A DNA stretch of 64,000 bases, taken from NCBI RefSeq assembly GCF_009649075.1, contig NZ_CP045737.1, forward strand, positions 1,674,001 through 1,738,000, written 5' to 3'. Shown here piece after piece: positions 1 to 64,000 of the stretch. The position numbers were made by a program, and so were the translations under genes. Within the stretch, counting starts at the first letter, position 1. Every line of letters starts with the position of its first letter. The stretch comes from Aeromicrobium yanjiei (GTDB taxonomy: Bacteria; Actinomycetota; Actinomycetes; Propionibacteriales; Nocardioidaceae). A model generated the notes under the pieces. That model did no database searches. It had not been told where the DNA came from and saw only the letters and a program-made list of their open reading frames with translations.

Positions 1-113
1 TGGGTCCGCGACCTCGTGGGAAGGTCAGGGGATCTGGGTCGCTGTGTCGTCCCGTCTCCGTCACCCCTGAGCTCGGATTGCGTCCACGCACCAGTTCACG
101 AGGGGTGAACCGC

Positions 114-2639
114 ATGACCATCACTGTCATCAAGCGCGACGGAACGCGCGCACCGTACGACGGCTACGAGATCGCCAGGTCCATCGAGGAGGCGAGCGCC
201 GGGCTCGACGACCAGGTCGCCCGCGTCACGCAGCTGCAGTCCGAGCTCGAGATCACGCTGTTCGACGGCATCACGAGCGAAGAGCTCGACGAAGCCGTCG
301 TGCAGGTCGCCCTGCAGAACGTCAAGGACGACCCGGCCTTCGACACGATCGCCTCACGGCTGCTGGTCAAGACCCTCTACAAGAAGGTCTTCGGCGAGGG
401 CGTCACCCGCGACGAGGTCTACGCCTTCCACGGCCCGGCGTTCGTCGCCTCAGTCCTGAGGGGCGTCGAGCTGCAGCTGCTCGACCCACGCCTGGCCGAG
501 CTGTTCGACCTCGAGGTGCTGGGCGCCGCGCTCGACCCCGACCGCGACGACCTCGTCCGCTACATCGGCGCGCAGACCATGCGTACCCGCTACATGATCT
601 GCGAGCCCGACGGGACGCCGCTGGAGGTGCCGCAGTTCTTCTGGATGCGGGTCGCGATGGGCCTGTCGCTCAACGAGGACGATCCGACCTCTGCTGCCGT
701 CGGGTTCTACGACAAGATGTCGCGCCTCGAGTACCTGGCGGCCGGCTCGACGCTGGTCAACGCCGGGACGGCGTACAGCCAGCTCTCCAACTGCTTCGTG
801 ATGCAGATGGAGGACGACATCGAGCACATCGCCAAGAGCGTCCGCGACGTCATGTGGCTGACCAAGGGCACCGGTGGCATCGGCATGTCGGTCAGCAAGC
901 TGCGGGCCGAGGGATCGCCCATCCGCAGCAACAACACCGCCTCGACCGGTCCCATCCCGTTCATGCACACGATCGACTCGACGCTGCGCGCCATCAGCCG
1001 CGGGGGCAAGAAGTTCGGCGCGTTGTGCTTCTACATGGAGAACTGGCACCTCGACTTCGCCCAGTTTCTCGACCTGCGTGCCAACTCCGGCGACCCGTAC
1101 CGACGCACCCGCACCGCCAACACCGCGGTGTGGATCAGCGACGACTTCATGAAGCGCGTGCAGGACGACCAGGACTGGTACCTGTTCGACCCGCTCGACG
1201 TTCCCGACCTCGTCGAGCTGTACGGCGCGGCCTTCTCGGCCCGCTACGCCGAGTACGCCGCGATGGCCGACGCGGGACAGCTGCGGCACAAGAAGATGCG
1301 CGCCCGTGAGCAGTTTCGCGCGATTATGGTCTCGCTGCAGGCCAGCTCGCACCCGTGGCTGACGTGGAAGGACACCATCAACACGCGGGCGCTGAACCAC
1401 AACACCGGCACGATCCACCTGTCCAACCTGTGCACCGAGATCACGCTGCCGCAGGACCGCGACAACGTCGCCGTCTGCAACCTCGCCTCGATCAACCTGT
1501 CCCGTCACGTCACCGGGCGCCGCCAGCAGGCCCGCGTCGACTGGAAGCGGCTGGCAGAGTCGACCCGCCTGGCCGTCCGTCAGCTCGACAACCTCATCGA
1601 CATCACGATCTCGTCGGTGCCCGAGTCGGAGCACTCCAACGAGCTCAACCGCGCCCTCGGCCTCGGCGTCATGGGCTTCACGGACGTCGTCGAGCGCTTC
1701 GGCTACTCCTACGAGTCCGAGCAGTCGTACGAGCTGATCGACCAGGTGATGGAGTTCATCAGCTGGCACGCGATCGACGCGTCGGCCGACCTGGGCCGCG
1801 AGCGCGGCGCCTACCCGAACTTCGAGGGATCGCGCTGGAGCCAGGGCATGGTGCCGATCGACTCCCTCGACCTGCTGGAGGCCGACCGCGGCGTGCGGGT
1901 CGACGTCGACCGCACCACGCGCCTCGACTGGGACGCTCTGCGTGGCAAGGTCCAGGCGGGCATCCGCAACTCCACCCTGATGGCGATCGCGCCGACCGCG
2001 TCCATCGGGCTGGTAGCCGGGACGACGCCGGGCCTCGACCCACAGTTCAGCCAGATCTTCAGCCGGGCCACCAGCTCGGGCAAGTTCTTGGAGGTCAACC
2101 GGAACCTGGTCGACGACCTGCGGGCGCTAGGCCTGTGGGAGAGCGTCCGTGAGGACCTGCTGCGGCACCAGGGCGACCTGTCGAAGGTCGACGGGGTGCC
2201 GGCCGAGCTGCAGGAGATCTACCGCACGAGCTTCCAGCTCTCGCCGTACGCGTTCGTCAACGTCGCCGCCCGCGCGCAGAAGTGGATCGACCAGGCCATC
2301 AGCCGCAACATCTACCTGCAGAGCCGTGACGTCGGCGAGATGGTCGAGCTCTACGCCGCGGCGTGGCGCATGGGCGTCAAGACGACGTACTACCTGCACA
2401 TGATGCCGCGGCACACCGCCGAGCAGAGCACCGTCAAGGTCAACAAGGCTGCGGCCTCGACGCCGGCCGGGGGAGCGGCCCGAAGGGGCTTCGGCGCGGT
2501 CGGCACCGCTGTCGCCACCGCCCCCGCTCCCGCCGTCGTCCCTCCAGAGGTCGTCGAGCTCGAGCAGGTGGACGTCGTCGACGGTGCCGCCTGCCCTGTA
2601 GACCCGCAGGAGCGACTGAACTGCGAGTCGTGCCAGTGA
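114..2639 (+). CDS. nrdA: Ribonucleoside-diphosphate reductase, large (alpha) subunit
   Basis: Catalytic subunit of class I ribonucleotide reductase, which makes dNDPs from NDPs in the cytosol. The N-terminus (VIKRDG, about residues 5-90) is an ATP-cone allosteric domain. The barrel follows, with the class I active-site segment NLCTEITLP near the middle and STLMAIAPTASIG further on. The C-terminus ends in CESCQ, a CxxC pair of the kind that shuttles electrons to the active site. I start at ATG 114 (MTITVIKRDG); an in-frame ATG at 78 would add 12 residues that look like leader sequence. At 841 residues it has a normal length. It overlaps nrdB by four bases, so the two subunits are translationally coupled. 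Confidence 0.97.
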   Translation: MTITVIKRDGTRAPYDGYEIARSIEEASAGLDDQVARVTQLQSELEITLFDGITSEELDEAVVQVALQNVKDDPAFDTIASRLLVKTLYKKVFGEGVTRDEVYAFHGPAFVASVLRGVELQLLDPRLAELFDLEVLGAALDPDRDDLVRYIGAQTMRTRYMICEPDGTPLEVPQFFWMRVAMGLSLNEDDPTSAAVGFYDKMSRLEYLAAGSTLVNAGTAYSQLSNCFVMQMEDDIEHIAKSVRDVMWLTKGTGGIGMSVSKLRAEGSPIRSNNTASTGPIPFMHTIDSTLRAISRGGKKFGALCFYMENWHLDFAQFLDLRANSGDPYRRTRTANTAVWISDDFMKRVQDDQDWYLFDPLDVPDLVELYGAAFSARYAEYAAMADAGQLRHKKMRAREQFRAIMVSLQASSHPWLTWKDTINTRALNHNTGTIHLSNLCTEITLPQDRDNVAVCNLASINLSRHVTGRRQQARVDWKRLAESTRLAVRQLDNLIDITISSVPESEHSNELNRALGLGVMGFTDVVERFGYSYESEQSYELIDQVMEFISWHAIDASADLGRERGAYPNFEGSRWSQGMVPIDSLDLLEADRGVRVDVDRTTRLDWDALRGKVQAGIRNSTLMAIAPTASIGLVAGTTPGLDPQFSQIFSRATSSGKFLEVNRNLVDDLRALGLWESVREDLLRHQGDLSKVDGVPAELQEIYRTSFQLSPYAFVNVAARAQKWIDQAISRNIYLQSRDVGEMVELYAAAWRMGVKTTYYLHMMPRHTAEQSTVKVNKAAASTPAGGAARRGFGAVGTAVATAPAPAVVPPEVVELEQVDVVDGAACPVDPQERLNCESCQ

Positions 2640-3622
2640 GCCGCGGCATCCTGGGCACTGGCATCGAGGAGGGCCTGCTGCTCAAGCCCGTCACCTACCA
2701 GTGGGCCATGGACCTGTACGACCAGGCCGTCGCCAACACCTGGTTTCCCAACGAGATCCAGCTCGGTGAGGACCTGGCCGACTTCGAGCGCATGAGCGAT
2801 GAGGAATGTCACGCGCTGACGTTCCTGATGAGCTACTTCAACCCCAACGAGCTGCTCGTCAACAAGGCGCTGGCGTTCGGCGTCTACCCGTACGTCAACG
2901 CGGCCGAGTGCCACCTCTATCTCGCCAAGCAGATGTGGGAGGAGGCCAACCACTGCATGAGCTTCGAGTACGTCCTGGAGACGTTCCCGATCGACCGTGA
3001 GGCCGCGTACGACTCCCACGTCACGGTGCCCTCGATGGCGGCCAAGGAGGAGTTCGAGGTCCGCTACATCAAGCGGATGACCGAGCAGACACTCGACATC
3101 ACGACGACCGAGGGCAAGCAGGACTTCGTCCGCAACCTCGTGGCGTACAACGTCATCTTGGAGGGCATCTGGTTCTACTCCGGCTTCATGGTCGCGCTGA
3201 GCTTCCGGCAGCGGAACCTGCTGCGCAACTTCGGCTCGCTCGTCGACTGGATCGTGCGGGACGAGAGCCTGCACCTGAAGTTCGGCATCAACCTGATCCT
3301 CACGGTGCTGGACGAGAACCCGGACGTCGCGACCGAGGAGTTCGCCGCCGAGATCCAGCAGATGATCCTCGACGCCGTCGACATGGAGGAGGCGTACAAC
3401 CGCGATCTCCTGCCCAGCGGCATCCTCGGGCTCAACGCCGACTACATCAACCAGTACGTCCGCTACCTCGCCGACCGGCGCCTCGAGGAGCTGGGCTTCG
3501 GTCCGCACTACAACGTCGCCAACCCGGCCAAGTGGATGGCCACGGCCAACGACACGCTGCAGCTCGTCAACTTCTTCGAGTCGACCAACACCTCGTACGA
3601 GGTGAATGCGAAGCAGGGCTGA
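2636..3622 (+). CDS. nrdB: Ribonucleoside-diphosphate reductase, small (beta) subunit, class Ic-like
   Basis: Radical-generating partner of NrdA. The start is GTG 2636, whose GTGA overlaps the nrdA stop; an in-frame GTG lies 6 bases upstream. The metal ligands of a ferritin-like R2 are all visible: E72, E103, H106, E176 (ILEGIWFY), E210 and H213 (RDESLHLKF). The residue four after H106, where canonical class Ia proteins carry the radical Tyr, is F110 (EEANHCMSF). The same pattern, EEAVHTHTF with F127, is known from the Chlamydia trachomatis Mn/Fe class Ic enzyme, and flanking stretches (EGIFFYSGF, PRGILGL, ADRRLE) also resemble it. I infer a tyrosyl-radical-independent R2. It is 328 residues long. 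Confidence 0.96.
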   Translation: MSRGILGTGIEEGLLLKPVTYQWAMDLYDQAVANTWFPNEIQLGEDLADFERMSDEECHALTFLMSYFNPNELLVNKALAFGVYPYVNAAECHLYLAKQMWEEANHCMSFEYVLETFPIDREAAYDSHVTVPSMAAKEEFEVRYIKRMTEQTLDITTTEGKQDFVRNLVAYNVILEGIWFYSGFMVALSFRQRNLLRNFGSLVDWIVRDESLHLKFGINLILTVLDENPDVATEEFAAEIQQMILDAVDMEEAYNRDLLPSGILGLNADYINQYVRYLADRRLEELGFGPHYNVANPAKWMATANDTLQLVNFFESTNTSYEVNAKQG

Positions 3623-3711
3623 GTCGTGAGGGGCGAGTGCGGCCGGACCATCGACCCGGCTGGCTCAGTCGCGTCAGATGGGGTGTCGGTGGTCACGTCT
3701 AGGTTTGAGGT

Positions 3712-4896
3712 ATGGCTACCACGACAGCTCTGACGACAGAAGATCTGTCCGATGTCGTGCGGTGGCAGGCCCGAGCCGAGGCGTACGCGATCGGCCGGAT
3801 GGTCGACTATCGCGACGCGGAGATGGCTCGCACTGCGCTGATCGAGTCGTCTCTGCGGCGCAAGATCGAGCGGTCGGCGATCGCGTTGACGATTGGTGAG
3901 GCGACCGGGATGTCGGAGGCGCAGATCCACCTGCGGCTGTCAGTGGCTGACCGGGTGCGGGAGAAGACACCGCTCGTGTGGGCCTCCTTTGTCGACGGGC
4001 TGATCGACTTCAACCGAGTGCGTGACATCAGCGCGACGATCGAGAAGCTGCACCGCGACGAGTCCATCGCCCGACTCGAGAGTCGGGTGATCGGCTACGC
4101 GACCAGCCACACCGCGGCTGAGCTGCATCAGTGGTTGCGGCGGTTCGTCCAGCGGGTCGAGGCTGATCTGGCCGTCGAACGGGCCGAGACCGAGCGCGCC
4201 GATCGGCGCGTGACGGTCACTCATGGTGACGACTCGATGTCCTGGCTGAACGCCTACCTGCCTTCTCACCAGGCCGCGGCCATCGAAGCGCGCCTTCGCA
4301 AGGAAGCGCGCACGTCGGTAGAGCCCGACGACGACCGCACGGTCGCTCAGCGCGAAGCCGACCTGCTGGCTGCTTGGTGCATTGACTCCGAGGCCGTCAC
4401 CTCAGCTGTGGACGCGAACATCGCCGTGACCGTCGGAGCGGACGTCCTTGCCGGTGCGACACCGGGGTTCGCGGAGTCCACCGACGGCGACTGGGCTGTG
4501 CCCGCATCCTGGCTCGCCGAGGTGATTGCGAGCGGGAGCACCTTCTGGCACCGCATCGTCGTCGACCCGGTCACCGACGACGTCCTGGCCCACGAATACG
4601 TGGGCCGTTTCGCACCGGACTCGCTCGCTCTGGCGCTGCAGTTCCTCCACGGCGTCTGCCAGGCACCCGGCTGCAGGGTGCCGTCGGAGCGGTGCGATCT
4701 CGACCACCGGATACCCCACCCGGTTGGTCCGACGACCGGCGACAACATGGGACCGCTGTGTCGAAGACATCACAACCTCAAGGGCCACGGCCTGCTCCAC
4801 TGGTCGACCAGCCCACCGAAACCGCCACCCGAGCCGATCGTCATCGAGATCTACCCACCCGCGACCGACTTCGTCATGGAGTACGTCGCCGCCTGA
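3712..4896 (+). CDS. DUF222 / HNH endonuclease domain protein (13E12-repeat type)
   Basis: A 394-residue protein of the family that actinobacterial genomes carry in many copies. A long helical DUF222 region occupies roughly residues 10-260. A C-terminal HNH module follows, with two cysteines (APGC, ERCDLDH), the histidines of DLDHRIPH and the closing LCRRHHNLKGH, so the zinc and catalytic positions look intact. The cellular role of these proteins is not established; nuclease activity is assumed from the HNH fold. ATG 3712 is the first good start after nrdB, 89 bases downstream. It stands alone on its strand context and may be a moved or amplified gene, but no insertion-sequence ends are visible. 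Confidence 0.9.
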   Translation: MATTTALTTEDLSDVVRWQARAEAYAIGRMVDYRDAEMARTALIESSLRRKIERSAIALTIGEATGMSEAQIHLRLSVADRVREKTPLVWASFVDGLIDFNRVRDISATIEKLHRDESIARLESRVIGYATSHTAAELHQWLRRFVQRVEADLAVERAETERADRRVTVTHGDDSMSWLNAYLPSHQAAAIEARLRKEARTSVEPDDDRTVAQREADLLAAWCIDSEAVTSAVDANIAVTVGADVLAGATPGFAESTDGDWAVPASWLAEVIASGSTFWHRIVVDPVTDDVLAHEYVGRFAPDSLALALQFLHGVCQAPGCRVPSERCDLDHRIPHPVGPTTGDNMGPLCRRHHNLKGHGLLHWSTSPPKPPPEPIVIEIYPPATDFVMEYVAA

Positions 4897-4937
4897 CGCG
4901 CAGCGTCGGGGATCCGCCACGGGGTAGTAGTGGGGGC

Positions 4938-5828
4938 ATGCGCATCTTCTTCACCGGCGGCAGCGGCAAGGCCGGCAGGCACGTCGTCGCCCATCTCGTC
5001 GAGCAGGGCCATCAGGTCACCAACATCGATCTTGTTCCTCTGGGTCAGCCGGGGGTCGCCGACCTGCGTGTCGACCTCACCGATGCCGGGGAGGTCTACT
5101 CGGCGCTCGCGGGGCTCGCGACGCTCGAGGAGCTGGATCTGCCCGAGAAGCCCACGTACGACGCGGTCGTGCACTTCGCGGCGGTACCCCGGATCGCGCT
5201 GACGTCGGACGCCGCGACCTACGAGACGAACGTCCTCAGCACCTACAACGTGCTCGAGGCGGCGACCCGGCTGGGAGTGAACAAGATCGTGTTCGCCTCA
5301 TCGGAGACGACGTACGGGATCTGCTTCGCCCAGGGCGAGCGCCGTCCGCTCTACGTACCCATCGACGAGGAGCACCCCACGGTGCCGGAGGACGCCTACG
5401 CGATGTCGAAGGTCGCGGGGGAGGTCGCGGCGCGATCGTTCCAGGCGCGCACCGGGACGGACGTCTACGGCCTGCGGATCAACAACGTCATCGAGCCGCA
5501 CGAGTACGCCGAGATCTTTCCGGCATTCCTCGAGGACCCGTCGCTTCGACGCCGCAACGTGTTCGCCTACATCGACGCTCGCGACCTCGGGCAGATGGTG
5601 CAGCGGTGCCTGGAGACTGACGGGCTGGGCTACGAGGTCTTCAATGTCGCCAACGCGGACATGTCCGTGGCTGCGACGACGGACGAGATACGCGACCGCT
5701 TCTACGACGGGGTGCCGGTGCGACGCGAGATGGGGCCGGACGAGACGTTCTACGCGATCGACAAGGCCCGCGACCTCCTGGGCTTCGAGCCGCGGTACTC
5801 GTGGCGGGACGTGCTCGCCGGGACCTGA
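4938..5828 (+). CDS. NAD(P)-dependent epimerase/dehydratase (extended SDR)
   Basis: A 296-residue Rossmann-fold sugar-nucleotide-type epimerase. The N-terminus MRIFFTGGSGKAG is the glycine-rich dinucleotide-binding motif (GGxGxxG). The catalytic triad region shows a Ser pair (ASSETTYG) and YAMSK, the YxxxK motif, near residue 155. The substrate cannot be told from sequence; NAD-dependent UDP-sugar epimerases and reductases share these motifs. The ATG at 4938 follows the purine-rich run GGGG. The gene lies 41 bases after the DUF222 gene, with no evident functional link to either neighbour. Confidence 0.9.
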   Translation: MRIFFTGGSGKAGRHVVAHLVEQGHQVTNIDLVPLGQPGVADLRVDLTDAGEVYSALAGLATLEELDLPEKPTYDAVVHFAAVPRIALTSDAATYETNVLSTYNVLEAATRLGVNKIVFASSETTYGICFAQGERRPLYVPIDEEHPTVPEDAYAMSKVAGEVAARSFQARTGTDVYGLRINNVIEPHEYAEIFPAFLEDPSLRRRNVFAYIDARDLGQMVQRCLETDGLGYEVFNVANADMSVAATTDEIRDRFYDGVPVRREMGPDETFYAIDKARDLLGFEPRYSWRDVLAGT

Positions 5829-5918
5829 CCACCAAGTGGGGGACCGCGTCGTGTCGTGCTTCATCGCACCGGATAACGTCGACGACGGACATCCACCACA
5901 TCGAGAGGTTCCACACCC

Positions 5919-6344
5919 ATGGAGAACGTGTTCACCGCCGGCGGTCACGAGGATCTGTCAGCCGTGCTGGTAGGTGCGGCACTGGCACTGATCGTGATCG
6001 GCGTCGCGGCCGCCCTGCACCTGTTCAGGAAGGGTCAGTCGCGGGCCGCAGGTGCCGTGCTGGCGGTCGCGTTCGCAGCAGCCGTGGTCTCGTTCGTGTG
6101 CTCGACCGACACCGTGCTGGTCGACTCCGACAAGCGGGTGGATGCCTTCGTCACCGAGGCCAGGGACACGTACGGTCTGCCCCTGACCCACAAGGACGGC
6201 GAGGCCGCCTACCGCGCCTACCGTTCGGGCGACGGGACCTTCGAAGTCAATGTTCAGGGCACCGAGTACGCCCTCAAGGTCAAGGAAAAGGGCGACAAGC
6301 TGGTGCTGCTGGTGCTCGGCGCGGAGCCCAACGCCGCCGGCTGA
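5919..6344 (+). CDS. Small two-helix membrane protein, unknown function
   Basis: A 141-residue protein I do not recognise. Two hydrophobic segments (about residues 15-36, AVLVGAALALIVIGVAAAL, and 46-63) are followed by a roughly 75-residue polar domain with the pattern DKRVDAFVTEARDTYGLPLT and a strand-rich end, probably outside the membrane. Upstream GAGAGG gives a plausible ribosome-binding site 9 bases before ATG 5919. It is single, flanked by an epimerase and by the leader of the M23 peptidase. A 9-bp inverted repeat 64 bases after its stop may end its transcript. Confidence 0.75.
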   Translation: MENVFTAGGHEDLSAVLVGAALALIVIGVAAALHLFRKGQSRAAGAVLAVAFAAAVVSFVCSTDTVLVDSDKRVDAFVTEARDTYGLPLTHKDGEAAYRAYRSGDGTFEVNVQGTEYALKVKEKGDKLVLLVLGAEPNAAG

Positions 6345-6407
6345 CGAGCGTCGTTCGGGGCGCAGGGGCGTCTCGAGCAGTTTCACGGCGTGATGGTGAT
6401 CATGTGC

Positions 6408-6432
6408 GCGCCGCGGCTCGATCCCGCGGCGC
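6408..6432. terminator. GC-rich hairpin downstream of the small membrane gene
   Basis: A perfect 9-bp inverted repeat, GCGCCGCGG at 6408-6416 and CCGCGGCGC at 6424-6432, with a 7-base loop. There is no T tract after it, so termination is inferred from stem strength and position only. Confidence 0.45.
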
Positions 6433-6439
6433 AGACGCC

Positions 6440-6453
6440 TTCATCGTGATGAA
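6440..6453. promoter_or_regulatory. Inverted repeat TTCATC-GT-GATGAA in the M23 peptidase leader
   Basis: A perfect 6-bp palindromic element with a 2-base centre, followed by an AT-richer stretch (GAAAACCACG). It could be an operator at the promoter of the downstream peptidase; no known regulator is matched. Confidence 0.3.
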
Positions 6454-6479
6454 AACCACGAATGACAGCGAATTTTGCC

Positions 6480-6560
6480 GCTGAGGGGAACCGCGAACCC
6501 TTGAAACGTCGGATTACCGTCGAATGGGTAAGCGTGAACCGACGTAGTGGAGTTACCCGA
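6480..6560 (+). ncRNA. Candidate structured 5' leader (switch-like RNA) of the M23 peptidase
   Basis: The 296 bases between 6345 and 6640 hold no gene but do hold structure. CGTCGG (6507-6512) pairs with CCGACG (6539-6544). Inside that stem TTACC (6514-6518) can pair with GGTAA (6527-6531). The same GGGTAA (6526-6531) can instead pair with TTACCC (6553-6558) outside the stem, giving an H-type pseudoknot. Two mutually exclusive pairings of one strand are typical of cis-regulatory RNA. Cell-wall peptidases in actinobacteria are often behind c-di-AMP (ydaO-type) riboswitches, but I could not fit this sequence to that consensus. The class is therefore unassigned. Confidence 0.4.
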
Positions 6561-6640
6561 TCATCTGGAACGCAATCACCCAACAGCCCGACGAGACGAC
6601 CAAGAAGACCACCCGCACGCCGAGCCGTTGGCGCCGGATC

Positions 6641-7411
6641 GTGGCAACCAGCAAGCTCTCACCCGCGATGCTGGGCGTCGTCGCCCTCGTAGCCGCAGGC
6701 CTGGGTTCGTTCGCGACGACTGAGGCCAGCGCCGCGGGACACACCCTGGTCAGCCAGGGATACCCGACATCGACGAGCGGCGGCGCAGACGACGACCGCG
6801 CGGAGGACGCCGGTGAGGTCGACGTGAGTCGCAGCTACGACCGCCCTCCGATCGAGCGGGAGACCGCCGAGCTGGTCCAGCAGCGTGAGGCTGCCGTGAC
6901 CAAGAACGACCGGGTCATCGCGGCCCGGGCTGCCGAGCTCGTGAAGAAGAAGGAGCGTCGGGCGAAGCTGGAGAAGATTCGTCAGGCCAAGCTGGTGAAG
7001 AAGCGTCGCAACGGATGGGTCATGCCCGTCAAGGGCTACACCCTGACCGCCCGGTTCGGCCAGCAGAGCTCGCTGTGGTCGAGTGGCGCACACACCGGCC
7101 TCGACTTCGCAGGTCCGTCGGGGTCCAAGCTCGTGGCGATGGCCTCGGGCACGGTCACGTCGGCAGGCTACTCGGGCGCCTACGGCAATCGGACGGTCAT
7201 CAAGCTGGCCGACGGCACTGAGGTCTGGTACTGCCATCAGAGCAGGATCGTGGTGAACGTCGGCGACAAGGTCTCGCCGGGAGAGGTGATCGGATACTCA
7301 GGCTCGACCGGCAACGTGACCGGTCCGCACCTTCACCTGGAGGTCAGGCCGTCCGGTGGCTCGCCGGTGAACCCCGAGACGGTCATGCGCCAGCACGGCC
7401 TCACTCCATGA
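6641..7411 (+). CDS. Secreted M23-family metallopeptidase (LytM-like)
   Basis: Predicted peptidoglycan endopeptidase. An N-terminal hydrophobic segment (PAMLGVVALVAAGLGSFATT) would export or anchor it. A charged coiled-coil-like stretch follows (about residues 70-125, rich in K, R and E). The C-terminal M23 domain (about 126-256) has the zinc motifs HTGLDFAG (HxxxD) and GPHLHLEV (HxH). The start is uncertain: GTG 6641 is the first standard start, but the frame stays open upstream to 6548 and encodes a hydrophilic stretch ending RWRRI that would suit a cytoplasmic N-terminus, without an ATG or GTG there. The upstream leader is structured. Length is 256 residues from 6641. Confidence 0.88.
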   Translation: MATSKLSPAMLGVVALVAAGLGSFATTEASAAGHTLVSQGYPTSTSGGADDDRAEDAGEVDVSRSYDRPPIERETAELVQQREAAVTKNDRVIAARAAELVKKKERRAKLEKIRQAKLVKKRRNGWVMPVKGYTLTARFGQQSSLWSSGAHTGLDFAGPSGSKLVAMASGTVTSAGYSGAYGNRTVIKLADGTEVWYCHQSRIVVNVGDKVSPGEVIGYSGSTGNVTGPHLHLEVRPSGGSPVNPETVMRQHGLTP

Positions 7412-7430
7412 CCTGTCGTCGGCCGCGCGC

Positions 7431-8297
7431 TCACGGCTCACGTGGACGGAAGTCGCCGATCACGTCGTCGCCGGGCTGGACGATGCCGTAGCTCGACTCG
7501 GGGAACGGCTGCCAGGCGCCGGCGAAGCTGCCCACCGGCTCGGACACGACGACGCGGGTCTCGTCCGACAGACCCACGAACGCGGGGTTGTCCGGATACA
7601 GGTTGCGGAGCGTGGAGATGGCGGCGCTGACGTACAGCGTCCGGCTCTGGTGCTCGCTGGAGTAGCGGAACGACCACAGGCGCTCGCCGTCCGACGTCGC
7701 CACGGTCATCTGCACCGGGTGCTCGACCCCGTGCCGGCGCCCGGTCGCCTCGACGAAGCCGACCATCCGTTCGACGGCCGCCACCGGATCGTCCGTGAGC
7801 CCGAACGTCAGGGCCAGGTGGAACATGACCTCGGAGTCGGTCGATCCCTCGATGGACGGGTAGAGCGCCGGGTCCACCGCGAGGGCGAGGTCGCGCTTCA
7901 GCAGCGCGAAGTCCCGGATCAGGCCGTTGTGCATCCACAGCCACCGGTCGTGCCGGAACGGGTGACAGTTCGTCTGCTGCACGGGCGAACCGGTGCTCGC
8001 GCGCAGGTGGGCGAAGAACAGGCCGGACGAGGTCGATCGGGCGAGCTCGCGCAGGTTCTGGTCGTTCCATGCGGGTTCGACGCCGCGGAACAGGACCGGG
8101 ACGTCCGGACCGCGCGTGTCCGGCATGTCGCGCATGGTGGTGTCCAAGCCGTACCAACCGACGCCGAAGCCGTCGCCGTTGGTCGCCTCGGCCCCCATCT
8201 GCGCGTGCAGGCTCTGGTCGATCAGGGACGGTGATGGTCGGTAGAGCAGCTCCTCGAGCAGGATCGGGCTACCCGAGTACGCCAGCCAACGACACAT
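7431..8297 (-). CDS. Class II glutamine amidotransferase (YafJ/EgtC-like)
   Basis: A 288-residue N-terminal-nucleophile hydrolase. It begins MCRWLAY, placing the catalytic Cys at position 2 after Met removal. The glutaminase signature residues follow: [18 protein letters not shown], and a HNGLIRDF block near residue 125. Family members transfer or release ammonia from glutamine or gamma-glutamyl substrates; EgtC acts in ergothioneine synthesis, but no other egt genes are here, so the substrate is open. It is convergent with the M23 gene (20-base gap) and divergent from the aquaporin across a 148-base region that holds a perfect inverted repeat. Confidence 0.88.
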
Positions 8298-8371
8298 CGT
8301 GTGCTCCTGTCATCCAGGGCCGCCACTCGAAGTGTCTCCCAGATCGTCGTCGAGCACACGCGGAGAGTCGT

Positions 8372-8390
8372 CTCACCCAATGTGGGTGAG
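8372..8390. promoter_or_regulatory. Perfect inverted repeat CTCACCCA-ATG-TGGGTGAG between divergent genes
   Basis: Eight-base arms at 8372-8379 and 8383-8390 with a 3-base centre, between the amidotransferase start (8297) and the aquaporin start (8446). Size and symmetry suit a dimeric repressor or activator site. The half-site TCACCCA also occurs in the two duplicated leaders at 27821-27827 and 28700-28706. Confidence 0.5.
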
Positions 8391-8445
8391 GCGTCCCGGC
8401 TCGGTTGAGCGGACGATCGACAGGACGGACCCGGGAGGAGAGACG

Positions 8446-9156
8446 ATGGATGACGCACGCACGGACGACCCGAGCACGGCGCAACGTCTGAGTGCCGAGG
8501 CGCTCGGCACCTTCTGGCTGGTGCTCGGCGGGTGTGGGACAGCCGTCCTCGCCGGACAGGCGGTCGGCGCCCTCGGTGTCGCCTTCGCCTTCGGCCTCAC
8601 GGTCCTCACCGGCGCCTACGCGTTCGGGCCGATCTCAGGGGGACACTTCAACCCGGCCGTGAGCGTCGGCCTGGCGACGGCCGGCCGGTTCGCCTGGCGC
8701 GACGTCCCTGCGTACGCCGTGGCCCAGATCGTCGGCGCGACGATCGCCGGCGCACTCCTGCTGGCGATCGCCAATGGCCAGCCCGGCTTCGACGCCGTGG
8801 CGAGCGGCTTCGCGAGCAACGGGTACGGTGACCGTTCCCCGGGCGGGTACTCGCTCGCGGCGGTCCTGGTGACCGAGGTCGTGCTCACCGCGTTCTTCCT
8901 GTTCGTGATCCTGGGCGCGTCGTCGCGGCGGGCGGCCGTGGGCTTCTCAGGTCTGGCGATCGGTCTGGCGCTCACCCTCATCCACCTGATCAGCATCCCG
9001 GTCAGCAACACCTCCGTGAACCCGGCGCGCTCGCTCGGCGTGGCCTGGTTCGCCGGCAGCGACGCGATGGCGCAGGTCTGGGCGTTCATCCTCGCGCCGA
9101 TCGTCGGTGCCGCGATCGCCGGCATCGTCCACGCACGACTCCTCGACGACACGTGA
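8446..9156 (+). CDS. Aquaporin (AqpZ-like MIP channel)
   Basis: Water or small-solute channel with six membrane helices and two half-helices. The first NPA motif is in [11 protein letters not shown] (about residues 66-75) and the second in [11 protein letters not shown] near residue 190. Arg directly after the second NPA and the [14 protein letters not shown] block resemble AqpZ, a water-selective aquaporin, more than glycerol facilitators. Length is 236 residues. ATG 8446 follows GGGAGGAG at 10 bases, a strong ribosome-binding site. It is convergent with the potassium channel gene (14-base gap). Confidence 0.95.
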
Positions 9157-9170
9157 CGAGGACGACGTAC

Positions 9171-9641
9171 TCAGTCCCGCGCCCGACCGAGCCTCGTGTG
9201 GGTCCGCACGAGTGAGACCACGACGACAGCGGTGAAGACGATGAGCGCGCAGACCACGGCCCGAGCCGCCTGCCCTGTCGCGTGGACGTCGCCGTAGCCC
9301 ACGGTGGCCATGGTGCTCAACGTGAAGTAGAGCGCGTCGGTGCGCGTCCGGAGCCCGGACATCTGATCGGGATCGGACAGCTCCATCAGGTAGAAGGTCA
9401 TCGCGGACGTCACGACGACGAGCATGAGCATCAGGACCACCGCGCGGTCACTGCGCCTCGTCATGCCGTCCCTCACCGCCCGCACCTCGAGCACCATCAT
9501 GCCGGCCAGCAGGACCAGCCCGGCGACGGTGAGGGCCAGGCTGATGCCGATCCGGGTGGGAGAGCTGTCCCAGGTCACCGGCACCGCGAAGTAGACGAGC
9601 AGCAGGGCGACGGCGGTCCATCCGGGCCGGACCCAGGCCAT
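9171..9641 (-). CDS. Two-pore-helix potassium/ion channel protein
   Basis: A 156-residue membrane protein with about four hydrophobic segments. The last pair flanks the selectivity filter ATVGYGD, the K+ channel signature, near residue 122. No cytoplasmic RCK/TrkA-N domain follows, so it is a minimal channel. I chose ATG 9641 (MAWVRPGW) because GAGGAGGT lies just upstream; a longer reading frame starting at 9683 lacks that support. The divergent region toward the sigma-factor gene contains an 11-bp hairpin. Confidence 0.88.
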   Translation of the reverse strand: MAWVRPGWTAVALLLVYFAVPVTWDSSPTRIGISLALTVAGLVLLAGMMVLEVRAVRDGMTRRSDRAVVLMLMLVVVTSAMTFYLMELSDPDQMSGLRTRTDALYFTLSTMATVGYGDVHATGQAARAVVCALIVFTAVVVVSLVRTHTRLGRARD

Positions 9642-9790
9642 CGTGTACCTCCTCGTCGATCCGCCCGCGGGCCAGCTCAGCATATCGGCCGCGTGTGACC
9701 GGGTGTCTGAGCTCGACCGGTTCGGGGCGCCTCAGCGGGGTAGTGCACAGGCACGGGTCGAGTTGCACCTAGGAAATGACGACGCCCCGA

Positions 9791-9825
9791 GGTGCCGCCG
9801 GTTCAAACCATGTGCCGGCGGCACC
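9791..9825. promoter_or_regulatory. 11-bp perfect hairpin in the leader of the ECF sigma operon
   Basis: GGTGCCGCCGG at 9791-9801 pairs with CCGGCGGCACC at 9815-9825, with a 13-base loop. It lies 82 bases before the chosen sigma-factor start, between divergent genes. It could be an attenuator, a terminator from upstream, or an operator; the sequence alone does not decide. Confidence 0.4.
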
Positions 9826-9906
9826 GACCTCACCTCGTGGGCCCCGCGTGTGAGGATTCCGGGCCAGCCGGCCAATCCGAACGGCCTCGGGCGCCGAAAC
9901 ACGAGT

Positions 9907-10461
9907 GTGGACCCCGGTCAGGCACTCGGTGTGCGGCTCGCCCGCCAGGACGAGTGCGCCCTCGAGGACATCTACGCAGCGTACGGCCCGGCGCTGCTGA
10001 CGTACCTGCGCCGGTACGTGGGCCCGGACGAAGCCGAGGACGTGTTGCAGCGGACCTTCCTGGACGTGTGGCGAAGCGCGGGGAGGTACGAGCCCGAGCA
10101 GCGCTTCAGCAGCTGGTTGTTCACGATCGCCCACCACCGTGCGGTGGACACGGTCCGCCGCCGCCGCGCCACGGTCGTCGATGTCGACACGGTGCGCGGG
10201 CTGATCGGCGAGGATGGGCGCGAGACGGCCGCGAGGTACGCGGATGCGGCGGAGGTGCGGGCGGCTCTCGCTCGTCTTCCTGATCATGAACGGACGGTCC
10301 TCCAGCTGGCCTACTACGAGGACCTGACGCAGCGCGAGATCGCGACCCATCTCGACGTCCCGCTCGGGACGGTGAAGGCTCGCGCCTCGCGCGGCACCCA
10401 TCGTCTCGCCGGCCTCATCACGGACGAGACCGACATCGACGAAGGCCATCATGAACGTTGA
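9907..10461 (+). CDS. ECF-type RNA polymerase sigma factor (SigK/SigL-like)
   Basis: Region 2 spans about residues 20-85 (YGPALLTYLRRYVG, EDVLQRTFLDVW) with the -10-recognising FSSWLFTIAHHRAVD. Region 4 spans about 120-175 (LPDHERTVLQLAYYEDLTQREIA, then VPLGTVKAR, the recognition helix). The frame is open well upstream. I take GTG 9907 because homology begins shortly after it, but there is no good ribosome-binding site and another start is possible. It overlaps the anti-sigma gene by 11 bases, the usual arrangement for a sigma factor held inactive by its co-expressed membrane partner. Confidence 0.88.
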   Translation: MDPGQALGVRLARQDECALEDIYAAYGPALLTYLRRYVGPDEAEDVLQRTFLDVWRSAGRYEPEQRFSSWLFTIAHHRAVDTVRRRRATVVDVDTVRGLIGEDGRETAARYADAAEVRAALARLPDHERTVLQLAYYEDLTQREIATHLDVPLGTVKARASRGTHRLAGLITDETDIDEGHHER

Positions 10462-11167
10462 CGACCACCCGGACCTGTTCGGGCTCATCACCGGAGAGCT
10501 CCCCAACCGCGACGCCACCGCCGCAGGATCACACCTCAGGCGGTGCGATCCGTGCCGCCGCGAGCTCGCCGAGACCGCCGTCGGGCACGCCCTCCTGACC
10601 CGCAGCTCGCGGACGTTGGCTCCGGACCCTGCCGAGGCCCAGGAACAGCCTGCGTTGCCGCCGATGGTGCGGCCGCGCGCTCGACCGCGCAGGGTCACAG
10701 TCCTCGTCGCGGCCGCCGCCGTCCTGTCTGCGATGGCCGGCGGGGTCGCGGTGTCGGTGCTCGGCGACGATCCGTCGGTCCCACCGACGAGCGCTCCGCG
10801 GACGCTGGCGAGCGCCTGGCTGCTCCCTGTCGCGGACGGCGACGCGGCGGTGAGTGGCGAGGCCGAGGTGTACCAGGGGCGGGCCGGGCGCACGTCGATG
10901 AGGATCAGCGCCACCGACCTCCCACCGGCTGCCACCGGACACTTCTACTACGCCTGGTTGCTCGATCCGCGCACCCAGAAGATGCTGCCCCTGGGTCAGC
11001 TGGGGCCGGACGGTGGCTCGTTCGACGTGTCCGACACGACCTTGGCGGCGTACAGCGCGGTCGACGTCAGTCTCGAGGCCGACGACGGCGATCCCGGGCA
11101 CTCGGTGACCTCGGTCCTGCGCGGCGGATACCAGTTCGACGATCGTGCATCCGATCAGGGTCCCTAG
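10451..11167 (+). CDS. Anti-sigma factor with zinc-finger motif (RskA-like)
   Basis: A 238-residue single-span membrane protein. The cytoplasmic part has H-x3-C-x2-C (HLRRCDPCRRE, about residues 29-39), the ZAS-type motif that binds the ECF sigma. One membrane helix follows (about 79-100, VTVLVAAAAVLSAMAGGVAVSVL). The extracytoplasmic domain has the RskA-C look, with YYAWLLDPRTQKMLPLGQLGPDG. Such proteins are cut by intramembrane proteolysis to free the sigma factor. It overlaps the sigma gene, and the secreted-protein gene begins 53 bases later, likely in the same operon. Confidence 0.88.
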   Translation: MNVDDHPDLFGLITGELPNRDATAAGSHLRRCDPCRRELAETAVGHALLTRSSRTLAPDPAEAQEQPALPPMVRPRARPRRVTVLVAAAAVLSAMAGGVAVSVLGDDPSVPPTSAPRTLASAWLLPVADGDAAVSGEAEVYQGRAGRTSMRISATDLPPAATGHFYYAWLLDPRTQKMLPLGQLGPDGGSFDVSDTTLAAYSAVDVSLEADDGDPGHSVTSVLRGGYQFDDRASDQGP

Positions 11168-11220
11168 GACGAAGTACGGGGCAACGGTCGGACCCACCGG
11201 CCGAACTGGGAGGAACAGTC

Positions 11221-11793
11221 ATGAAACGAGCTCTTGCAGCGGTGGCGGTGGCACTGATGACCGTCACTGGCCTGGTCGCCACGACCAGCACGTCGGCGTC
11301 CGCGCACAGCACGCGCCACTCGCAGTCCCACGCACGTCTGGGCTACACCCAGGTGGTCGTCGCGCCGCCGGTCTACGACCTGGTCACGTCCGCGGGGATC
11401 ACCCCGGCCCCCCTCAACGGCGCCAAGGCGTCCGCCTTCAAGGGCACGCTCGCGGCCAAGTTCCCCATCATCAGCTACCGGCTGCGCGGCCTGCAGATCA
11501 GGCACACCGGCGGCATCAGCCTGACCGCCGGCACGGCGACGATCTCCCTCTCCGACTTCAACATCGACCTCGCCCGGGGTCGGGTCAGCGGTGTCGTCAA
11601 CGGCACTGTCGGCGACGTCGGACGGGTCGACCTGTTCAAGATCAAGGGCTCGGACCGGGGCGATCTCGGCCTGGTGCGTCTGACGCTGACGGACACCGCG
11701 GCCGGAGCGCTCAACACCACGTTCGGTGTCGACGCCTTCGCCGAGAACGCCACCTTCGGGTACGCGACGCCGCGACCGTTCGCGAGGTTCTAG
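11221..11793 (+). CDS. Secreted protein in the ECF sigma operon, unknown function
   Basis: A 190-residue protein with a clean signal peptide (MKRALAAVAVALMTVTGLVA, cleavage probably after ASA near residue 29). The mature part is rich in Gly, Thr and hydrophobic residues in an alternating pattern (GGISLTAGTATISL, FNIDLARGRVSGVVNGTVGD), which suggests a beta-sandwich. GGGAGGAACAGTC before ATG 11221 is a good ribosome-binding site. The position after sigma and anti-sigma suggests it is either a target or a signal-side component; which one cannot be read from sequence. I recognise no family firmly. Confidence 0.75.
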   Translation: MKRALAAVAVALMTVTGLVATTSTSASAHSTRHSQSHARLGYTQVVVAPPVYDLVTSAGITPAPLNGAKASAFKGTLAAKFPIISYRLRGLQIRHTGGISLTAGTATISLSDFNIDLARGRVSGVVNGTVGDVGRVDLFKIKGSDRGDLGLVRLTLTDTAAGALNTTFGVDAFAENATFGYATPRPFARF

Positions 11794-11806
11794 GGCACGA
11801 ACCGGG

Positions 11807-11837
11807 GAGCCGCGGCCGTCCTCGACGGTCGCGGCTC
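11807..11837 (+). terminator. Hairpin after the secreted-protein gene
   Basis: GAGCCGCG at 11807-11814 pairs with CGCGGCTC at 11830-11837, with an inner CCGTC/GACGG extension. It sits 14 bases after the stop. There is no T run, so it is a weak or factor-assisted terminator at best. Confidence 0.5.
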
Positions 11838-11870
11838 TCGCCGGTCCGGCATCCGTGCAAAAGTGGTGGG

Positions 11871-13445
11871 GTGCCGTCCTCCGACAAGCTGTCCTGGTTC
11901 CTCACCGTCGCCGAGCGCGGCAACCCGCGCACCCGGATCGACGCGGCCCATCCCGGCGACGAGGCGTGGTCGACCGGCAACCAGGTCCGACCCCTCGTGC
12001 ACGGTGAGACCTACTTCGCCGAGCTGTTCGAGCGCATCGAGGCCACGCGCGAGGGCGATCTCATCTACTTCACCGACTGGCAAGGCGACGCCGACGAGCG
12101 TTTGACAGGTGAGCCGGGCAGCGAGGTCGTCGAGGTCCTCGGCCGGGCCGACGAGCGGGGGGTCGACGTGCGCGGTCTGGTGTGGCGCTCGCACTCCGAG
12201 GCGTTGGGCTTCTCCTCGGGTGAGAACCGGCGCCTCGGCAAGGCCCTCCAGGACAGGGGAGCCGAGGCACTGCTCGACATGAGGGTCAGGCTGGGCGGCT
12301 CCCACCACCAGAAGATGGTCGTCATCCGGCACCGCGACGACCCGACGCGCGACATCGCGTACGTCGGCGGCATCGACCTGTGCCACTCACGGCGCGACAA
12401 CGCCGAGCACGGGGGAGACCCGCAGGCGCTGGAGATGGCCGAGGAGTACGGTCCCACCCCGCCGTGGCACGACATCCAGGCCGCGATCTCCGGACCGGCC
12501 GTCCGCGACGTCGAGACGGTGTTCCGTGAACGGTGGCTGGACCCGACCCCACTGAGCCGCAGCCCGATCAACCTGCTCGCCGACGTGGTGCGGCGGCTGG
12601 ACCGCAGTCCGGACCCCCTGCCCGACCAGCAGCCCGCCCCGCCCGAGGTGGAGGGCGGCACCCACGCGGTCCAGCTGCTGCGGACCTACCCGGACCTGCG
12701 CCTGGATCGCGACTACGACTTCGCGCACGGCGGGGAGCGGAGCGTGGCCCGCGGGTACAGCAAGGTCATCTCCAAGGCGCGACGGCTGGTCTACGTCGAG
12801 GACCAGTACCTGTGGGGCACCCGCATCGGCGACGTGTTCACCAAGGCGTTGCGCGAGCACCAGGACCTGCACGTCATCGTGGTGGTCCCGATCCATCCGG
12901 ACAAGGAGGGCTTCTCCCGGACGGCCCAGCTCCTCGGCCGACGGCGGGCGATGCTCGAGATGATGGAGGCCGCGCCGGACCGGGTCGCGGTGTACGGAAT
13001 CGAGAACCACGCAGGCACGCCCGTGTACGTCCACGCCAAGACGTGCATCGTCGACGACACCTGGGCGACGATCGGCTCGGACAACTTCAACCGCCGCTCG
13101 TGGACCCACGACTCCGAGCTGTCGGCCGCCGTGATCGATCTCGCGGAGGACGGATCGTTCCCGCGCGACCTGCGCCTCACGCTCGCTGCGGAGCACCTCG
13201 ACCGCGAGGACGTGCAGGACTGCGCAGATCCGGCCGCCATGTTCGCGGCGTACGCCCGGGCCGCAGCCGACCTCGACGACTGGCACGCGGGCGGACGGGC
13301 GGGGGACCGGCCGGACGGTCGACTCCGCCGCCTCGCTCCGCCGCACCTGGGCGTGGTCAAGCGAGCCCTCGCGGCCGTCCCGTACCGCGTCCTGCACGAT
13401 CCCGACGGCCGCCCGCGTCCGATCCGGGGCACCGACAGGTTCTGA
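11871..13445 (+). CDS. Phospholipase D-like phosphodiesterase
   Basis: A PLD-superfamily enzyme of 524 residues with both HKD half-sites. The first is HHQKMVVI (H146, K148), followed by DIAYVGGIDL. The second is VHAKTCIVDD (H388 and K390) followed by GSDNFNRRSW. Two complete motifs imply an active monomer that hydrolyses phosphodiesters or transfers phosphatidyl groups; substrate unknown. No signal peptide is evident, so it may act in the cytoplasm or at the inner membrane surface. GTG 11871 is chosen because it follows a GGTGGGG run and gives VPSSDKLSWF. It lies between the sigma operon and the ABC importer and is probably transcribed alone. Confidence 0.9.
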   Translation: MPSSDKLSWFLTVAERGNPRTRIDAAHPGDEAWSTGNQVRPLVHGETYFAELFERIEATREGDLIYFTDWQGDADERLTGEPGSEVVEVLGRADERGVDVRGLVWRSHSEALGFSSGENRRLGKALQDRGAEALLDMRVRLGGSHHQKMVVIRHRDDPTRDIAYVGGIDLCHSRRDNAEHGGDPQALEMAEEYGPTPPWHDIQAAISGPAVRDVETVFRERWLDPTPLSRSPINLLADVVRRLDRSPDPLPDQQPAPPEVEGGTHAVQLLRTYPDLRLDRDYDFAHGGERSVARGYSKVISKARRLVYVEDQYLWGTRIGDVFTKALREHQDLHVIVVVPIHPDKEGFSRTAQLLGRRRAMLEMMEAAPDRVAVYGIENHAGTPVYVHAKTCIVDDTWATIGSDNFNRRSWTHDSELSAAVIDLAEDGSFPRDLRLTLAAEHLDREDVQDCADPAAMFAAYARAAADLDDWHAGGRAGDRPDGRLRRLAPPHLGVVKRALAAVPYRVLHDPDGRPRPIRGTDRF

Positions 13446-13588
13446 GACTCATTGGCCGACGCGCGCGGCGACCATCTCCGACCGGCCACGTGTGGTTCAC
13501 TTCACGGACAGACATCGTGTCCGTTCCGGATGTCTTGGAGCGCCACCATGTGCCCGTCCCCGACCGGGGGCGAGAACGGGAGACTGCA

Positions 13589-14710
13589 GTGAAGCGATCC
13601 ATCAAGTCCGCCACCCTCATCATCTCGATCGCCGCGATGAGCCTCGGTGCGGCAGCGTGCGGCGGTCCGCCGGACAAGGACTCCGACAGCACCTCGAAGG
13701 CCGCGAGCGCCACGTCGGCCAAGGACGTCGGCGGCATGGACGCGCTCGTCAAGGCCGCCCAGAAGGAGGGTCAGCTCAACGTCATCGCGCTGCCTCCGAC
13801 GTGGGCCAACTACGGCAAGATCATCGACGCGTTCGAGTCCAAGTACGACATCAAGATCAATTCCGCGCAGCCCGACGCGGCGAGCCAGGACGAGATCAAC
13901 GCAGCCAACACGCTCAAGGGCACCAAGCGGGCCCCGGACGTGTTCGACCTCGGCCAGTCCGTCGCCCTGGCGAACACCGCGATGTTCGCGCCCTACAAGG
14001 TCGCGACGTTCGACTCGATCCCCGAGGACTTCAAGGATCCCGACGGCACCTGGGTCAACGACTACGGAGGCTTCATGTCGATCGGGTTCGACACCGACAA
14101 GGTTCCCGAGGTCACGAGTCTGGACGATCTGCTCGGCGCGAAGTACAAGGGCAAGGTCGCGCTCAACGGCGACCCGACCCAGGCTGGTGCCGCGTTCAGC
14201 GGTGTCGTCATGGCTGCGGTCGCCAACGGTGGCTCGGCCGACGACGTCGCCCCCGGAGTCGACTTCTTCGAGAAGCTCAAGAAGGCGGGCAACTTCCTGC
14301 CCGTCGACCCGACCCCCGCGACGATCGAGTCCGGGCAGACCCCCGTCGTGATCGACTGGGATTACACGAACGCTGCCGAGACGGCCAAGCTCCCGTCGTG
14401 GAAGGTCGTCGTTCCCGAGGGCGCGGCAGTGGGCGGCTACTACTACCAAGCGATCAACAAGGACGCTCCGCATCCTGCGGCGGCCCGGCTGTGGCAGGAG
14501 TTCCTGTACTCCGACGAGGGCCAGAACCTCTATCTCGGTGGCGGTGCCCGTCCGGTGCGTGCCGATGCGATGAAGGCCGACGGCACGCTGGACGAGGCGC
14601 TCTACGACAAGCTGCCTGCGGTGCAGGGCGATCCGGTCCTGCCGACCGAGGAGCAGACCAAGACGGCCGCGGCCTACCTGTCCAAGAACTGGTCGAAGGT
14701 CGCCGGCTGA
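13589..14710 (+). CDS. ABC importer, solute-binding lipoprotein
   Basis: A 373-residue periplasmic-type binding protein anchored as a lipoprotein: the signal sequence ends LGAAAC, with Cys24 as the lipidated residue. The mature fold (NVIALPPTWANYGKIIDAF, PDVFDLGQ, GGFMSIGFDTDKVPEV, GKVALNGDPTQAGAA) resembles the family that includes PotD-like polyamine, Fe3+ and 2-aminoethylphosphonate binders. The ligand is not identifiable by eye. GTG 13589 follows GGGAGA at 7 bases. It is the first gene of a tight four-gene unit (gaps of 16 bases, a 4-base overlap, and 3 bases). Confidence 0.88.
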   Translation: MKRSIKSATLIISIAAMSLGAAACGGPPDKDSDSTSKAASATSAKDVGGMDALVKAAQKEGQLNVIALPPTWANYGKIIDAFESKYDIKINSAQPDAASQDEINAANTLKGTKRAPDVFDLGQSVALANTAMFAPYKVATFDSIPEDFKDPDGTWVNDYGGFMSIGFDTDKVPEVTSLDDLLGAKYKGKVALNGDPTQAGAAFSGVVMAAVANGGSADDVAPGVDFFEKLKKAGNFLPVDPTPATIESGQTPVVIDWDYTNAAETAKLPSWKVVVPEGAAVGGYYYQAINKDAPHPAAARLWQEFLYSDEGQNLYLGGGARPVRADAMKADGTLDEALYDKLPAVQGDPVLPTEEQTKTAAAYLSKNWSKVAG

Positions 14711-14726
14711 TGAGTCCGTCGACTCC

Positions 14727-15587
14727 GTGGCGGTGAGCCGGAGGGTCCGGCGCCTGGTCCCCTTGCTGGGCCTGGTGCCGTTCTTCGGCTACCTCACGAT
14801 CTTCCTCCTGATCCCGACCGTCGCGGTCGTCGTCGGGGCGTTCGTGGAGAACGACCGTGCGAGCCTGTCCAACATCAAGGCCCTCGGCGACGACGTCGTG
14901 CTGCGTACCCTGTGGCACAGCGTCGTGCTGTCGGCCGAGAGCGCGGTGATCGGTGCCGTGCTGGGTGCGTTGCTCGCGTACGCGGTGGTGACCGGCAACC
15001 CGGACGGCCTGCTGAGGCGGTCGGTGACCAGTGCGTGCGGCGTCCTCGCGCAGTTCGGCGGCGTCACGCTCGCGTTCGCCTTCATCGCCACGCTCGGATT
15101 CTCCGGTGTGGTGACCGAGGCCGGTCGCGACCTGTTCGGCATCGACCTGTTCGGCAGCGGGTGGCTGTTCGGCCTCAAGGGCCTGACGCTGGTCTACACG
15201 TACTTCCAGATCCCGCTGATGGTGATCGTCTTCCTGCCGTCGTTGGACGGCATGCGGGTGCAGTGGCGCGAGGCCGCGGAGAGCCTCGGCGCCTCCACCT
15301 GGCAGTTCTGGCGGTACATCGCCGGTCCGCTGCTCCTGCCGGCGTTCCTCGGCTCGATGCTGCTCCTGTTCGCGAACGCCTTCGCGGCGTACGCGACCGC
15401 CGCGGCGCTCGTGAGCCAGGGGAGCCCGATCCTGCCCCTGCTGATCCGCAACGCCCTCACCAGTGAGATCGTCCTCGGTCAGAGCCATCTGGCGTTCGCC
15501 CTGGCGCTCGACATGATCGTCGTCGTCGTGATCGTCATGACGCTGTACGCCCTGCTGCTGCGGCGGACCTCGAGGTGGCTGACATGA
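14727..15587 (+). CDS. ABC importer, permease subunit 1 (PotB/CysT-like)
   Basis: A 286-residue membrane protein with six predicted helices, starting with PLLGLVPFFGYLTIFLLIPTV. The EAA loop that contacts the ATPase is WREAAESLGASTWQFWRYIAGPLLLPA (E-A-A at about residues 179-182, G ten later). This permease type is found in polyamine, thiamine and iron importers. GTG 14727 is chosen; GTG 14733 is an in-frame alternative. It overlaps the next permease by four bases (ATGA). Confidence 0.9.
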   Translation: MAVSRRVRRLVPLLGLVPFFGYLTIFLLIPTVAVVVGAFVENDRASLSNIKALGDDVVLRTLWHSVVLSAESAVIGAVLGALLAYAVVTGNPDGLLRRSVTSACGVLAQFGGVTLAFAFIATLGFSGVVTEAGRDLFGIDLFGSGWLFGLKGLTLVYTYFQIPLMVIVFLPSLDGMRVQWREAAESLGASTWQFWRYIAGPLLLPAFLGSMLLLFANAFAAYATAAALVSQGSPILPLLIRNALTSEIVLGQSHLAFALALDMIVVVVIVMTLYALLLRRTSRWLT

Positions 15588-16420
15588 GCGTCAACCGCAC
15601 CCGTGCCCGCCGCCGGCTCCAGGCCTTCCGCATCACGGTGTTCACGGTGCTGGGGCTGTTCTTCCTCGTGCCGCTCGCCTCGATGGCCGCCTACAGCATC
15701 CGGGTGCCCGGCGGCGGGCGGACGCTCGACTATTGGAAGCAGCTGGGCCAGGATCCGGATCTGCGCAGTGCGATCATCACCTCGCTCGAGCTCGCGTTCC
15801 TGACCGTCGTGCTGATGCTCGTGCTTCTCGTGCCGACCATGATCTGGGTGCGCCTGCGGGTCAGGTCGATGTCACGGGTCGTGGAGTTCTTGTGCCTGCT
15901 GCCCCTGACGATCCCCGCGATCGTGCTGGTGGTCGGGCTCAAGGGCGTCTATGCGTGGGTCGCCTACTTCTTCGGCGACACGAGCCTGACGCTGACCTTC
16001 GCGTACGTCGTGCTCGTGCTGCCCTATGCCTACCGGGCGATCGACGCTGGACTGGCCTCGATCGACGTGGTCACCCTGTCCGAGGCTGCCCGCAGCCTCG
16101 GAGCCGGCTGGTTCACCGTGATCGCCAGGATCATCGTGCCCAACATCGGCGCCGCGCTGCTCTCGGCGGCTTTCATCTCGGTGGCCCTCGTGCTCGGCGA
16201 GTTCACCCTGGCCTCGCTGCTCAACTACACGAACCTGCAGGTCGTGATCAACCTCTTGGGCAAGAGCGACAGCCAGACCTCCGTCGCGGCCTCCCTCGCC
16301 TCGTTGGTCTTCGCATTCGTGATCCTCATCCTGCTGTCCTTCGTCGGACGACGTCGGACCGCGCGCCGCGCAACGATCGACATCGCGCCGGCGCCTCAAC
16401 CATCCACGAAAGAAGGCTGA
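15584..16420 (+). CDS. ABC importer, permease subunit 2 (PotC-like)
   Basis: A 278-residue inner-membrane permease with six helices and the EAA loop LSEAARSLGAGWFTVIARIIVPNI. It pairs with the upstream permease to form the heterodimeric channel. ATG 15584 overlaps the upstream stop (ATGA); a GTG nine bases earlier is possible. The end QPSTKEG is followed 3 bases later by the ATPase start, so the genes are co-translated. Confidence 0.9.
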   Translation: MSVNRTRARRRLQAFRITVFTVLGLFFLVPLASMAAYSIRVPGGGRTLDYWKQLGQDPDLRSAIITSLELAFLTVVLMLVLLVPTMIWVRLRVRSMSRVVEFLCLLPLTIPAIVLVVGLKGVYAWVAYFFGDTSLTLTFAYVVLVLPYAYRAIDAGLASIDVVTLSEAARSLGAGWFTVIARIIVPNIGAALLSAAFISVALVLGEFTLASLLNYTNLQVVINLLGKSDSQTSVAASLASLVFAFVILILLSFVGRRRTARRATIDIAPAPQPSTKEG

Positions 16421-16423
16421 GCC

Positions 16424-17494
16424 ATGACCGCCCCGACGACGGCCACGCGTGAAGGTCTCGAGATCCGCCTGGAGGACTTGAGGCGCAGCTTCGGGGGCGT
16501 GACCGCTCTCGACGGCCTGTCCCTCACTCTCGCCCCGGGCGAGCTGGTCGCGTTGCTGGGCCCCTCGGGGTGCGGCAAGACGACGGCGCTGCGCATCGTG
16601 GCGGGCCTCGACGAGCCCGACAGCGGACGGGTCGTGGTCGGCGACGACGACGTGACGGACGTGCCGGCCAGCAAGCGCGACATGGGCATGGTGTTCCAGG
16701 CGTACAGCCTGTTCCCGCACATGACGGCCCAGCAGAACGTCGAGTTCGGGCTCAAGCTGCGCGGACGCGACGCCCGAGGAAGGCGCGCCCGCGCATCGGA
16801 GGTCCTCGAGCTCGTGGGGCTGTCCGCCCACACGAACAAGTACGCCGCCCAGATGTCCGGCGGTCAGCAGCAGCGGGTCGCCCTGGCGCGTGCCCTCGCG
16901 ATCGAGCCGTCGGTCCTGCTGCTGGACGAGCCGCTGTCTGCGCTCGACGCCAAGGTGCGGTCGCAGCTGCGCGACGAGATCCGGCGGGTGCAGCTGGAGG
17001 TCGGCACGACGACGCTGTTCGTCACCCACGACCAGGAGGAGGCGCTGGCGATCGCCGATCGGGTCGGTGTCATGAGCGACGGGCGGCTCGAGCAGCTCGA
17101 TGCGCCCGAGGCGCTCTACTCCCGCCCCGCCAGCACGTTCGTCGCCTCCTTCGTGGGCCTCATGAACCGGGTGCCCTGCCAGGTGCGGGACGGCGGTGCC
17201 GAGGTGCTCGGCCGGTCGATCACGACCCTGCCCGGCTCGATCACCGACGGGCCGGGTGTCGCGCTCGTACGCCCCGAGCAGCTGTCGGTCACCGAGGCCG
17301 CCGACGCGGGGGACGGGGTCGTCGCGCACCTGAGCTTCCTCGGCTCGTACTCGAGGATCACGGTCGGCCGTCCGGACGGGACCGAGCTGCTCGTGCAGGT
17401 GCCGGCGTCGAGCGCTCCAGGTCTTCGCGTCGGGAGCAGCGTCACGGTGAGCCTGCACGCGACCGACCTGCTCGTCTCAGCAGGCGCGGTGTAG
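16424..17494 (+). CDS. ABC importer, ATP-binding subunit (PotA-like)
   Basis: A 356-residue ATPase that powers the importer. Walker A is GPSGCGKTT (about residues 46-54), the Q-loop is VFQAYSLFPHM, the signature is MSGGQQQRVALARA, Walker B is LLLDEPLSALD, and the switch His is in VTHDQEEAL. A C-terminal regulatory domain (about 245-356, TOBE-like, with VRPEQLSV) follows, as in PotA/MalK-class ATPases. The order binding protein, two permeases, ATPase is a complete importer. A strong terminator lies 12 bases after the stop. Confidence 0.93.
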   Translation: MTAPTTATREGLEIRLEDLRRSFGGVTALDGLSLTLAPGELVALLGPSGCGKTTALRIVAGLDEPDSGRVVVGDDDVTDVPASKRDMGMVFQAYSLFPHMTAQQNVEFGLKLRGRDARGRRARASEVLELVGLSAHTNKYAAQMSGGQQQRVALARALAIEPSVLLLDEPLSALDAKVRSQLRDEIRRVQLEVGTTTLFVTHDQEEALAIADRVGVMSDGRLEQLDAPEALYSRPASTFVASFVGLMNRVPCQVRDGGAEVLGRSITTLPGSITDGPGVALVRPEQLSVTEAADAGDGVVAHLSFLGSYSRITVGRPDGTELLVQVPASSAPGLRVGSSVTVSLHATDLLVSAGAV

Positions 17495-17505
17495 CATCGG
17501 ACTCG

Positions 17506-17545
17506 CAAGACCTTCACACTCTCGCCGGTGTGGGGGTCTTGTTTT
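17506..17545 (+). terminator. Rho-independent terminator of the ABC importer operon
   Basis: CAAGACC at 17506-17512 pairs with GGTCTTG at 17535-17541; an inner CACAC/GTGTG pair extends the stem; TTTT follows at 17542-17545. It is the most classical terminator in the window. The convergent phosphatase gene stops right at its end. Confidence 0.85.
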
Positions 17546-18567
17546 CATAGCAGGCCCACGCTCTCCGCATGCCGGCGAACCGCCGAGCTGTCGGCGGCCA
17601 GCACGAACGGCACATCCGGGGCCCAGCCCTGCGCGATCTGCTCCACCGTGCCGTCACCCGGGTCGAGACGGACCTCGCGGATGTACACCGCGAGAATCCT
17701 GCCGGGGTACGAGCGGACGATGTCGGCGTAGATCGCGGGGTCCTTCTCGCCGGAGTCGCCGATCAGCACGAACTGCAGGTCCGGGTGCAGGTCCAGGATC
17801 TCGCGGATGCGCCCGTGCTTGTCCTCCCTGCCGGCGTGGGTACCGAGCAGGTCACGCAGCAGAAGGGGGCCGCGAGGGAACTCGTGGTGCTCGAGGAACG
17901 CGGTCAGGAACGCGTGCAGGTTCCAGGGGCTCGACGAGACGTAGAAGACCGGATTCGTGTCGCCGGCCGCGAGATCGCGGTAGAGCGCCGCAGCCCCCGG
18001 GAACGCCTCACGGGTGAGCTCCGAGCCCGCGAGCGTGTGCAGGACCATCTGGCCGACCCGCTGCACCCCGGTCTTGATGACGGTGTCGTCCACGTCGGAC
18101 AGGATCCCCAGGCGGGCGGACGGACCCGGGACACGGACGTCGACCGTGGTGCTGGTGCCCGGTCCGGGGAGGAAGCCTCGGTACTCCCCGTCGAGCGAGA
18201 CCGTCCCGGCAGCCCACGGCGACGGAAGGTGGGTGGCGACGGGGACCGTGACGAGGAAGTAGCCGTCCTCGTCCGAGACGGTCCGGATCTGCGTCCCGCC
18301 GACCTCGACCCGGAGCGGGACCCCCGGCAGCTCCCGGGTCATGAAGTTCTGGACGCCGCGGCGCACCGCGGCGCCGACGCCCTCGCCCTCGGCCGCCCGG
18401 GTCGGCGGCGGATTGTCCAGGACGCGTCCCCGCACGACCACGCCGGCGGGACCGCCGTGCCCGCCGTACGACTCGATCCGAAACGTCGTGGGTGCCGAGC
18501 GAGGTGAGAGGAGGGGCGTCGACTCCAGGAACCGCTCGATCTTCGTGACCCACCGGCTCGCACCCAT
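17545..18567 (-). CDS. APP1-type phosphatase (DUF2183), HAD-like phosphatidate phosphatase domain
   Basis: A 340-residue protein. The N-terminal half (about residues 25-145) contains a beta-rich segment with VVVRGRVLDNP and DEDGYFLVTV. The catalytic APP1 domain begins with ILSDVDDTVIKTG, the DxDxT nucleophile motif of HAD-type phosphatidate phosphatases, and continues with FYVSSSPWNLHAFL and FVLIGDSGEKDPAIY, the acidic motif that closes the site. Fungal App1 dephosphorylates phosphatidic acid; the bacterial substrate is unproven. ATG 18567 starts MGASRWV. It is divergent from trpF with 41 bases between starts. Confidence 0.85.
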   Translation of the reverse strand: MGASRWVTKIERFLESTPLLSPRSAPTTFRIESYGGHGGPAGVVVRGRVLDNPPPTRAAEGEGVGAAVRRGVQNFMTRELPGVPLRVEVGGTQIRTVSDEDGYFLVTVPVATHLPSPWAAGTVSLDGEYRGFLPGPGTSTTVDVRVPGPSARLGILSDVDDTVIKTGVQRVGQMVLHTLAGSELTREAFPGAAALYRDLAAGDTNPVFYVSSSPWNLHAFLTAFLEHHEFPRGPLLLRDLLGTHAGREDKHGRIREILDLHPDLQFVLIGDSGEKDPAIYADIVRSYPGRILAVYIREVRLDPGDGTVEQIAQGWAPDVPFVLAADSSAVRRHAESVGLL

Positions 18568-18608
18568 GCCGCCACCGTAGCGCCACGGTCGTGCGAGAGG
18601 ATGCGGGC

Positions 18609-19214
18609 ATGTACGTGAAGATCTGCGGCCTGCGTGAGCCCGAACACGTGGACGTCGCCGTCGAGGCCGGTGCGCGCGCGGTCGGCGTCGTGATGAACGA
18701 GACCAGCTCGCGACGAGCGACCGATACGGAGGCGGCCGCCGTCGTCTCCGCAGCGGCTGGGCGGGTCGACACGGTGCTCGTCGTCAACGACATGCCGGCC
18801 GCCGACGCCGCGCAGACCGCCCGCCGGCTCGGCTTCGACATCCTCCAGCTGCACGGCCCCGCCTATGGTCGCGCCGACTTCGTCGCGGCGCTGTCGGTGT
18901 TGCCCCGCGTCTGGCGAGCGACGTCGCTGGCCACGGCCCCGTCCCTGCAGGTCGGCGCGCACGGCGAGGAGATCCTGCTGCTGGACTCCCCGAGCCCCGG
19001 TTCGGGCGAGCGTTGGGACTCCTCGTCCCTGGCCGCCGATGCGCCGGCCGGCACGTGGCTGCTGGCCGGCGGGCTCACGCCCGGCAACGTGGCCGACGCG
19101 GTGCGCGCCGTGCAGCCGTGGGGCGTCGACGTCTCCAGCGGCGTCGAGACGGCGCCCGGGCTCAAGGACGGCGACCTGATCTCGGCCTTCGTGCGTGCCG
19201 CGCTGCAGGCCTGA
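18609..19214 (+). CDS. trpF: Phosphoribosylanthranilate isomerase
   Basis: Catalyses the Amadori rearrangement of phosphoribosylanthranilate in tryptophan synthesis. The catalytic Cys is in VKICGLR near the start, and the catalytic Asp is in ILLLDS before SPGSGERWD. The QLHG motif and the phosphate-binding end LAGGLTPGNVADAV and GVDVSSGVET are all present. Length is 201 residues, normal for the family. I use ATG 18609 (MYVKICG) because GAGAGG lies upstream; an earlier ATG-like start at 18591 adds six residues. No other trp gene is nearby. Confidence 0.93.
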   Translation: MYVKICGLREPEHVDVAVEAGARAVGVVMNETSSRRATDTEAAAVVSAAAGRVDTVLVVNDMPAADAAQTARRLGFDILQLHGPAYGRADFVAALSVLPRVWRATSLATAPSLQVGAHGEEILLLDSPSPGSGERWDSSSLAADAPAGTWLLAGGLTPGNVADAVRAVQPWGVDVSSGVETAPGLKDGDLISAFVRAALQA

Positions 19215-19267
19215 CGCACGCCGCGCGTTTCACGCATCTTTGACGGTGGCGGGCTACCGTGCCGACC

Positions 19268-20767
19268 ATGAGGAGGCTGGCCGGCCCGTTGCTGTCCGCA
19301 CTGGTCGTCACCGCCGTCATCGCGACGGCCCCCGGACCGGCAGCGTCGGCAGGCGTCGCCGACGTTGTCGCAGGTGCCGACGTCATCACCACGGAGACGC
19401 AGCTGCGAGCGGCGTGGGCCGACCCCCGCCGCACGAAGCTCGAGATCGGCGCGAACATCGTCCTGCGCGACTGCGAGGCCGGTGACCCGATCCGCGAGAC
19501 CGCGTACCCGGTGCTCGTCGAGGGGAACGACCACTCGATCCGGCAGACCTGCTTCGAGCAGCGGCTGCTGCGTCAGGACAGCACGGGTTACATCCTGCTG
19601 CGGGGTCTCACCCTCAGCCGAGGCGGCTCCGACGGTCCTGGAGCAGCCGTCACGACCCGGGGCGAGATCAGGGTCGAGAGCAGCGTGATCCGGCAGAACC
19701 TCGCCGAGGAGCCCGGCGGTGGGATCTTCTCGATGCGCGGTGCCACGATCGTCGACTCGGTGATGACGGGCAACCTCGCCAACGACGACGGCGGGGCCGT
19801 CTACGCCAGGCGAGGAGGGGTCAGGGTCTACGACTCGACCCTCAGCAACAACCTGGTGGACGGCTCGGGAGGCGCGATCGGCTCCACCGGCGACGTCGTC
19901 GTGGTGCGGTCGCACGTCGACGGCAACACCACCGACGGTGACGGCGGGGCGATCTACACCGACGAGGACGGCGACGTGACGGTCGTCGACTCCACCGTCG
20001 ACGGCAGCGACGCCGACGGACCCGGCGGGGCGATCTTCACCCTCGACGGGGACGTGGCGATCTACGGCTCCACCCTCATCGGCAACCGCGCCGACGACCG
20101 GGGCGGGGCGATCTCGGGCGAGGCCGACGTGCTGCTGGTGAACACCACCCTGGCGCGGAACTTCGCGAGCGCCCACGTGGGAGGAGCGGTCTGGAGCCGG
20201 GGCGACATGACCCTGGTGGGCTCGACGGTGGCGGACAACTACGCGGAGGGCCAGGGCGGTGGCGTGCTCGCAGCGGGACGCCTCTCCGTGGTCAGCTCGA
20301 CCGTGTCGTCCAACTCGGCCAGCTCGGCTGCGAACCTTGCCTCCGGGCACGGCCTGGTGATGTTCGGGAGCATCATCGGTCCAGCCGGCACGCGCGGCGG
20401 CATGGTGCCGACGACCCGGAACTGCGTGAGCGGCGAAACGACGGGCTCGACCTACAACGTCGTCACCGACCAGAGCTGCAAGCTGGACGATCCCACGAAC
20501 GTGGTCGGTGTCGGTGACCTCCAGATCGACGGCCTGGAGCTGGACCCGGACAGCCGGATGCTCGTGCCGCGACCGGGCAGCCCGGTGCTCGACGTGATCC
20601 CGGAGGCGGACTGCCACCCGGTCATCGCTGCCCCCGAGGCACCCGACTTCCTGTTGAGCCAGCACGTCGACTGGCGTGCGGCAGCCTCGATGGACGGAGC
20701 AGGGCGCGTACGGCCGCAGGGCACGGCCTGCGACGTGGGCGCCGCTGAGCCCGGGTCCGATCGATGA
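19268..20767 (+). CDS. Secreted right-handed beta-helix (parallel repeat) protein
   Basis: A 499-residue exported protein with a signal peptide (RRLAGPLLSALVVTAVIATA, cleavage near residue 28). Residues from about 150 to 370 contain eight consecutive coils of about 25 residues, each opening with GGAI/GGAV/GGGI and carrying a V-x-x-S-T-(L/V)-x-x-N core (STLSNN, STVDGS, STLIGN, STVADN, STVSSN). This is the pattern of pectate-lyase-like or polymorphic-membrane-protein-like helices. No catalytic residues are recognised, so adhesion or surface structure is as likely as polysaccharide cleavage. Its stop overlaps the next start (ATGA), so the two secreted proteins are made together. Confidence 0.85.
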   Translation: MRRLAGPLLSALVVTAVIATAPGPAASAGVADVVAGADVITTETQLRAAWADPRRTKLEIGANIVLRDCEAGDPIRETAYPVLVEGNDHSIRQTCFEQRLLRQDSTGYILLRGLTLSRGGSDGPGAAVTTRGEIRVESSVIRQNLAEEPGGGIFSMRGATIVDSVMTGNLANDDGGAVYARRGGVRVYDSTLSNNLVDGSGGAIGSTGDVVVVRSHVDGNTTDGDGGAIYTDEDGDVTVVDSTVDGSDADGPGGAIFTLDGDVAIYGSTLIGNRADDRGGAISGEADVLLVNTTLARNFASAHVGGAVWSRGDMTLVGSTVADNYAEGQGGGVLAAGRLSVVSSTVSSNSASSAANLASGHGLVMFGSIIGPAGTRGGMVPTTRNCVSGETTGSTYNVVTDQSCKLDDPTNVVGVGDLQIDGLELDPDSRMLVPRPGSPVLDVIPEADCHPVIAAPEAPDFLLSQHVDWRAAASMDGAGRVRPQGTACDVGAAEPGSDR

Positions 20768-22017
20768 GGGGCCGGACGGGGTTGGTCCTGCTGCTCGGCG
20801 TCGTCCTGGCCGGGGGAGCGCCCCACCTCGATGCCGATCCCATGGCGGGCACCGCCGTCGTGCGCGGCGACGCCGGTGCGAGCCAGCAGGTGTCGCTGGC
20901 AGAGGCGGGCCGGGCGACGACCCGAAGCACGCCGACGTCGCGCAGGAAGGCACGTCGGACCCGCCAGATCCTGAGGCTGGAGGCAGCAGTGCGGGCCACG
21001 AACCCCGCGATCGCGTCCAGGGACCGCGCCGCCCGCAACCTCGCAACCTGGCTGCGCTGCGTGAGCAGCGTCGGCATCGATGAGGCCGGCGAACCGGCCC
21101 GCGGATCGGGCTTCGCCCTCGACGCGCGCGACGGGACGGGGGAGAGCAACCGGCGTGCCCTGACCGTCCACCGCGGAGCGGGACGACCGATGTGGACCTT
21201 GCTGACGTTCAGGCGGACCGGGTCCTGTCGCAGCGCCCCGACCCGAACGGGTGGAACCGCAGATGCGGCCCGCCGGGTCACCAGCCCGCCGAGCGCGAAG
21301 GTCCGGACGCTCACCACCCGGCAGGCCACGCGGCGGGTGGCCGCGCTGCGTCGCGCGGTCGACCGGCTCGAGCAGCGTGTCCGCCGCGACGAGACGGCGT
21401 TCGACCGGTGGGACGAGTGGGAGTCGTGCCTGGAGTGGCTGCCCACCACCCAGCGCGGTGACGCGGCGCAAGACATGGGATTCCGCTACGAGACCCCCAC
21501 GCAACGGGGCCATCTCCCCGCGATCGGCATCGACCACTCGAGCTGGGACGACCCCGACTACCAGCTGCTCGCCTTCAAGGGCGCCGCGCTCCCGTTCACG
21601 AGGGGAGCCGCAGGCTGCGACCGCGACCCGGGGGAGTCGGCCGACCGTGTCGCGGTGGCCGGGTCGACCGCCGCTGCCAAGAAGAAGGGATCGAGGCTCG
21701 ACCGACGCATCGCCAACCTCAAGGAGGACCTGCAGGACGTCCGCGAGGACGTCGCGGACCTGCAGAGCCCGATCGAGGACTTCCAGCAGTTCGACGAGTG
21801 CATGTACACCGTGGGGGTGTCCGAGACGGGGGTGGGCCGGGGCACCTCGGGCTACGTCTTCACCGGGACGGATGGCAGGAGGTGGTTGCGCTCGGCACTG
21901 TCGTTCGACCTGGACGGGTTCGACCTGCCGCAGCACGACGTCCTTGCCTTCCCGGGCGAGGAGCCACCGCAGATCGAGTGCAACGAGGATGCCGGCGGGG
22001 TCGACACCGACGAGTGA
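20764..22017 (+). CDS. Secreted protein with three internal modules, unknown function
   Basis: A 417-residue exported protein (signal peptide MRGRTGLVLLLGVVLAGGA). It reads as three degenerate copies of one module of about 130 residues. Each copy has a charged helical stretch (RRTRQILRLEAAV; RRVAALRRAVDRLEQRV; RIANLKEDLQDVREDV), an aromatic-rich Cys (NLATWLRC; WDEWESC; QQFDEC), a Gly-rich turn (GSGF; DMGF; TSGYVF), a hydrophobic strand (LLTF; LLAF; VLAF) and a second Cys (GSCRS; AGCDR; IECNE). The paired cysteines would suit disulphides outside the cell. I know no named family for it. It is translationally coupled to the beta-helix protein. Confidence 0.75.
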   Translation: MRGRTGLVLLLGVVLAGGAPHLDADPMAGTAVVRGDAGASQQVSLAEAGRATTRSTPTSRRKARRTRQILRLEAAVRATNPAIASRDRAARNLATWLRCVSSVGIDEAGEPARGSGFALDARDGTGESNRRALTVHRGAGRPMWTLLTFRRTGSCRSAPTRTGGTADAARRVTSPPSAKVRTLTTRQATRRVAALRRAVDRLEQRVRRDETAFDRWDEWESCLEWLPTTQRGDAAQDMGFRYETPTQRGHLPAIGIDHSSWDDPDYQLLAFKGAALPFTRGAAGCDRDPGESADRVAVAGSTAAAKKKGSRLDRRIANLKEDLQDVREDVADLQSPIEDFQQFDECMYTVGVSETGVGRGTSGYVFTGTDGRRWLRSALSFDLDGFDLPQHDVLAFPGEEPPQIECNEDAGGVDTDE

Positions 22018-22022
22018 ACCCA

Positions 22023-22037
22023 GGGGACATGGTCCCC
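22023..22037. promoter_or_regulatory. Perfect palindrome GGGGAC-ATG-GTCCCC upstream of the LuxR regulator
   Basis: Six-base arms with a 3-base centre, 84 bases before the regulator start. It resembles the 13-base palindrome at 30428-30440 (GGGAC-GCT-GTCCC). The half-site GGGAC is that of DosR boxes, but the spacer is one base short. Confidence 0.4.
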
Positions 22038-22120
22038 GCGCACCGGGTCGCTGTCCCCTTCGGGGCGAGCGCAGGCACGCATACGTTCGAGGTCCTGCTC
22101 ACCTCACAGGGGGATCAACG

Positions 22121-24352
22121 ATGCCTGTTGCGCTCGGCGGCGACATGGGGCTGGATGCGGTCATCCTTGACGTCAAGCTCTCAGTTCCAGGACGTCGTCC
22201 CGGTCTCGTGACCCGTGCGGCGCTGACGGACGCGAGGTGGGACGCCGAGGCAGCCACTGTCGGCGTCACCGCGCCGGCAGGCTACGGGAAGTCCACGCTG
22301 TTGATCGAGCGGGCCCACGTCGAGGGTCGGAAGGTCGGGTGGATCTCGCTCGATGCGATCGACGACCATCCGAGCACGCTGCTCTTCTTGCTCGCGTCGG
22401 CATTCGAGCGAGCGGTTCCGGCGCACAGTGGTCTCGCCGCCGCCATCAGCGGCGTGGGCGCCGCAGCGCTGAGGTCGGGCACCCTGCGTCTCGCGGCGGC
22501 CTTCCAACAGGCGTCGGCACCGTTCGTCCTCCTGATCGATGACCTGCACGAGCTCAGGTCGCCCGAATGCCACGACGTCCTGGGCGTCGTGCTGGCCGCA
22601 ATTCCCATGGGCTGCCAAGTGGTGACGGCCAGCCGGCACGAACAACCGCACCTTGCTGGTCTGCGCGTGGCAGGAGGCGTGGTCGAGCTCGCAGCCCGGG
22701 ATCTCACCCTCGACGCGGCTGCGGCAGAGCGGATCTTCGCCACGGCCGGCATCTCGATCGATCTCCGCCGGGCACATGAGGTCGTCGAACGGACCGAGGG
22801 CTGGCCGGCAGGGCTTCAGCTGGCGGCTCTCGTTGCGCGTGAGGAGGAGGACGGGGCGCCGAGCGTGATCGGGACGGACCGCTACGTCTCCGACTACTTG
22901 GAGCGCGAGGTCTTCCGGCGGCTCGAGCCGGCCGAGCAACGATTCCTGCGCCGCACCGCCGTTCTCGACGAGTTGCACGGCCCGCTGTGCGGTGCCGTCC
23001 TGGGGGAGCCGGAGGCCCAGGACCGCCTGCGAGACCTTGAGGCGTCGAGCGCGTTCCTCGTGCCGCTGGACCGGCGAAGGGAGCGGTACCGCTGCCACAC
23101 CCTCTTCCGTGAGTTCCTCCTCGGTGAGCTTCATCGGCACGAGCCGGAGCTGATCGAGGAGCTGCACCTGCGGGCTGCGGACTGGTTCGAGTCCCACGAC
23201 GCACCGGCGGCGGCCGTGGAACACCTCCTGGGCACTCACGAGCAGCGCAGGTGCACCGAGCTGGTCGCCGAGCTCGTGCAGTCCGAGTACGGGAGTGGAC
23301 ACGCATCGACAGTCCAACGGTGGATGAAGACGCTCGGCCACCCCGCTATCGAGGCGTACCCGCCACTGGCGGTCCTGGCGGGGTGGGTCGCTGCGTGGGA
23401 GGGCGGGACCGTCGAGGCCCTGCGGTGGGCGGCGGTGGCGGACGACGCCTTCCATTCCCTGGCGACGACCGACCGGAGGGCGTCCTTCGCAGCCTCCCGA
23501 TCGGTGCTGCGGGCCATGATGTGTTCCGAGGGTCACGAACAGATGGTGGCCGACGCAGAGCTCGCCTCAGGCGACGAGGAGTGGAGCGTGTGGCGCCCAT
23601 CTGCCCTCTGCGTCCTCGCGGAGGCCCGCCTGCTCGCCGGCGAGCCAGCTCGTGCCGAGATGCTGTTCGAGGACGCGACCCGGGTCGGGCTCGCGATGGG
23701 CGACTCGGTCCCGGTCGCCCTCAGCGAGTCGGGCCTGGCCCTCATCTCGATGGATGACGGTCGGTGGGACGAGGCATCCGAGCACGTTGAGCTCGCGCTG
23801 AGCACGATCGAACAGCACCACCTGGATGACTGTGCGATCAGTCTGATGCCGCGCGCGGTCGCGGCTCGACTGGCCGTGCACCAGGCGGACCTGACCCAGG
23901 CCGACCTCCAGATCGCGCGCGCCATGAGGGCCAGGTCGGCGTCCACGTTCGTGTTCCCGTGCCTCGCCGCGAGGGGCCGGCTCCAGCTCGCCCGAGCGTG
24001 CTGGACCCGCGGTGACTACGAGGGCGCCAGGGTCCTTCTGCGGGAGATCGACGATGTTCTCCGACGCCGTCCGGGGCTGGGAACGCTGGTCGGTGAGATC
24101 GCCGCGTTCCGTGAGATGACGACGTCCGCAACCCCCGGCACCGCGCCCCGTGGGGTGGCTCTGACCCCGGCGGAGCTGCGCGTCCTTCCCTATCTCCAAA
24201 CTCACCTGCGGATCGCCGACATCGCTCAACGCCTCCACGTGTCTCGTAACACCGTCGCCTCCGAGGTCTCAGCGGTGTACCGCAAGCTCGGCGTCACCTC
24301 GCGCGGCGAGGCAGTCAGTCAGGCAACGCTGCTGGGTCTGCTGGGAGGGTGA
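22121..24352 (+). CDS. Large ATP-binding LuxR-family (MalT/LAL-type) transcriptional regulator
   Basis: A 743-residue STAND/LAL-type regulator. The P-loop APAGYGKST is near residue 50, with a Walker B-like FVLLIDDLHEL near 140. The middle third is helical and TPR-like (AWEGGTVEALRWA, ALSESGLALISMDDGRWDEA). The C-terminal LuxR HTH (about 680-743) starts LTPAELRVLPYL and has IADIAQRLHVSRNTVASEVSAVYRKLG. Such proteins bind an inducer and ATP, oligomerise and activate promoters. ATG 22121 follows AGGGGGA at 7 bases. It faces the glutamate decarboxylase operon head-on and is a candidate regulator of it, though only by position. Confidence 0.88.
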   Translation: MPVALGGDMGLDAVILDVKLSVPGRRPGLVTRAALTDARWDAEAATVGVTAPAGYGKSTLLIERAHVEGRKVGWISLDAIDDHPSTLLFLLASAFERAVPAHSGLAAAISGVGAAALRSGTLRLAAAFQQASAPFVLLIDDLHELRSPECHDVLGVVLAAIPMGCQVVTASRHEQPHLAGLRVAGGVVELAARDLTLDAAAAERIFATAGISIDLRRAHEVVERTEGWPAGLQLAALVAREEEDGAPSVIGTDRYVSDYLEREVFRRLEPAEQRFLRRTAVLDELHGPLCGAVLGEPEAQDRLRDLEASSAFLVPLDRRRERYRCHTLFREFLLGELHRHEPELIEELHLRAADWFESHDAPAAAVEHLLGTHEQRRCTELVAELVQSEYGSGHASTVQRWMKTLGHPAIEAYPPLAVLAGWVAAWEGGTVEALRWAAVADDAFHSLATTDRRASFAASRSVLRAMMCSEGHEQMVADAELASGDEEWSVWRPSALCVLAEARLLAGEPARAEMLFEDATRVGLAMGDSVPVALSESGLALISMDDGRWDEASEHVELALSTIEQHHLDDCAISLMPRAVAARLAVHQADLTQADLQIARAMRARSASTFVFPCLAARGRLQLARACWTRGDYEGARVLLREIDDVLRRRPGLGTLVGEIAAFREMTTSATPGTAPRGVALTPAELRVLPYLQTHLRIADIAQRLHVSRNTVASEVSAVYRKLGVTSRGEAVSQATLLGLLGG

Positions 24353-24376
24353 GCCCGGCCCCGGCCGGGCTCACCC
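24347..24376. terminator. Bidirectional hairpin between the LuxR regulator and gadB
   Basis: GGGTGAGCCCGGCC at 24347-24360 pairs with GGCCGGGCTCACCC at 24363-24376: 14 perfect pairs around a 2-base centre, between convergent genes. No T tract on either side. Confidence 0.65.
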
Positions 24377-24382
24377 CTGCCA

Positions 24383-25771
24383 TCAGTGGTGGAAACTGGT
24401 TCCCTCCTCGGCCGTCAGGGACTCCTTGGGTCCGTGCTTGTCGAGTACCGCCAGCGACCGGCGGTAGTCATCGAGCAGAAGCGAGGCCATGTCCCGGCTG
24501 AAGTCGTGACGCACCAGGATGCGCTGGATGGCCAGGTCCTCCCGATCGGGGGGCAACGTGTACGCGGGAACCTGCCAGCCGCGAGTGCGGAGCCGATCGG
24601 CCAGGTCGAACAGGTTGAATCCGTGGTCGATGCCCTCCTTGAGCTTCCAGGTGAGTCCCGGGATGCCGCCGCGGCCGTCGTAGATCATCTCGAACGGACC
24701 CATCTGGGCGATCTCGTCGGCGAGGTACCGTGCTGTCTCATAGCCCGCCTGGTGCACCTTGCGGTACCCCTCGCGGCCCAGGCGCAGGAAGTTGTAGTAC
24801 TGCGCCACGATCTGCCCCCCGGGGCGTGAGAAGTTCAGCGCGAACACGGCCATGTCACCGCCGAGGTAGTTGACATGGAAGACCAAGTCGTCCGGCAGTT
24901 CCTCGGCATCTCGCCACACGACCCACCCCACGCCCAGTGGTGCCAGGCCGAACTTGTGCCCCGAGGCATTGATCGACTTGACGCGCGGCAGCCGGAAGTC
25001 CCAGATCAGGTCCGGCTCGACGAACGGGGCGATGAATCCGCCACTTGCCCCGTCGACGTGCATCGGGACGTCGAGTCCGGTGTCCTCCTGGAGCTTGTCC
25101 AGCGCCGCTGCGACGTCTGCCACGGGCTCGTACTGGCAGGTGAACGTGACACCCAGCGTCGGGACGACGCCGATCGTGTTCTCGTCGACGCGCTTGAGCA
25201 CTTCCTCGGGGTTCATGAGCAGACGATCTCCCTCCATGGGGATCTCGCGGTGCTCGATGTCCCAGTAGCGGGTGAACTTGTGCCAGCAGATCTGGACCGG
25301 GCCGGTGACCAGGTTGGGCCTGTCGGTGGACTTGCCCTCGGCACGTCGGCGCTCGCGCCACTTCCACAACAGGGCCATCCCGCCGAGCATCGCCGCCTCG
25401 CTCGACCCCGTGGTGGAGGTGCCCATCGTGTCTGCTGATTCCGGGCTGTTCCAGAGGTCGGCAAGCATGTGCACGCAGCGGGCCTCGAGCTCGGCGGTCT
25501 GGGGATATTCGTCTTTGTCGATCATGTTCTTGTCGACCGACAACGCCATCAGCTCGTCGATCTCGGGCTCGACCCACGTCTGGCAGAACGTCGCGAGGTT
25601 CTGGCGCGAGTTCCCGTCAAGCATGAGCTCGTCGTGCACGACCTGGTACACATGCCGCGCCACGTGCTCGTCCGTGGGGAACCGGTACTTGGGCATCGGG
25701 ACCGAGAGGTCGGTCGACGCGAAGACGTCGTCCTCGATGGCCCCGCGGATCGTGTTCTTGTTGTGCAGCAT
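24383..25771 (-). CDS. gadB: Glutamate decarboxylase (PLP-dependent)
   Basis: Converts glutamate to GABA and CO2, consuming a cytoplasmic proton, the core of the GAD acid-resistance system. It is 462 residues long. The PLP lysine is K273 in [14 protein letters not shown]; the Asp that contacts the ring nitrogen is D240 in [25 protein letters not shown] binds the phosphate side. The tail ends TSFHH; in E. coli GadB a C-terminal His caps the active site at neutral pH, so the same switch is possible here. ATG 25771 (MLHNKN) follows GAGGAG at 9 bases. It is the last gene after the antiporter and lipoprotein genes on the minus strand. Confidence 0.95.
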
Positions 25772-25841
25772 AGGTTTTGCTCCTCGAGTCAGCGCATCGG
25801 TGCGCGATGGGGTGGTGCAGGTGGCAGGTGGTTCTCGTTCG

Positions 25842-26282
25842 CTAGGAGGTCGGGATGGTGTCGTCCGTCTTGAGCTCGCCGAGCACGTCTCGCAGCGAGC
25901 CGGCCTTCTCCGGGCAGTAGGTCGCAATCACGGCCACGTCATAGGCGACGATGCTGGGGTCGAGCCTCACTCGGCGAAGGTTGAGGGAGTTGTTGCCGAA
26001 CTGGGACAAGGACAACTCATGCTGGAGCTCGTTCACGTTCTCGCAGCTCACCCCGCCGTCGGTGCCGTAGAGAGCAGTGGCGGTTTCCTGGTCGACAGGG
26101 GGGAGCTCGAGGCGGGCGAGGTTGGCGTTGAGCTCGTCGGCGAGCCGCTGGGCCCGGGCGCTGCCGGGGTCGCTCGCCGTCCCCGACGGCGTGCACGCTG
26201 AGAGCCCGGCAGCCAGTGCCGCCGCGAGAATCGCCGTGCGCAGCCAGGTGAGACGGGTGGGAGTAGATCGCGTGACGGTCAT
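25842..26282 (-). CDS. Small lipoprotein within the gad operon, unknown function
   Basis: A 146-residue protein with a lipoprotein signal: [17 protein letters not shown], lipobox LSAC, Cys30. The mature part has two cysteines (VSCENVNE and ATYCPEKAG) and the pattern [19 protein letters not shown] do not recognise the family. It starts 5 bases after the antiporter stop and ends 70 bases before gadB, so it is almost certainly co-transcribed with both. A small envelope lipoprotein in a gad operon is unusual. Confidence 0.8.
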
Positions 26283-26287
26283 CGGAC

Positions 26288-27757
26288 TCACGCCTCCTGT
26301 GCGGGGTCGTCGGAATGGGTGTGATCCGGGGAGGGGTCGATCTTCCACTCCGGTCTGCGCAGCTTGTACAGGACGAATGGCCAGATGCCGAGCAGGATGA
26401 TGCCGGCCACCAGGATCAGGATGTACACGCCCTGGGGAGTCGAGTCCGCGTTCCCGGACGGTTCGACGAAGCCGAGGAAGAAGGCGGCGAGGCTGCCGAG
26501 GAAGCCGACCCACCCGACCACCGGCATCGCCGGTGTACGGAAACCGCGAGGTACGTCGGGGTGGGTGCGCCGCAGCTTCATGGCGGCCAAGAACATGACC
26601 ATGTACATCAGCAGGTACAGCTGCACGGCCATCGCGGTCAGGATCCAGAAGACCGACTGCACGGAAGGCAGGATCGCGAACAGCACAGCCATCACGGTCA
26701 CGATCAGGCCCTGGACCATCATGATCGGGACCTGCATTCCCCGGCTGTTGGTGCCCTGCAGTCGGGGCGGGAGATAGCCCTCCTTGCCGACCAAGAGGAG
26801 TCCACGGCTCGGGCCGGGGATCCAGTTGACCACGGAGGCGAGGATCCCGATGACGATCAACAGGGCCATCACCGTGGTTGCCCAGGGGATCCCGAGATGA
26901 CCGAAGAAGACGTCGAACGCCTGGAGCACGCCCTGGGTCAGGTTGACGCTGGATCCCGGCACCGCCACGGAGATGGCGAGCGTGGGCAGGATGAACACGA
27001 ACAGGATGAGGACGACCGACAGGACGATCGCCTTCGGGAACTCTGAGCTGGGCTTGCGCATCTCCGTCACGTGCACGGCGTTCATCTCCATGCCGGCGTA
27101 CGAGAGGAAGTTGCTGACGATGAGCACGATGCTGGCGAGGCCCGTGAACTTGGGGAACCAGTTCGCGTCATCGATCGACTGCAGGTGCGAGGTGCCGCCG
27201 TCCTGCCAGAAGATGACCGCGAAGATGATGAGCGCCGCGGCGGGCACGATCGTCCCGGCCAGGAATCCCCAGGTGCTGACCTTCGCGAAGGTGTCGACCC
27301 CGCGGGTCGCGATCAGGGTCGAGAACCAGTACACGACGAGGATGACCAGGCCCGTGAAGAGGCCAGAGTTGGCGAGCTTCGGGTCGAACACGTAGGCGAG
27401 TGCGGAGGCGAAGAACGCCAGCTGCGCCGGATACCACGCAACGTTCTGCATCCACTGCTGCCAGATGGCAAAGAATCCGAGCCTGTCGCCGAAGGCCTCC
27501 TTGACCCAGACGAACACGCCGCCCTTCCAACCGCTGGCCAGCTCTGCTGCCACGAGGGCGACCGGCACCATGAACAAGATGGCAGGCAGGACGTACAGGA
27601 AGATCGATGCCCAGCCATACGCGGCCATCGCGGGAAGCCCGCGCACGCTCGCCACCGCAGTGGCGATGAGGATCGCCATCGAGGTCCAGCTGATGAACGT
27701 GCGGCCGGGTACAGATCTGCCGGAGGCAGGTGGATGTGCGTCTTTGTGCGTGGCCAT
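26288..27757 (-). CDS. gadC: APC-family amino-acid antiporter, probable glutamate/GABA exchanger
   Basis: A 489-residue, roughly 12-helix transporter of the APC superfamily. It shows the family's first-helix region (SWTSMAILIATAVASVRGLP), GGVFVWVKEAFGDRLGF, and SNFLSYAGMEMNAVHVTEM in the middle. The context (upstream of gadB in the same operon) argues for glutamate uptake in exchange for GABA; the symbol is based on that context and on family resemblance. ATG 27757 (MATHKDA) follows GGAAGGT. Its 5' leader is a near copy of the leader of the adjacent membrane gene, and a perfect DosR-type box lies 139 bases upstream of the start. Confidence 0.85.
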   Translation of the reverse strand: MATHKDAHPPASGRSVPGRTFISWTSMAILIATAVASVRGLPAMAAYGWASIFLYVLPAILFMVPVALVAAELASGWKGGVFVWVKEAFGDRLGFFAIWQQWMQNVAWYPAQLAFFASALAYVFDPKLANSGLFTGLVILVVYWFSTLIATRGVDTFAKVSTWGFLAGTIVPAAALIIFAVIFWQDGGTSHLQSIDDANWFPKFTGLASIVLIVSNFLSYAGMEMNAVHVTEMRKPSSEFPKAIVLSVVLILFVFILPTLAISVAVPGSSVNLTQGVLQAFDVFFGHLGIPWATTVMALLIVIGILASVVNWIPGPSRGLLLVGKEGYLPPRLQGTNSRGMQVPIMMVQGLIVTVMAVLFAILPSVQSVFWILTAMAVQLYLLMYMVMFLAAMKLRRTHPDVPRGFRTPAMPVVGWVGFLGSLAAFFLGFVEPSGNADSTPQGVYILILVAGIILLGIWPFVLYKLRRPEWKIDPSPDHTHSDDPAQEA

Positions 27758-27840
27758 CTCGGTACCTTCCGCTGGGGGTCCTTGTCCGACGACGCTATGG
27801 GCGTCGCGGGTTGGCCCTCATCACCCAGAACGTGTGATCC
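27753..27840 (-). repeat. Duplicated leader, copy A (upstream of the antiporter)
   Basis: Matches copy B (28636-28717). The start-codon/RBS part, 27753-27773, is identical to 28636-28656 at 20 of 21 positions. Farther upstream both keep GACGCTATG, an inverted repeat around it (CGACGC/GCGTCG here), a CGCGGG block, and TCACCCA followed by a TGATCC end. It is a duplicated promoter and leader in front of two different membrane genes. Confidence 0.75.
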
Positions 27841-27895
27841 CTCCGGCCTGGCGTTGACCCACGCGGTGAAAAGGACCGACGGATCACGAAGCAGG

Positions 27896-27909
27896 GGGAC
27901 CTTCGGCCC
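27896..27909. promoter_or_regulatory. DosR-type box upstream of the gad operon
   Basis: GGGAC-CTTC-GGCCC, an exact match to the actinobacterial DosR half-site pattern GGGAC-N4-GGCCC, 139 bases before the antiporter start and in the 203-base gap between the two membrane genes. Confidence 0.6.
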
Positions 27910-27960
27910 CGCCCGGGGAGCCGTTGTTCCTGGCCGTCGTACGTGTCAGAGGATGCGACG

Positions 27961-28640
27961 TCACTGAAGGACGTTCACCGCCCGGGCGACGACGAGGCCG
28001 GTGATGATGAGTGAGATCAGCGCCTGGATCGACATGATGGCCTTGGCCCACGGCACGAGCGGCATGACATCGGTCGGGCTGAACGCCGTGGCGTTGGTCA
28101 GGCCGAGGTAGAGGTAGTCGACGAAGCGCGGGCGCCACCCCTCGGGACTCACCCCGGGGTTGAGCTGCTGCGGAAACGCCAGGTCTGGGTAGCGCGGCAT
28201 CCGCTCGGCGCGAGCTGCGGAGCCCCCGCAGTCGAGCTCGAAGTAGAGAACCGCGCACGCGATGACGGTGCCGAGCCAGACGCACGAGCCCGCCTGCAGC
28301 AGCTCCACCGCCGAATCGGTCTCGTGACCGTCCCTGCAGATGTCATCGACGAGCTGGATCGTCGACCAGATCGCTCCCAAGGACAGCACGACGCTCAGCG
28401 CGACGGATGCGATACGGAGCAGCGTGGTCCGTCTCGAGATCTGCCCCGGGTCGCCGGCGAGCAGTGCTGCGAGCAGCAGCCCGCACACAGTGGGCAGCAC
28501 CCATGGCCGAGACAGCCTCAGGGTGTCCGGGAGCAGGGCCTTATCACCATGGCAACCACCACCGCCACCGCCATGGGCCACCGTGTCTCGCCGTAGGCGT
28601 CCCCCGCGTGCCGAGCGTCCGGCTTGCGTCGCGTAGCCAT
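27961..28640 (-). pseudogene. Frameshifted multi-span membrane protein gene
   Basis: The gene starts at ATG 28640 (MATRRKPDAR) behind a leader copied from the antiporter. It reads ETRWPMAVAVVVAMV and then loses frame. In the neighbouring frame the protein continues ALLPDTLRLSRPWVLP and runs to 27961. The junction is at 28541-28549: one missing base in the run read on the minus strand as GTGATAAGG would restore a 226-residue protein with about five helices. The later part (VDYLYLGLTNATAFSPTDVMPL) resembles DUF1345-like membrane proteins, which is a weak call. The cause may be a real mutation, a sequencing indel, or recoding; a start inside the second frame could also give a shorter protein. 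Confidence 0.7.
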
Positions 28641-28717
28641 CTCGGCACCTTCCGCTCGAACCTCCTCGGTGACGCTATGCGTCCCGCGGGCGGCGGTCGT
28701 CACCCACAGCAGGTGAT
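28636..28717 (-). repeat. Duplicated leader, copy B (upstream of the frameshifted membrane gene)
   Basis: Counterpart of 27753-27840. It holds the same RBS and start context, GACGC-ATA-GCGTC (a perfect 5-bp inverted repeat on the minus strand), and TCACCCA at 28700-28706. The differences lie mostly in the loops and spacers, as expected if the element is under selection as a promoter or RNA structure. Confidence 0.7.
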
Positions 28718-28761
28718 CCTCGGCCCACGGGGTCCGGCCTCGGGCGGGGACAGACGGGGTC

Positions 28762-29274
28762 GTGACAGCTGTGCGTCTTCGGCAGTGGGCGCAGGTCGAG
28801 GAGCAGACCGTGCGGAGCTTCGACGCGCTCGCCGCGGCGTACGCGCCCGGCGCGGCGGACGCGGTCGAGCCGGACCCCGACCTGATGGATCTCGGAGACC
28901 TGGGCGAGGCCGTCCTGACGCGCCGGGCGCTCCGCTCCTTGGCGCGGGCCACGCAGACCGCATTGATCATCCTCGCGGACGCCGCCTCCGGGCCGGATGA
29001 CGACGCCGAGGACGCCTCGGCCGCCCGAGCGGTTCTGCCGTGGCGCTCGGGGTCCAACGGCCCTACCTTGCGGCCCAGCGGCCAAGAAGAGTGCACGTGT
29101 AGCAACCCGTCGGGGGAGTCCCCGGTCGGTCCGACGGAGCAGAAGCCGGAGACCTCCATGAACCTCACTCCACGCGAGATCGACAAGACCTACGCCGCGA
29201 CCTACGACGGGACCGTTGCCACGATCGAACCGGCCGAGACGCTGCCCGTGACGCAGCTGTTCTTCCTCGCGTGA
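28762..29274 (+). CDS. Hypothetical reading frame upstream of, and in frame with, the urease remnant
   Basis: GTG 28762 opens a frame whose first 85 or so residues (RLRQWAQVEEQTVRSFDALA, LGDLGEAVLTRRALRSLARA) look like a helical protein. The next part (SGSNGPTLRPSGQEEC onward) looks like untranslated sequence, with a DosR-type box and a hairpin inside it. The frame then runs by chance, or after loss of a stop, into the ureA start at 29158. A short gene ending near 29030 that has lost its stop is possible. No family is recognised, and a coding role is unproven. Confidence 0.3.
   Translation: MTAVRLRQWAQVEEQTVRSFDALAAAYAPGAADAVEPDPDLMDLGDLGEAVLTRRALRSLARATQTALIILADAASGPDDDAEDASAARAVLPWRSGSNGPTLRPSGQEECTCSNPSGESPVGPTEQKPETSMNLTPREIDKTYAATYDGTVATIEPAETLPVTQLFFLA
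29050..29063. promoter_or_regulatory. DosR-type box upstream of the urease remnant
   Basis: GGGTC-CAAC-GGCCC, one mismatch to GGGAC-N4-GGCCC, 95 bases before the ureA' start. Confidence 0.45.
29107..29137 (+). promoter_or_regulatory. Hairpin in the urease remnant leader
   Basis: CCGTCGG at 29107-29113 pairs with CCGACGG at 29131-29137, and GGG/CCC pairs inside. It lies 20 bases before the ureA' start codon, behind which GGAG serves as ribosome-binding site. It could be a leader RNA element left from the intact operon. Confidence 0.35.
29158..29274 (+). pseudogene. Urease remnant: ureA start fused to ureC end
   Basis: A 38-residue reading frame. It begins MNLTPREIDK, which matches the start of the urease gamma subunit (UreA: xLTPREx(D/E)K). 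It ends TYDGTVATIEPAETLPVTQLFFLA, which matches the end of the alpha subunit (UreC: DGxxxTCEPAxxLPxAQRYFL). The rest of ureA, all of ureB and most of ureC are missing, and the junction keeps the reading frame. The start codon retains a good ribosome-binding site (GGAG). ureF follows 7 bases later, as it would in an intact operon. I read it as an internal deletion scar; the peptide itself is unlikely to be an enzyme. Confidence 0.75.
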
Positions 29275-29281
29275 GACGGCC

Positions 29282-29977
29282 ATGGACGCCTCAGACCTGC
29301 GGCAGCTGCTCGCGAGCCTGCAATTCTCGGACTCGGCCTTCCCGAGCGGCTTCTACACGATGTCGCACGGACTCGAGGGCTACAGCCAGGCCGGGCTGGT
29401 CGACCGCGGTGACGTGCGCGACCTGCTGGAGGACCTGCTCGTCCACGCGGTCGGTCCCGGGGACGCGACGGCTCTGGCCGTCGCGCACCGGGCCGCGAGG
29501 GCCACTGACTGGGACGGGGTGCAGGAGGCTGATCAACGCCTCTTCGCGTCCAAGCTCACGGCCGAGATGCGCCGGGCCTCGGTGCGCAGTGGTCATCAGC
29601 TCATCGACATGGCCGGCGAGGTCGTCGGCGGCGACGGCATCGCGGAGTACGCCGGCCGGGTGACCGCCCGGGCGACACCGGGATGCCAGCCGGTCGCGAC
29701 GGCCGTCGTCTACGCGTCCACCGGGCTCACCACCCGGTCGGCGGTCGCGTCGGACCTGTTCGCGTACGCGGTCAGCTTCGTGGGCGCCGCCCTGCGGCTC
29801 CGGCTCACGGACCAGCGGCACGCCCAGGTCGTGCTGTATGACATCGCCCCGGTGATCGAGCGCGTCGCCCTCGACGCGGTCGAGCGTGACCTGCAGGACC
29901 TCGGCGGATGCGCTCCCGTCGCCGACATCATGTCGGCCCGTCACGAACGAGCCGACGCGCGGCTGTTCGCCAGCTGA
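29282..29977 (+). CDS. ureF: Urease accessory protein UreF
   Basis: A 231-residue helical protein of the UreF family, which with UreD/H and UreG helps insert nickel into urease. It begins with the family pattern LLASLQFSDSAFPSGFYTMSHGLE and keeps the conserved C-terminal half (VGAALRLRLTDQRHAQVVLY). The frame is intact from ATG 29282 to 29977. Its partners are gone: the structural genes survive only as the 38-residue fusion upstream and ureG as a broken stub 39 bases downstream. It is therefore an orphan and probably on its way to loss, unless urease is encoded elsewhere. Confidence 0.88.
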   Translation: MDASDLRQLLASLQFSDSAFPSGFYTMSHGLEGYSQAGLVDRGDVRDLLEDLLVHAVGPGDATALAVAHRAARATDWDGVQEADQRLFASKLTAEMRRASVRSGHQLIDMAGEVVGGDGIAEYAGRVTARATPGCQPVATAVVYASTGLTTRSAVASDLFAYAVSFVGAALRLRLTDQRHAQVVLYDIAPVIERVALDAVERDLQDLGGCAPVADIMSARHERADARLFAS

Positions 29978-30016
29978 GCTGCACCGCATGTCGACCACGA
30001 CCACGGAAGAGGACTC

Positions 30017-30153
30017 ATGAACGACAACGCACTGAGGATCGCATCGGCGGTCCCGTCGGCTCGGGGAAGACCGCTTTCACGGAGGCGCTCGTCCCGATCC
30101 TGATCGCAGCCGGGCGCACGCCGGACTACGTGCCGTCAGCCAAGCGCACCTAG
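30017..30153 (+). pseudogene. ureG: ureG remnant: N-terminus with one-base deletion, 3' truncated
   Basis: ATG 30017 follows GGAAGAGGA and encodes MNDNALRI. The expected next residues are GIGGPVGSGKT, the UreG P-loop. They are present one frame over, because ATCGGCATC has become ATCGCATC near 30040-30042. After the P-loop (GGPVGSGKTAFTEALVPIL) the sequence departs from UreG and stops at 30153, so about three quarters of the gene is missing. Nickel-GTPase function is lost. Confidence 0.75.
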
Positions 30154-30164
30154 TCTCCCCCCGG

Positions 30165-30214
30165 GCGCGGTGCGTACGCCACCGTTTCCCCCTCGCGCGG
30201 TACGTACGCCACCG
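30165..30214. repeat. Direct repeat pair of 20 bases, period 30
   Basis: GCGCGGTRCGTACGCCACCG occurs at 30165-30184 and again at 30195-30214, with one difference (G/A). The core GCGTACGC is itself palindromic in the first copy. Two copies only. It begins 11 bases after the ureG stub, so it may mark a rearrangement point or a binding site. Confidence 0.6.
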
Positions 30215-30405
30215 ATTGGGGCCGGATACGCCCTCGTACGGTGGAGGAACCACCACCCCGTGGGGCCGCGCCGAGAGCCCCGCCGAGCGCGCCGCCGAGC
30301 GCGACCAGCCACAAGGGCCGTATGTCCATGCACCGACGCTAGCCGCGCCCGGACAGGGCGTCCGGGGTCAAAGCGCCCACCGCGTCGGCCCCCGAGGGGC
30401 GCTGT

Positions 30406-30419
30406 GGGCCCATGGTCCC
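30406..30419. promoter_or_regulatory. DosR-type box upstream of the gutted sulfoquinovose-synthase-like gene
   Basis: GGGCC-CATG-GTCCC, an exact match in reverse orientation to GGGAC-N4-GGCCC, 80 bases before the ATG at 30500. Confidence 0.6.
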
Positions 30420-30427
30420 TCGGCATG

Positions 30428-30440
30428 GGGACGCTGTCCC
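30428..30440. promoter_or_regulatory. Perfect palindrome GGGAC-GCT-GTCCC
   Basis: Five-base arms with a 3-base centre, 8 bases after the DosR-type box at 30406. It may be a second, differently spaced site for the same regulator, or chance. Confidence 0.4.
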
Positions 30441-30499
30441 GTGGTCGTCCGGAGGGACGAGAAATACGTTCAGTGTTCGAGTCGACCGGGGGATAGCCC

Positions 30500-30730
30500 A
30501 TGAAGGTAGTAGTGCTCGGCGGAGACGGATTCTGCGGCTGGCCCAGCGCCGTCCACCTCTCACGCGCAGGCCATGACGTGACGATCGTCGACAATCTCGT
30601 GCGCCGTCGCATGGACGACGAGCTCGGGGTCCAGTCGTTCACCCCGATCGCGACGCCGCTGACCGTGCACGGCACCGGTGGGCAGACCCGTGCGTTCATC
30701 AACTTCCAGGACACGGTCCGCGCATCATGA
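30500..30730 (+). pseudogene. Gutted UDP-sulfoquinovose synthase-like gene (SQD1/SqdB family)
   Basis: A 76-residue frame. Residues 1-51 (KVVVLGGDGFCGWPSAVHLS, VRRRMDDELGVQSFTPIA) match the N-terminal NAD-binding part of SQD1/SqdB, whose intact form is near 380 residues. Residues 52-75 (PLTVHGTGGQTRAFINFQDTVR) match a block about 200 residues further on in the family. The middle is deleted with the frame kept, and the C-terminal third is missing too. The start codon keeps a good ribosome-binding site and two palindromic sites upstream. UDP-sulfoquinovose would feed sulfolipid or sulfoglycan synthesis; that activity cannot survive here. Confidence 0.75.
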
Positions 30731-30788
30731 ACCAGCTGGTCCAGTCGTACTGGAACGACACGCGGCGCGGCGCGGCACGGGACGCGTG

Positions 30789-31526
30789 ATGGCTCGCTCG
30801 TGGGTGCCGAAGGGAGCCCTGGCGCTGCTCGGCGTGACGGTGCTCCTCGTCGCGGTCTTCGCAATCGCCAACCCGTCGTGGTTCGACAGCGACGACAACG
30901 CCACCGCACAGACCTTCACCATCCCGGTGCCGATCGAATCCCGCCTGGAGATGCCCGCGCTCGCGCTCCGCGGGCGAACCGAGGTCGCGAAGTCGAGCAC
31001 GGTGAAGGACGGCGAGGTGAAGGTGCAGGTGCGGACGACCGGCAGTCCCGACCAGCGGCGGTGCGACCTGACGACCGAGCTCGGTCCCCTGGTCGTGCTG
31101 GAGGCGCGCACGCGGATCAAGGGGGAGCTGAATGAACGGACGCACACCGTGCGTGACGCGGTCGCCGTGCTCGACCACCACGTGACGGTGGTGCTGCCGG
31201 CCGCGGCGAGGAGCAAGGCATGGTTCGAGATGGCCGCGCGGTTGTCAGCGTTCCTCACCCATCGCGGGCACGAGTTCTCGTACACCAAGGAGCTGCCGGA
31301 GGCCACCGGCGACCAGGTGACGCCCGAGGCGCTCGGTGCCGACACGTCCGACGAGCTGGTGGTCACCCGGGACCGGGACGTCGGCGGCTGCAACGTGCGT
31401 CAGACGCCATATGACGTCCAGCTGCTGCCGCAGCCCGCGCTCACGATCGGCACAGACGGCGTCGGCTTCACGGCGGTGCCCCGTGCTTCGCGGCTGGTCC
31501 CGACCCTCGAGGAGTTCGAAGGCTGA
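30789..31526 (+). CDS. Membrane-anchored protein, unknown function
   Basis: A 245-residue protein with one N-terminal helix (GALALLGVTVLLVAVFAIA, about residues 9-27) and a polar extracytoplasmic domain with paired cysteines (RRCDLTTE and GGCNVRQT). No catalytic motif or family is recognised. ATG 30789 follows GGGACGCGTG. The 58 bases before it carry a short coding-looking relic (MNQLVQSYWNDTRR) that may be another piece of the deleted region. A strong hairpin lies beyond its stop. Confidence 0.7.
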   Translation: MARSWVPKGALALLGVTVLLVAVFAIANPSWFDSDDNATAQTFTIPVPIESRLEMPALALRGRTEVAKSSTVKDGEVKVQVRTTGSPDQRRCDLTTELGPLVVLEARTRIKGELNERTHTVRDAVAVLDHHVTVVLPAAARSKAWFEMAARLSAFLTHRGHEFSYTKELPEATGDQVTPEALGADTSDELVVTRDRDVGGCNVRQTPYDVQLLPQPALTIGTDGVGFTAVPRASRLVPTLEEFEG

Positions 31527-31575
31527 CGACCGCAGCCCACCTACCGGTGGGACGTCGTCACGTCGGCCCGCGCAG

Positions 31576-31609
31576 CGAGGTCCCCGCCCCTGTCGGAGCG
31601 GGGACCTCG
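31576..31609. terminator. 12-bp hairpin between convergent genes
   Basis: CGAGGTCCCCGC at 31576-31587 pairs perfectly with GCGGGGACCTCG at 31598-31609, loop 10. It lies 49 bases after the membrane-protein stop and 12 bases beyond the arcC stop on the other strand, so it can end both transcripts. Confidence 0.7.
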
Positions 31610-31621
31610 GCGACGGGTGCG

Positions 31622-32611
31622 TCAGCTGGCCAGTCCTCCCTGGGTGGCCGACACCGTGGAGTGTGACTTCGTGGCGCGGAGCAGGGCAGGGTCGTACGTC
31701 CCCGACGGCGTCACGATGGTGCCCGACTCGCCCGCGAGGATCTGGACGGTGTGGTCCAGCGCCCCGATGGCCGCCGCACCGCCGGTCAGCTCAACGAAGC
31801 GGCACACCGCCTCGACCTTGGGACCCATCGAGCCGGCGGGCAGGTCGAGGGCCCGGAGACCCGCCGGTGTCGCGCGCAGGATCGGCTCCTCGGTGGGCTG
31901 GCCGAAGTCCTTCATGACCTGAGGGACGTCGGTCGCCACGATCAGGAAGTCGGCGTCCAGCGCCTCGGCCAGCACCGAGCTGGTGAGGTCCTTGTCGACG
32001 ACCGCCTCGACGCCCCGCAGGCGTCCCTCCTCGTCGCGGATGACCGGCACGCCGCCGCCTCCGGCGCACACCACGACGGCATCGCTTTGCAGCAGCTTCC
32101 GGATGAGGCGGGTCTCCACGACCCGCTGCGGACGCGGCGAGCCGACGACCCGGCGCCAGCCGCTGGAGCCGTCCGGCTTGACGACCCACCCGCGCTCCGC
32201 GGCCACGGCCTTGGCCTGCTCCTCCGTGTACATCTCGCCCACGAACTTCGTGGGGTTGTCGAAGGCGGGGTCCCCGGCCTCGACAAGCGTCTGGTTGATC
32301 ACCGCGGCGACCTGCCGGCCGGGGAGCTCGTTCTGCATCGCCTGCAGCAGCCAGTAGCCGATCATGCCCTGGGTCTGTGCGCCCAGGACGTCGAACGGGT
32401 ACGGCGACGTGAGGTTGGGGTCGGAGGCGGACTGCAGCGCGAGGACGCCGACCTGAGGCCCGTTGCCGTGCGTCACGATCAGCTCGTGCTGGGCACTCAA
32501 CGGAGCGAGCGCGGCGACGGCGCGCCGCACGTTCTCCTCCTGGATCTCCGCATCCGGCTTCTGTCCGCGCTGCAGCAGCGCATTGCCGCCCAAGGCCACC
32601 ATGATCCGCAT
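31622..32611 (-). CDS. arcC: Carbamate kinase
   Basis: Last step of the arginine deiminase pathway: carbamoyl phosphate plus ADP gives ATP, ammonia and CO2. It is 329 residues. Family blocks are MVALGGNALLQRGQ at the start, LIVTHGNGPQVG, VVCAGGGGVPVI, AVVDKDLTSSVLAE and GSMGPKVEAVCRF. It starts one base after the arcB stop, so the three arc genes form one message in the order arcA-arcB-arcC. The ATP made without oxygen and the ammonia released both suit a hypoxia and acid response. Confidence 0.97.
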   Translation of the reverse strand: MRIMVALGGNALLQRGQKPDAEIQEENVRRAVAALAPLSAQHELIVTHGNGPQVGVLALQSASDPNLTSPYPFDVLGAQTQGMIGYWLLQAMQNELPGRQVAAVINQTLVEAGDPAFDNPTKFVGEMYTEEQAKAVAAERGWVVKPDGSSGWRRVVGSPRPQRVVETRLIRKLLQSDAVVVCAGGGGVPVIRDEEGRLRGVEAVVDKDLTSSVLAEALDADFLIVATDVPQVMKDFGQPTEEPILRATPAGLRALDLPAGSMGPKVEAVCRFVELTGGAAAIGALDHTVQILAGESGTIVTPSGTYDPALLRATKSHSTVSATQGGLAS

Positions 32612-32612
32612 G

Positions 32613-33614
32613 TCAGCTGCCCAACGTCGCGACGAGGATGGCCTTGATCGTGTGCATCCGGTTCTCGGCCTGGTCGAACACGATCGAGGCGGGGGACTCG
32701 AAGACCTCGTCGGTGACCTCCAGCGCCTCCATGCCGGTCTTCTGGTACAGGTCCTCGCCGACCTTCGTGTGCCGGTCGTGGAAGGCCGGCAGGCAGTGCA
32801 TGAACTTCACGTTCGGGTTGCCCGTGGCACTCATCGCCGCGGAGTTGACCTGGTAGTCCTTGAGCTGCTGGATGCGCGACTCCCACGCCTCGACGGGCTC
32901 ACCCATCGACACCCAGACGTCGGTGTACAGGAAGTCGGCGCCGGCCACGCCTTCCTTGACGTCCGCGGTGTGCAGGATGCGGGCGCCGGTCTGGTCCGCG
33001 ATGGCCTTGGCCTGGTCGATGATCTCGGAGTCGTTCCACAGCTCTTCGGGCCCCACGATGCGTACGTCCATCCCCATCATCGCCCCGCTCACCAGCAGCG
33101 AGTTCGCCATGTTGTTGCGCGCGTCGCCCAGGTAGGCAAAGGCGATCTCGCCGTCGTGCTTGGGGGAGTTCTCGCGCATCGTCAGCATGTCGCACAGCAT
33201 CTGCGTGGGGTGCCAGTCGTCGGTCAGTCCGTTCCACACCGGCACGCCCGCGTACCTGGCCAGGACCTCCACGTTCTCCTGTGCCGCGCCCCGGTACTCG
33301 ATGCCGTCGAACATGCGGCCCAGCACCCGCGCCGTGTCGGCCATCGACTCCTTGTGCCCGATCTGAGAGCCCTGGGGGTCCAGGTAGGTCACCTGGGCGC
33401 CCTGGTCGTACGCCGCGACCTCGAACGAGCACCGGGTGCGCGTGGACGTCTTCTCGAAGATCAGCGCGATGTTCTTGCCGGTCAGACGCGGCTGCTCCGC
33501 ACCGGTGTACTTGGCCAGCTTGAGCTCGGCCGCGAGGTCGATCAGGAACTTCCACTCCTTGGGGGTGAAGTCCAGCTCCTTGAGGAAGCTGCGGTTACGC
33601 AGGTTGAACGCCAT
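32613..33614 (-). CDS. arcB: Ornithine carbamoyltransferase, catabolic
   Basis: Splits citrulline with phosphate into ornithine and carbamoyl phosphate. It is 333 residues. The carbamoyl-phosphate motif is STRTR (residues 57-61) in [13 protein letters not shown], the ornithine loop contains SMG, and HCLPAFHD carries the catalytic Cys. I call it catabolic from its place between arcA and arcC. ATG 33614 (MAFNLRN) is preferred over a longer frame; the arcA stop is two bases upstream. Confidence 0.97.
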
Positions 33615-33616
33615 GG

Positions 33617-34837
33617 TCAGATACCTTCTCGCTCGATGGGGCACGACATGCAGCGCGGGCCGCCGCGACCACGTCCGAGCTCATTGCCCTGGATCGTGAT
33701 GACCTCGACGCCGTTCTTGCGCAGGTACGTGTTGGTCGTGACGTTGCGCTCGTACGCGACCACGACGCCGGGGGAGAGGGCCAGCACGTTGCACCCGTCG
33801 TCCCACTGCTCACGCTCGGCCGCGTGCACGTCCTGCGTCGCGGTGAGTACCCGGATCGAGTCCAGTCCGAGGGCCGAGGCGATCGCGTCGTGCATCTCCT
33901 CCGGCGCGTGGCTCGTGACCTTGAGGCCGGACTCGCTGTCGTCGGGCTCGACGGTGTACGAGGGCAGCATCCCCATGCCGACGTACTTGGTGAACGTGTG
34001 GTCGTCGACCATCGTCATCACGGTGTCGAGGTGCATGAACGCACGCTGCTGGGGCATCGAGATCGCCACGACCTTGGTCGCGCTGCCCGCCTCGAACAGC
34101 CGGCGCGCGAGCCGCTCGACGCCCTGGGGCGTGGTGCGCTCGCTCATGCCGATGAGGACCACGCCGCGACCCAGCACGAGGATGTCGCCGCCCTCGGTGG
34201 TCGCGTCCCCCGCTGTCCCGTCGGCCCACTCGGCGTACTGCGCATCGGCGAACGTGGGGTGCCACTGGTAGATCGCCTCGTAGTGGATCGTCTCCCTCGC
34301 TCGGGCACGCTTGCGCATCGTGTTGATCGACACGCCGTCGTAGACCCAGGCCGAGGTGTCGCGGGTGAACAGGTGGTTGGGCAGGGGCGGCAGCAGGAGA
34401 TCGTCCAGCTCGAGCGCCTGCACCACCAGGGACGACGGCTCCTGCGTGTGCTCCAGCAGCTCACGCTTGGTCATGCCGCCGATGAGGTGCGTCGCGAGGG
34501 TCGCGTCGTCGAGGCCGTCGAACACCGGGAGCAGGGCACTGACCGCGAGCGGACCGTAGACCCGCTCGTCGAGCGTCCGCTCCAGCACGAACTTGCGTGC
34601 GTCCGGCAGGGCCAGCGTCTCCTCGAGCAGCTGGCCGAGCAGGTGCACCTTGACACCTGCGTCGCGCAGCGTGTCGGCGAACGCGTCGTGCTCCTGCTTG
34701 GCGTGCTTGACCCACAGCACGTCGTCGAACAGGTACTCGTCGTGATTGCTCGGGGTGAGCCTCTTGAGCTCCAGGTTGGGGCGGTGCAGGATGACCTGCC
34801 GCAGCGTGCCCACTTCAGAATCGACGTGCAGGTTCAT
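33617..34837 (-). CDS. arcA: Arginine deiminase
   Basis: Hydrolyses arginine to citrulline and ammonia, the first and pH-raising step of the pathway. It is 406 residues. The nucleophile is Cys396 in [29 protein letters not shown] and the [10 protein letters not shown] block line the active site. I use ATG 34837 ([10 protein letters not shown]). Its upstream region (34838-34996) is shared with the divergent YfcC-type transporter and contains a DosR-type box 57 bases from the start. Confidence 0.97.
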
Positions 34838-34893
34838 GTTGATATCCCGTCTCGTTTGCCCGCCAGCCTCGCGGGCGCACACGGACGAGGCGA

Positions 34894-34907
34894 GGGCCGA
34901 AGGTCCT
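34894..34907. promoter_or_regulatory. DosR-type box in the arcA / YfcC divergent promoter
   Basis: GGGCC-GAAG-GTCCT, one mismatch to the reverse form GGGCC-N4-GTCCC. It sits 57 bases from arcA and 90 bases from the transporter start, so one site could serve both. Confidence 0.55.
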
Positions 34908-34996
34908 GCGCGGGAGGGAGCAAAGCCTCATCCTCCGTGCGTGTCGCGCTGCTTGCCTGATCTGCATCCGATCATCCGTACGGAGAGGACCTCACC

Positions 34997-36547
34997 ATGG
35001 CCGCGACGCACAAGGGCAAGGGCGAATCGGGCACGTCGGACGGAGGCGGGCAGGGGGACGGCGAGACGGGCGGCAAGACCCTGCGCTTCCCCAGCGCGTT
35101 CACGGTGCTGTTCGCCGTCACGGTCGCGGTGTGGCTCCTGGCGTTCGTGATTCCCACCGGGAGCTACCAGACCAATCAGGACACGGGCCGCCCGATCCCG
35201 GGCAGCTATGAGCGCACCGAGGCGGGCCTGTCGTTCCTCGACCGCCTGATGCAGCTGTTCCTGGCGCCGGTGAACGGCCTCTACGGCATCCTCAACTCGG
35301 ACGGGTTCATCGGTCCCAACGAGACCGGTGAGCTGTACGGCGCGGCGGGCGTGTTCTTCTTCGTCGTCGCGATCGGCATCTTCATCACGATGTCGATGAG
35401 CACGGGCGCGATCGACAACGGCGTGGCGCGCATCGCCCAGCGCATGAGCACGCGGGGATCCCTCCTGATCGCCGTGCTCATGGTGCTGTTCTCGATCGGC
35501 GGCACCGCGGAGGGCATGGCGGAGGAGACGCTGGGCTTCTACGCCCTGGTGGTTCCGCTGATCCTCGCCCTCGGCTACGACCGGCTGGTCGCGGCATCCA
35601 TCATCCTGGTGGGCGCCGGCATCGGCGTGCTGGCGTCGACGGTGAATCCCTTCGCGACGGGTGTCGCCTCGGACGCCGCCGACATCTCGATCGGCGACGG
35701 CATCGTCCTGCGGTTCATCATGTACATCGTGCTGGTCCCGATCGGGATCTGGTACGTCCTGCGCTATGCGCGCAAGGTCAAGGCCGACCCGGCCGCCTCA
35801 CGGGTCGGGGTGGCTGACGAGGATGAGGAGCTGCGCTCCCAAGGCCTGCGCGAGGTCGGAGCCCTGCCGACGCGCGAGAAGATCGTGCTGACCGTCGTGG
35901 GACTCACCTTCGTGTTCATGATCTTCTCGATCGTGCCCTGGGCGCAGATCATCAACGGTCCCAACGCCGAGAGCTACGGATGGCAGCTCGACTGGTACTT
36001 CCCCGAGCTCGCGGCCCTGTTCATCGTGATGTCGATCGTGGTCGGCCTGATCGGCGGCATGGGCGAGAAGGGGATGACGGACACCCTCGTGAGAGGAGCC
36101 GGCGACTTCATCGGCGTCGGGCTGATCATCGTGCTGGCACGCGGCGTGACGGTCATCATGAACAACTCGGAGATCACCGACACGATCCTGCACTCGATGG
36201 AGAACATCGTGAACAACACTTCGTCGGGTGTGTTCGGGGCGCTCATGCTGCTGATCAACCTGCCGCTGGCCTTTCTCGTCCCGTCGTCGTCGGGACACGC
36301 CGCCCTCGCGATGCCGATCCTCGCCCCGCTGGCGGACTTCGCCAACGTCGACCGCGCGGTGGTCGTCACGGCGTACCAGTCGGCGTCGGGCCTGATCAAC
36401 CTCATCACGCCCACCTCCGCGGTGGTCATGGGCGGTCTCGCGCTGGCCAAGGTCCGCTACGACCACTACCTGCGATTCGTCCTGCCGCTGGTCGGGATCC
36501 TGCTCGTGCTCAGCCTGGCGTTCGTGGTGATCGGCTCGGTGTGGTGA
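34997..36547 (+). CDS. YfcC/DcuC-family transporter, probable arginine-ornithine exchanger
   Basis: A 516-residue transporter with about 12-13 helices. A hydrophilic Gly-rich N-terminus (about residues 1-30) precedes LRFPSAFTVLFAVTVAVWLLAF and IPTGSY, the start of the YfcC fold. GTAEGMAEETLGFYAL and VPSSSGHAALAMPI are conserved loops. YfcC-type proteins commonly accompany arc genes and are thought to exchange arginine for ornithine; that role is inferred from position. ATG 34997 follows GGAGAGGA. It is divergent from arcA. Confidence 0.88.
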   Translation: MAATHKGKGESGTSDGGGQGDGETGGKTLRFPSAFTVLFAVTVAVWLLAFVIPTGSYQTNQDTGRPIPGSYERTEAGLSFLDRLMQLFLAPVNGLYGILNSDGFIGPNETGELYGAAGVFFFVVAIGIFITMSMSTGAIDNGVARIAQRMSTRGSLLIAVLMVLFSIGGTAEGMAEETLGFYALVVPLILALGYDRLVAASIILVGAGIGVLASTVNPFATGVASDAADISIGDGIVLRFIMYIVLVPIGIWYVLRYARKVKADPAASRVGVADEDEELRSQGLREVGALPTREKIVLTVVGLTFVFMIFSIVPWAQIINGPNAESYGWQLDWYFPELAALFIVMSIVVGLIGGMGEKGMTDTLVRGAGDFIGVGLIIVLARGVTVIMNNSEITDTILHSMENIVNNTSSGVFGALMLLINLPLAFLVPSSSGHAALAMPILAPLADFANVDRAVVVTAYQSASGLINLITPTSAVVMGGLALAKVRYDHYLRFVLPLVGILLVLSLAFVVIGSVW

Positions 36548-36571
36548 GCGATCGGCGTGGTGCCAGGGCGC

Positions 36572-36805
36572 TCAGGCCACCGTGCGGCGGCGCGCCTCGT
36601 GCACGACCCGGTCGTCCAGCAGCCGTCTGGCGATCTGCTCGCACAGCACGACCGGGTCGTCCGTGCTGCTCGCGGATCGCAGGACGAGCCGATCGGCTTG
36701 GTAGACCAGCCGCATGACCTGACCGGGCACGAGGATCCCCTCGAACTCGGATATCAGACGGCCGGCGAGGTCGGCGATCTTCAGGCGGTGGGTCACAGCG
36801 TCCAT
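36572..36805 (-). CDS. Small helical protein (77 residues), unknown function
   Basis: The protein MDAVTHRLKIADLAGRLISE and onward is mostly helical with a short basic end (EARRRTVA). It resembles the small three-helix-bundle dimerisation domain found beside actinobacterial stress regulators, a low-confidence match. The start ATG 36805 has GGGAGCTGTG upstream. It is divergent from the CtpF-like ATPase across 147 bases that contain a DosR-type box, so it is likely part of the same regulon. Confidence 0.6.
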   Translation of the reverse strand: MDAVTHRLKIADLAGRLISEFEGILVPGQVMRLVYQADRLVLRSASSTDDPVVLCEQIARRLLDDRVVHEARRRTVA

Positions 36806-36864
36806 CACAGCTCCCTGGTTGGGGTTGGACAGTCCATTTTCCGCCCCGGTGCGTGCGCCGCGTA

Positions 36865-36878
36865 GTGACCAACGGCCC
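36865..36878. promoter_or_regulatory. DosR-type box between the small protein and the P-type ATPase
   Basis: GTGAC-CAAC-GGCCC, one mismatch to GGGAC-N4-GGCCC, 74 bases before the ATPase start and 59 from the small protein. Confidence 0.5.
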
Positions 36879-36952
36879 TGCGCGCCGGGGGGATCCCCCC
36901 GCAGGACCATCGCCTCTGGGTCGGGACGGGGGCCCGGGCTGGACTTGCGGGC

Positions 36953-39667
36953 ATGGCCCCAGGTGCAGCAGGCGACGTGCAGACCTACCACGACCTCACC
37001 GCTCACGAGGCGTTGCTGCTCCTGGAGAGTGATCACCGCACGGGGCTCGACCGGGACGAGGCGCGGAGCCGGCTCGAGCGGTTCGGACCCAACAGCCTCC
37101 CGCAGGCGAAGGGCGAAGGGGCGGTACGCCGGTTCCTGCGCCAGCTCAACAGCCCGTTGGTGATTGTGCTGATCGTGGCAGGCATCGTCACGCTGCTGCT
37201 GGACGAGGTGGTGGACTCCTCGGTGATCTTCGGCGTCGTGGTCATCAACGCGATCCTGGGCTTCGTGCAGGAGTCGAAGGCCGAGTCGGCGCTGGAGGCG
37301 CTGCGATCGATGGTCCACACGACCGCGACGGTCGTGCGCAGTGGCGCGCAGCAGAGAATCCCGTCGGAGGAGCTCGTCCCGGGTGACCTCGTGCTGATCG
37401 AGGCGGGGGACCGGGTGCCGGCCGATGTGCGTCTCATCAGCGAGAGCCACCTGAAGGTCGACGAGTCGGCGCTCACGGGGGAGTCCCTGCCGGTCGAGAA
37501 GGGGCACGTCCTCCTGCCGACCGAGACCGCGGTCGCCGACCGGGTCAACATGGCCTTCTCCGGCACGTTGGTCACCAGCGGGTCGGGGTCCGGCATCGTG
37601 GTCGGGACCGGCGGGGAGACCGAGCTCGGCGAGATCCACCGCCTGGTGGGCAGCACCGAGACGATGGCCACCCCGCTGACCCGCAAGCTCGCGAAGTTCA
37701 GTACCCAGCTGACCGTCGTCATCCTGGCCCTGGCAGTGATCGCCTTCATCGCCGGCGTCGCCCAGGGTGAGTCGGCGACGGACATGTTCGTGGCCGTCGT
37801 GGCCCTCGCGGTGGGTGCCATCCCCGAGGGTCTCCCGGCCGCGGTGGCGATCACCCTGGCGATCGGGGTGTCGCGGATGGCGCGGCGGCGCGCCGTGATC
37901 CGCCGGCTCCCGGTGGTGGAGACCCTGGGCAGCGCGACCGTGATCTGCTCGGACAAGACCGGGACGCTGACCGAGAACCGGATGACGGTCCAGAGCGTCT
38001 GGACGGTCGACGGGGAAGTCGCCGTCGCGGGAGACCGGGCGAGCCAGCCCGGCTCGGTCGGTGGTGCGGTCCACTGGTGCCTCCTGGTCGGCGCCAACTG
38101 CAATGACGCGTGGATGGCCGAGGACGGGACGCCGTCGGGCGATCCCACCGAGACCGCGATGCTGACGGTCGCGCAGCACCACGGCATCGAGCCGCGCGGT
38201 CTCGAGCGGGTCGGGTCGCTGCCGTTCAGCTCGGAGCGGCAGTACATGGCCACGACCCACGTGGACCCGCAGACCGGCGACCGGCTGCTGATGGTCAAGG
38301 GCGCCGTGGAGCGGGTCCTCCACGTCAGCACACACCAGATGGCCGCCGACGGGACCACCGAGCCCCTCGACGAGGGCGCCGTGATGGCTGCGGCCGAGGG
38401 ATACGCGCAGCAGGGCATGAGGGTGCTTGCCACGGCGTTCCAGCGCAACCCCGAGGACGACGCCCTCGACGGGCTCGTGCGCGGCGAGGTCCACGGCCTG
38501 GTCTTCACCGGGCTGGAGGCGATGATCGACCCGCCACGGGCGACCGCCGCCGACGCCGTGCGGTCGTGCCACGAGGCCGGCCTGTCGGTCAAGATGATCA
38601 CCGGTGACCACGCGACGACGGCCGCGGCGATCGCCCGCCACATCGGGATCCTGCGGGAGGACGGCGACGGCAGCGTCCTCACCGGCGGTGAGATCGAACG
38701 CATCGACGAGAGCGGTCTGCCGGAGGCGGTCGAGCGGGCCTCGGTGTTCGCACGGGTCACCCCCGAGCAGAAGCTGAGGCTCGTGAAGGCCCTGCAGTCA
38801 CGCGACCACGTCGTCGCGATGACGGGGGACGGGGTCAACGACGCGCCGGCGCTCAAGCAGGCCGACATCGGCATCGCGATGGGAGTCGTCGGCACCGAGG
38901 CGGCCAAGGACGCCGCGGACATGGTGCTCACCGACGACGACTTCGCGACGATCGAGGCTGCGGTCGAGGAGGGGCGCGGCGTGTTCGACAACCTCACCAA
39001 GTTCATCGTCTGGACCTTGCCGACGAACCTCGGTGAGGGGCTGGTGATCCTCGTGGCGATCCTGCTCGCCACCGACCTGCCGATCCTGCCCACCCAGATC
39101 CTGTGGATCAACATGACGACCGCGGTGCTCCTCGGACTGACCCTGGCGTGGGAGCCCAAGGAGCCCGGCATCATGGCGCGTCCACCGCGGGACCCGCACG
39201 CGCCGATCTTCGGACGTCCCGAGGCGGTCCGGACCGTGCTCGTCTCCCTGTTGCTCCTCGCGGGCTCGTGGTGGGTCTACCGCTCCGAGCGCGACGCAGG
39301 GGCGTCGATCGACGCGAGCCGGACGGCCGCGGTCAACGTCTTCGTCATGGTCGAGGCCTTCTATCTGTTCAGCTGCCGCTCGCTTCGACGTCCCGGCTGG
39401 ACCGCGGGCCTGTTCGCGAACCCCTACCTGGTGGCTGGCGTCGCGCTGCAGGCCGTGGGCCAGCTCGGCCTGACGTACGTCCCGGCGATGAACACGCTGT
39501 TCCAGACCGCTCCGATCGGGTGGGACAGCTGGCTGCGGATCCTCGCGGTGGCCGTGGTCGTCTCCGCGGTCGTGGCGGTCCACAAGCATCTCGAGATCGG
39601 CCGCGCCGCACGGGAGACCGGCACGAGCACGGCCCGTCACGCACGAACGACGTCCCGTCGATCCTGA
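36953..39667 (+). CDS. ctpF: Cation-transporting P-type ATPase (CtpF-like, P2 type)
   Basis: A 904-residue P2-type ATPase. An N-terminal cation-ATPase domain is followed by helices 1-2 near 68-105, TGES (about 175-178) of the actuator domain, PEGLP (291-295) in helix 4, the phosphorylation site D334 in CSDKTGTLT, KGAVERV in the nucleotide domain, and TGDGVNDAPALKQADIGIAM. Length and order match mycobacterial CtpF, a calcium-exporting ATPase that belongs to the DosR regulon; the ion here is inferred from that similarity. A DosR-type box lies in its promoter. A 14-bp hairpin overlaps its stop. Confidence 0.92.
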   Translation: MAPGAAGDVQTYHDLTAHEALLLLESDHRTGLDRDEARSRLERFGPNSLPQAKGEGAVRRFLRQLNSPLVIVLIVAGIVTLLLDEVVDSSVIFGVVVINAILGFVQESKAESALEALRSMVHTTATVVRSGAQQRIPSEELVPGDLVLIEAGDRVPADVRLISESHLKVDESALTGESLPVEKGHVLLPTETAVADRVNMAFSGTLVTSGSGSGIVVGTGGETELGEIHRLVGSTETMATPLTRKLAKFSTQLTVVILALAVIAFIAGVAQGESATDMFVAVVALAVGAIPEGLPAAVAITLAIGVSRMARRRAVIRRLPVVETLGSATVICSDKTGTLTENRMTVQSVWTVDGEVAVAGDRASQPGSVGGAVHWCLLVGANCNDAWMAEDGTPSGDPTETAMLTVAQHHGIEPRGLERVGSLPFSSERQYMATTHVDPQTGDRLLMVKGAVERVLHVSTHQMAADGTTEPLDEGAVMAAAEGYAQQGMRVLATAFQRNPEDDALDGLVRGEVHGLVFTGLEAMIDPPRATAADAVRSCHEAGLSVKMITGDHATTAAAIARHIGILREDGDGSVLTGGEIERIDESGLPEAVERASVFARVTPEQKLRLVKALQSRDHVVAMTGDGVNDAPALKQADIGIAMGVVGTEAAKDAADMVLTDDDFATIEAAVEEGRGVFDNLTKFIVWTLPTNLGEGLVILVAILLATDLPILPTQILWINMTTAVLLGLTLAWEPKEPGIMARPPRDPHAPIFGRPEAVRTVLVSLLLLAGSWWVYRSERDAGASIDASRTAAVNVFVMVEAFYLFSCRSLRRPGWTAGLFANPYLVAGVALQAVGQLGLTYVPAMNTLFQTAPIGWDSWLRILAVAVVVSAVVAVHKHLEIGRAARETGTSTARHARTTSRRS

Positions 39668-39679
39668 CGGGACGTCGTT
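39646..39679. terminator. 14-bp hairpin ending ctpF and the usp/hsp20 operon
   Basis: AACGACGTCCCGTC at 39646-39659 pairs with GACGGGACGTCGTT at 39666-39679, loop 6. It overlaps the ctpF stop and lies 13 bases from the stop of the convergent universal stress protein gene, so it can act in both directions. Confidence 0.75.
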
Positions 39680-39692
39680 CGCGGCGGTGTGG

Positions 39693-40541
39693 TCAGACCG
39701 TGTAGTCCGGAGGCACCACTGCCACGGGCCGTCGCCCGGCGCGGGCCAGCGCGCGGGCCACGGGCGCCCGCCACCCGCGCAGGGCGCCCGAGTGCGGACG
39801 GCCGGCGACCACCAGGGCGCCGTCGCCCGCGACGGCCAGGGTCTCGTCCGCAGGATCCTTGCCCTCGATCAGCTCGGACGTGACGTTCAGGTCCGGATAG
39901 GTCTCCGACCAGCCCGCCAGCACCTCGGCCAGGTGCACCCGTGACATCTCGATGTCCTTGGCCGCCTCCCGGTGGCGCATCACGTGCAGGACGCGCAGGT
40001 CGACCGAGATCTTGTCGGCCAGCTCGAACGCGAACTGCACGGGGCCGGACGCCGACGTCTGGGTGTCGACCGCGACGATGATCTGCTCGACCTCGAAGCT
40101 GTCGACCCCGGGCGGGACCACGATGACCGGGCTGTGGGCGTGCAGGACGAGGAAGTTGGTGACCGCCTCACCTGTGAGCCGGTCCAGCCACCCGACGTCG
40201 TCGGTGCCGACGACGACCGACTTCGCGCCGTCGCTCTCGGATCCGAGCACCGCGGGAGGGAAGCCGGCGACCAGCTCGTACGCGATGTCGGGCTGCGGCT
40301 CGTCGGCCTCGAGGTGCTTCTCGGCGTCCGTCAACGTCTTGCGCGCAGCCGTGACGATGCTGTCCGGCAGGTCGCCCACCGAGAGGGGCGAGAACGCGTA
40401 CGGATACGGGATCTGGCACGCGTGGACGACACGCAGGCGGGTCTCGTAGAGCCTGGCGAGCTCGCGGGCGAAGTCCAGCACCCCCGGTTGCTGGTCGCGG
40501 ACACCGACCACGACGGGGCGCTCATTGGCTGGCAGGTTCAT
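39693..40541 (-). CDS. Tandem universal stress protein (two UspA domains)
   Basis: A 282-residue cytosolic protein with two Usp domains (about residues 8-143 and 150-278). Each shows the strand-helix start (VVVGVRDQQPGVLDFA; IIVAVDTQTSASG) and the closing strand (SPVIVVP; RPVAVVP). The ATP-binding G-x2-G-x9-G pattern is degenerate, so nucleotide binding is uncertain. Tandem Usp proteins are the commonest members of DosR regulons in mycobacteria. It starts 5 bases after the hsp20 stop and is co-transcribed with it. Confidence 0.92.
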   Translation of the reverse strand: MNLPANERPVVVGVRDQQPGVLDFARELARLYETRLRVVHACQIPYPYAFSPLSVGDLPDSIVTAARKTLTDAEKHLEADEPQPDIAYELVAGFPPAVLGSESDGAKSVVVGTDDVGWLDRLTGEAVTNFLVLHAHSPVIVVPPGVDSFEVEQIIVAVDTQTSASGPVQFAFELADKISVDLRVLHVMRHREAAKDIEMSRVHLAEVLAGWSETYPDLNVTSELIEGKDPADETLAVAGDGALVVAGRPHSGALRGWRAPVARALARAGRRPVAVVPPDYTV

Positions 40542-40546
40542 CGGGC

Positions 40547-40960
40547 CTACTCGCCTCGCTCGATCGTGACCTTCTGCGCCTGGTCGTCAGCGGTCTTGAC
40601 GGGCACACGGACCTCCAGGATCCCGTTCGTGTACGTCGCCTTCACCTCTGACGCCACGGTGCCTGTCGGTACGCGGACCTTGCGGGTGAACGATCCGTAG
40701 CGGTGCTCCTGGAGGTTCTTCTCCTTCTTCTCCTCGTGCCGCTCGCCGTGGATCGTCAAGATGTCGCCCTCGACGGTCACGCTCACGTCCTTGTCCGGGT
40801 CGACGCCCGGCAGCTCGGCCCGCACGACGTACTGACCGTCCTCCACGAAGTCCTCGATCGGGACTGCGGGAGACACGCCCACGCGGCGGACCTCACCGTC
40901 GAGCCAGTCCATCAGGTCCGTGAAGGGTCCTTGTGGACGTCGAACGATGCTGGGGGTCAT
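40547..40960 (-). CDS. Small heat-shock protein, Hsp20/alpha-crystallin family
   Basis: A 137-residue chaperone. A short N-terminal arm (FTDLMDWLDGEV) precedes the alpha-crystallin domain (about residues 35-130): YVVRAELPGVDPDKDVSV, LTIHGERHEE, YGSFTRKVRVP, and the A-x-x-x-N-G-(I/V)-L signature ATYTNGILEVRVP. It is the first gene of the operon with the universal stress protein. A DosR-type box lies 101 bases upstream of ATG 40960. Family members hold unfolded proteins without ATP; mycobacterial HspX has the same regulon position. Confidence 0.95.
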   Translation of the reverse strand: MTPSIVRRPQGPFTDLMDWLDGEVRRVGVSPAVPIEDFVEDGQYVVRAELPGVDPDKDVSVTVEGDILTIHGERHEEKKEKNLQEHRYGSFTRKVRVPTGTVASEVKATYTNGILEVRVPVKTADDQAQKVTIERGE

Positions 40961-41060
40961 GGCAGGTCCTCACTCTGGCAGGGGAGGGGCGCGTGCGCGT
41001 CCCGCGTTCACGCTCGCACTCGTCCGCCCCGCAGGCAGCGGCCGGACGTCCCAGCGACCA

Positions 41061-41074
41061 GGGACTGCGGACCC
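41061..41074. promoter_or_regulatory. DosR-type box upstream of hsp20/usp
   Basis: GGGAC-TGCG-GACCC: the first half-site exact, the second one base off GTCCC, 101 bases upstream of the hsp20 start. Confidence 0.5.
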
Positions 41075-41300
41075 TGTTGAGGGACGTCGACGGACGCGGG
41101 TCGACGGAGGCGACGCACGGCCGCCCCACGTGCTCCGAGGGAGGGGCGCGTAGGGCGGTCGAGGAGATCGAGAGCACCGTTGGATGGGCCGGTGGTGCTG
41201 TCTTCTCGGGTTCCACTGTGAAGGTGCGAGGCGAGCCGCTCAAGGGACCAATGTCATCGGTGATCGTGCCGCGGCCCAACTCCTGCGAGCAGGTTCAGGG

Positions 41301-41314
41301 GGGACGTTAGGCCC
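41301..41314. promoter_or_regulatory. DosR-type box upstream of the DosR-like regulator
   Basis: GGGAC-GTTA-GGCCC, an exact match, 164 bases before the regulator start. It would allow autoregulation. Confidence 0.6.
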
Positions 41315-41477
41315 TATGCCCCAGAGCACGCCCGGGATGGTCTGGAGCCTGCAGGAACGGGGCGGCGGCAACTCCCACCGACTCGTGATCGCGGCCCAGA
41401 TGCCAGATAGTGGCGCAGGTGTCACAGTCAATGAGCGAACTACGTCACACGCCACGCGGTTCGGAGGGGGAGCGGTC

Positions 41478-42197
41478 ATGATTCGTGTGTTCTTGCTGGA
41501 CGATCACGAGGTGGTACGGGCGGGCGTCAAGGAGCTGCTGGAGCGAGACGGTGACATCGTGGTCGTCGGCGAGGCAGGCACGGCTGCAGCGGCGCTGTCG
41601 CGGATCCCGGCCGTGAAGCCTGACGTCGCAGTCCTCGACGGCCGCCTGCCGGACGGGAGCGGGATCGAGGTCTGCCGGCAGATCAGGTCGCGGCAGGCCG
41701 AGATCGGCGCGATCATCCTCACGTCGTACGACGACGACGACGCGCTGTTCTCGGCCATCGTCGCGGGCGCCGCAGGCTACGTGCTCAAGCAGATCAGGGG
41801 GCAGGAGCTCGTCGATGCGGTGCGCCACGTCGCGGGGGGCGGCTCCCTCCTGGATCCGCTCGCGACGGCGAAGGTCATGGAGCGGCTCCGCGTCGGCAGT
41901 CCGGAGGAGCCGGACGAGTTCAAGCGGCTGACCCCGCAGGAACGCCGCATCCTGGTGCTGGTCGCCGAGGGGCTGACCAATCGACAGATCGGCGAGCGTC
42001 TCAAGCTCGCGGAGAAGACCGTGAAGAACTACATGTCCAACGTGCTGGCCAAGCTCGGGTTCGAGCGGCGCACCCAGGCAGCAGTCTTCGCCAGCCGGTT
42101 GCTCGAGGAGCCCGAGTCCGGGTCGGGCGAGGCGAAGAAGGTCGAGGCGGCCCAGAACGGCACGGGGGAGTGGCACGCAGGATGGCGGCATGACTGA
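41478..42197 (+). CDS. devR: DosR/DevR-like response regulator (NarL/LuxR family)
   Basis: A 239-residue two-component regulator. The receiver domain begins MIRVFLLDDHEVVRAG; the phosphorylated Asp is D54 in DVAVLDGRLPDG, the same number as in M. tuberculosis DosR; ILTSYDDDD carries the switch Thr/Ser. The LuxR-type HTH (about residues 150-210) reads LTPQERRILVLVAEGLTNRQIG and AEKTVKNYMSNVLAKLGFERRTQAAVFA, nearly the DosR recognition helix. A 25-residue charged tail is extra. ATG 41478 follows GGAGGGGGAG. It overlaps the next gene by 8 bases and faces the DosS-like kinase. Confidence 0.93.
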   Translation: MIRVFLLDDHEVVRAGVKELLERDGDIVVVGEAGTAAAALSRIPAVKPDVAVLDGRLPDGSGIEVCRQIRSRQAEIGAIILTSYDDDDALFSAIVAGAAGYVLKQIRGQELVDAVRHVAGGGSLLDPLATAKVMERLRVGSPEEPDEFKRLTPQERRILVLVAEGLTNRQIGERLKLAEKTVKNYMSNVLAKLGFERRTQAAVFASRLLEEPESGSGEAKKVEAAQNGTGEWHAGWRHD

Positions 42198-42618
42198 GCG
42201 GTTCGGGCGTCCGGGGACGTTCGCACGGCCACCCGACCCGGGCCGTCAGCCGGTCATCACCGTGGTGGTGCTGGGTGATGAGTTCTCCGGCGCGATGGCG
42301 TACGCGCTCGACTGTGCACTGTTCATGCCTGCGAGTGTCCGGGCCGTCCGGGTACGTCCGCGGTCGCGGCTCGAGCGGCCGTGCCCGATCCCGGTCGACG
42401 ACCTGAGCGGGGTCCCGTCCGCTTCCCTGGCCAAGGTCAGCGCGTGCTCGGACCGCATGGTCGTCCAGAGCGGGGGGCGGGACGTCGATCCCACCCTCCT
42501 CGACCTCCGCCGGCAGACCTCCAGCCCGGTGGTGGAGGTCGACGGCAACGGGGTGGTCATGCGGGTCTCGGACCCGCGCGGGTGGTCGATGCCGGCCGTG
42601 GGACGACATGCCGGCTGA
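42190..42618 (+). CDS. Small Usp-like hypothetical protein coupled to the DosR-like gene
   Basis: A 142-residue frame that starts inside the end of the response regulator (8-base overlap). The core VITVVVLGDEFSGAMAYALDCALFM looks like the first strand and helix of a Usp-type Rossmann fold, but the nucleotide motif is absent and the end is Gly/Pro-rich. No family is certain. Overlap and position support it as a real gene in the regulator's operon. It stops 14 bases before the convergent kinase gene. Confidence 0.6.
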   Translation: MTERFGRPGTFARPPDPGRQPVITVVVLGDEFSGAMAYALDCALFMPASVRAVRVRPRSRLERPCPIPVDDLSGVPSASLAKVSACSDRMVVQSGGRDVDPTLLDLRRQTSSPVVEVDGNGVVMRVSDPRGWSMPAVGRHAG

Positions 42619-42632
42619 CCGGTCCCGCGACG

Positions 42633-44309
42633 TCAGATGGGCACTGCCCAGGCCACCTGGGTGCCTCCGCCGGGAGCCTCCTGCAGTGCGAACGTCCCGC
42701 CCAGGGCCTCCGCACGGCGGCGGAGGTTGGCCAGGCCGCTCAGCTCGTTGCCCCGGCCCGGACCGATCCCGTCGTCCGTGACCTCGACGCTGACCTCATG
42801 GGGCGTGACCGTCACGGCGATGTCGACCCTGGTGGCCTCGGCATGACGGACGACGTTCATGAGCGACTCGGTAACGACCGCGGCCACGTCGTCCCTGCGC
42901 GTGCCCGACACGACGGTGTCCACGGGCCCGGCGAGGACCACATGGGTCGTGCCCGGGGACTGGCCGGTCACCCGGTCGATGATCTGCAGGATCCGGGTGC
43001 GGAGATTGACCGCACCCGGCCCCTCGTCATGGCGCAGCGCGAAGATGCTCTGCCGGATCTGCGCGATGGCGCCGTCGATCTCGTCGACCTGGCGGGAGAT
43101 GCGCTCGGCGGCGTCGCCGCCGAGCATCGCGCCGACTCCCTCGAGATTGAGACCGGTCGCGAACAGGCGCTGGATCACGTGGTCGTGGAGGTCGCGGGCG
43201 ATCCGGTTGCGGTCCTCGAGGACGGCCACCCGGCGCTGGCTCCGCAGCAGCTCGCGGCGCTGCAGGGACACGTTGATGTGCGTCGCGAACGACTTGCCCA
43301 TCTCCAGGTCGCGTCCGCCGAAGGCACCCCCACCGACCTCACGGCACACCACGAGCACACCGGGCGGCTGGTCGTGCCGGGTGAAGGGCACGATCATCGA
43401 CGGCCCGGACAGCGCAGGGATGGCCAGTCCGCCCAGCCCCGCACGACTCACGCCGTCGGCGAGGACCGACTCACCCCGGAAGATCGCCTCGGTCAGCACC
43501 ATCTCGTTCAACGGGAACGAGAGCTCGCTCAGGTCGCCGGCGTCATCGCCGGACGCGCGTTCGACGACGGCGTGCCCCTCGCTCGTGACCAGCGCGACGA
43601 ACGCCAGATCGGCCCCGGCCAGCGTGCGCACCTCGTCGACGATGTGGCCGATCTGGTCCTCGTCGTCGTGCTCCACGAGCCTGCGGGCCATGTCGGCAAG
43701 GGCCGACGACCAGGTCGCGCGGTAGGTCGAGGCGTCGAACAGCCGCGCGTTCTGGATCGCGATCCCGGCGGTGGCGGCGAGCGCCTCGGCCAGCTCCTCG
43801 TCAGCTGCGGTGAACGTCTCCGTCCGGCTGTCCGCGATGTAGAGGGTCCCGTAGAGCGCGTCGTGCACCTTGATCGGCACGCCGAGGAAGCTGCGCATCA
43901 GCGGGTGGTGCGGCGGGAACCCCACCGACCGCTCGTCGGCGTCGACCAACGAGAGCCGGACCGGGCGCGGATCGTCGATCATGGCTCCGAGCAGACCCCT
44001 GCCCTGCGGGACGCGGCCGATCATGTCGACCACCTCCTGCTCCATCCCGGCGTGGATCAGCTCCTTGATCCGCCGTTCATCGCCGAGGATCCCGATCGCC
44101 GCGTAGCGGGCGTCGAGCAGCTCCTTGCCGACCTCCACGATTCGCTGGAGGATCTCGGCCATGTCCAGGCTGCTGGTGAGCTCGTGGTTGATCCGCACGA
44201 GGTCCCGCAATCGGTCGTGCGAGTAGGCCGCGTCCGGAACCCGGGCCGGCACATGCATCGTTGTGTGGTCTCGTGACCGTCCTGCGCTCCCCGGCCTGGA
44301 TGCGTCCAT
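42633..44309 (-). CDS. devS: DosS/DevS-like sensor histidine kinase with heme-type GAF domain
   Basis: A 558-residue soluble kinase. GAF-A (about residues 45-190) keeps the heme ligand pattern of M. tuberculosis DosS: FPPHHP gives H135 as the equivalent of His149, and GTLY gives Y157 as the equivalent of distal Tyr171, with the same 22-residue spacing. GAF-B spans about 200-345. The HisKA_3 phosphoacceptor is H375 in IARDLHDHVIQRLF. The HATPase shows VTESLMNVVRHAEA and DDGIGPGRGNELSGLANLRRRAE. It should phosphorylate the DosR-like regulator in response to low O2, NO or CO. ATG 44309 follows GAGGGAG. Unlike in mycobacteria it is convergent with, not downstream of, the regulator. Confidence 0.93.
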   Translation of the reverse strand: MDASRPGSAGRSRDHTTMHVPARVPDAAYSHDRLRDLVRINHELTSSLDMAEILQRIVEVGKELLDARYAAIGILGDERRIKELIHAGMEQEVVDMIGRVPQGRGLLGAMIDDPRPVRLSLVDADERSVGFPPHHPLMRSFLGVPIKVHDALYGTLYIADSRTETFTAADEELAEALAATAGIAIQNARLFDASTYRATWSSALADMARRLVEHDDEDQIGHIVDEVRTLAGADLAFVALVTSEGHAVVERASGDDAGDLSELSFPLNEMVLTEAIFRGESVLADGVSRAGLGGLAIPALSGPSMIVPFTRHDQPPGVLVVCREVGGGAFGGRDLEMGKSFATHINVSLQRRELLRSQRRVAVLEDRNRIARDLHDHVIQRLFATGLNLEGVGAMLGGDAAERISRQVDEIDGAIAQIRQSIFALRHDEGPGAVNLRTRILQIIDRVTGQSPGTTHVVLAGPVDTVVSGTRRDDVAAVVTESLMNVVRHAEATRVDIAVTVTPHEVSVEVTDDGIGPGRGNELSGLANLRRRAEALGGTFALQEAPGGGTQVAWAVPI

Positions 44310-44513
44310 GACTGTCTCCCTCGATCGTGCTACGGCCTAACACGTTCAATAAGGCTACGCCCGAAATCCGTTGTCGGCTGGCATCGCGGCGGTCGAGGGC
44401 GCACGGGTCCCAGAATTATTTTTTTGGCAGGGGCGTTGGTCCCGGGCCACGCGGGACGACCGGCCCCGCACAGTCACCCTGCCGGCTACAGGTGCCGCAG
44501 TAGCGTGGATCAC

Positions 44514-45899
44514 GTGACCCCTCCTTCCATCGCCACGGTCGGTGAGCTGCGCGCCTCCGGCCACGTCCTGAAGTCCCTCCGAGCCGAGATCCGCGACAAC
44601 CTGCTCTCCGCGCTCCGCGAGGGACGTGATCCGTGGCCCGGGCTCCACGGGTTCGAGTCCACCGTGATCCCGCAGCTCGAAAGGGCCCTGATCGCGGGCC
44701 ACGACATCGTCCTGCTCGGGGAGCGCGGCCAGGGAAAGACGCGTCTGCTGCGCACGATGGTCGGGTTGCTCGACGAGTGGTCGCCGGTCATCGACGGCTC
44801 CGAGCTGGGCGAGCACCCGTACGAGCCGATCACGACCGCCAGCCGGCGCCGGGCCGAGGAGATGGGCGACGAGCTGCCCATCAGCTGGCGCGGACGGGAC
44901 GAGCGGTACGCCGAGAAGCTCGCGACCCCTGACACCAGCGTCGCGGACCTGATCGGCGACGTCGACCCGATGAAGGTCGCCGAGGGACGCAGCCTGGGCG
45001 ACCCGGAGACGATCCACTTCGGGCTGATCCCGCGCAGTCACCGCGGCATCGTGGCGATCAACGAGCTGCCCGACCTCGCCGAGCGCATCCAGGTCGCGAT
45101 GCTCAACGTGATGGAGGAGCGCGACATCCAGATCCGCGGCTACGTGCTGCGCCTGCCGCTCGACGTGCTCGTCGTGGCGAGCGCCAACCCCGAGGACTAC
45201 ACCAATCGCGGCCGCATCATCACGCCCCTGAAGGACCGCTTCGGCGCCGAGATCCGCACGCACTACCCGACTGAGCTGGCCGACGAGGTGGCGGTGATCC
45301 GTCAGGAGGCCGAGCTCGTCGCGGACGTGCCCGACCACCTCGTCGAGATCCTGGCGCGCTTCACCAAGGCATTGCGCGAGTCCAGCGCGGTCGACCAGCG
45401 CAGCGGCGTCAGCGCCCGGTTCGCGATCGCTGGTGCCGAGACGATCGCCGCGGCAGCGCTGCACCGGGCGACGCGACAGGGTGAGGACGTCCCAGTGGCG
45501 CGTCCGGTGGACCTTGAGACCGCGGTCGACGTGCTGGGCGGCAAGATCGAGTTCGAGTCGGGCGAGGAGGGTCGCGAGGACGAGATCCTCGACCACCTGC
45601 TCCGGACGGCCACGGCCGAGACGGTCCGCAGCCACTTCCGCGGCATCGACCTCGCGGTCCTGGTGGACGCGATCGAGGGCGGTGCGATGGTGTCCACCGG
45701 CGAGCAGGTCACCGCACGCGACTTCCTCGCCGGGCTGCCGGTGCTGGGGGAGTCCGAGCTGTACGACGAGGTGTGCGACCGGCTGGGCGCGACGAATGAC
45801 GGCCAGCGGGCCGGCGCGATCGAGCTGGCCCTGGAAGGGCTCTACCTCGCCCGGAGGGTGAGCAAGGACAGCGGGGGCGGCGAGACGATCTATGGCTAG
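44514..45899 (+). CDS. MoxR/magnesium-chelatase-like AAA+ ATPase
   Basis: A 461-residue AAA+ protein similar to the ChlI/BchI subunit. Walker A is LLGERGQGKTRLLR (about residues 65-78). HRGIVAINELPDLAERIQVAMLNVMEERDIQIRG is the Walker B/insert region typical of chelatase and MoxR ATPases, and VVASANPEDYTNRGRIITPLKDRFG is sensor 1 with the arginine finger. GTG 44514 is the chosen start. It overlaps the following VWA gene by 8 bases; such pairs act as chaperone-like complexes that insert metals or remodel protein complexes. The client is unknown. Confidence 0.88.
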   Translation: MTPPSIATVGELRASGHVLKSLRAEIRDNLLSALREGRDPWPGLHGFESTVIPQLERALIAGHDIVLLGERGQGKTRLLRTMVGLLDEWSPVIDGSELGEHPYEPITTASRRRAEEMGDELPISWRGRDERYAEKLATPDTSVADLIGDVDPMKVAEGRSLGDPETIHFGLIPRSHRGIVAINELPDLAERIQVAMLNVMEERDIQIRGYVLRLPLDVLVVASANPEDYTNRGRIITPLKDRFGAEIRTHYPTELADEVAVIRQEAELVADVPDHLVEILARFTKALRESSAVDQRSGVSARFAIAGAETIAAAALHRATRQGEDVPVARPVDLETAVDVLGGKIEFESGEEGREDEILDHLLRTATAETVRSHFRGIDLAVLVDAIEGGAMVSTGEQVTARDFLAGLPVLGESELYDEVCDRLGATNDGQRAGAIELALEGLYLARRVSKDSGGGETIYG

Positions 45900-47892
45900 G
45901 CAGAACCGTCGCCTCACGCGGGACGCCCGCTACGGCAGGTACGTCGACGGACCCGATCCGCTCGCCCCGCCTGTCGACCTGACCGAGGCGCTCGACGCGA
46001 TCGGCGAGGAGGTCATGGCGGGCTACTCCCCTGAGCGCGCGATGCGCGAGTTCCTGCGCCGTGGCGGCAAGGACCAGGCCGGACTGGACGAGCTCGCTCG
46101 CCGCGTCGCGGAGCGTCGGCGAGAGCTGGCCGAGCGGCACCACCTCGACGGCACGCTGCAGGAGGTCAAGGAGCTCCTCGACCGCGCGGTCCTGGCCGAG
46201 CGCAAGCAGCTGGCCCGCGACGTGGACATGGACGACGGCGATCGCATGCTCGCCGAGATGCAGCTGGACCACCTCCCTGCGTCCCCGGCCGCCGCGGTCA
46301 GCGAGCTGGGCGGCTACGAGTGGAGGAGCCAGGAGGCGCGCGCGGACTTCGAGCGGATCAAGGACCTCCTCGGCCGCGAGATGCTCGAGCAACGCTTCGC
46401 GGGCATGAAGGACGCCCTCGAGAACGCGACGGACGAGGACCGGGCCGCGATCCAGGAGATGCTGGGCGACCTGAACACGCTGCTCGACGCGCACCGCAGG
46501 GGCGTCGACACCCAGGAGCAGTTCGAGGAGTTCATGGCCAAGCACGGCGACTACTTCCCCGAGCAGCCCGCCACGATCCAGGAGCTCCTCGACACCTTGG
46601 CGGCGCGGGCCGCCGCGGCACAGCGCATGCGCAACTCGATGACGGCCGAGCAGCGGGCCGAGCTCGACGCGCTCGCGCAGCAGGCGTTCGGCTCTCCGGA
46701 GCTGATGCAGTCGCTCGCCGAGCTCGACGCCAACCTGCAGTCCTTGCGCCCCGGGGAGGACTGGGGAGGCTCCGAGCGCATGGACGGCGACGAAGGGCTC
46801 GGGCTCGGCGACGGGACGGGGGTCTTCCAGGACATCGCCGACCTCGACGAGCTCGCGGAGCAGCTCGCGCAGTCGTACGACGGCTCCCGCATGGACGACA
46901 TCGACCTGGACAAGGTCGCCCGTCAGCTCGGCGACGAGGCTGCGGTGGACGCCAAGACCCTCCAGGCCCTGGAGAGGGCCCTGCGTGACTCCGGGACGGT
47001 GAAGCGCGGCACCGACGGCCAGCTCAAGCTCACCCCCAAGGCGATGCGTCAGCTCGGCAAGGCGCTCCTGCGCGACGTGGCCGACAAGATGTCAGGACGG
47101 CAGGGCAACCGCGACCTGCGGCAGGCCGGCGCCGCGGGTGAGCGCTCGGGGGCGACCCGCGAGTGGGCCTTCGGGGACACCGAGCCGTGGGACGTCACCC
47201 GCACGATCACCAACGCGATCACCCGCACGGCCGGTGAGGGCGGCTCGACGGCCGCCGGTGTCCACATCGAGATCGGCGACGTCGAGGTCCAGGAGACCGA
47301 GGCCCGTACGCAGGCCTGTGTCGCGCTCCTGGTCGACACCTCCTTCTCGATGGCGATGGACGGACGCTGGGTCCCGATGAAGCGCACCGCCCTCGCGCTG
47401 CACACCCTCATCACGAGCCGCTTCCGCGGCGATGACCTGCAGCTCATCGGCTTCGGGCGCCACGCGGAGGTCATGGACATCGAGCAGCTCACCGGGCTCG
47501 ACGCGATGTGGGACAAGGGCACCAACCTGCACCACGCGCTGCTGCTCGCCAACCGGCACTTCCGCAAGCACCCCAACGCCCAGCCCGTGCTCCTGATCGT
47601 CACCGACGGCGAGCCGACCTCCCACCTGGAGTCCAGTGGCGACGTGTTCTTCAGCTATCCACCGCATCCCGTGACCGTCGCGCTCTCCGTGCGCGAGCTG
47701 GACAACTCGATGCGCCTGGGCGCCCAGACCACGTTCTTTCGTCTGGGGGAGGACCCGGGCCTCGCCCGATTCATCGACTCGATGGCACGGCGTGCGGGCG
47801 GGTCGGTCGTCGCGCCCGAGCTCGACGACCTCGGTGCCGCGGTGGTGGGCTCCTATCTCGGATCGCGCGATCCCGGCTCCTGGGCCGGTTGA
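45892..47892 (+). CDS. VWA-domain protein, partner of the AAA+ ATPase
   Basis: A 666-residue protein. The first 450 residues are highly charged and helical, with Glu/Asp/Arg-rich segments (DELARRVAERRRELAERHH, DALENATDEDRAAIQEML). The C-terminal von Willebrand A domain (about 475-655) has the MIDAS motif DTSFSM (D-x-S-x-S), a Thr in DKGTNLHH and the Asp of VTDGEPTSH, so metal-dependent binding is expected. It resembles the ChlD/CobT-like partner of chelatase ATPases. Overlap with the ATPase gene indicates stoichiometric production. Confidence 0.88.
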   Translation: MARQNRRLTRDARYGRYVDGPDPLAPPVDLTEALDAIGEEVMAGYSPERAMREFLRRGGKDQAGLDELARRVAERRRELAERHHLDGTLQEVKELLDRAVLAERKQLARDVDMDDGDRMLAEMQLDHLPASPAAAVSELGGYEWRSQEARADFERIKDLLGREMLEQRFAGMKDALENATDEDRAAIQEMLGDLNTLLDAHRRGVDTQEQFEEFMAKHGDYFPEQPATIQELLDTLAARAAAAQRMRNSMTAEQRAELDALAQQAFGSPELMQSLAELDANLQSLRPGEDWGGSERMDGDEGLGLGDGTGVFQDIADLDELAEQLAQSYDGSRMDDIDLDKVARQLGDEAAVDAKTLQALERALRDSGTVKRGTDGQLKLTPKAMRQLGKALLRDVADKMSGRQGNRDLRQAGAAGERSGATREWAFGDTEPWDVTRTITNAITRTAGEGGSTAAGVHIEIGDVEVQETEARTQACVALLVDTSFSMAMDGRWVPMKRTALALHTLITSRFRGDDLQLIGFGRHAEVMDIEQLTGLDAMWDKGTNLHHALLLANRHFRKHPNAQPVLLIVTDGEPTSHLESSGDVFFSYPPHPVTVALSVRELDNSMRLGAQTTFFRLGEDPGLARFIDSMARRAGGSVVAPELDDLGAAVVGSYLGSRDPGSWAG

Positions 47893-47920
47893 CCGACGGT
47901 CGGCTGGGTACCTGCGAGCC

Positions 47921-48142
47921 ATGAGTGACTACCAGAGCGAAGAGATCGAAGCCATCCAGTTCGTCGTCAACCGCGTCTCGGCGTACCAGGACGGTGCCGA
48001 GGAGGGATTCGTCGAGAAGGAGCTGCGCAAGGGCTTCGACGAGGCCGAGATCCAGGTGGCTCCCGAGCACGTCGACAAGCTCGCCGCGGCCATCTACGAC
48101 AAGGACGGCGACGTGTCGGCGGTCGACGTGCTGAGTGCATGA
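47921..48142 (+). CDS. Small acidic protein (73 residues), unknown function
   Basis: The protein starts MSDYQSEEIEAIQFVVNRVSAYQDG and is helical and acidic throughout. ATG 47921 lies 28 bases after the VWA gene and has GCGAG upstream; its stop overlaps the next start (ATGA), which supports it as a real gene. I know no assigned function. Confidence 0.65.
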   Translation: MSDYQSEEIEAIQFVVNRVSAYQDGAEEGFVEKELRKGFDEAEIQVAPEHVDKLAAAIYDKDGDVSAVDVLSA

Positions 48143-48627
48143 CGACCCGCGACGAGCACGTCGAGAAGCTGGTCGAGCTGACCAAGGACTCCCGGTTCTG
48201 CATGTTGACGACCGTCGACTCCGACGGCTCGCTCGTCAGCCGACCGATGTCGCGCCAGGAGGTCGACCTCGACGTCGAGATGTGGTTCATCGCGACGCGC
48301 GACTCCCGCAAGGCCCAGCACCTGCGTGCCAACCCGACGGCCGCCGTGACTGTCTCCACCGACAGCTCGTGGGTGTCGCTGTCGGGCACCGCTGAGATCG
48401 TCGACGACACCGCCAAGCTGGAGGAGCTGTGGAGCACCTTCGCCGAGGCCTGGCTGCCTGAGGGCCCGAAGGACCCCAACGCGGTCCTGGTGCGGTTCGA
48501 CGCGAGCACCGCGGAGTACTGGGACAACCCCGGCGGACGTGTCTCGACGCTGATCAGCCTCGCCAAGTCCAAGCTCACCGGCAAGCCCTATGACGGCGGC
48601 GAGAACGAGGTCGTCACCGGGCTCTGA
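48139..48627 (+). CDS. Pyridoxamine 5'-phosphate oxidase-like flavin protein (general stress protein 26 type)
   Basis: A 162-residue split-barrel protein. FCMLTTVDSDGSLVSRPMS is the first flavin-binding block of the PNPOx-like fold, and MWFIATRDSRKAQHLRANPTAAVTV the second; the last part (AEYWDNPGGRV) is that of the GS26 subfamily. It probably binds FMN or F420; catalysis of PNP oxidation is not implied. It overlaps the small acidic gene by four bases and is convergent with the MBL gene. Confidence 0.85.
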   Translation: MTTRDEHVEKLVELTKDSRFCMLTTVDSDGSLVSRPMSRQEVDLDVEMWFIATRDSRKAQHLRANPTAAVTVSTDSSWVSLSGTAEIVDDTAKLEELWSTFAEAWLPEGPKDPNAVLVRFDASTAEYWDNPGGRVSTLISLAKSKLTGKPYDGGENEVVTGL

Positions 48628-48640
48628 CCGGACCGGCGAC

Positions 48641-49474
48641 CTACGTGAGGTCGTCGTGCACGCCGCTGACCCAGTCGGCGTGCCGGTCCGCCGACCAGCG
48701 CATGATCGCCTGGGCGTCGGCGGCGATCAGGTTGCGGCCGAAGTTGCCATAGACCCGGTCGAAGGCGAACGCCTCGAGGTGTGTGGTGACCCGCTGGGCC
48801 ACGGCACCGGAGAGCGGGAGGCGGTTGGGGAAGCTGCGCATGAAGCTGAACGAGCGGCGGTCCGGGTTGGGCGCCACGGTGTCGCCGGCCAGGAGCACAC
48901 CCTTTCCCTCGGCTCCCGCTGCCCAGTGGGCCACGGCGCTGCCGGGGAAGTGACCGCCCGGCTGGGTCAGGGTGACCCCGGGCAGGATCTCGACGTCGTC
49001 GGCCCAAGTCTCGATGATCGCGTCGGGGCGGGCGACCCAGCGTTGATCGGCCTCGGCGACCAGCACCGCTGCGCCACCGAGGCGTCTGCTCCACTCCACC
49101 TGCACGCCGAACATGTGCGGGTGGCTCGCGACGATCGCCCGCACCTCGCCCAGGGCGCGGACGCGACGAGCGATGTCGTCGTCGACGAATCCGACGGGGT
49201 CCCACAGCAGATTTCCGTCCGGGGTCCGCACGAGCTTCGCCTGCTGGCCGATGCCGACGTCGGGCGACGTCGTGATGCCCCAGAGATCAGGCTCCAGCTC
49301 GACCAGCTCGGCGCGAAACCCCTCATCGGTCATCTGGTCCAGCGTGGTCCACTCCTGACCACCGGCGGGGACGTACTGGCGCTCGTCGTCGCAGATCGCG
49401 CAGACGTCGACCCGGTCGGCGTGCTCCACGGCGCAGGTGCGACAGATCCAGAACTGCTCCGCGGCATGGCCCAT
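48641..49474 (-). CDS. Metallo-beta-lactamase-fold hydrolase with N-terminal zinc ribbon
   Basis: A 277-residue protein. The N-terminus has two CxxC pairs (WICRTCAVEHAD and VDVCAICDDE), a small zinc ribbon or rubredoxin-like cap. The MBL fold follows, but the canonical HxHxDH is not intact: ASHPHMFG is the nearest, and GGHFPGSAV and LLAGDTVAPN supply later ligands. Function may therefore differ from typical hydrolases. ATG 49474 (MGHAAEQ) is preferred to an upstream start at 49573. It lies 14 bases after the flavin reductase stop, likely the same operon. Confidence 0.8.
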   Translation of the reverse strand: MGHAAEQFWICRTCAVEHADRVDVCAICDDERQYVPAGGQEWTTLDQMTDEGFRAELVELEPDLWGITTSPDVGIGQQAKLVRTPDGNLLWDPVGFVDDDIARRVRALGEVRAIVASHPHMFGVQVEWSRRLGGAAVLVAEADQRWVARPDAIIETWADDVEILPGVTLTQPGGHFPGSAVAHWAAGAEGKGVLLAGDTVAPNPDRRSFSFMRSFPNRLPLSGAVAQRVTTHLEAFAFDRVYGNFGRNLIAADAQAIMRWSADRHADWVSGVHDDLT

Positions 49475-49488
49475 GTGGTCAGGGTAGG

Positions 49489-50109
49489 TCAGGCCGGCGG
49501 CGTGGTCAGCCGTCCGACGTCCTCCGGCCGGCGGGGACGAGGTGTCGCGTGGACCGTGGGCGGCAACCCCCACTCGTCCTTGCCGAGGCGCGAGACGGGC
49601 TGAAGACGCGCCATCTCCGGGTGTCCATCCACCAAGGCGTAGTCGTCGACCGTGATCGCGACGACGGCGCCGAGCACCAGCACGGAGTCACCGAGCTCGA
49701 TCGTGGAGTGCAGCCGGCACTCCAGCGAAGCGGGCGATCCGGCGACACGCGGCGGGGCGACGCTGTCGCTGGGCTCCATCTCGATGTCGAGCCGGACAGC
49801 CTCGTTGTCGCCGGGTGCGAACGGTGCGCTGCTCGCGTTGATGAGGTCGAGCTGGGGCAGCGTCGCGAGGTTCACGACGAACTCCTCGGTCGCCAGCACG
49901 TTCGCGAGCGTGTCCTTGCGGCCGACCGAGGTCCACGAGACGATCGGCGGGTTCGCACACGCGACGCTGAAGAACGAGTGCGGCGCGAGGTTGCCGACGC
50001 CCTCCGCGGACAGCGTCGAGATCCAGGCGACCGGGCGGGGGACGACAAGGGCGGTGAGCAGCCGGTACGACTCGACGTCGGGGTCTGCGGTGTGAAAGAC
50101 GGTGCGCAT
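49489..50109 (-). CDS. Flavin reductase-like FMN-binding protein
   Basis: A 206-residue split-barrel flavoprotein. SYRLLTALVVPRPVAWISTLSAEG is the FMN-binding start of the flavin reductase-like family; NLAPHSFFSVACANPPIVSW and DTLANVLATEEFVVNLA are conserved blocks. Usually supplies reduced flavin or acts on small aromatic substrates; the substrate is open. I take ATG 50109 (MRTVFHTA). It is transcribed with the MBL gene. Confidence 0.87.
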   Translation of the reverse strand: MRTVFHTADPDVESYRLLTALVVPRPVAWISTLSAEGVGNLAPHSFFSVACANPPIVSWTSVGRKDTLANVLATEEFVVNLATLPQLDLINASSAPFAPGDNEAVRLDIEMEPSDSVAPPRVAGSPASLECRLHSTIELGDSVLVLGAVVAITVDDYALVDGHPEMARLQPVSRLGKDEWGLPPTVHATPRPRRPEDVGRLTTPPA

Positions 50110-50196
50110 CGCCCCATCCTTGCCTGAGGAGCCGGGAACGGCACGTCGCATCTGCGCCCGCGTGAACCCCCCATCAAGGCGATCCGAGGCCGTATC

Positions 50197-51288
50197 GTGA
50201 TCCCGGGTGCTCCATCGGGCCCGGCACGCACCCGCACGACGTCCGAGATCGAGGTGACCCCCATCGTGTCCCAGGCAGGCTCCGCGACCGGGACGACGGT
50301 GCGCCCGCGGGTCCAGGCATCGCGCTGGTGGGTCCCGACGTGGGCAGTGGTGGTGGTCTTCGGTGCGGTCGCCCTGTGGCGCTCACGCCAGGTCGACGTG
50401 CCGTTCCGTGATCCCGACGGGCGGGTCTTCATGTCCCGCATCGCGCTCTCGCTCGGGATCCTCGTCGTCCTGATCGTCCTCGACGGGGTCGTCCGGGCCC
50501 GGCGCGGCGGCTGGAGCCTGCGTCGTACGCGGGAGGCCATCTCGACGCGGTGGACGCGGGACCGGGTGCTGCTCGCGGTCACCGGCCTCCTGGCGTACCA
50601 CCTCGTCTACACGTCCTACCGCAACCTCAAGAGCTGGAACGCCTTCCGGACCCAGCACGACGACGCGCTCGTCGACAGCGACCGATGGCTCTTCTTCGGC
50701 CACAGCCCGGCGGTGCTGCTGCACGACCTGTTCGGCCGGGACGTGGCCCCGCACGTCTTCCGGGCGATCTACGAGTCGTTCTCGGTCATGGTGCCGATCT
50801 CGTTCGTCGCCGCCCTCGTCCTCGCGCCGCGGATCCGTGAGGGCTACGTGTTCCTCACCTCCGCGATGTGGGTCTGGATCCTCGGCGTCGCGTCCTACTA
50901 CCTGATCCCGGCGATCGGCCCGTTCGACGCCGTGCCGCAGGAGTTCGCGGGGCTGGACCGCACGAGCGTCACCGCGACCCAGGCCACGTACATGGCCGAG
51001 CGCTCCGAGCTCCTCCTCGACCCGGGCACGGCCGGCTCGTTCGCCAGCATCGGTGCGTTCGCGAGCCTGCACACCGGCTTCACGTTCCTCGTCCTGCTGA
51101 TGCTGCGCTACTACGGCCTGCGCCGGGCCGCGAACCTCATGGTCCTCTACCTCGTGGCGGTCATGGTGTCCACGATCTACCTCGGGTGGCACTACGTGCT
51201 CGACGACGTGGCCGGCCTGGCCATCGCCTGGGCCGCGGTGCGCCTCGGCCGCCTCACGGTCCACCCACCCGGGAGGTCCGCGGCGTGA
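50197..51288 (+). CDS. PAP2-superfamily membrane protein (inositolphosphotransferase Aur1-like)
   Basis: A 363-residue protein with about six helices. The phosphatase/transferase motif is FASLHTGFTF (PSxHxxF type) and GWHYVLDDVAG (SRxxxxxHxxxD type), as in Aur1/Ipt1-like lipid phosphotransferases. Acts on a lipid phosphate at the outer face of the membrane; the substrate is unknown. GTG 50197 with GAGG upstream is used; GTG 50254 is a possible later start. It overlaps the glycosyltransferase by four bases (GTGA). Confidence 0.85.
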   Translation: MIPGAPSGPARTRTTSEIEVTPIVSQAGSATGTTVRPRVQASRWWVPTWAVVVVFGAVALWRSRQVDVPFRDPDGRVFMSRIALSLGILVVLIVLDGVVRARRGGWSLRRTREAISTRWTRDRVLLAVTGLLAYHLVYTSYRNLKSWNAFRTQHDDALVDSDRWLFFGHSPAVLLHDLFGRDVAPHVFRAIYESFSVMVPISFVAALVLAPRIREGYVFLTSAMWVWILGVASYYLIPAIGPFDAVPQEFAGLDRTSVTATQATYMAERSELLLDPGTAGSFASIGAFASLHTGFTFLVLLMLRYYGLRRAANLMVLYLVAVMVSTIYLGWHYVLDDVAGLAIAWAAVRLGRLTVHPPGRSAA

Positions 51289-52880
51289 CGGTGCTCGACG
51301 AGCGGGTCGAGGTGCCGACCCCGCGGACGCGCGACTCGCTGATCCGGTGGTGGCTGCTGTGCGCCGGCGTCGTCGTCCTGCTGCGCACCCCGTTCATCAA
51401 CGTCCCCCTGGGCATCGACGAGGGCGGCGGCTCGTTCGTCGCCCGTGCGTGGGGCTCGACGGACGGCTCGATGTATGGCGGATCCTGGCTCGACCGCCCA
51501 CCGCTGCTGGTTCTGGTCTACAAGATCGGCGTGCTCGGAGGTGATCTCGGGGTGCGTCTGGTCGGGATGGTCGCGGCGGTCCTGCTCGTCGCGGGGACCA
51601 TGGCGATCGCGCAGCGCATCAGCGGGGCCCGGGCGGCGCGCATCGCGGGCATCCTGACCGCCGTCATGACCTCGTCGGTCGTCCTCGGGGCGGTGTTCAC
51701 CGACAACGAGCTCATCGCGAGCGTCCCCGCGACGTACTCGATCCTCGCCCTCATGCGGGCTCGCGACGCGGTCGTGCCCCACCGGTGGCTGTTCGTCTCG
51801 GGCGCCCTGGCCACGTGTGCCCTGTTGGTCAAGCAGTCGTTCGCCGAGGTGCTGGTGGCCGGTGCGGTGTTCCTGCTCGTGAGCGGGGTGACCCGGGCGC
51901 GCTCTGACTTCCGCTGGTCCTGGCTCGGCTGGTGGCTCGGCGGTGTGGCGACGCCGGTCCTGGTGACGTTCGCGTGGTTCGAGGCGTACTCGGTCGGCGT
52001 CAGGGGCTTCGTGTACGCCGCCGCGGGCTTCAGGCTCGACAGCATCGCCGAGATCACCGGCGCTCCACAGGGGGCCGGCTTCATGCTGGTGCGCCTCGGG
52101 CTGCCGATCCTGATCGTCTCGGGCTGCGTGTTCCTCGTGCCGTGGTCCGTGGCCTGGTTGGTGCGCCGCCGGGCCGACCCGCAGCTCGTGCTCCCGCTGA
52201 CGGCGTGGCTCGCGTTGGGATTCCTCGCGGTCGCGGGCGGAGGCAACTACTACCCCCACTACTTCATCCAGCCCGTGGCCGCACTGGCGGTGCTGTCGGG
52301 CTGCGCCCTGGCCGTGACGGGACGTCGCATCCTGGCCAGTGCGACCGCGGCGCTGGTCCTCGTGCTCGCGGTCGGCAACGTGGCCGTGGGCACGACCCTG
52401 CAGACCGTCAACCCTCCGCAGCAGCGGACCCTGGCGGTCGCGGACTACCTGCAGAGCAATGCGCGCCCCGACGACACCCTCTACGTGCTGTACGCCCGTG
52501 CGAACCTGCTCTACTACGCGGACATGACCACCCCCTACCCGTACTCGTGGACGCAGATGGTCCGCACCGTGCCGAACGCCGAGGAGCGGCTGCGCGACAT
52601 GCTGCGCTCCACGAGTCGCCGTCCCACCTGGATCGTGGAGTGGCAGGAGGCGACGATCTTCGGGATGGACGCGTCGGGGGAGACCCGCCGACTCATCGCG
52701 AAGCACTACGTGGGGGTCGACGAGATCTGCGGCAAGCAGGTGCTCATCCGGCGGGACGAGGCTGCCCGCACGCTGCGCAAGTCCTCGCACGGGGAGTGCG
52801 CCACGCTCGACCTGCCGAGGCACCTCGGTCCGAGCGAGTCACGAACGCCTGAGGACAGCGCCGACTACCTCTGGCAGTGA
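51285..52880 (+). CDS. Polytopic glycosyltransferase (ArnT/GT39-like)
   Basis: A 531-residue integral membrane protein with about ten helices. The first loop has INVPLGIDEGGGSF, with an acidic DE near residue 45 as in GT-C enzymes that use polyprenyl-phosphate sugars. A later loop (NYYPHYFIQPVAAL) resembles that family too. A soluble C-terminal domain (about 370-531) is extracytoplasmic. Start GTG 51285 has GGGAGG upstream. The coupling to a PAP2 protein suggests a shared step in envelope lipid or glycan modification. Confidence 0.82.
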   Translation: MTVLDERVEVPTPRTRDSLIRWWLLCAGVVVLLRTPFINVPLGIDEGGGSFVARAWGSTDGSMYGGSWLDRPPLLVLVYKIGVLGGDLGVRLVGMVAAVLLVAGTMAIAQRISGARAARIAGILTAVMTSSVVLGAVFTDNELIASVPATYSILALMRARDAVVPHRWLFVSGALATCALLVKQSFAEVLVAGAVFLLVSGVTRARSDFRWSWLGWWLGGVATPVLVTFAWFEAYSVGVRGFVYAAAGFRLDSIAEITGAPQGAGFMLVRLGLPILIVSGCVFLVPWSVAWLVRRRADPQLVLPLTAWLALGFLAVAGGGNYYPHYFIQPVAALAVLSGCALAVTGRRILASATAALVLVLAVGNVAVGTTLQTVNPPQQRTLAVADYLQSNARPDDTLYVLYARANLLYYADMTTPYPYSWTQMVRTVPNAEERLRDMLRSTSRRPTWIVEWQEATIFGMDASGETRRLIAKHYVGVDEICGKQVLIRRDEAARTLRKSSHGECATLDLPRHLGPSESRTPEDSADYLWQ

Positions 52881-53048
52881 CGGGGACCGCCGATCCCCGG
52901 ACCAGCGGGGCGAGGCAGAAAACTGTCCGCCCGGAATACGATCATGACGTTGAGCGCTGCAACCAAGCAGCACGAACTCGCCCCGGCCCGGCCATGTGTG
53001 GGCTCCGCCGCCGCGATCCCCACTCGACTCATCCCCCGAGGACATCCG

Positions 53049-54569
53049 ATGACTGCTGCTGACCCCATGCTGCCCGAAACGGAGCGAGAGCCCGATCCCC
53101 GACGATGGCTGGCGCTCGGCGTCATCGCGATCGCCCAGCTCATGATCGTGCTCGACGCCTCCATCGTGAACATCGCCCTGCCGTCGGCCCAGAAGGATCT
53201 GGGCATCAGCGACGCCGACCGCCAATGGGTCGTCACGGCCTACACGCTCGCGTTCGGCGGGCTCCTGCTCCTCGGCGGCCGCATCGCGGACTTCGCCGGC
53301 CGCAAGCGCGTCTTCGTCGTGGGACTGATCGGCTTCGCCGTGGCGTCCGCCCTCGGCGGCATCGCGTCGACGGCAGGCCTGCTCTTCGCGGCCCGCGGGC
53401 TGCAGGGCCTCTTCGCGGCTCTCATGGCTCCCGCCGCGTTGTCGCTGATCTCGGTGACGTTCACCGAGTCCAAGGAGCGGGCGACCGCGTTCGGCGTCTT
53501 CGGTGCGATCTCCGGCGGCGGTGCCGCGATCGGCCTGATCGTCGGTGGCGTCCTGACCGAGTACGCGTCGTGGCGCTGGTGCCTCGGCGTCAACGTCCCG
53601 ATCGCACTGGTCACCGCCTTCGCCGCGACGCGCGTGGTGCGCGAGAGCAAGGCCGAGGGCAACACCAAGTACGACATCCCTGGCGCGATCCTGGTGTCCC
53701 TCGGCCTCGTGTCGCTGGTCTACGGGTTCACCGAGGCCGCGAAGGAGAAGAACCCGGGCAAGAGCACCGAGGTGCTGGGCTGGACCGACAGCAGCACGAT
53801 GACCTTCCTCGGCGTGGCCGTGGTCCTGCTGGTGGCGTTCGTCCTGTGGGAGCGCCGCACGGCGCACCCGCTGCTGCCCCTGCACGTGGCGCTCGACCGC
53901 AACCGCGGCGGCTCCTACCTGGTCTTCTTGTTCGTGGGTGCCGGACTCTTCGCGATGTTCCTGTTCCTGACGTTCTACTTCCAGTCGACGCTCGGCTACA
54001 CCCCGCTGCGCTCGGGATTCGCCTTCCTGCCGTTCAGCATCGGCATCATCCTGGGTGCGGGCGTGATCTCGCAGGTGCTGCCACGCCTCGGCCCCAAGCC
54101 GATCATGGTGCCCGGGCTGGTGTCGGCCTCGATCGGCATGGTGCTGCTGACCCGGGTGACCGCCGACACCTCCTACTGGACGCACGTGCTGCCCTCGCTG
54201 GTGCTGCTCAGCGTCGGCATGGCGGCGGTGTTCATCCCGGCGTCGAGCACGGCCCTGGTCGGGGTCGGATCGCACGACGCCGGCGTCGCCAGCGCACTGC
54301 TCAACACCTCCCAGCAGGTTGGCGGCTCGCTCGGGACCGCGCTGCTCAACACGCTCTACGCGGGCGCCGTGACGGCCTACCTGACCGACAACATGCGCGG
54401 AGCGCGCAATCCCGACGCGGTGATGGCCGATGCGTTCGTCAGCGGCTACCACGTGGCCTTCTTCTGGGGAGCGATGCTGCTGGTGCTCGCCCTGATCACC
54501 GCGGTGACGCTGATCAATGCCAAGAAGGACGACATCCCGGCGGTCGAGGGAGCTGCGGCCGTCGCCTGA
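53049..54569 (+). CDS. MFS drug/proton antiporter (DHA2, EmrB/QacA type, 14 helices)
   Basis: A 506-residue major facilitator. Helix 1 has LMIVLDASIVNIALPSAQKDL (motif D1 of the 14-helix class), followed by RQWVVTAYTLAFGGLLLLGGR and ADFAGRKRVF (motif A). GAISGGGAAIGLIVGGVLTEY is motif C of exporters. The start is ATG 53049; an open frame from 52944 has no good start. Exports hydrophobic compounds by proton exchange; substrate not inferable. It has no regulator beside it. Confidence 0.92.
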   Translation: MTAADPMLPETEREPDPRRWLALGVIAIAQLMIVLDASIVNIALPSAQKDLGISDADRQWVVTAYTLAFGGLLLLGGRIADFAGRKRVFVVGLIGFAVASALGGIASTAGLLFAARGLQGLFAALMAPAALSLISVTFTESKERATAFGVFGAISGGGAAIGLIVGGVLTEYASWRWCLGVNVPIALVTAFAATRVVRESKAEGNTKYDIPGAILVSLGLVSLVYGFTEAAKEKNPGKSTEVLGWTDSSTMTFLGVAVVLLVAFVLWERRTAHPLLPLHVALDRNRGGSYLVFLFVGAGLFAMFLFLTFYFQSTLGYTPLRSGFAFLPFSIGIILGAGVISQVLPRLGPKPIMVPGLVSASIGMVLLTRVTADTSYWTHVLPSLVLLSVGMAAVFIPASSTALVGVGSHDAGVASALLNTSQQVGGSLGTALLNTLYAGAVTAYLTDNMRGARNPDAVMADAFVSGYHVAFFWGAMLLVLALITAVTLINAKKDDIPAVEGAAAVA

Positions 54570-54577
54570 CGCCAGGG

Positions 54578-55339
54578 TCACCTGGGGCTGATCGCGACCG
54601 TGCAGACCAGCCCCAGGTGGTCCGAGCTGTCCGGCTCGGTCATCTGCACGCGGCCGTCGATCGCGGTGACCCGGGGACCGAGGTAGATCGCGTCGAGATG
54701 GCGTCCGTTGCGCTTCAGCGGCTCGCCGATGCGGTGATGGACGTCGACGTCGACGTCCTGCACGTCGGTCGCGGCGCGCCAGTCGGTGTAGCCGGCCGCC
54801 TCCAGGATGCCGCGCGGTGTGTCGGCCCGCACCGCGATGTTGTTGATGTCGGCCGCCACGACGTCCACGGCGTGCTCCGCGCAGAGCTCGACGAGCCGGG
54901 TGGCCTGGAGCTGCCTGGAGGCCTCGGCCTTCTCGGGGGTCGTGTGCACCGAGGACGACAGGTGGGTCGTGGCCGCGACCCATTCCAGCCCCGTCGCCAC
55001 GTGCTCGTAGCGGGCGATGAGCACGTGGCGCTGCTGGCGGGTGAACGTGCCGAGGGGGTGCTCGTGAGTCTCCAGGAGCCGATGGACGGCCGGATCGCTG
55101 TAGCCGTCGTTGTGGCCGTGGCGCGACCGCGCGACCTCCCAGCGGGGCAGGATGTGCGCCAGGCTGCGGCGCTCAGCGCGCCGGTTGACCTCGACGAGGA
55201 AGTACACGCTGGCCTGCATGCCGCCCGGTGCGTGCATCTCGCGCTCGAGCATCTCGGCCCGTCCCGGCCAGCGGTGGTGGGTGCGGGTCCAGTTGGACCC
55301 CAGCACGTTCTTGAACCCGAGGCGGAAGATCGCCGACAT
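54578..55339 (-). CDS. Endonuclease/exonuclease/phosphatase-family protein
   Basis: A 253-residue EEP-fold protein. FKNVLGSNWTRTHHRW is near the start where the family has a metal-binding Asn; VAATTHLSSSV and VVAADINNIAV resemble the central H and D-x-N residues; SDHLGLV is the C-terminal SDH catalytic motif. Substrate (DNA, lipid or sugar phosphate) is not determinable. It is convergent with the MFS gene (8-base gap). Confidence 0.8.
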   Translation of the reverse strand: MSAIFRLGFKNVLGSNWTRTHHRWPGRAEMLEREMHAPGGMQASVYFLVEVNRRAERRSLAHILPRWEVARSRHGHNDGYSDPAVHRLLETHEHPLGTFTRQQRHVLIARYEHVATGLEWVAATTHLSSSVHTTPEKAEASRQLQATRLVELCAEHAVDVVAADINNIAVRADTPRGILEAAGYTDWRAATDVQDVDVDVHHRIGEPLKRNGRHLDAIYLGPRVTAIDGRVQMTEPDSSDHLGLVCTVAISPR

Positions 55340-55407
55340 CCTGTGAGGCTAGCGGACCGCCGCGGTCGAGGTGTGGGTCCGGGGCAGAGCCAGTAGCGTC
55401 GAAGCTG

Positions 55408-56178
55408 ATGACCTCCAAGACCCGCGGCCTCTCCCGACGCCTGATCGCGCTCGCCCCCCGTGAGCTGCGCGAGAAGGTGCCGCGCGACCACCTCGAGACC
55501 GATGCCGCGTTCCACCGTCGTCGCCGAGTCGTCGGGGGAGTCAGCATCGCAGGGGCGGCGCTCCTGGGCCGCTCGCTCACGACCGAGCCGGACTCCAAGG
55601 AGTTCTACGGGCTCACCCTCGGCGTCGCCGCCACCTGGACGGCCGGCGCCCTCGCGTCCGGCCCGTTGCACCGCGGCTGGGAGCAGGCCGACGACAACCT
55701 CCTCCGGCGGCCCCTCGTCACGCCGGTCGCCCTCGGCTTCGCGTCGTTCGGGGCGTTCTACGGCGCGGCGCTCGTGTGCCGCCGGGTGCCGGTCCTCAAC
55801 CGTGCGCTCACCGACATCCTGGCGTTCGCCGACCAGGGGTCCGCGCCACTCGTCGCCGCGACGACGTTCGCGAACGGGGCGGCCGAGGAGGTGTTCTTCC
55901 GCGGCGCGCTCTACGCTGCGGCGGGCACCCGCCACCCGGTCGCCAAGTCCACCGCGATCTACACCCTGGCCACCACGGCGACCCGCAATCCTGCCCTGGT
56001 GATGGCCGGTGGCGTCATGGGCACGCTGTTCGGTCTGCAACGCCGGGCGTCCGGGGGCATCCAGGCCCCCCTGCTCACCCACCTGACGTGGTCGGCGCTG
56101 ATGCTGCGGTTCATGCCGCCGCTGTTCCGCCGGGACGGTCACGACGAGGTGGACCAGGACCTGCCGCCGAGGGTCTGA
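55408..56178 (+). CDS. CPBP-family intramembrane metalloprotease
   Basis: A 256-residue membrane protein with four to six helices. The catalytic pair EE in AAEEVFFRG, followed by H in LLTHLTWSALM, matches the ABI/CPBP family. Bacterial members process or modify membrane peptides, for instance in immunity to bacteriocins; no peptide gene is adjacent. It is 68 bases after and divergent from the EEP gene. Confidence 0.85.
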   Translation: MTSKTRGLSRRLIALAPRELREKVPRDHLETDAAFHRRRRVVGGVSIAGAALLGRSLTTEPDSKEFYGLTLGVAATWTAGALASGPLHRGWEQADDNLLRRPLVTPVALGFASFGAFYGAALVCRRVPVLNRALTDILAFADQGSAPLVAATTFANGAAEEVFFRGALYAAAGTRHPVAKSTAIYTLATTATRNPALVMAGGVMGTLFGLQRRASGGIQAPLLTHLTWSALMLRFMPPLFRRDGHDEVDQDLPPRV

Positions 56179-56235
56179 CCGCGCACGGAGGGGGCTCGGT
56201 CCGGGTCCCGGCCGGCGATCGACAAGAATGGCCCG

Positions 56236-57048
56236 GTGCCGTGGCCGTCGTGGGAGCAAGCGGGTGTTGCCTGCCTGGTCAGCGTCATTGCTTGGCTCGT
56301 GCTGAGGTGGCTGCCGCCCAGCCGGGTGGGCGATGCGATCCTGCCCGCATTCCGCGAGTTCGCGCTGATCAGCGGTCTCTACGGGATCTGGCGGCTGGCG
56401 CGGATGCTGCCGATCACCCACGAGAGCGGGGCCCTCGACCGGGCCCGCGAGATCGACCACCTGCAGCGCCTGCTGCACCTGCCGACCGAGATCTCGATGC
56501 AGCACTTCGTGGTCAACCACGACTGGCTCGCCCGGTTCGTCAACGCCTACTACGCGATCGTCCACGTGCCGGCCCTGATCGCGTTCCTCGTCTGGGCGTT
56601 CGTGCGACACCGCGACCTGTACCCGCACTGGCGCAACGGACTGGTGGCGGTCACCGCGGGCTGTCTCCTCATCCGGTTCATCCGCGTGGCGCCGCCGCGG
56701 TTCGTCGATGAGCTGGGTTTCGTCGACCTCTCCAGCCGGTTCGGCCTGGGCGTCTACGGTGACGTCGGGACCGGCGTCTCCGACCAGTTCGCCGCGATGC
56801 CGTCGATCCACGTCGGCTGGGCCGCGGTCGTGGCGCTCGGCACGTTCGCGATGGCGAGCGGCTGGTGGCGGTGGCTGGTCCTCCTGCACCTGCCCGTCAC
56901 GGTGTTCGTCGTGGCGGCCACGGGGCACCACTGGTGGCTCGACGGCATCGTGGCGGTGGCGTTGATGGCTGCCGGCCTGGTGATCGACTCCCGGGTGCGT
57001 GGACGACGCGCGGCCAGGCGTACGTCCGAGGTCACCGTCGAGGTCTGA
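56236..57048 (+). CDS. PAP2-family membrane phosphatase/transferase
   Basis: A 270-residue protein with six helices. AMPSIHVGWA (PSxH) and TGHHWWLDGI (HxxxD) are the PAP2 catalytic motifs. It resembles the first PAP2 protein at 50.2 kb in class but not closely. GTG 56236 starts MPWPSWEQAG. It may dephosphorylate lipid phosphates or undecaprenyl pyrophosphate. Confidence 0.87.
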   Translation: MPWPSWEQAGVACLVSVIAWLVLRWLPPSRVGDAILPAFREFALISGLYGIWRLARMLPITHESGALDRAREIDHLQRLLHLPTEISMQHFVVNHDWLARFVNAYYAIVHVPALIAFLVWAFVRHRDLYPHWRNGLVAVTAGCLLIRFIRVAPPRFVDELGFVDLSSRFGLGVYGDVGTGVSDQFAAMPSIHVGWAAVVALGTFAMASGWWRWLVLLHLPVTVFVVAATGHHWWLDGIVAVALMAAGLVIDSRVRGRRAARRTSEVTVEV

Positions 57049-57095
57049 GCCCGACTCGCACTGCCGCGGTCGCGACCCGCACCTAGGGTCGAGTC

Positions 57096-57683
57096 ATGCC
57101 TCGTCCTGATCGCCTGCTCCTCGCCGCTCTGCTGGTGCCGCCGGTGCTGATCGCCCTGGTGGGGACGACGCACCCCGACCGCCTGACGATGGACGCCGCC
57201 GTCCACTGGCGCAACATGCACATCGTCCTGCTGCCGCTCTTCCCCTTGCTGGCGGTGGGACCATGGCTCCTCGCGCGCTCGATCGACCCGCTCTACGGAC
57301 GGATCACGTTGGTGCTGGGCTACGTCTACGCGTGCTTCTACTCTGCGCTCGACATCCTCGCCGGCATCGCGGCGGGCGGCTTGAAGGTCGACCGCGAGAG
57401 CGGGCTGGGCACGGTGTTCGGGTTGGCCTCCGACCTCGGCGAGGTGGGATCGATCGCGTACATCGGCGCGACCGCTGCCGCCGCGGGGTGCGTGATCCGC
57501 GTGGCCGGCCTGCGCGCCCTGCCCGGTGCCCTGGTCGCCATCGGCGGCGCCTACGCCTTCATGCAGGAGCACGTCTACTGGCCCGCGGGCGTGCTGTCGA
57601 TGATCGCCATCGCGCTGGGCTGGGCCTGGATGCTCGTGACCCTGCACGTCGGTCAGCGGTCGGCGAGCAGGTCCTTGCCCTGA
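57096..57683 (+). CDS. Six-helix membrane protein, unknown function
   Basis: A 195-residue hydrophobic protein with six predicted spans (for example LLLAALLVPPVLIALVG, ITLVLGYVYACFYSALDILA). No family is recognised. It is 47 bases downstream of the PAP2 gene and probably co-transcribed. Its 3' end overlaps the convergent GH16 gene by 31 bases, an antisense overlap. Confidence 0.7.
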   Translation: MPRPDRLLLAALLVPPVLIALVGTTHPDRLTMDAAVHWRNMHIVLLPLFPLLAVGPWLLARSIDPLYGRITLVLGYVYACFYSALDILAGIAAGGLKVDRESGLGTVFGLASDLGEVGSIAYIGATAAAAGCVIRVAGLRALPGALVAIGGAYAFMQEHVYWPAGVLSMIAIALGWAWMLVTLHVGQRSASRSLP

Positions 57684-59125
57684 TGGACCCGCACCCAGTC
57701 GACCTTGTAGCTGAAGTCGTCGCGGGTGTGCTCGGCGTCGGGCCAGCCCCAGTAGCTCGACCCCACCTGCATGTTGAGACGGATGTGGAACGTGTCGTCG
57801 AAGCTGCTCTCACGGAAGTACGACGCGGTGCCCGGGGCGTCGAAGTCGACGATGCCGACGGTCCGCCCGTCGTAGAGGTAGCGCAGGCAGCGCGGCGACC
57901 AGTTCACGCCGTACGTGTGCCAGCCCTGCCAGATCTTGTCCGCGCCGACGTCGGCACGGCCGTGCGTCTGTCGCTTCGTGATGCCGGTCATCGAGCCCTC
58001 GGCCGTGTCGGCCCAGCTGTTCCACTCGTACGAGCTCGACGGGTCGAACGACCGGATCGTCGGTCCGCCGTAGGACTCCATGGGGTCGATCTCGCCGGCC
58101 TTGTGATCTGCACGCAGCCAGAACGCAGGCCAGATGCCGCGTGACATCGTCGGCTCGCTCGGCACCCAGGCCCGGATCTCGAAGTGCCCGTACTTCTGGC
58201 CGAAGCGGTCCGCGGCGGCGTTGCCGTAGCCGGCGCCGTCCATCGTGTCGACGTACCCCGTGGAGTAGTCACGCTCCACGTTGGCGGGGTAGAGGGCATT
58301 CTTGTTCTGCTTGTGCTCGCCGTCCGGGAGCCGGCGGCCGCGGATGTCGAGATGGCCGTCCTGCACCGAGACGGCGTCCTTGGTGATCCACGCCTTGTCC
58401 TGGTTGAGGAACGTGTTGTCGCGCACGCGCCACCGCGAACGGTCGATCGACGAGCCGTCGAAGTCCTCCCGGAACGTCTCGACGCCCTGATCGGGCTGGG
58501 AGTAGTCGATGTCCTCGCACGCGGGGCCGCCGACGTGAGGGCGCGTGACGGCCACACGGATGTCGGTCGCGCGGACGTGCTGGCCCCCGCGCAGCCGCTT
58601 CGCCTCGGTGACGAGCCGCAGGTGACTGCCCGACCGGGTCGTGCGCAGGGTGACCCCGACATGGCGCCAGGACCGGGACCCGGGCTTCAGGGTCGTCGAG
58701 CGACTGGCCACGACGCGTCCGGCCACGATCTCCTGGACGCGGAACGTGAGCCGTCGACCGGGCTGTGACGTCTGCAGGCGGGCCGTGGCCCTGACCGTCG
58801 AGGAGGCGGTCATCGCGGCCCCCGTCGAGACCGGCGACCTCATCCAGACGCTTCGCACCCCGGTGGCCCGTCTCGCCTTGAGCTGCAGGGCGGCCGCGGG
58901 GCTGTGGGGACGCAGATTCTTCACCCGGGCGTTCGACGACGGCTTCCAGGCGGCGCTCTCGTCGGCGATCGACACCCGCACCGCGCTGATGGCCTCCTCG
59001 GTGGCCTGGCCCGGTCCGGCGGGTCCCACGAGCAGACCGGCGCCGGCGACGACAGCAACCGCCAGGGCGCCCGTGCGCAGACGACGGGCGCGGCCGATCG
59101 ACGAGACGTGCCGGGTCCTCATCAC
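57653..59125 (-). CDS. Secreted glycoside hydrolase family 16 (beta-glucanase-like)
   Basis: A 490-residue exported enzyme: a signal peptide (RTGALAVAVVAGAGLLVG), an N-terminal beta-rich domain of about 150 residues that looks like a carbohydrate-binding module, and a GH16 domain (about 205-490). The catalytic motif is EIDPME: nucleophile E345, D347, acid/base E350. WPAFWLRAD and WHTYGVNWSP are conserved. GH16 enzymes cut beta-1,3/1,4-glucans, agar or carrageenan; this looks most like the laminarinase/beta-glucanase group. An alternative start ATG lies 3 bases in. Confidence 0.88.
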   Translation of the reverse strand: MMRTRHVSSIGRARRLRTGALAVAVVAGAGLLVGPAGPGQATEEAISAVRVSIADESAAWKPSSNARVKNLRPHSPAAALQLKARRATGVRSVWMRSPVSTGAAMTASSTVRATARLQTSQPGRRLTFRVQEIVAGRVVASRSTTLKPGSRSWRHVGVTLRTTRSGSHLRLVTEAKRLRGGQHVRATDIRVAVTRPHVGGPACEDIDYSQPDQGVETFREDFDGSSIDRSRWRVRDNTFLNQDKAWITKDAVSVQDGHLDIRGRRLPDGEHKQNKNALYPANVERDYSTGYVDTMDGAGYGNAAADRFGQKYGHFEIRAWVPSEPTMSRGIWPAFWLRADHKAGEIDPMESYGGPTIRSFDPSSSYEWNSWADTAEGSMTGITKRQTHGRADVGADKIWQGWHTYGVNWSPRCLRYLYDGRTVGIVDFDAPGTASYFRESSFDDTFHIRLNMQVGSSYWGWPDAEHTRDDFSYKVDWVRVHQGKDLLADR

Positions 59126-59210
59126 TCCACGGTAGGACCCGGGTGCCGATAATGGGAGGTTTTGTCAGAACTTCCCCACCGACACCACCAGTCCCGCGCG
59201 TGATGCGCTG

Positions 59211-60620
59211 TCACACGGGCAACAGCCTGGTGATGAACCGGGTGAGCTGGTCGACGTTGCAGCACTCGTGCATCTCGACCACCTCCGCGTACGCAGGAGC
59301 CTCCGAGTCGCCCAGGCCCCAGCGCATGGACGCCTCCGGGTTGAGCCAGAAGGTCCGGCGCGCCTTCTGGTTGATGTCGTGGAGGGCACCCAGGTTGGGG
59401 TCCTGGTTGTTGTTGCGGGCGTCGCCGAGGATCAGGACCGCGGTGCGCGGGCCGATCGCGTTCATGTGATCGGCCCGGAAGTCCGCGAACGCCTCGCCGT
59501 AGTCGCTGCTCGTGTGCCACTTCGTGATGTGGGCGTCACGGGCGATGCGGGCGGACAGATCGTCCTGCCCGCCCTCGGCGGCCTGCTTGACCAGGTCGGT
59601 CACCTCGTCCATCGCGTTGACGAACGCGAACACGCGGACCTTGCTGAACTGGCCGCTCAGGGCCTGGACCAGGTGCATCGTGAAGCCGGAGAAGCCCGAC
59701 ACCGACCCGGACACGTCGCACAGCAGGACGAGCTCAGGACGTGACGGGTGTGGCTTGGCCAGGACCGGGTGCATCGGGACGCCGCCGGTGGACATCGACC
59801 GGCGCAGCGTCCGGCGGATGTCGATCTTCCCGCGGCTGGCCTTGCGCCGGCGGGCGGACAGGCGCGTCGCGAGCTTGCGTGAGAGCGGCTTGACCGTGCG
59901 GCCCAGCTCCTCGAGCTGCTGCTTGCTGGCGCTCAGGAAGTCGATGCGGTCGGTGCCCGCCCGGACCGCGTGACGGGTCACCGTGTCGCGTCCTCGGACC
60001 TCCGCCGTGCGACGACGCGCCTCTGCGGCGACCATCGCGCGGAAGCGCTCGACGTTGCTGCGGACCTCGTCACGCTCCAGACGTTGCGTGAAGCCGGCGC
60101 CCTGGCCCGAGCCCTGCCCCTGGCTCTGCCCGCCGCCCTCGCCGCGCATCTGCACGGCCCGGGCGACCGTGGTCTGGGGCTGGAGCCGCTCGAGCGTCTG
60201 GTACGCCGACCAGCCCGCGGTCTGGGTACCGGGCGATCCCACCTGCCCGAGCTGGTCGACCGCGATCTCGGCGACCTGCTCCATGCTGCGCAGGTCGTTG
60301 TCGGCGAGCGCCGCCGCGAGCACGTCACGGAGGTCCTCCAGGTCGAGCGGCCCGTCGGTGTCGATCGCGGCCTGGGGGGTGCCCACGCCCGCGGGGAAGT
60401 AGAGGTCGAACGCCATGTCGAAGACATCGCGCTGGCCCCCACGGCGTACGAGGGCGGCGGCGAGCCCCTCACGCAGCTGGTTGCGGTCGGCCATGCCGAG
60501 CACCCGGATCACCGCTGCGGCGTCCACGGTCTCGCTCGTGCCGGCGGGGATGCCCTTGCTCCGCAGCGCGGCGACGAGCTCGACGAGCCGCCCCGCCAGG
60601 TCCTGCGGGCCCTCCGTCAT
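59211..60620 (-). CDS. VWA/CoxE-like protein, partner of the second MoxR ATPase
   Basis: A 469-residue protein of the VWA/CoxE family. The N-terminal part carries a GQSQGQGSGQG-type linker near residue 165, and the C-terminal VWA domain begins LVLLCDVSGSVSGFS, the MIDAS DxSxS site. Such proteins work with MoxR ATPases in maturing molybdenum enzymes or other complexes. It lies 13 bases after the MoxR stop on the same strand. Confidence 0.88.
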   Translation of the reverse strand: MTEGPQDLAGRLVELVAALRSKGIPAGTSETVDAAAVIRVLGMADRNQLREGLAAALVRRGGQRDVFDMAFDLYFPAGVGTPQAAIDTDGPLDLEDLRDVLAAALADNDLRSMEQVAEIAVDQLGQVGSPGTQTAGWSAYQTLERLQPQTTVARAVQMRGEGGGQSQGQGSGQGAGFTQRLERDEVRSNVERFRAMVAAEARRRTAEVRGRDTVTRHAVRAGTDRIDFLSASKQQLEELGRTVKPLSRKLATRLSARRRKASRGKIDIRRTLRRSMSTGGVPMHPVLAKPHPSRPELVLLCDVSGSVSGFSGFTMHLVQALSGQFSKVRVFAFVNAMDEVTDLVKQAAEGGQDDLSARIARDAHITKWHTSSDYGEAFADFRADHMNAIGPRTAVLILGDARNNNQDPNLGALHDINQKARRTFWLNPEASMRWGLGDSEAPAYAEVVEMHECCNVDQLTRFITRLLPV

Positions 60621-60633
60621 ACGGCTCCTCGGG

Positions 60634-61515
60634 TCATGGCGTGCTCAGGACCGCGTCCAGGTCAAGACGCGTGCGCGCCTTCTGCAGATCATCCTGGTGC
60701 TTGAGGATCACGCCCAGGCTCTCCTTGACCACCTCGTCGTCCAGGACGTCGGCGCCGAGCGCGACGAGCGTACGGGCCCAGTCGATCGTCTCCGACACCG
60801 ACGGCGCCTTGCGCAGCGGCATGACCCGCAGTGCGTTGATGACGCGGACGAGCGACTCGCCCAGGGCGGTGTCGAGCTCGGGCACCTTGAGCCGGACGAT
60901 GTCCTGCTCGAGCTGTGCGTCGGGGAAGTCGACGTGCAGGAAGAGGCAGCGCCGGCGCAGCGCCTCGGACAGCTCGCGCGTCGCGTTGGAGGTCAGGACC
61001 ACGAACGGGCGGTGCTTCGCGGTGATCGTCCCGAGCTCGGGCACCGTGACCTGGAACTCGCCCAGCACCTCCAGCAGGAGGCCCTCGATCTCCACGTCGG
61101 CCTTGTCCGTCTCGTCGATGAGCAGCACGGTGGGGCTCTCGCTGCGGATCGCGGTCAGCAGGGGGCGGGGGAGCAGGAACTCCTCCGAGAAGATGTCGTT
61201 GCGCGCCTCGTCCCACGACTCGCCCTGGCCCGCGGTGATGCGCAGCAGCTGCTTGGCGTGGTTCCACTCGTACAGCGCGCGGGCCTCGTCCACGCCCTCG
61301 TAGCACTGCAACCGGATGAGCTCGGCCCCGCACGCGTCCGCGACCGCGCTGGACAGGGCCGTCTTGCCGACGCCCGCCGGACCTTCGACGAGCAGGGGCT
61401 TGCCGAGCTCGCTCGCGAGGAACACGGTGGTCGCGATCGCGTCCGACGCCAGGTAGCCGGCGGCGGCCAGCTTGGTCTTGACGTCGGCAATCGAGTCGAA
61501 CGGCATGGTGCGCAT
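60634..61515 (-). CDS. MoxR-family AAA+ ATPase
   Basis: A 293-residue ATPase. Walker A is VEGPAGVGKTALSS (about residues 42-55), Walker B is TVLLIDETDKAD, sensor 1 is VVLTSNATREL, and the arginine finger region is EALRRRCLFLHVDFP. It starts at ATG 61515, with a second ATG at 61506. Together with the downstream VWA gene it forms the second MoxR/VWA module in this window. Clients in this family are often molybdenum hydroxylases, but none is nearby. Confidence 0.92.
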   Translation of the reverse strand: MRTMPFDSIADVKTKLAAAGYLASDAIATTVFLASELGKPLLVEGPAGVGKTALSSAVADACGAELIRLQCYEGVDEARALYEWNHAKQLLRITAGQGESWDEARNDIFSEEFLLPRPLLTAIRSESPTVLLIDETDKADVEIEGLLLEVLGEFQVTVPELGTITAKHRPFVVLTSNATRELSEALRRRCLFLHVDFPDAQLEQDIVRLKVPELDTALGESLVRVINALRVMPLRKAPSVSETIDWARTLVALGADVLDDEVVKESLGVILKHQDDLQKARTRLDLDAVLSTP

Positions 61516-61530
61516 GCCTACGATGATGCC

Positions 61531-61926
61531 GTGGCCCTGATCGAGATCGTCCGTGAGGTACGTCTCCCACCTGCCGAGGCGTTCGCGCGGCTCACCACGT
61601 GGGAGCGGCACGGCGACCACGTCCCGCTCACGCGCATCACGCGCACCCCGGACGGCTTCGACGCGTTCACCGGTGTCGGGCGCATCGGCTTCCACGACCC
61701 GATGGACGTCGTCCAGTGGCGCGAGCCGTCGTTCTGCCGCCTGGAGAAGCGCGGCCGGGTGGTGACCGGCTGGGCCGAGCTCAGCGTGGACCCGATCGAC
61801 GGCGGGAGCAGGGTCACGTGGCGCGAGGACATCCACGTCACGGGCATGCCGCGGCTCATGGACGGCGTCACCCGGGCGTCCAGCCGCCGGCTGTTCTCCC
61901 GCGTCATCGACGGTTTGCTGGCCTGA
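61531..61926 (+). CDS. SRPBCC-superfamily (polyketide-cyclase-like) protein
   Basis: A 131-residue START-fold-type protein: EIVREVRLPPAEAFARLTTWERHG is the first strand-helix unit and the C-terminal helix follows DGVTRASSRRLFSRVIDGL. Binds small hydrophobic ligands; function unknown. GTG 61531 is divergent from the MoxR gene by 15 bases. It precedes the M20 peptidase by 26 bases and may share its transcript. Confidence 0.8.
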   Translation: MALIEIVREVRLPPAEAFARLTTWERHGDHVPLTRITRTPDGFDAFTGVGRIGFHDPMDVVQWREPSFCRLEKRGRVVTGWAELSVDPIDGGSRVTWREDIHVTGMPRLMDGVTRASSRRLFSRVIDGLLA

Positions 61927-61952
61927 CGCGCGTCCACCCGTACGATCGCAGC

Positions 61953-63245
61953 ATGGGCTACTCACCGGAGACCGAAGCACTCGAGATCTGCCGCGACCTG
62001 ATCCGGATCGACACCAGCAACTACGGTGACGCGTCCGGGCCGGGGGAGCGCAAGGCCGCCGAGCACGTCGCAGGGCTGCTCGCCGAGGTGGGCATCGAGT
62101 CGCAGATCCTGGAGTCCGAGTCGGGACGCGCGAGCGTCGTGGCCCGCTGGGGTGACCAGGACTCGAGCCGTGCTGGTCTGCTGATCCACGGCCACCTCGA
62201 CGTCGTGCCCGCACAGGCCGCGGACTGGAGCGTCGACCCGTTCGCCGGTGAGGTCGTCGACGGCTATCTCTACGGCCGCGGCGCGGTCGACATGAAGGAC
62301 TTCGACGGCATGCTGCTGTCGGTGGTCCGCGCCCGTCAGCGCGCGGGCGTCCTGCCCAACCGCCCGGTCACGCTGGTCTTCACCGCCGACGAGGAGGCCG
62401 GCGGCGTCCTCGGCGCGCACTGGCTCGTCGAGCACCACCCGGAGCTGTTCGAGGGGTGCACCGAGGCGATCGGCGAGGTGGGTGGCTTCTCGACCGAGGT
62501 CGGCGGACAGCGGCTCTATCTCATCGAGACCGGCGAGAAGGGCATCTCGTGGATGCGGCTGCGCGCCCGGGGCACCGCCGGGCACGGGTCGATGGGCAAT
62601 GACGACAACGCGATCACGCACCTGGCCCGCGGCCTGCTGGCGCTGGGGGAGCACGAGTGGCCCGCCGCGGAGGGCCCGTCGATGCGCATCCTGCTCGACA
62701 AGGTCCGCGAGCTCACCGGCGCGGACGGCACGGTCGACGAGCTGCTCGCCCACTTCGGTCCCGGCATTCGCATGATCGGCGCGGGACTGCGCAACACGAC
62801 CAACGCGACGATGCTGCAGGCCGGCTACAAGCACAACGTGATCCCGGGCGAGGCCGTCGCGTACGTCGACGGCCGGTTCCTGCCCGGCGACGGCGAGACG
62901 TTCCCGGCGACGGTCCAGCAGATCGTCGGCGACCGCGTCCAGGTGGAGCCGTTCATCAGCCAGCCCGCGCTGGAGTACGCCTTCGAGGGCGACCTGGTCG
63001 ATGCGATGACCGTCGCCCTGCACTCGCAGGACCCGGATGCGCACGTCGCGCCGTTCCTGATGTCCGGGGGCACCGACGCCAAGGCCTGGCACAAGCTCGG
63101 CATCACGTCGTACGGCTTCGTGCCGCTGCGCCTGCCGGCCGACCTCGACTTCACCGCGCTGTTCCACGGCGTCGACGAGCGCGTCCCGGTCGACTCCCTC
63201 GAGTTCGGCGCCAAGGTCTTCGACGAGTTCCTCAACCTCGCCTGA
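61953..63245 (+). CDS. M20-family metallopeptidase
   Basis: A 430-residue zinc amidohydrolase. Metal ligands are H in LLIHGHLDVVP, D in GRGAVDMKD, the acidic pair DEEAGG with catalytic Glu, and H in the C-terminal part (FHGVDERVP). A dimerisation domain is inserted between about residues 190 and 310. Family members cleave dipeptides or acylated amino acids; the substrate is not set. Followed by a large palindrome. Confidence 0.92.
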   Translation: MGYSPETEALEICRDLIRIDTSNYGDASGPGERKAAEHVAGLLAEVGIESQILESESGRASVVARWGDQDSSRAGLLIHGHLDVVPAQAADWSVDPFAGEVVDGYLYGRGAVDMKDFDGMLLSVVRARQRAGVLPNRPVTLVFTADEEAGGVLGAHWLVEHHPELFEGCTEAIGEVGGFSTEVGGQRLYLIETGEKGISWMRLRARGTAGHGSMGNDDNAITHLARGLLALGEHEWPAAEGPSMRILLDKVRELTGADGTVDELLAHFGPGIRMIGAGLRNTTNATMLQAGYKHNVIPGEAVAYVDGRFLPGDGETFPATVQQIVGDRVQVEPFISQPALEYAFEGDLVDAMTVALHSQDPDAHVAPFLMSGGTDAKAWHKLGITSYGFVPLRLPADLDFTALFHGVDERVPVDSLEFGAKVFDEFLNLA

Positions 63246-63255
63246 CCCCAACAAC

Positions 63256-63360
63256 GCTGACGCGCGCCTCCCGTCCGCTGACGCGCGCCTCCGGTCCGCT
63301 GACGCGCGCCTAGGCGCGCCGCAACGCGCGCGTCGGCGGACCGGAGGCGCGCCTCAGCGG
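63256..63360. repeat. Tandem 21-base repeats within a 34-bp stem palindrome
   Basis: The unit GCTGACGCGCGCCTCCSGTCC occurs at 63256-63276 and 63277-63297, with a partial third from 63298. Positions 63275-63308 are the reverse complement of 63327-63360 with only two mismatches in 34. A transcript would fold into a very long hairpin. It lies between the convergent M20 and DUF5703 genes, so a terminator role is plausible; the repeats suggest expansion. Confidence 0.8.
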
Positions 63361-63381
63361 AAGGGGGGAAGGGGGGAGGGG

Positions 63382-63567
63382 TCAGAGGGTGCTGCGCATG
63401 CGGATGATCTTGCGGCGCAGGGTCACGGTGCGCTGGCCGGAGCCGTCCTTGCGCAGACGGTCCAGCTCCCAGCCCTGGTACTCGGCTGCGTCGGTGAGCA
63501 TGCGGCACACCGCGGACCGCGACTTGGCCCGGTCGATCGTGAGGTTCCAGAACTCGTACTCGACCAT
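63382..63567 (-). CDS. DUF5703-family small protein
   Basis: A 61-residue protein. The pattern EYEFWNLTIDR, AEYQGWELDRLR and the tail VTLRRKIIRMR is that of the DUF5703 family found across actinobacteria, function unknown. ATG 63567 (MVEYEF) is preferred over 63582 because AAAGGAC lies upstream. It starts 11 bases after the aldo/keto reductase stop and is probably in its operon. Confidence 0.8.
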   Translation of the reverse strand: MVEYEFWNLTIDRAKSRSAVCRMLTDAAEYQGWELDRLRKDGSGQRTVTLRRKIIRMRSTL

Positions 63568-63578
63568 CGACTGTCCTT

Positions 63579-64000
63579 TCACCCTGCAGCCTCCGAGACG
63601 TCGTCCAGTGCCTGGTGGATCTCGGCGGGCAGCTCGACGTCCTCCGCGGCCAGGTTCTCCTGCAGCTGCGAGGTCGTGCGGGCCCCGACGATCGCCGCGG
63701 AGACCTGCGGACGCTCCAGCAGCCAGGCGAGGGCGACGTGCGCGATCGTGACACCGAGACCTTCGGACGCACGGGCGAGGGCCTCGACGACCCCGGCCTT
63801 GCCAGGAGTCAGGTACTCGCCCACGAACGCGTCCCAGCCGGGGGTCGCGGCGCGCGAGTCGCCGGGGATGCCTGCGCGGTACTTGCCGGACAGGACCCCA
63901 CGGCCCAAGGGCGACCAGGCCAGCAGCCCCATGCCGAGGTGGGCCGCGGCGGGCACGACCTCGTCCTCGGGGTCGCGGTTGACCAGCGAGTACTCGACCT
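63579..64000 (-). CDS. Aldo/keto reductase, C-terminal part (cut by the window end)
   Basis: The visible 140 residues are the C-terminal half of an NADP-dependent AKR: EYSLVNRD, LAWSPLGRGVLSGKY (family helix), ALAWLLERPQVSAAIVGART (cofactor-binding segment) and the final helices. The catalytic Tyr and Lys lie outside the window. The 5' end is beyond 64000. Confidence 0.88.
   Translation of the reverse strand, partial: VEYSLVNRDPEDEVVPAAAHLGMGLLAWSPLGRGVLSGKYRAGIPGDSRAATPGWDAFVGEYLTPGKAGVVEALARASEGLGVTIAHVALAWLLERPQVSAAIVGARTTSQLQENLAAEDVELPAEIHQALDDVSEAAG

Follow-up and report, generated by a model that had tools for sequence, protein, structure and literature searches.

In Mycobacterium tuberculosis, Hsp20 and a P-type ATPase are targets of the DevR/DosR regulon, and DosS-type sensors are known to respond to low oxygen or NO. 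The arcA gene of this organism reportedly serves anaerobic arginine metabolism; to our knowledge, neither arc nor gad genes belong to its DosR regulon. Elsewhere, arginine deiminase operons are under the control of ANR, FNR, or ArcR (Pseudomonas, Bacillus, Staphylococcus). Both the arginine deiminase (ADI) and glutamate decarboxylase (GAD) systems counter acid.

Passages of PMC5071874 place a universal stress protein (Usp) in the M. tuberculosis DosR regulon, and passages of PMC4221891 and PMC8044303 report a rise of arcA in a potassium-starvation dormancy model; in the passages of these three papers, arcA is not assigned to DosR. The main texts of DosR papers on M. abscessus and M. avium contain neither “arginine” nor “glutamate decarboxylase,” and the same holds for the main text on the OsdR/OsdK regulon of Streptomyces coelicolor, for which the listed predicted targets include usp, nar, PPDK, and nitroreductase (PMC5069765).

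Here, we describe an island in a 64-kb stretch of the Aeromicrobium yanjiei genome (hereafter, the window) that resembles several of these systems. With the M. tuberculosis regulon it shares a regulator orthologue with an identical recognition helix, a GAF-type kinase, and palindromic boxes. Its proposed logic is that of the arc operons controlled by ANR, FNR, or ArcR: low oxygen turns on arcABC for ATP without respiration. The pairing of a decarboxylase with a glutamate/GABA antiporter recalls GadB-GadC acid resistance, but this cassette is set apart by an additional lipoprotein, by a regulator that reads as LAL-type, and, in A. yanjiei, by a nearby DevR-type box. Finally, the near-identical box consensus and single boxes, the usp-rich neighborhood, and the DevR orthologue are all reminiscent of the OsdR/OsdK regulon (PMC5069765). 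Judging from sequence, we consider the island likely to be a low-oxygen regulon of the DosR type, one that took in fermentative arginine catabolism.

Gene content and scars of the island

Gene identities in the window were assigned by family searches and translation (Table 1); gene calls in relatives came from frame composition and BLAST. An earlier note on this DNA had described a complete GAD system, an arginine deiminase operon with a transporter, classic DosR-regulon genes, and a DosR/DosS-like pair. All of these are indeed present. The decarboxylase and the antiporter that a GadB-GadC system requires both score above curated cut-offs and flank a lipoprotein; the lysine of the GadB motif is presumably the PLP lysine. 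The three genes of the arginine deiminase pathway occur together with a carrier, which is probably an arginine/ornithine exchanger, given its gene position. Family searches recognized the core DosR targets (Hsp20, Usp, and P-type ATPase) near a NarL-family regulator whose DNA-reading recognition helix is that of DevR, LAEKTVKNY and ERRTQAAVFA both being identical. The first GAF domain of the kinase matches the DosT (1.7e-40) and DevS chains, and the histidine motif aligns; the aligned residue may be the heme histidine of GAF-A. The boxes described below could instead serve a second DosR/DosS-like pair, which lies elsewhere in the genome.

Table 1. Features of the A. yanjiei island, with positions in the window and the basis of each assignment.
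Feature	Position	Strand	Basis or remark
Regulator read as LuxR/LAL-type (MalT-like)	about 22145..24352	+	convergent with gadB; label read from translation, not a family-library match
gadB, glutamate decarboxylase	24383..25771	-	TIGR01788 4.7e-195, above cut-off; INASGHKFG present
Small lipoprotein between gadC and gadB	25842..26282	-	translation; LSAC motif
gadC, glutamate/GABA antiporter	26288..27757	-	NF053662 1.3e-208, above cut-off
DevR/OsdR-type box GGGGACCTTCGGCCCC (predicted)	27895..27910		about 150 bp upstream of gadC; 14.0, third best in 64 kb (published OsdR matrix)
Membrane protein upstream of gadC	27961..28581	-	no match in family searches
ureA-ureC scar	29158..29271	+	ten codons of ureA (29158-29187) fused to last 28 codons of ureC (29188-29271)
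ureF, whole but orphan	29282..29977	+	PF01730 6.6e-32
ureG fragment, broken	30017..30150	+	read from translation
SQD1-like epimerase gene scar, two ends	30500..30721	+	weak Epimerase match 0.00021; SQD1 label by reading
arcC, carbamate kinase	31622..32611	-	TIGR00746 2.5e-109, above cut-off
arcB, ornithine carbamoyltransferase	32613..33614	-	TIGR00658 3.8e-125, NF003286 3.5e-156, above cut-offs
arcA, arginine deiminase	33617..34837	-	PF02274 1.3e-120; NF002381 8.6e-158, above cut-off; TIGR01078 slightly below cut-off
DevR/OsdR-type box, arcA-ward CAGGACCTTCGGCCCT at -71 (predicted)	34893..34908		arcA/arcD divergent promoter; 10.9, eighth in window
DcuC/YfcC-type carrier	34997..36547	+	PF03606 6.1e-110; NF008611 1.3e-75, below cut-off
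s77, 77-residue ORF of unknown function	36572..36805	-	70% identical in G048, 86% in G002
DevR/OsdR-type box AGTGACCAACGGCCCT (predicted)	36864..36879		s77/ctpF promoter; 13.2; identical in G002, degraded in G048
Calcium-type P-ATPase, CtpF-like	36953..39667	+	TIGR01522 1.8e-211, below cut-off; PF00122, PF00689
Tandem universal stress protein	39693..40541	-	PF00582, two stretches
Hsp20/alpha-crystallin	40547..40960	-	PF00011 6.1e-21
DevR/OsdR-type box GGGGACGTTAGGCCCT (predicted)	41300..41315		hsp20/regulator divergent promoter; 15.0, best of 64 kb
DevR/DosR-type response regulator, NarL family	41478..42197	+	DevR 3c3w 5.3e-72, residues 1-217 on DevR 1-216
u142, 142-residue ORF of unknown function	42190..42618	+	overlaps regulator end; 53% and 59% in congeners
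DosS/DosT-type histidine kinase	42633..44309	-	GAF-GAF-HisKA_3-HATPase; GFPPHHPLM motif
DevR/OsdR-type box CGGGACGACCGGCCCC (predicted)	44452..44467		between kinase and AAA/VWA pair; 14.7

The earlier note had also counted urease remnants as a third acid-resistance system. Remnants do exist, but they form no system: the structural genes ureABC are lacking, and ureG is broken. The ureC end within the ureA-ureC scar is nearly the same as the intact ureC end of a congener, G002, and the DNA match to that genome jumps at 29186-29194. A search of the A. yanjiei genome for urease alpha returned no match, whereas 4 of 14 control genomes were positive in the same search. With the structural genes lost and no urease alpha found in the genome, urease was rejected as an island partner; because it is dead, two systems remain rather than three. 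The SQD1-like scar has a counterpart in G002, a gene of 405 residues whose start is almost identical.

Gene order among relatives, a comparison that the earlier note had suggested, speaks for more than chance: from arcC to the kinase, order and orientation are the same in both congeners that carry this segment (G048 and G002) and are hence kept across three species. The interval considered in that note begins at 22121, the start of the regulator read as LuxR/LAL-type, which it did not mention.

Predicted DevR/OsdR-type boxes

The window was scanned with a matrix built from 26 published OsdR sites of S. coelicolor (PMC5069765). The OsdR consensus is AGGGCCGATCGGCCCT, and AGGGACCTTCGGCCCC and CGGGACCTTCGGCCCT, which are among the predicted OsdR sites (PMC5069765), are each one letter away from the gadC and arcA boxes. 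The four best matches of the 64 kb fall in the hsp20/regulator, kinase/AAA, gadC, and s77/ctpF intergenic regions, and the 12 best all lie within 22.1-44.5 kb of the window. As in a DosR regulon, 16-bp palindromic boxes are found upstream of the targets.

Five of the nine island intergenic regions (gadC, arcA/arcD, s77/ctpF, hsp20/devR, and kinase) reach a score of 10.9. When 984 column-permuted matrices, which keep base composition but not order, were applied at this score, 899 reached it in no region, 81 in one, and 4 in two. In number, the 19 matches in the window are unremarkable, since 30 permuted matrices gave 5-42; it is their placing that is unusual, with 79% in the island vs. 0-54% for the permuted matrices. 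Matches of 13 or more number four in the window, against a background of 1.7 per 64 kb in the compared loci. The arcA/arcD box scores 15.7 in G048 and 14.1 in G002, and boxes upstream of the kinase score 14.2 in G002 and 11.0 in G048. At a threshold of 9.5, the other Usp clusters of the A. yanjiei genome (L115-L117) have boxes of only 9.8-12.4, and the stretch around the second DosRS-like pair has boxes of 11.7 and 12.6.

Weaker boxes occur at 41038 in the hsp20/regulator promoter and at 44429 in the region separating the kinase from the AAA/VWA pair. A palindrome at 41060 in the former aligns in the congeners; in A. yanjiei it scores below 8 with the OsdR matrix. With a hand-made symmetric score, spacing 16 had given 10 matches, none of them outside the island, vs. 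5-8 in simulations; because this score was built after the sites had been seen, it was replaced by the published OsdR matrix. Nowhere does the window come within five mismatches of the mycobacterial 20-mer consensus, TTSGGGACTWWAGTCCCSAA. A matrix from the genus’s own boxes served only as a lead.

Recurrence of the arc-DosR/DosS linkage

A DosR- and/or DosS-like gene lies by arc in all three genus loci and in 23 of 37 other loci of the family Nocardioidaceae with the same ArcA type (36 loci plus L004, which is G160), with the reservation that the compared loci are related rather than independent and that stretch lengths differ, some stopping at contig ends. The remaining 14 have no such gene in the stretch, and some of these stretches are short. 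Gene order varies among the linked family loci. A second ArcA lineage, distant in the tree, has DosR/DosS-like neighbors in five of seven congeners. None of 69 named loci outside Nocardioides, and none of 20 from other families, has a DosR/DosS-like gene by arc. This is a difference from the OsdR/OsdK system: the 69 loci without a DosRS-like neighbor are mostly from Streptomyces, and a box at the arcA position is likewise absent in 68. Among the matches listed class-wide, nearby ArcA-regulator pairs were noticed in family f1 only, by eye rather than by count.

At one common threshold, a box lies at -66 to -80 before arcA, an interval chosen after looking at earlier results, in 18 of 39 family loci vs. 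2 of 87 controls (3/3 in the genus, 15/36 in the rest of the family, and, among the controls, 0/68 outside Nocardioides and 2/19 from other families); with group-specific thresholds, the count is 23 of 39. The box is absent in 21 of the 36 at the common 95% threshold and in 30 of 36 at 99%. One of the 20 other-family loci (L242) has a strong box off this position, at -140. Shared descent alone can hold neighbors together without shared regulation.

A probable DosR-type programme and the place of GAD

The earlier note had proposed a single programme responding to low oxygen or acid. A DosR-type programme finds support in the OsdR-matrix boxes and in the recurring arc-DosR/DosS adjacency; nothing here supports acid as the signal. 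Arginine deiminase is very probably included. The GAD cassette possibly is, as one strong box suggests; the sister species G048 gives no support. Its membership is weaker than the note implied: of the 39 family arc loci, just 2 have GAD in the neighborhood, and its relatives elsewhere have no dosRS neighbor or strong upstream box.

Genes, conservation, and boxes are as observed above; for signal, binding, direction of regulation, and flux, we infer the following. On falling oxygen or NO/CO binding, the DosS/DosT-like GAF kinase, presumably a heme-based gas sensor, would phosphorylate the DevR orthologue. The regulator would bind 16-bp palindromes in the promoter region that it shares with hsp20, upstream of ctpF and the kinase gene, in the divergent arcABC/arcD promoter, and probably, in A. 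yanjiei, before gadC also. ArcA, ArcB, and ArcC would then break down arginine, yielding ornithine, ammonia, and, independently of respiration, one ATP; the ornithine would leave via the DcuC-type carrier. If GadB and GadC are included, each glutamate that they process would use up one proton, and GABA would be exported. Usp, Hsp20, and the P-ATPase would be the usual dormancy cargo, and urease would play no part.

More tentatively, with a chance we put slightly short of even, we propose that in Nocardioidaceae a DosR/DosS oxygen switch, not a Crp/Fnr-type protein, governs fermentative arginine catabolism; that the link arose on at least two occasions, involving unrelated arc operons; and that in A. 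yanjiei the switch also commands glutamate decarboxylation, coupling ATP supply to proton consumption at entry into low-oxygen survival. We lowered our estimate because the place in G048 that matches the gadC box scores 7.8, no better than background (the best of 28 other gadC upstreams is 7.9). If the proposal is true, a DosR-type regulon gains a direct, non-respiratory ATP source, which bears on how dormant actinobacteria are energized, and the capture of two different arc operons by one type of regulator within a single family is a clear case of repeated regulon recruitment. The output would be measurable in Nocardioidaceae as arginine use and the release of ornithine and ammonia.

It is also quite conceivable, though we would not wager on it, that arc belongs to the DosR-type regulon while GAD, an acid-resistance cassette in its own right with a dedicated LAL-type regulator, adjoins it fortuitously, the gadC box being chance or a relic. 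The regulator read as LAL-type adjoins GAD in A. yanjiei, in G048 (88% identical), and in three (L155-L157) of the 11 other GAD stretches, and is probably a separate regulator of the cassette. At the thresholds applied, none of those 11 stretches contains a dosRS gene; L164 has a regulator at 37%. Five family genomes (G076, G181, G193, G198, and G246) encode both GadC (85-89%) and the same ArcA, but with some 56 kb or more separating the two. GAD adjoins the island in two species only; as a constant partner it was ruled out, given the other GAD loci elsewhere and the lack of GadC at 1e-100 in G002, where arc-DosRS and a urease cluster are kept. Against independence stand the rank of the gadC box and the occurrence of the same 16-mer 155 bp before Usp in another congener, G047. 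This box is also one of three exact GGACCWWCGGCCC in the 3.68-Mb genome (arcA’s box is another, and the third is inside a kinase gene), although the reversed control pattern likewise gives three. In L162, moreover, a GAD cassette adjoins a P-ATPase and a Usp, and a box scoring 12.5 lies some 350 bp from the latter. The lipoprotein is 84% identical in G048 and 55-67% in 8 of the 11 other GAD stretches; the membrane protein upstream of gadC, which had no match in family searches, has relatives in L156 and L158 (74% and 76%).

That acid is the signal, with arc, gad, and urease acting jointly in pH control, is very improbable: ADI and GAD are both there, but urease is destroyed, the sensor resembles gas-sensing GAF kinases, G002 combines arc-DosRS and urease with no close GadC, and other family loci pair arc with DosRS where GAD is not in the vicinity. 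We give scarcely any credence to a chance gathering of acquired genes with no shared regulation, for although 3 of 49 genus genomes carry this arc type, deletions mark the urease stretch, and GAD comes and goes, the same order in three species, the linkage in varying order across the family, the second linked arc lineage, and the boxes speak against it. Relatives of u142 (37-39%) lie near dosRS in L230, L231, and L233.

Gene content of the island and the state of its urease

Family searches identified GadB, GadC, ArcC, ArcB and ArcA in the window (contig C2, 1674001-1738000, of a 3.68-Mb genome), together with a DcuC/YfcC-type carrier, a calcium-type P-type ATPase, tandem Usp proteins, Hsp20, a NarL-family regulator and a HisKA_3 kinase with two GAF domains. 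A small lipoprotein gene sits between gadC and gadB, and a further regulator, convergent with gadB, reads as a LuxR/LAL-type protein.

Alignment of the NarL-family regulator to DevR of M. tuberculosis gave an E-value of 5.3e-72, and the motif LAEKTVKNY is identical in the two. The first GAF domain of the kinase matched DosT (1.7e-40) and DevS, and its GFPPHHPLM stretch aligned with the histidine motif of those sensors; this histidine is presumably the heme holder. A second DosS-like kinase (33%) and DosR-like regulator (67%) are encoded elsewhere in the same genome.

The earlier note had proposed that three acid-resistance systems (GAD, arc and urease) are united in this DosR/DosS-linked island. 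The urease of this species is dead, however: ten ureA codons are fused to the last 28 codons of ureC, ureG is broken and ureF is intact. A search for urease alpha in the genome found none, while the same search was positive in four of 14 control genomes. Thus, two of the three systems remain. A congener, G002, retains ureA, ureC, ureF and ureG, accompanied by genes that read like nickel and urea transporters, and the final residues of its ureC nearly match those of the scar in the window. Neither ureF nor ureC had a match in a 56-kb stretch of the other congener, G048. The ureA-ureC, ureG and SQD1-like scars are consecutive deletions, compared with longer genes at the matching place in G002.

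Coordinates of island features and of related features elsewhere
Feature	Stretch	Position	Remark
tRNA-Thr (ggt), 92 bases	window	21227-21318	ARAGORN; doubtful
Long ORF around this tRNA	window	20764-22017	
Island	window	22.1-44.5 kb	35% of window
Boxes inside genes or urease-remnant ORF	window	27242, 29049, 31688, 43601	among 12 best matches
ureA-ureC scar	window	29158-29271	
ureG	window	30017-30150	broken
Boxes in scarred stretch	window	30314, 30405	among 12 best matches
SQD1-like gene near urease remnants	window	30500-30721	only its two ends left
Small ORF	window	36572-36805	conserved next to dosRS genes
Small ORF	window	42190-42618	conserved next to dosRS genes; relatives near dosRS in three stretches (L230, L231, L233)
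AAA-ATPase and VWA-domain gene pair	window	44495-47892	
Box before another P-type ATPase	L117 (own genome)	12205 (C2 about 1267205)	score 12.4
GAD cassette, then directly P-type ATPase	L162 (genome G171)	2700-10800	Usp with 12.5 box nearby

Predicted DevR/OsdR-type boxes

Promoter alignment revealed palindromes common to the window and the two congeners. Because circularity was to be avoided, the scoring matrix was built from 26 published OsdR sites (PMC5069765); these sites are themselves predicted, and gel-shift binding is reported in that paper for the ones tested. The four best matches in the window lie in the hsp20-regulator, kinase-AAA, gadC and s77-ctpF intergenic regions, and the box between arcA and arcD ranks eighth. 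All 12 of the best matches, and 15 of the 19 scoring at least 8, fall within the island; six of those 12 are inside genes, the urease-remnant ORF or the scarred stretch (see table). Thirty permuted matrices yielded 5-42 matches, with 0-54% of them in the island; the total of 19 is therefore ordinary, but its placing is not. Scores of at least 10.9 were reached in five of the nine island intergenic regions. Among 984 permuted matrices, 899 reached none of these regions, 81 reached one and four reached two.

In G002, the boxes at arcA, the kinase gene, hsp20-regulator and ctpF scored 13.2-14.2. Those of G048 scored 14.2-15.7 at arcA and hsp20-regulator, 11.0 at the kinase gene and 7.8 at gadC; at ctpF, none exceeded 9.5.

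The AAA/VWA gene pair is divergent from the kinase gene, with a DevR-type box 35 bp away, and is conserved at 87-95% in both congeners; it may be a regulon member. The box on L117 precedes its P-type ATPase gene by about 250 bp, and a Usp gene lies about 1.3 kb from it.

Linkage of arc to DosRS-like genes

ArcA of the window type (90-100% identity) occurs in three of 49 genus genomes, and both congeners keep the gene order between arcC and the kinase gene. At E 1e-150, this type was found in 39 of 294 family genomes searched, which are a subset of a larger set. The non-genus matches numbered 37; loci were retrieved for 36, and the last (G160) is contained in another stretch, L004. A DosR-like (at least 50%) and/or DosS-like gene was present in 23 of the 36 stretches, and 25 held at least one of regulator, kinase, P-type ATPase, Usp and Hsp20. 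L004 held none of these five, and the family linkage is therefore 23 of 37. Near arc, a regulator or kinase was found at none of 69 named non-Nocardioides control loci (one had Usp), and none of the five genes was found at 20 loci of other families. The kinase and regulator genes follow arcC in Nocardioides sp. Root140 and precede arcD in Nocardioides sp. SLBN-35; gene order is thus variable in the family.

Is the arcA box itself conserved in position? Earlier results had suggested a fixed place, and the interval of -80 to -66 relative to the start of arcA was therefore a post hoc choice. When every group was judged by the same threshold, set at 95% of the other offsets, a box fell there in 3/3 genus and 15/36 family loci, and in 0/68 named controls and 2/19 other-family loci. 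At 99%, the counts were three genus, six family and no loci of either control group; group-specific thresholds gave 23/39 for genus and family together vs. 0/68 named controls. When the best box within 150 bp of arcA was considered, 14/36 family loci passed at p 0.05 and 6/36 at p 0.01, as did 6/69 and 0/69 named controls, respectively.

A second ArcA type (51-53% identity) occurs in seven congeners. In five of these seven arc stretches, arc is accompanied by a DosR-like regulator and a DosS-like kinase (71-79% and 49-59%, respectively); all five have Usp and a box of at least 11 outside the arc genes, and four have a P-type ATPase. On a midpoint-rooted ArcA tree of 76 rows, which has several long branches, the two types occupy separate starred clades, with other-family ArcA around the second; linkage takes 11 changes on this tree, vs. 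24.4 in shuffles. The simplest reading, which is not a proof, is that arc was joined with DosRS twice. In one genome (G021; stretches L232-L233), about 21 kb separates two DosR-like regulators (78% and 76%), and an arc operon, two P-type ATPases and several Usp genes are located in this interval or close to it.

Proposed function and the membership of GAD

The genes, their conservation and the boxes were observed, and gas sensing, box binding, the direction of regulation and the flux are inferred. Oxygen loss from the kinase, or binding of NO or CO, would lead to phosphorylation of the regulator, which would then bind the boxes. The arc pathway would provide ATP via carbamate kinase and release ammonia, GAD would use up protons, and Usp, Hsp20 and the P-type ATPase would afford protection.

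In searches of the open-licence literature, we came across no account that places arc or gad among the targets of a DosR-type regulator, an absence that is not proof. M. tuberculosis has arcA, which is raised in potassium-starvation dormancy; the passages concerned (PMC4221891, PMC8044303) draw no link to DosR, nor do those citing a work whose title refers to anaerobic use of arcA by this species. The R. equi genome paper, in the relevant passages, mentions arginine deiminase and DosR boxes apart. In papers on the DosR systems of M. abscessus and M. avium, a term search returned neither arginine nor glutamate decarboxylase.

GadC was found at 1e-100 in 39 of 294 family genomes, and GAD adjoins the arc-DosRS island only in the window's genome and G048. 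At the thresholds applied, dosRS genes were absent from eleven other GAD stretches; in two of these, one being L162, a P-type ATPase is beside gadC or gadB. The case for membership is the window's gadC box, which scores 14.0, the best upstream box among 28 other gadC genes being 7.9; on this basis, we lean slightly toward placing GAD in the DosR-type regulon. The L162 arrangement is a possible second link between GAD and DosR.
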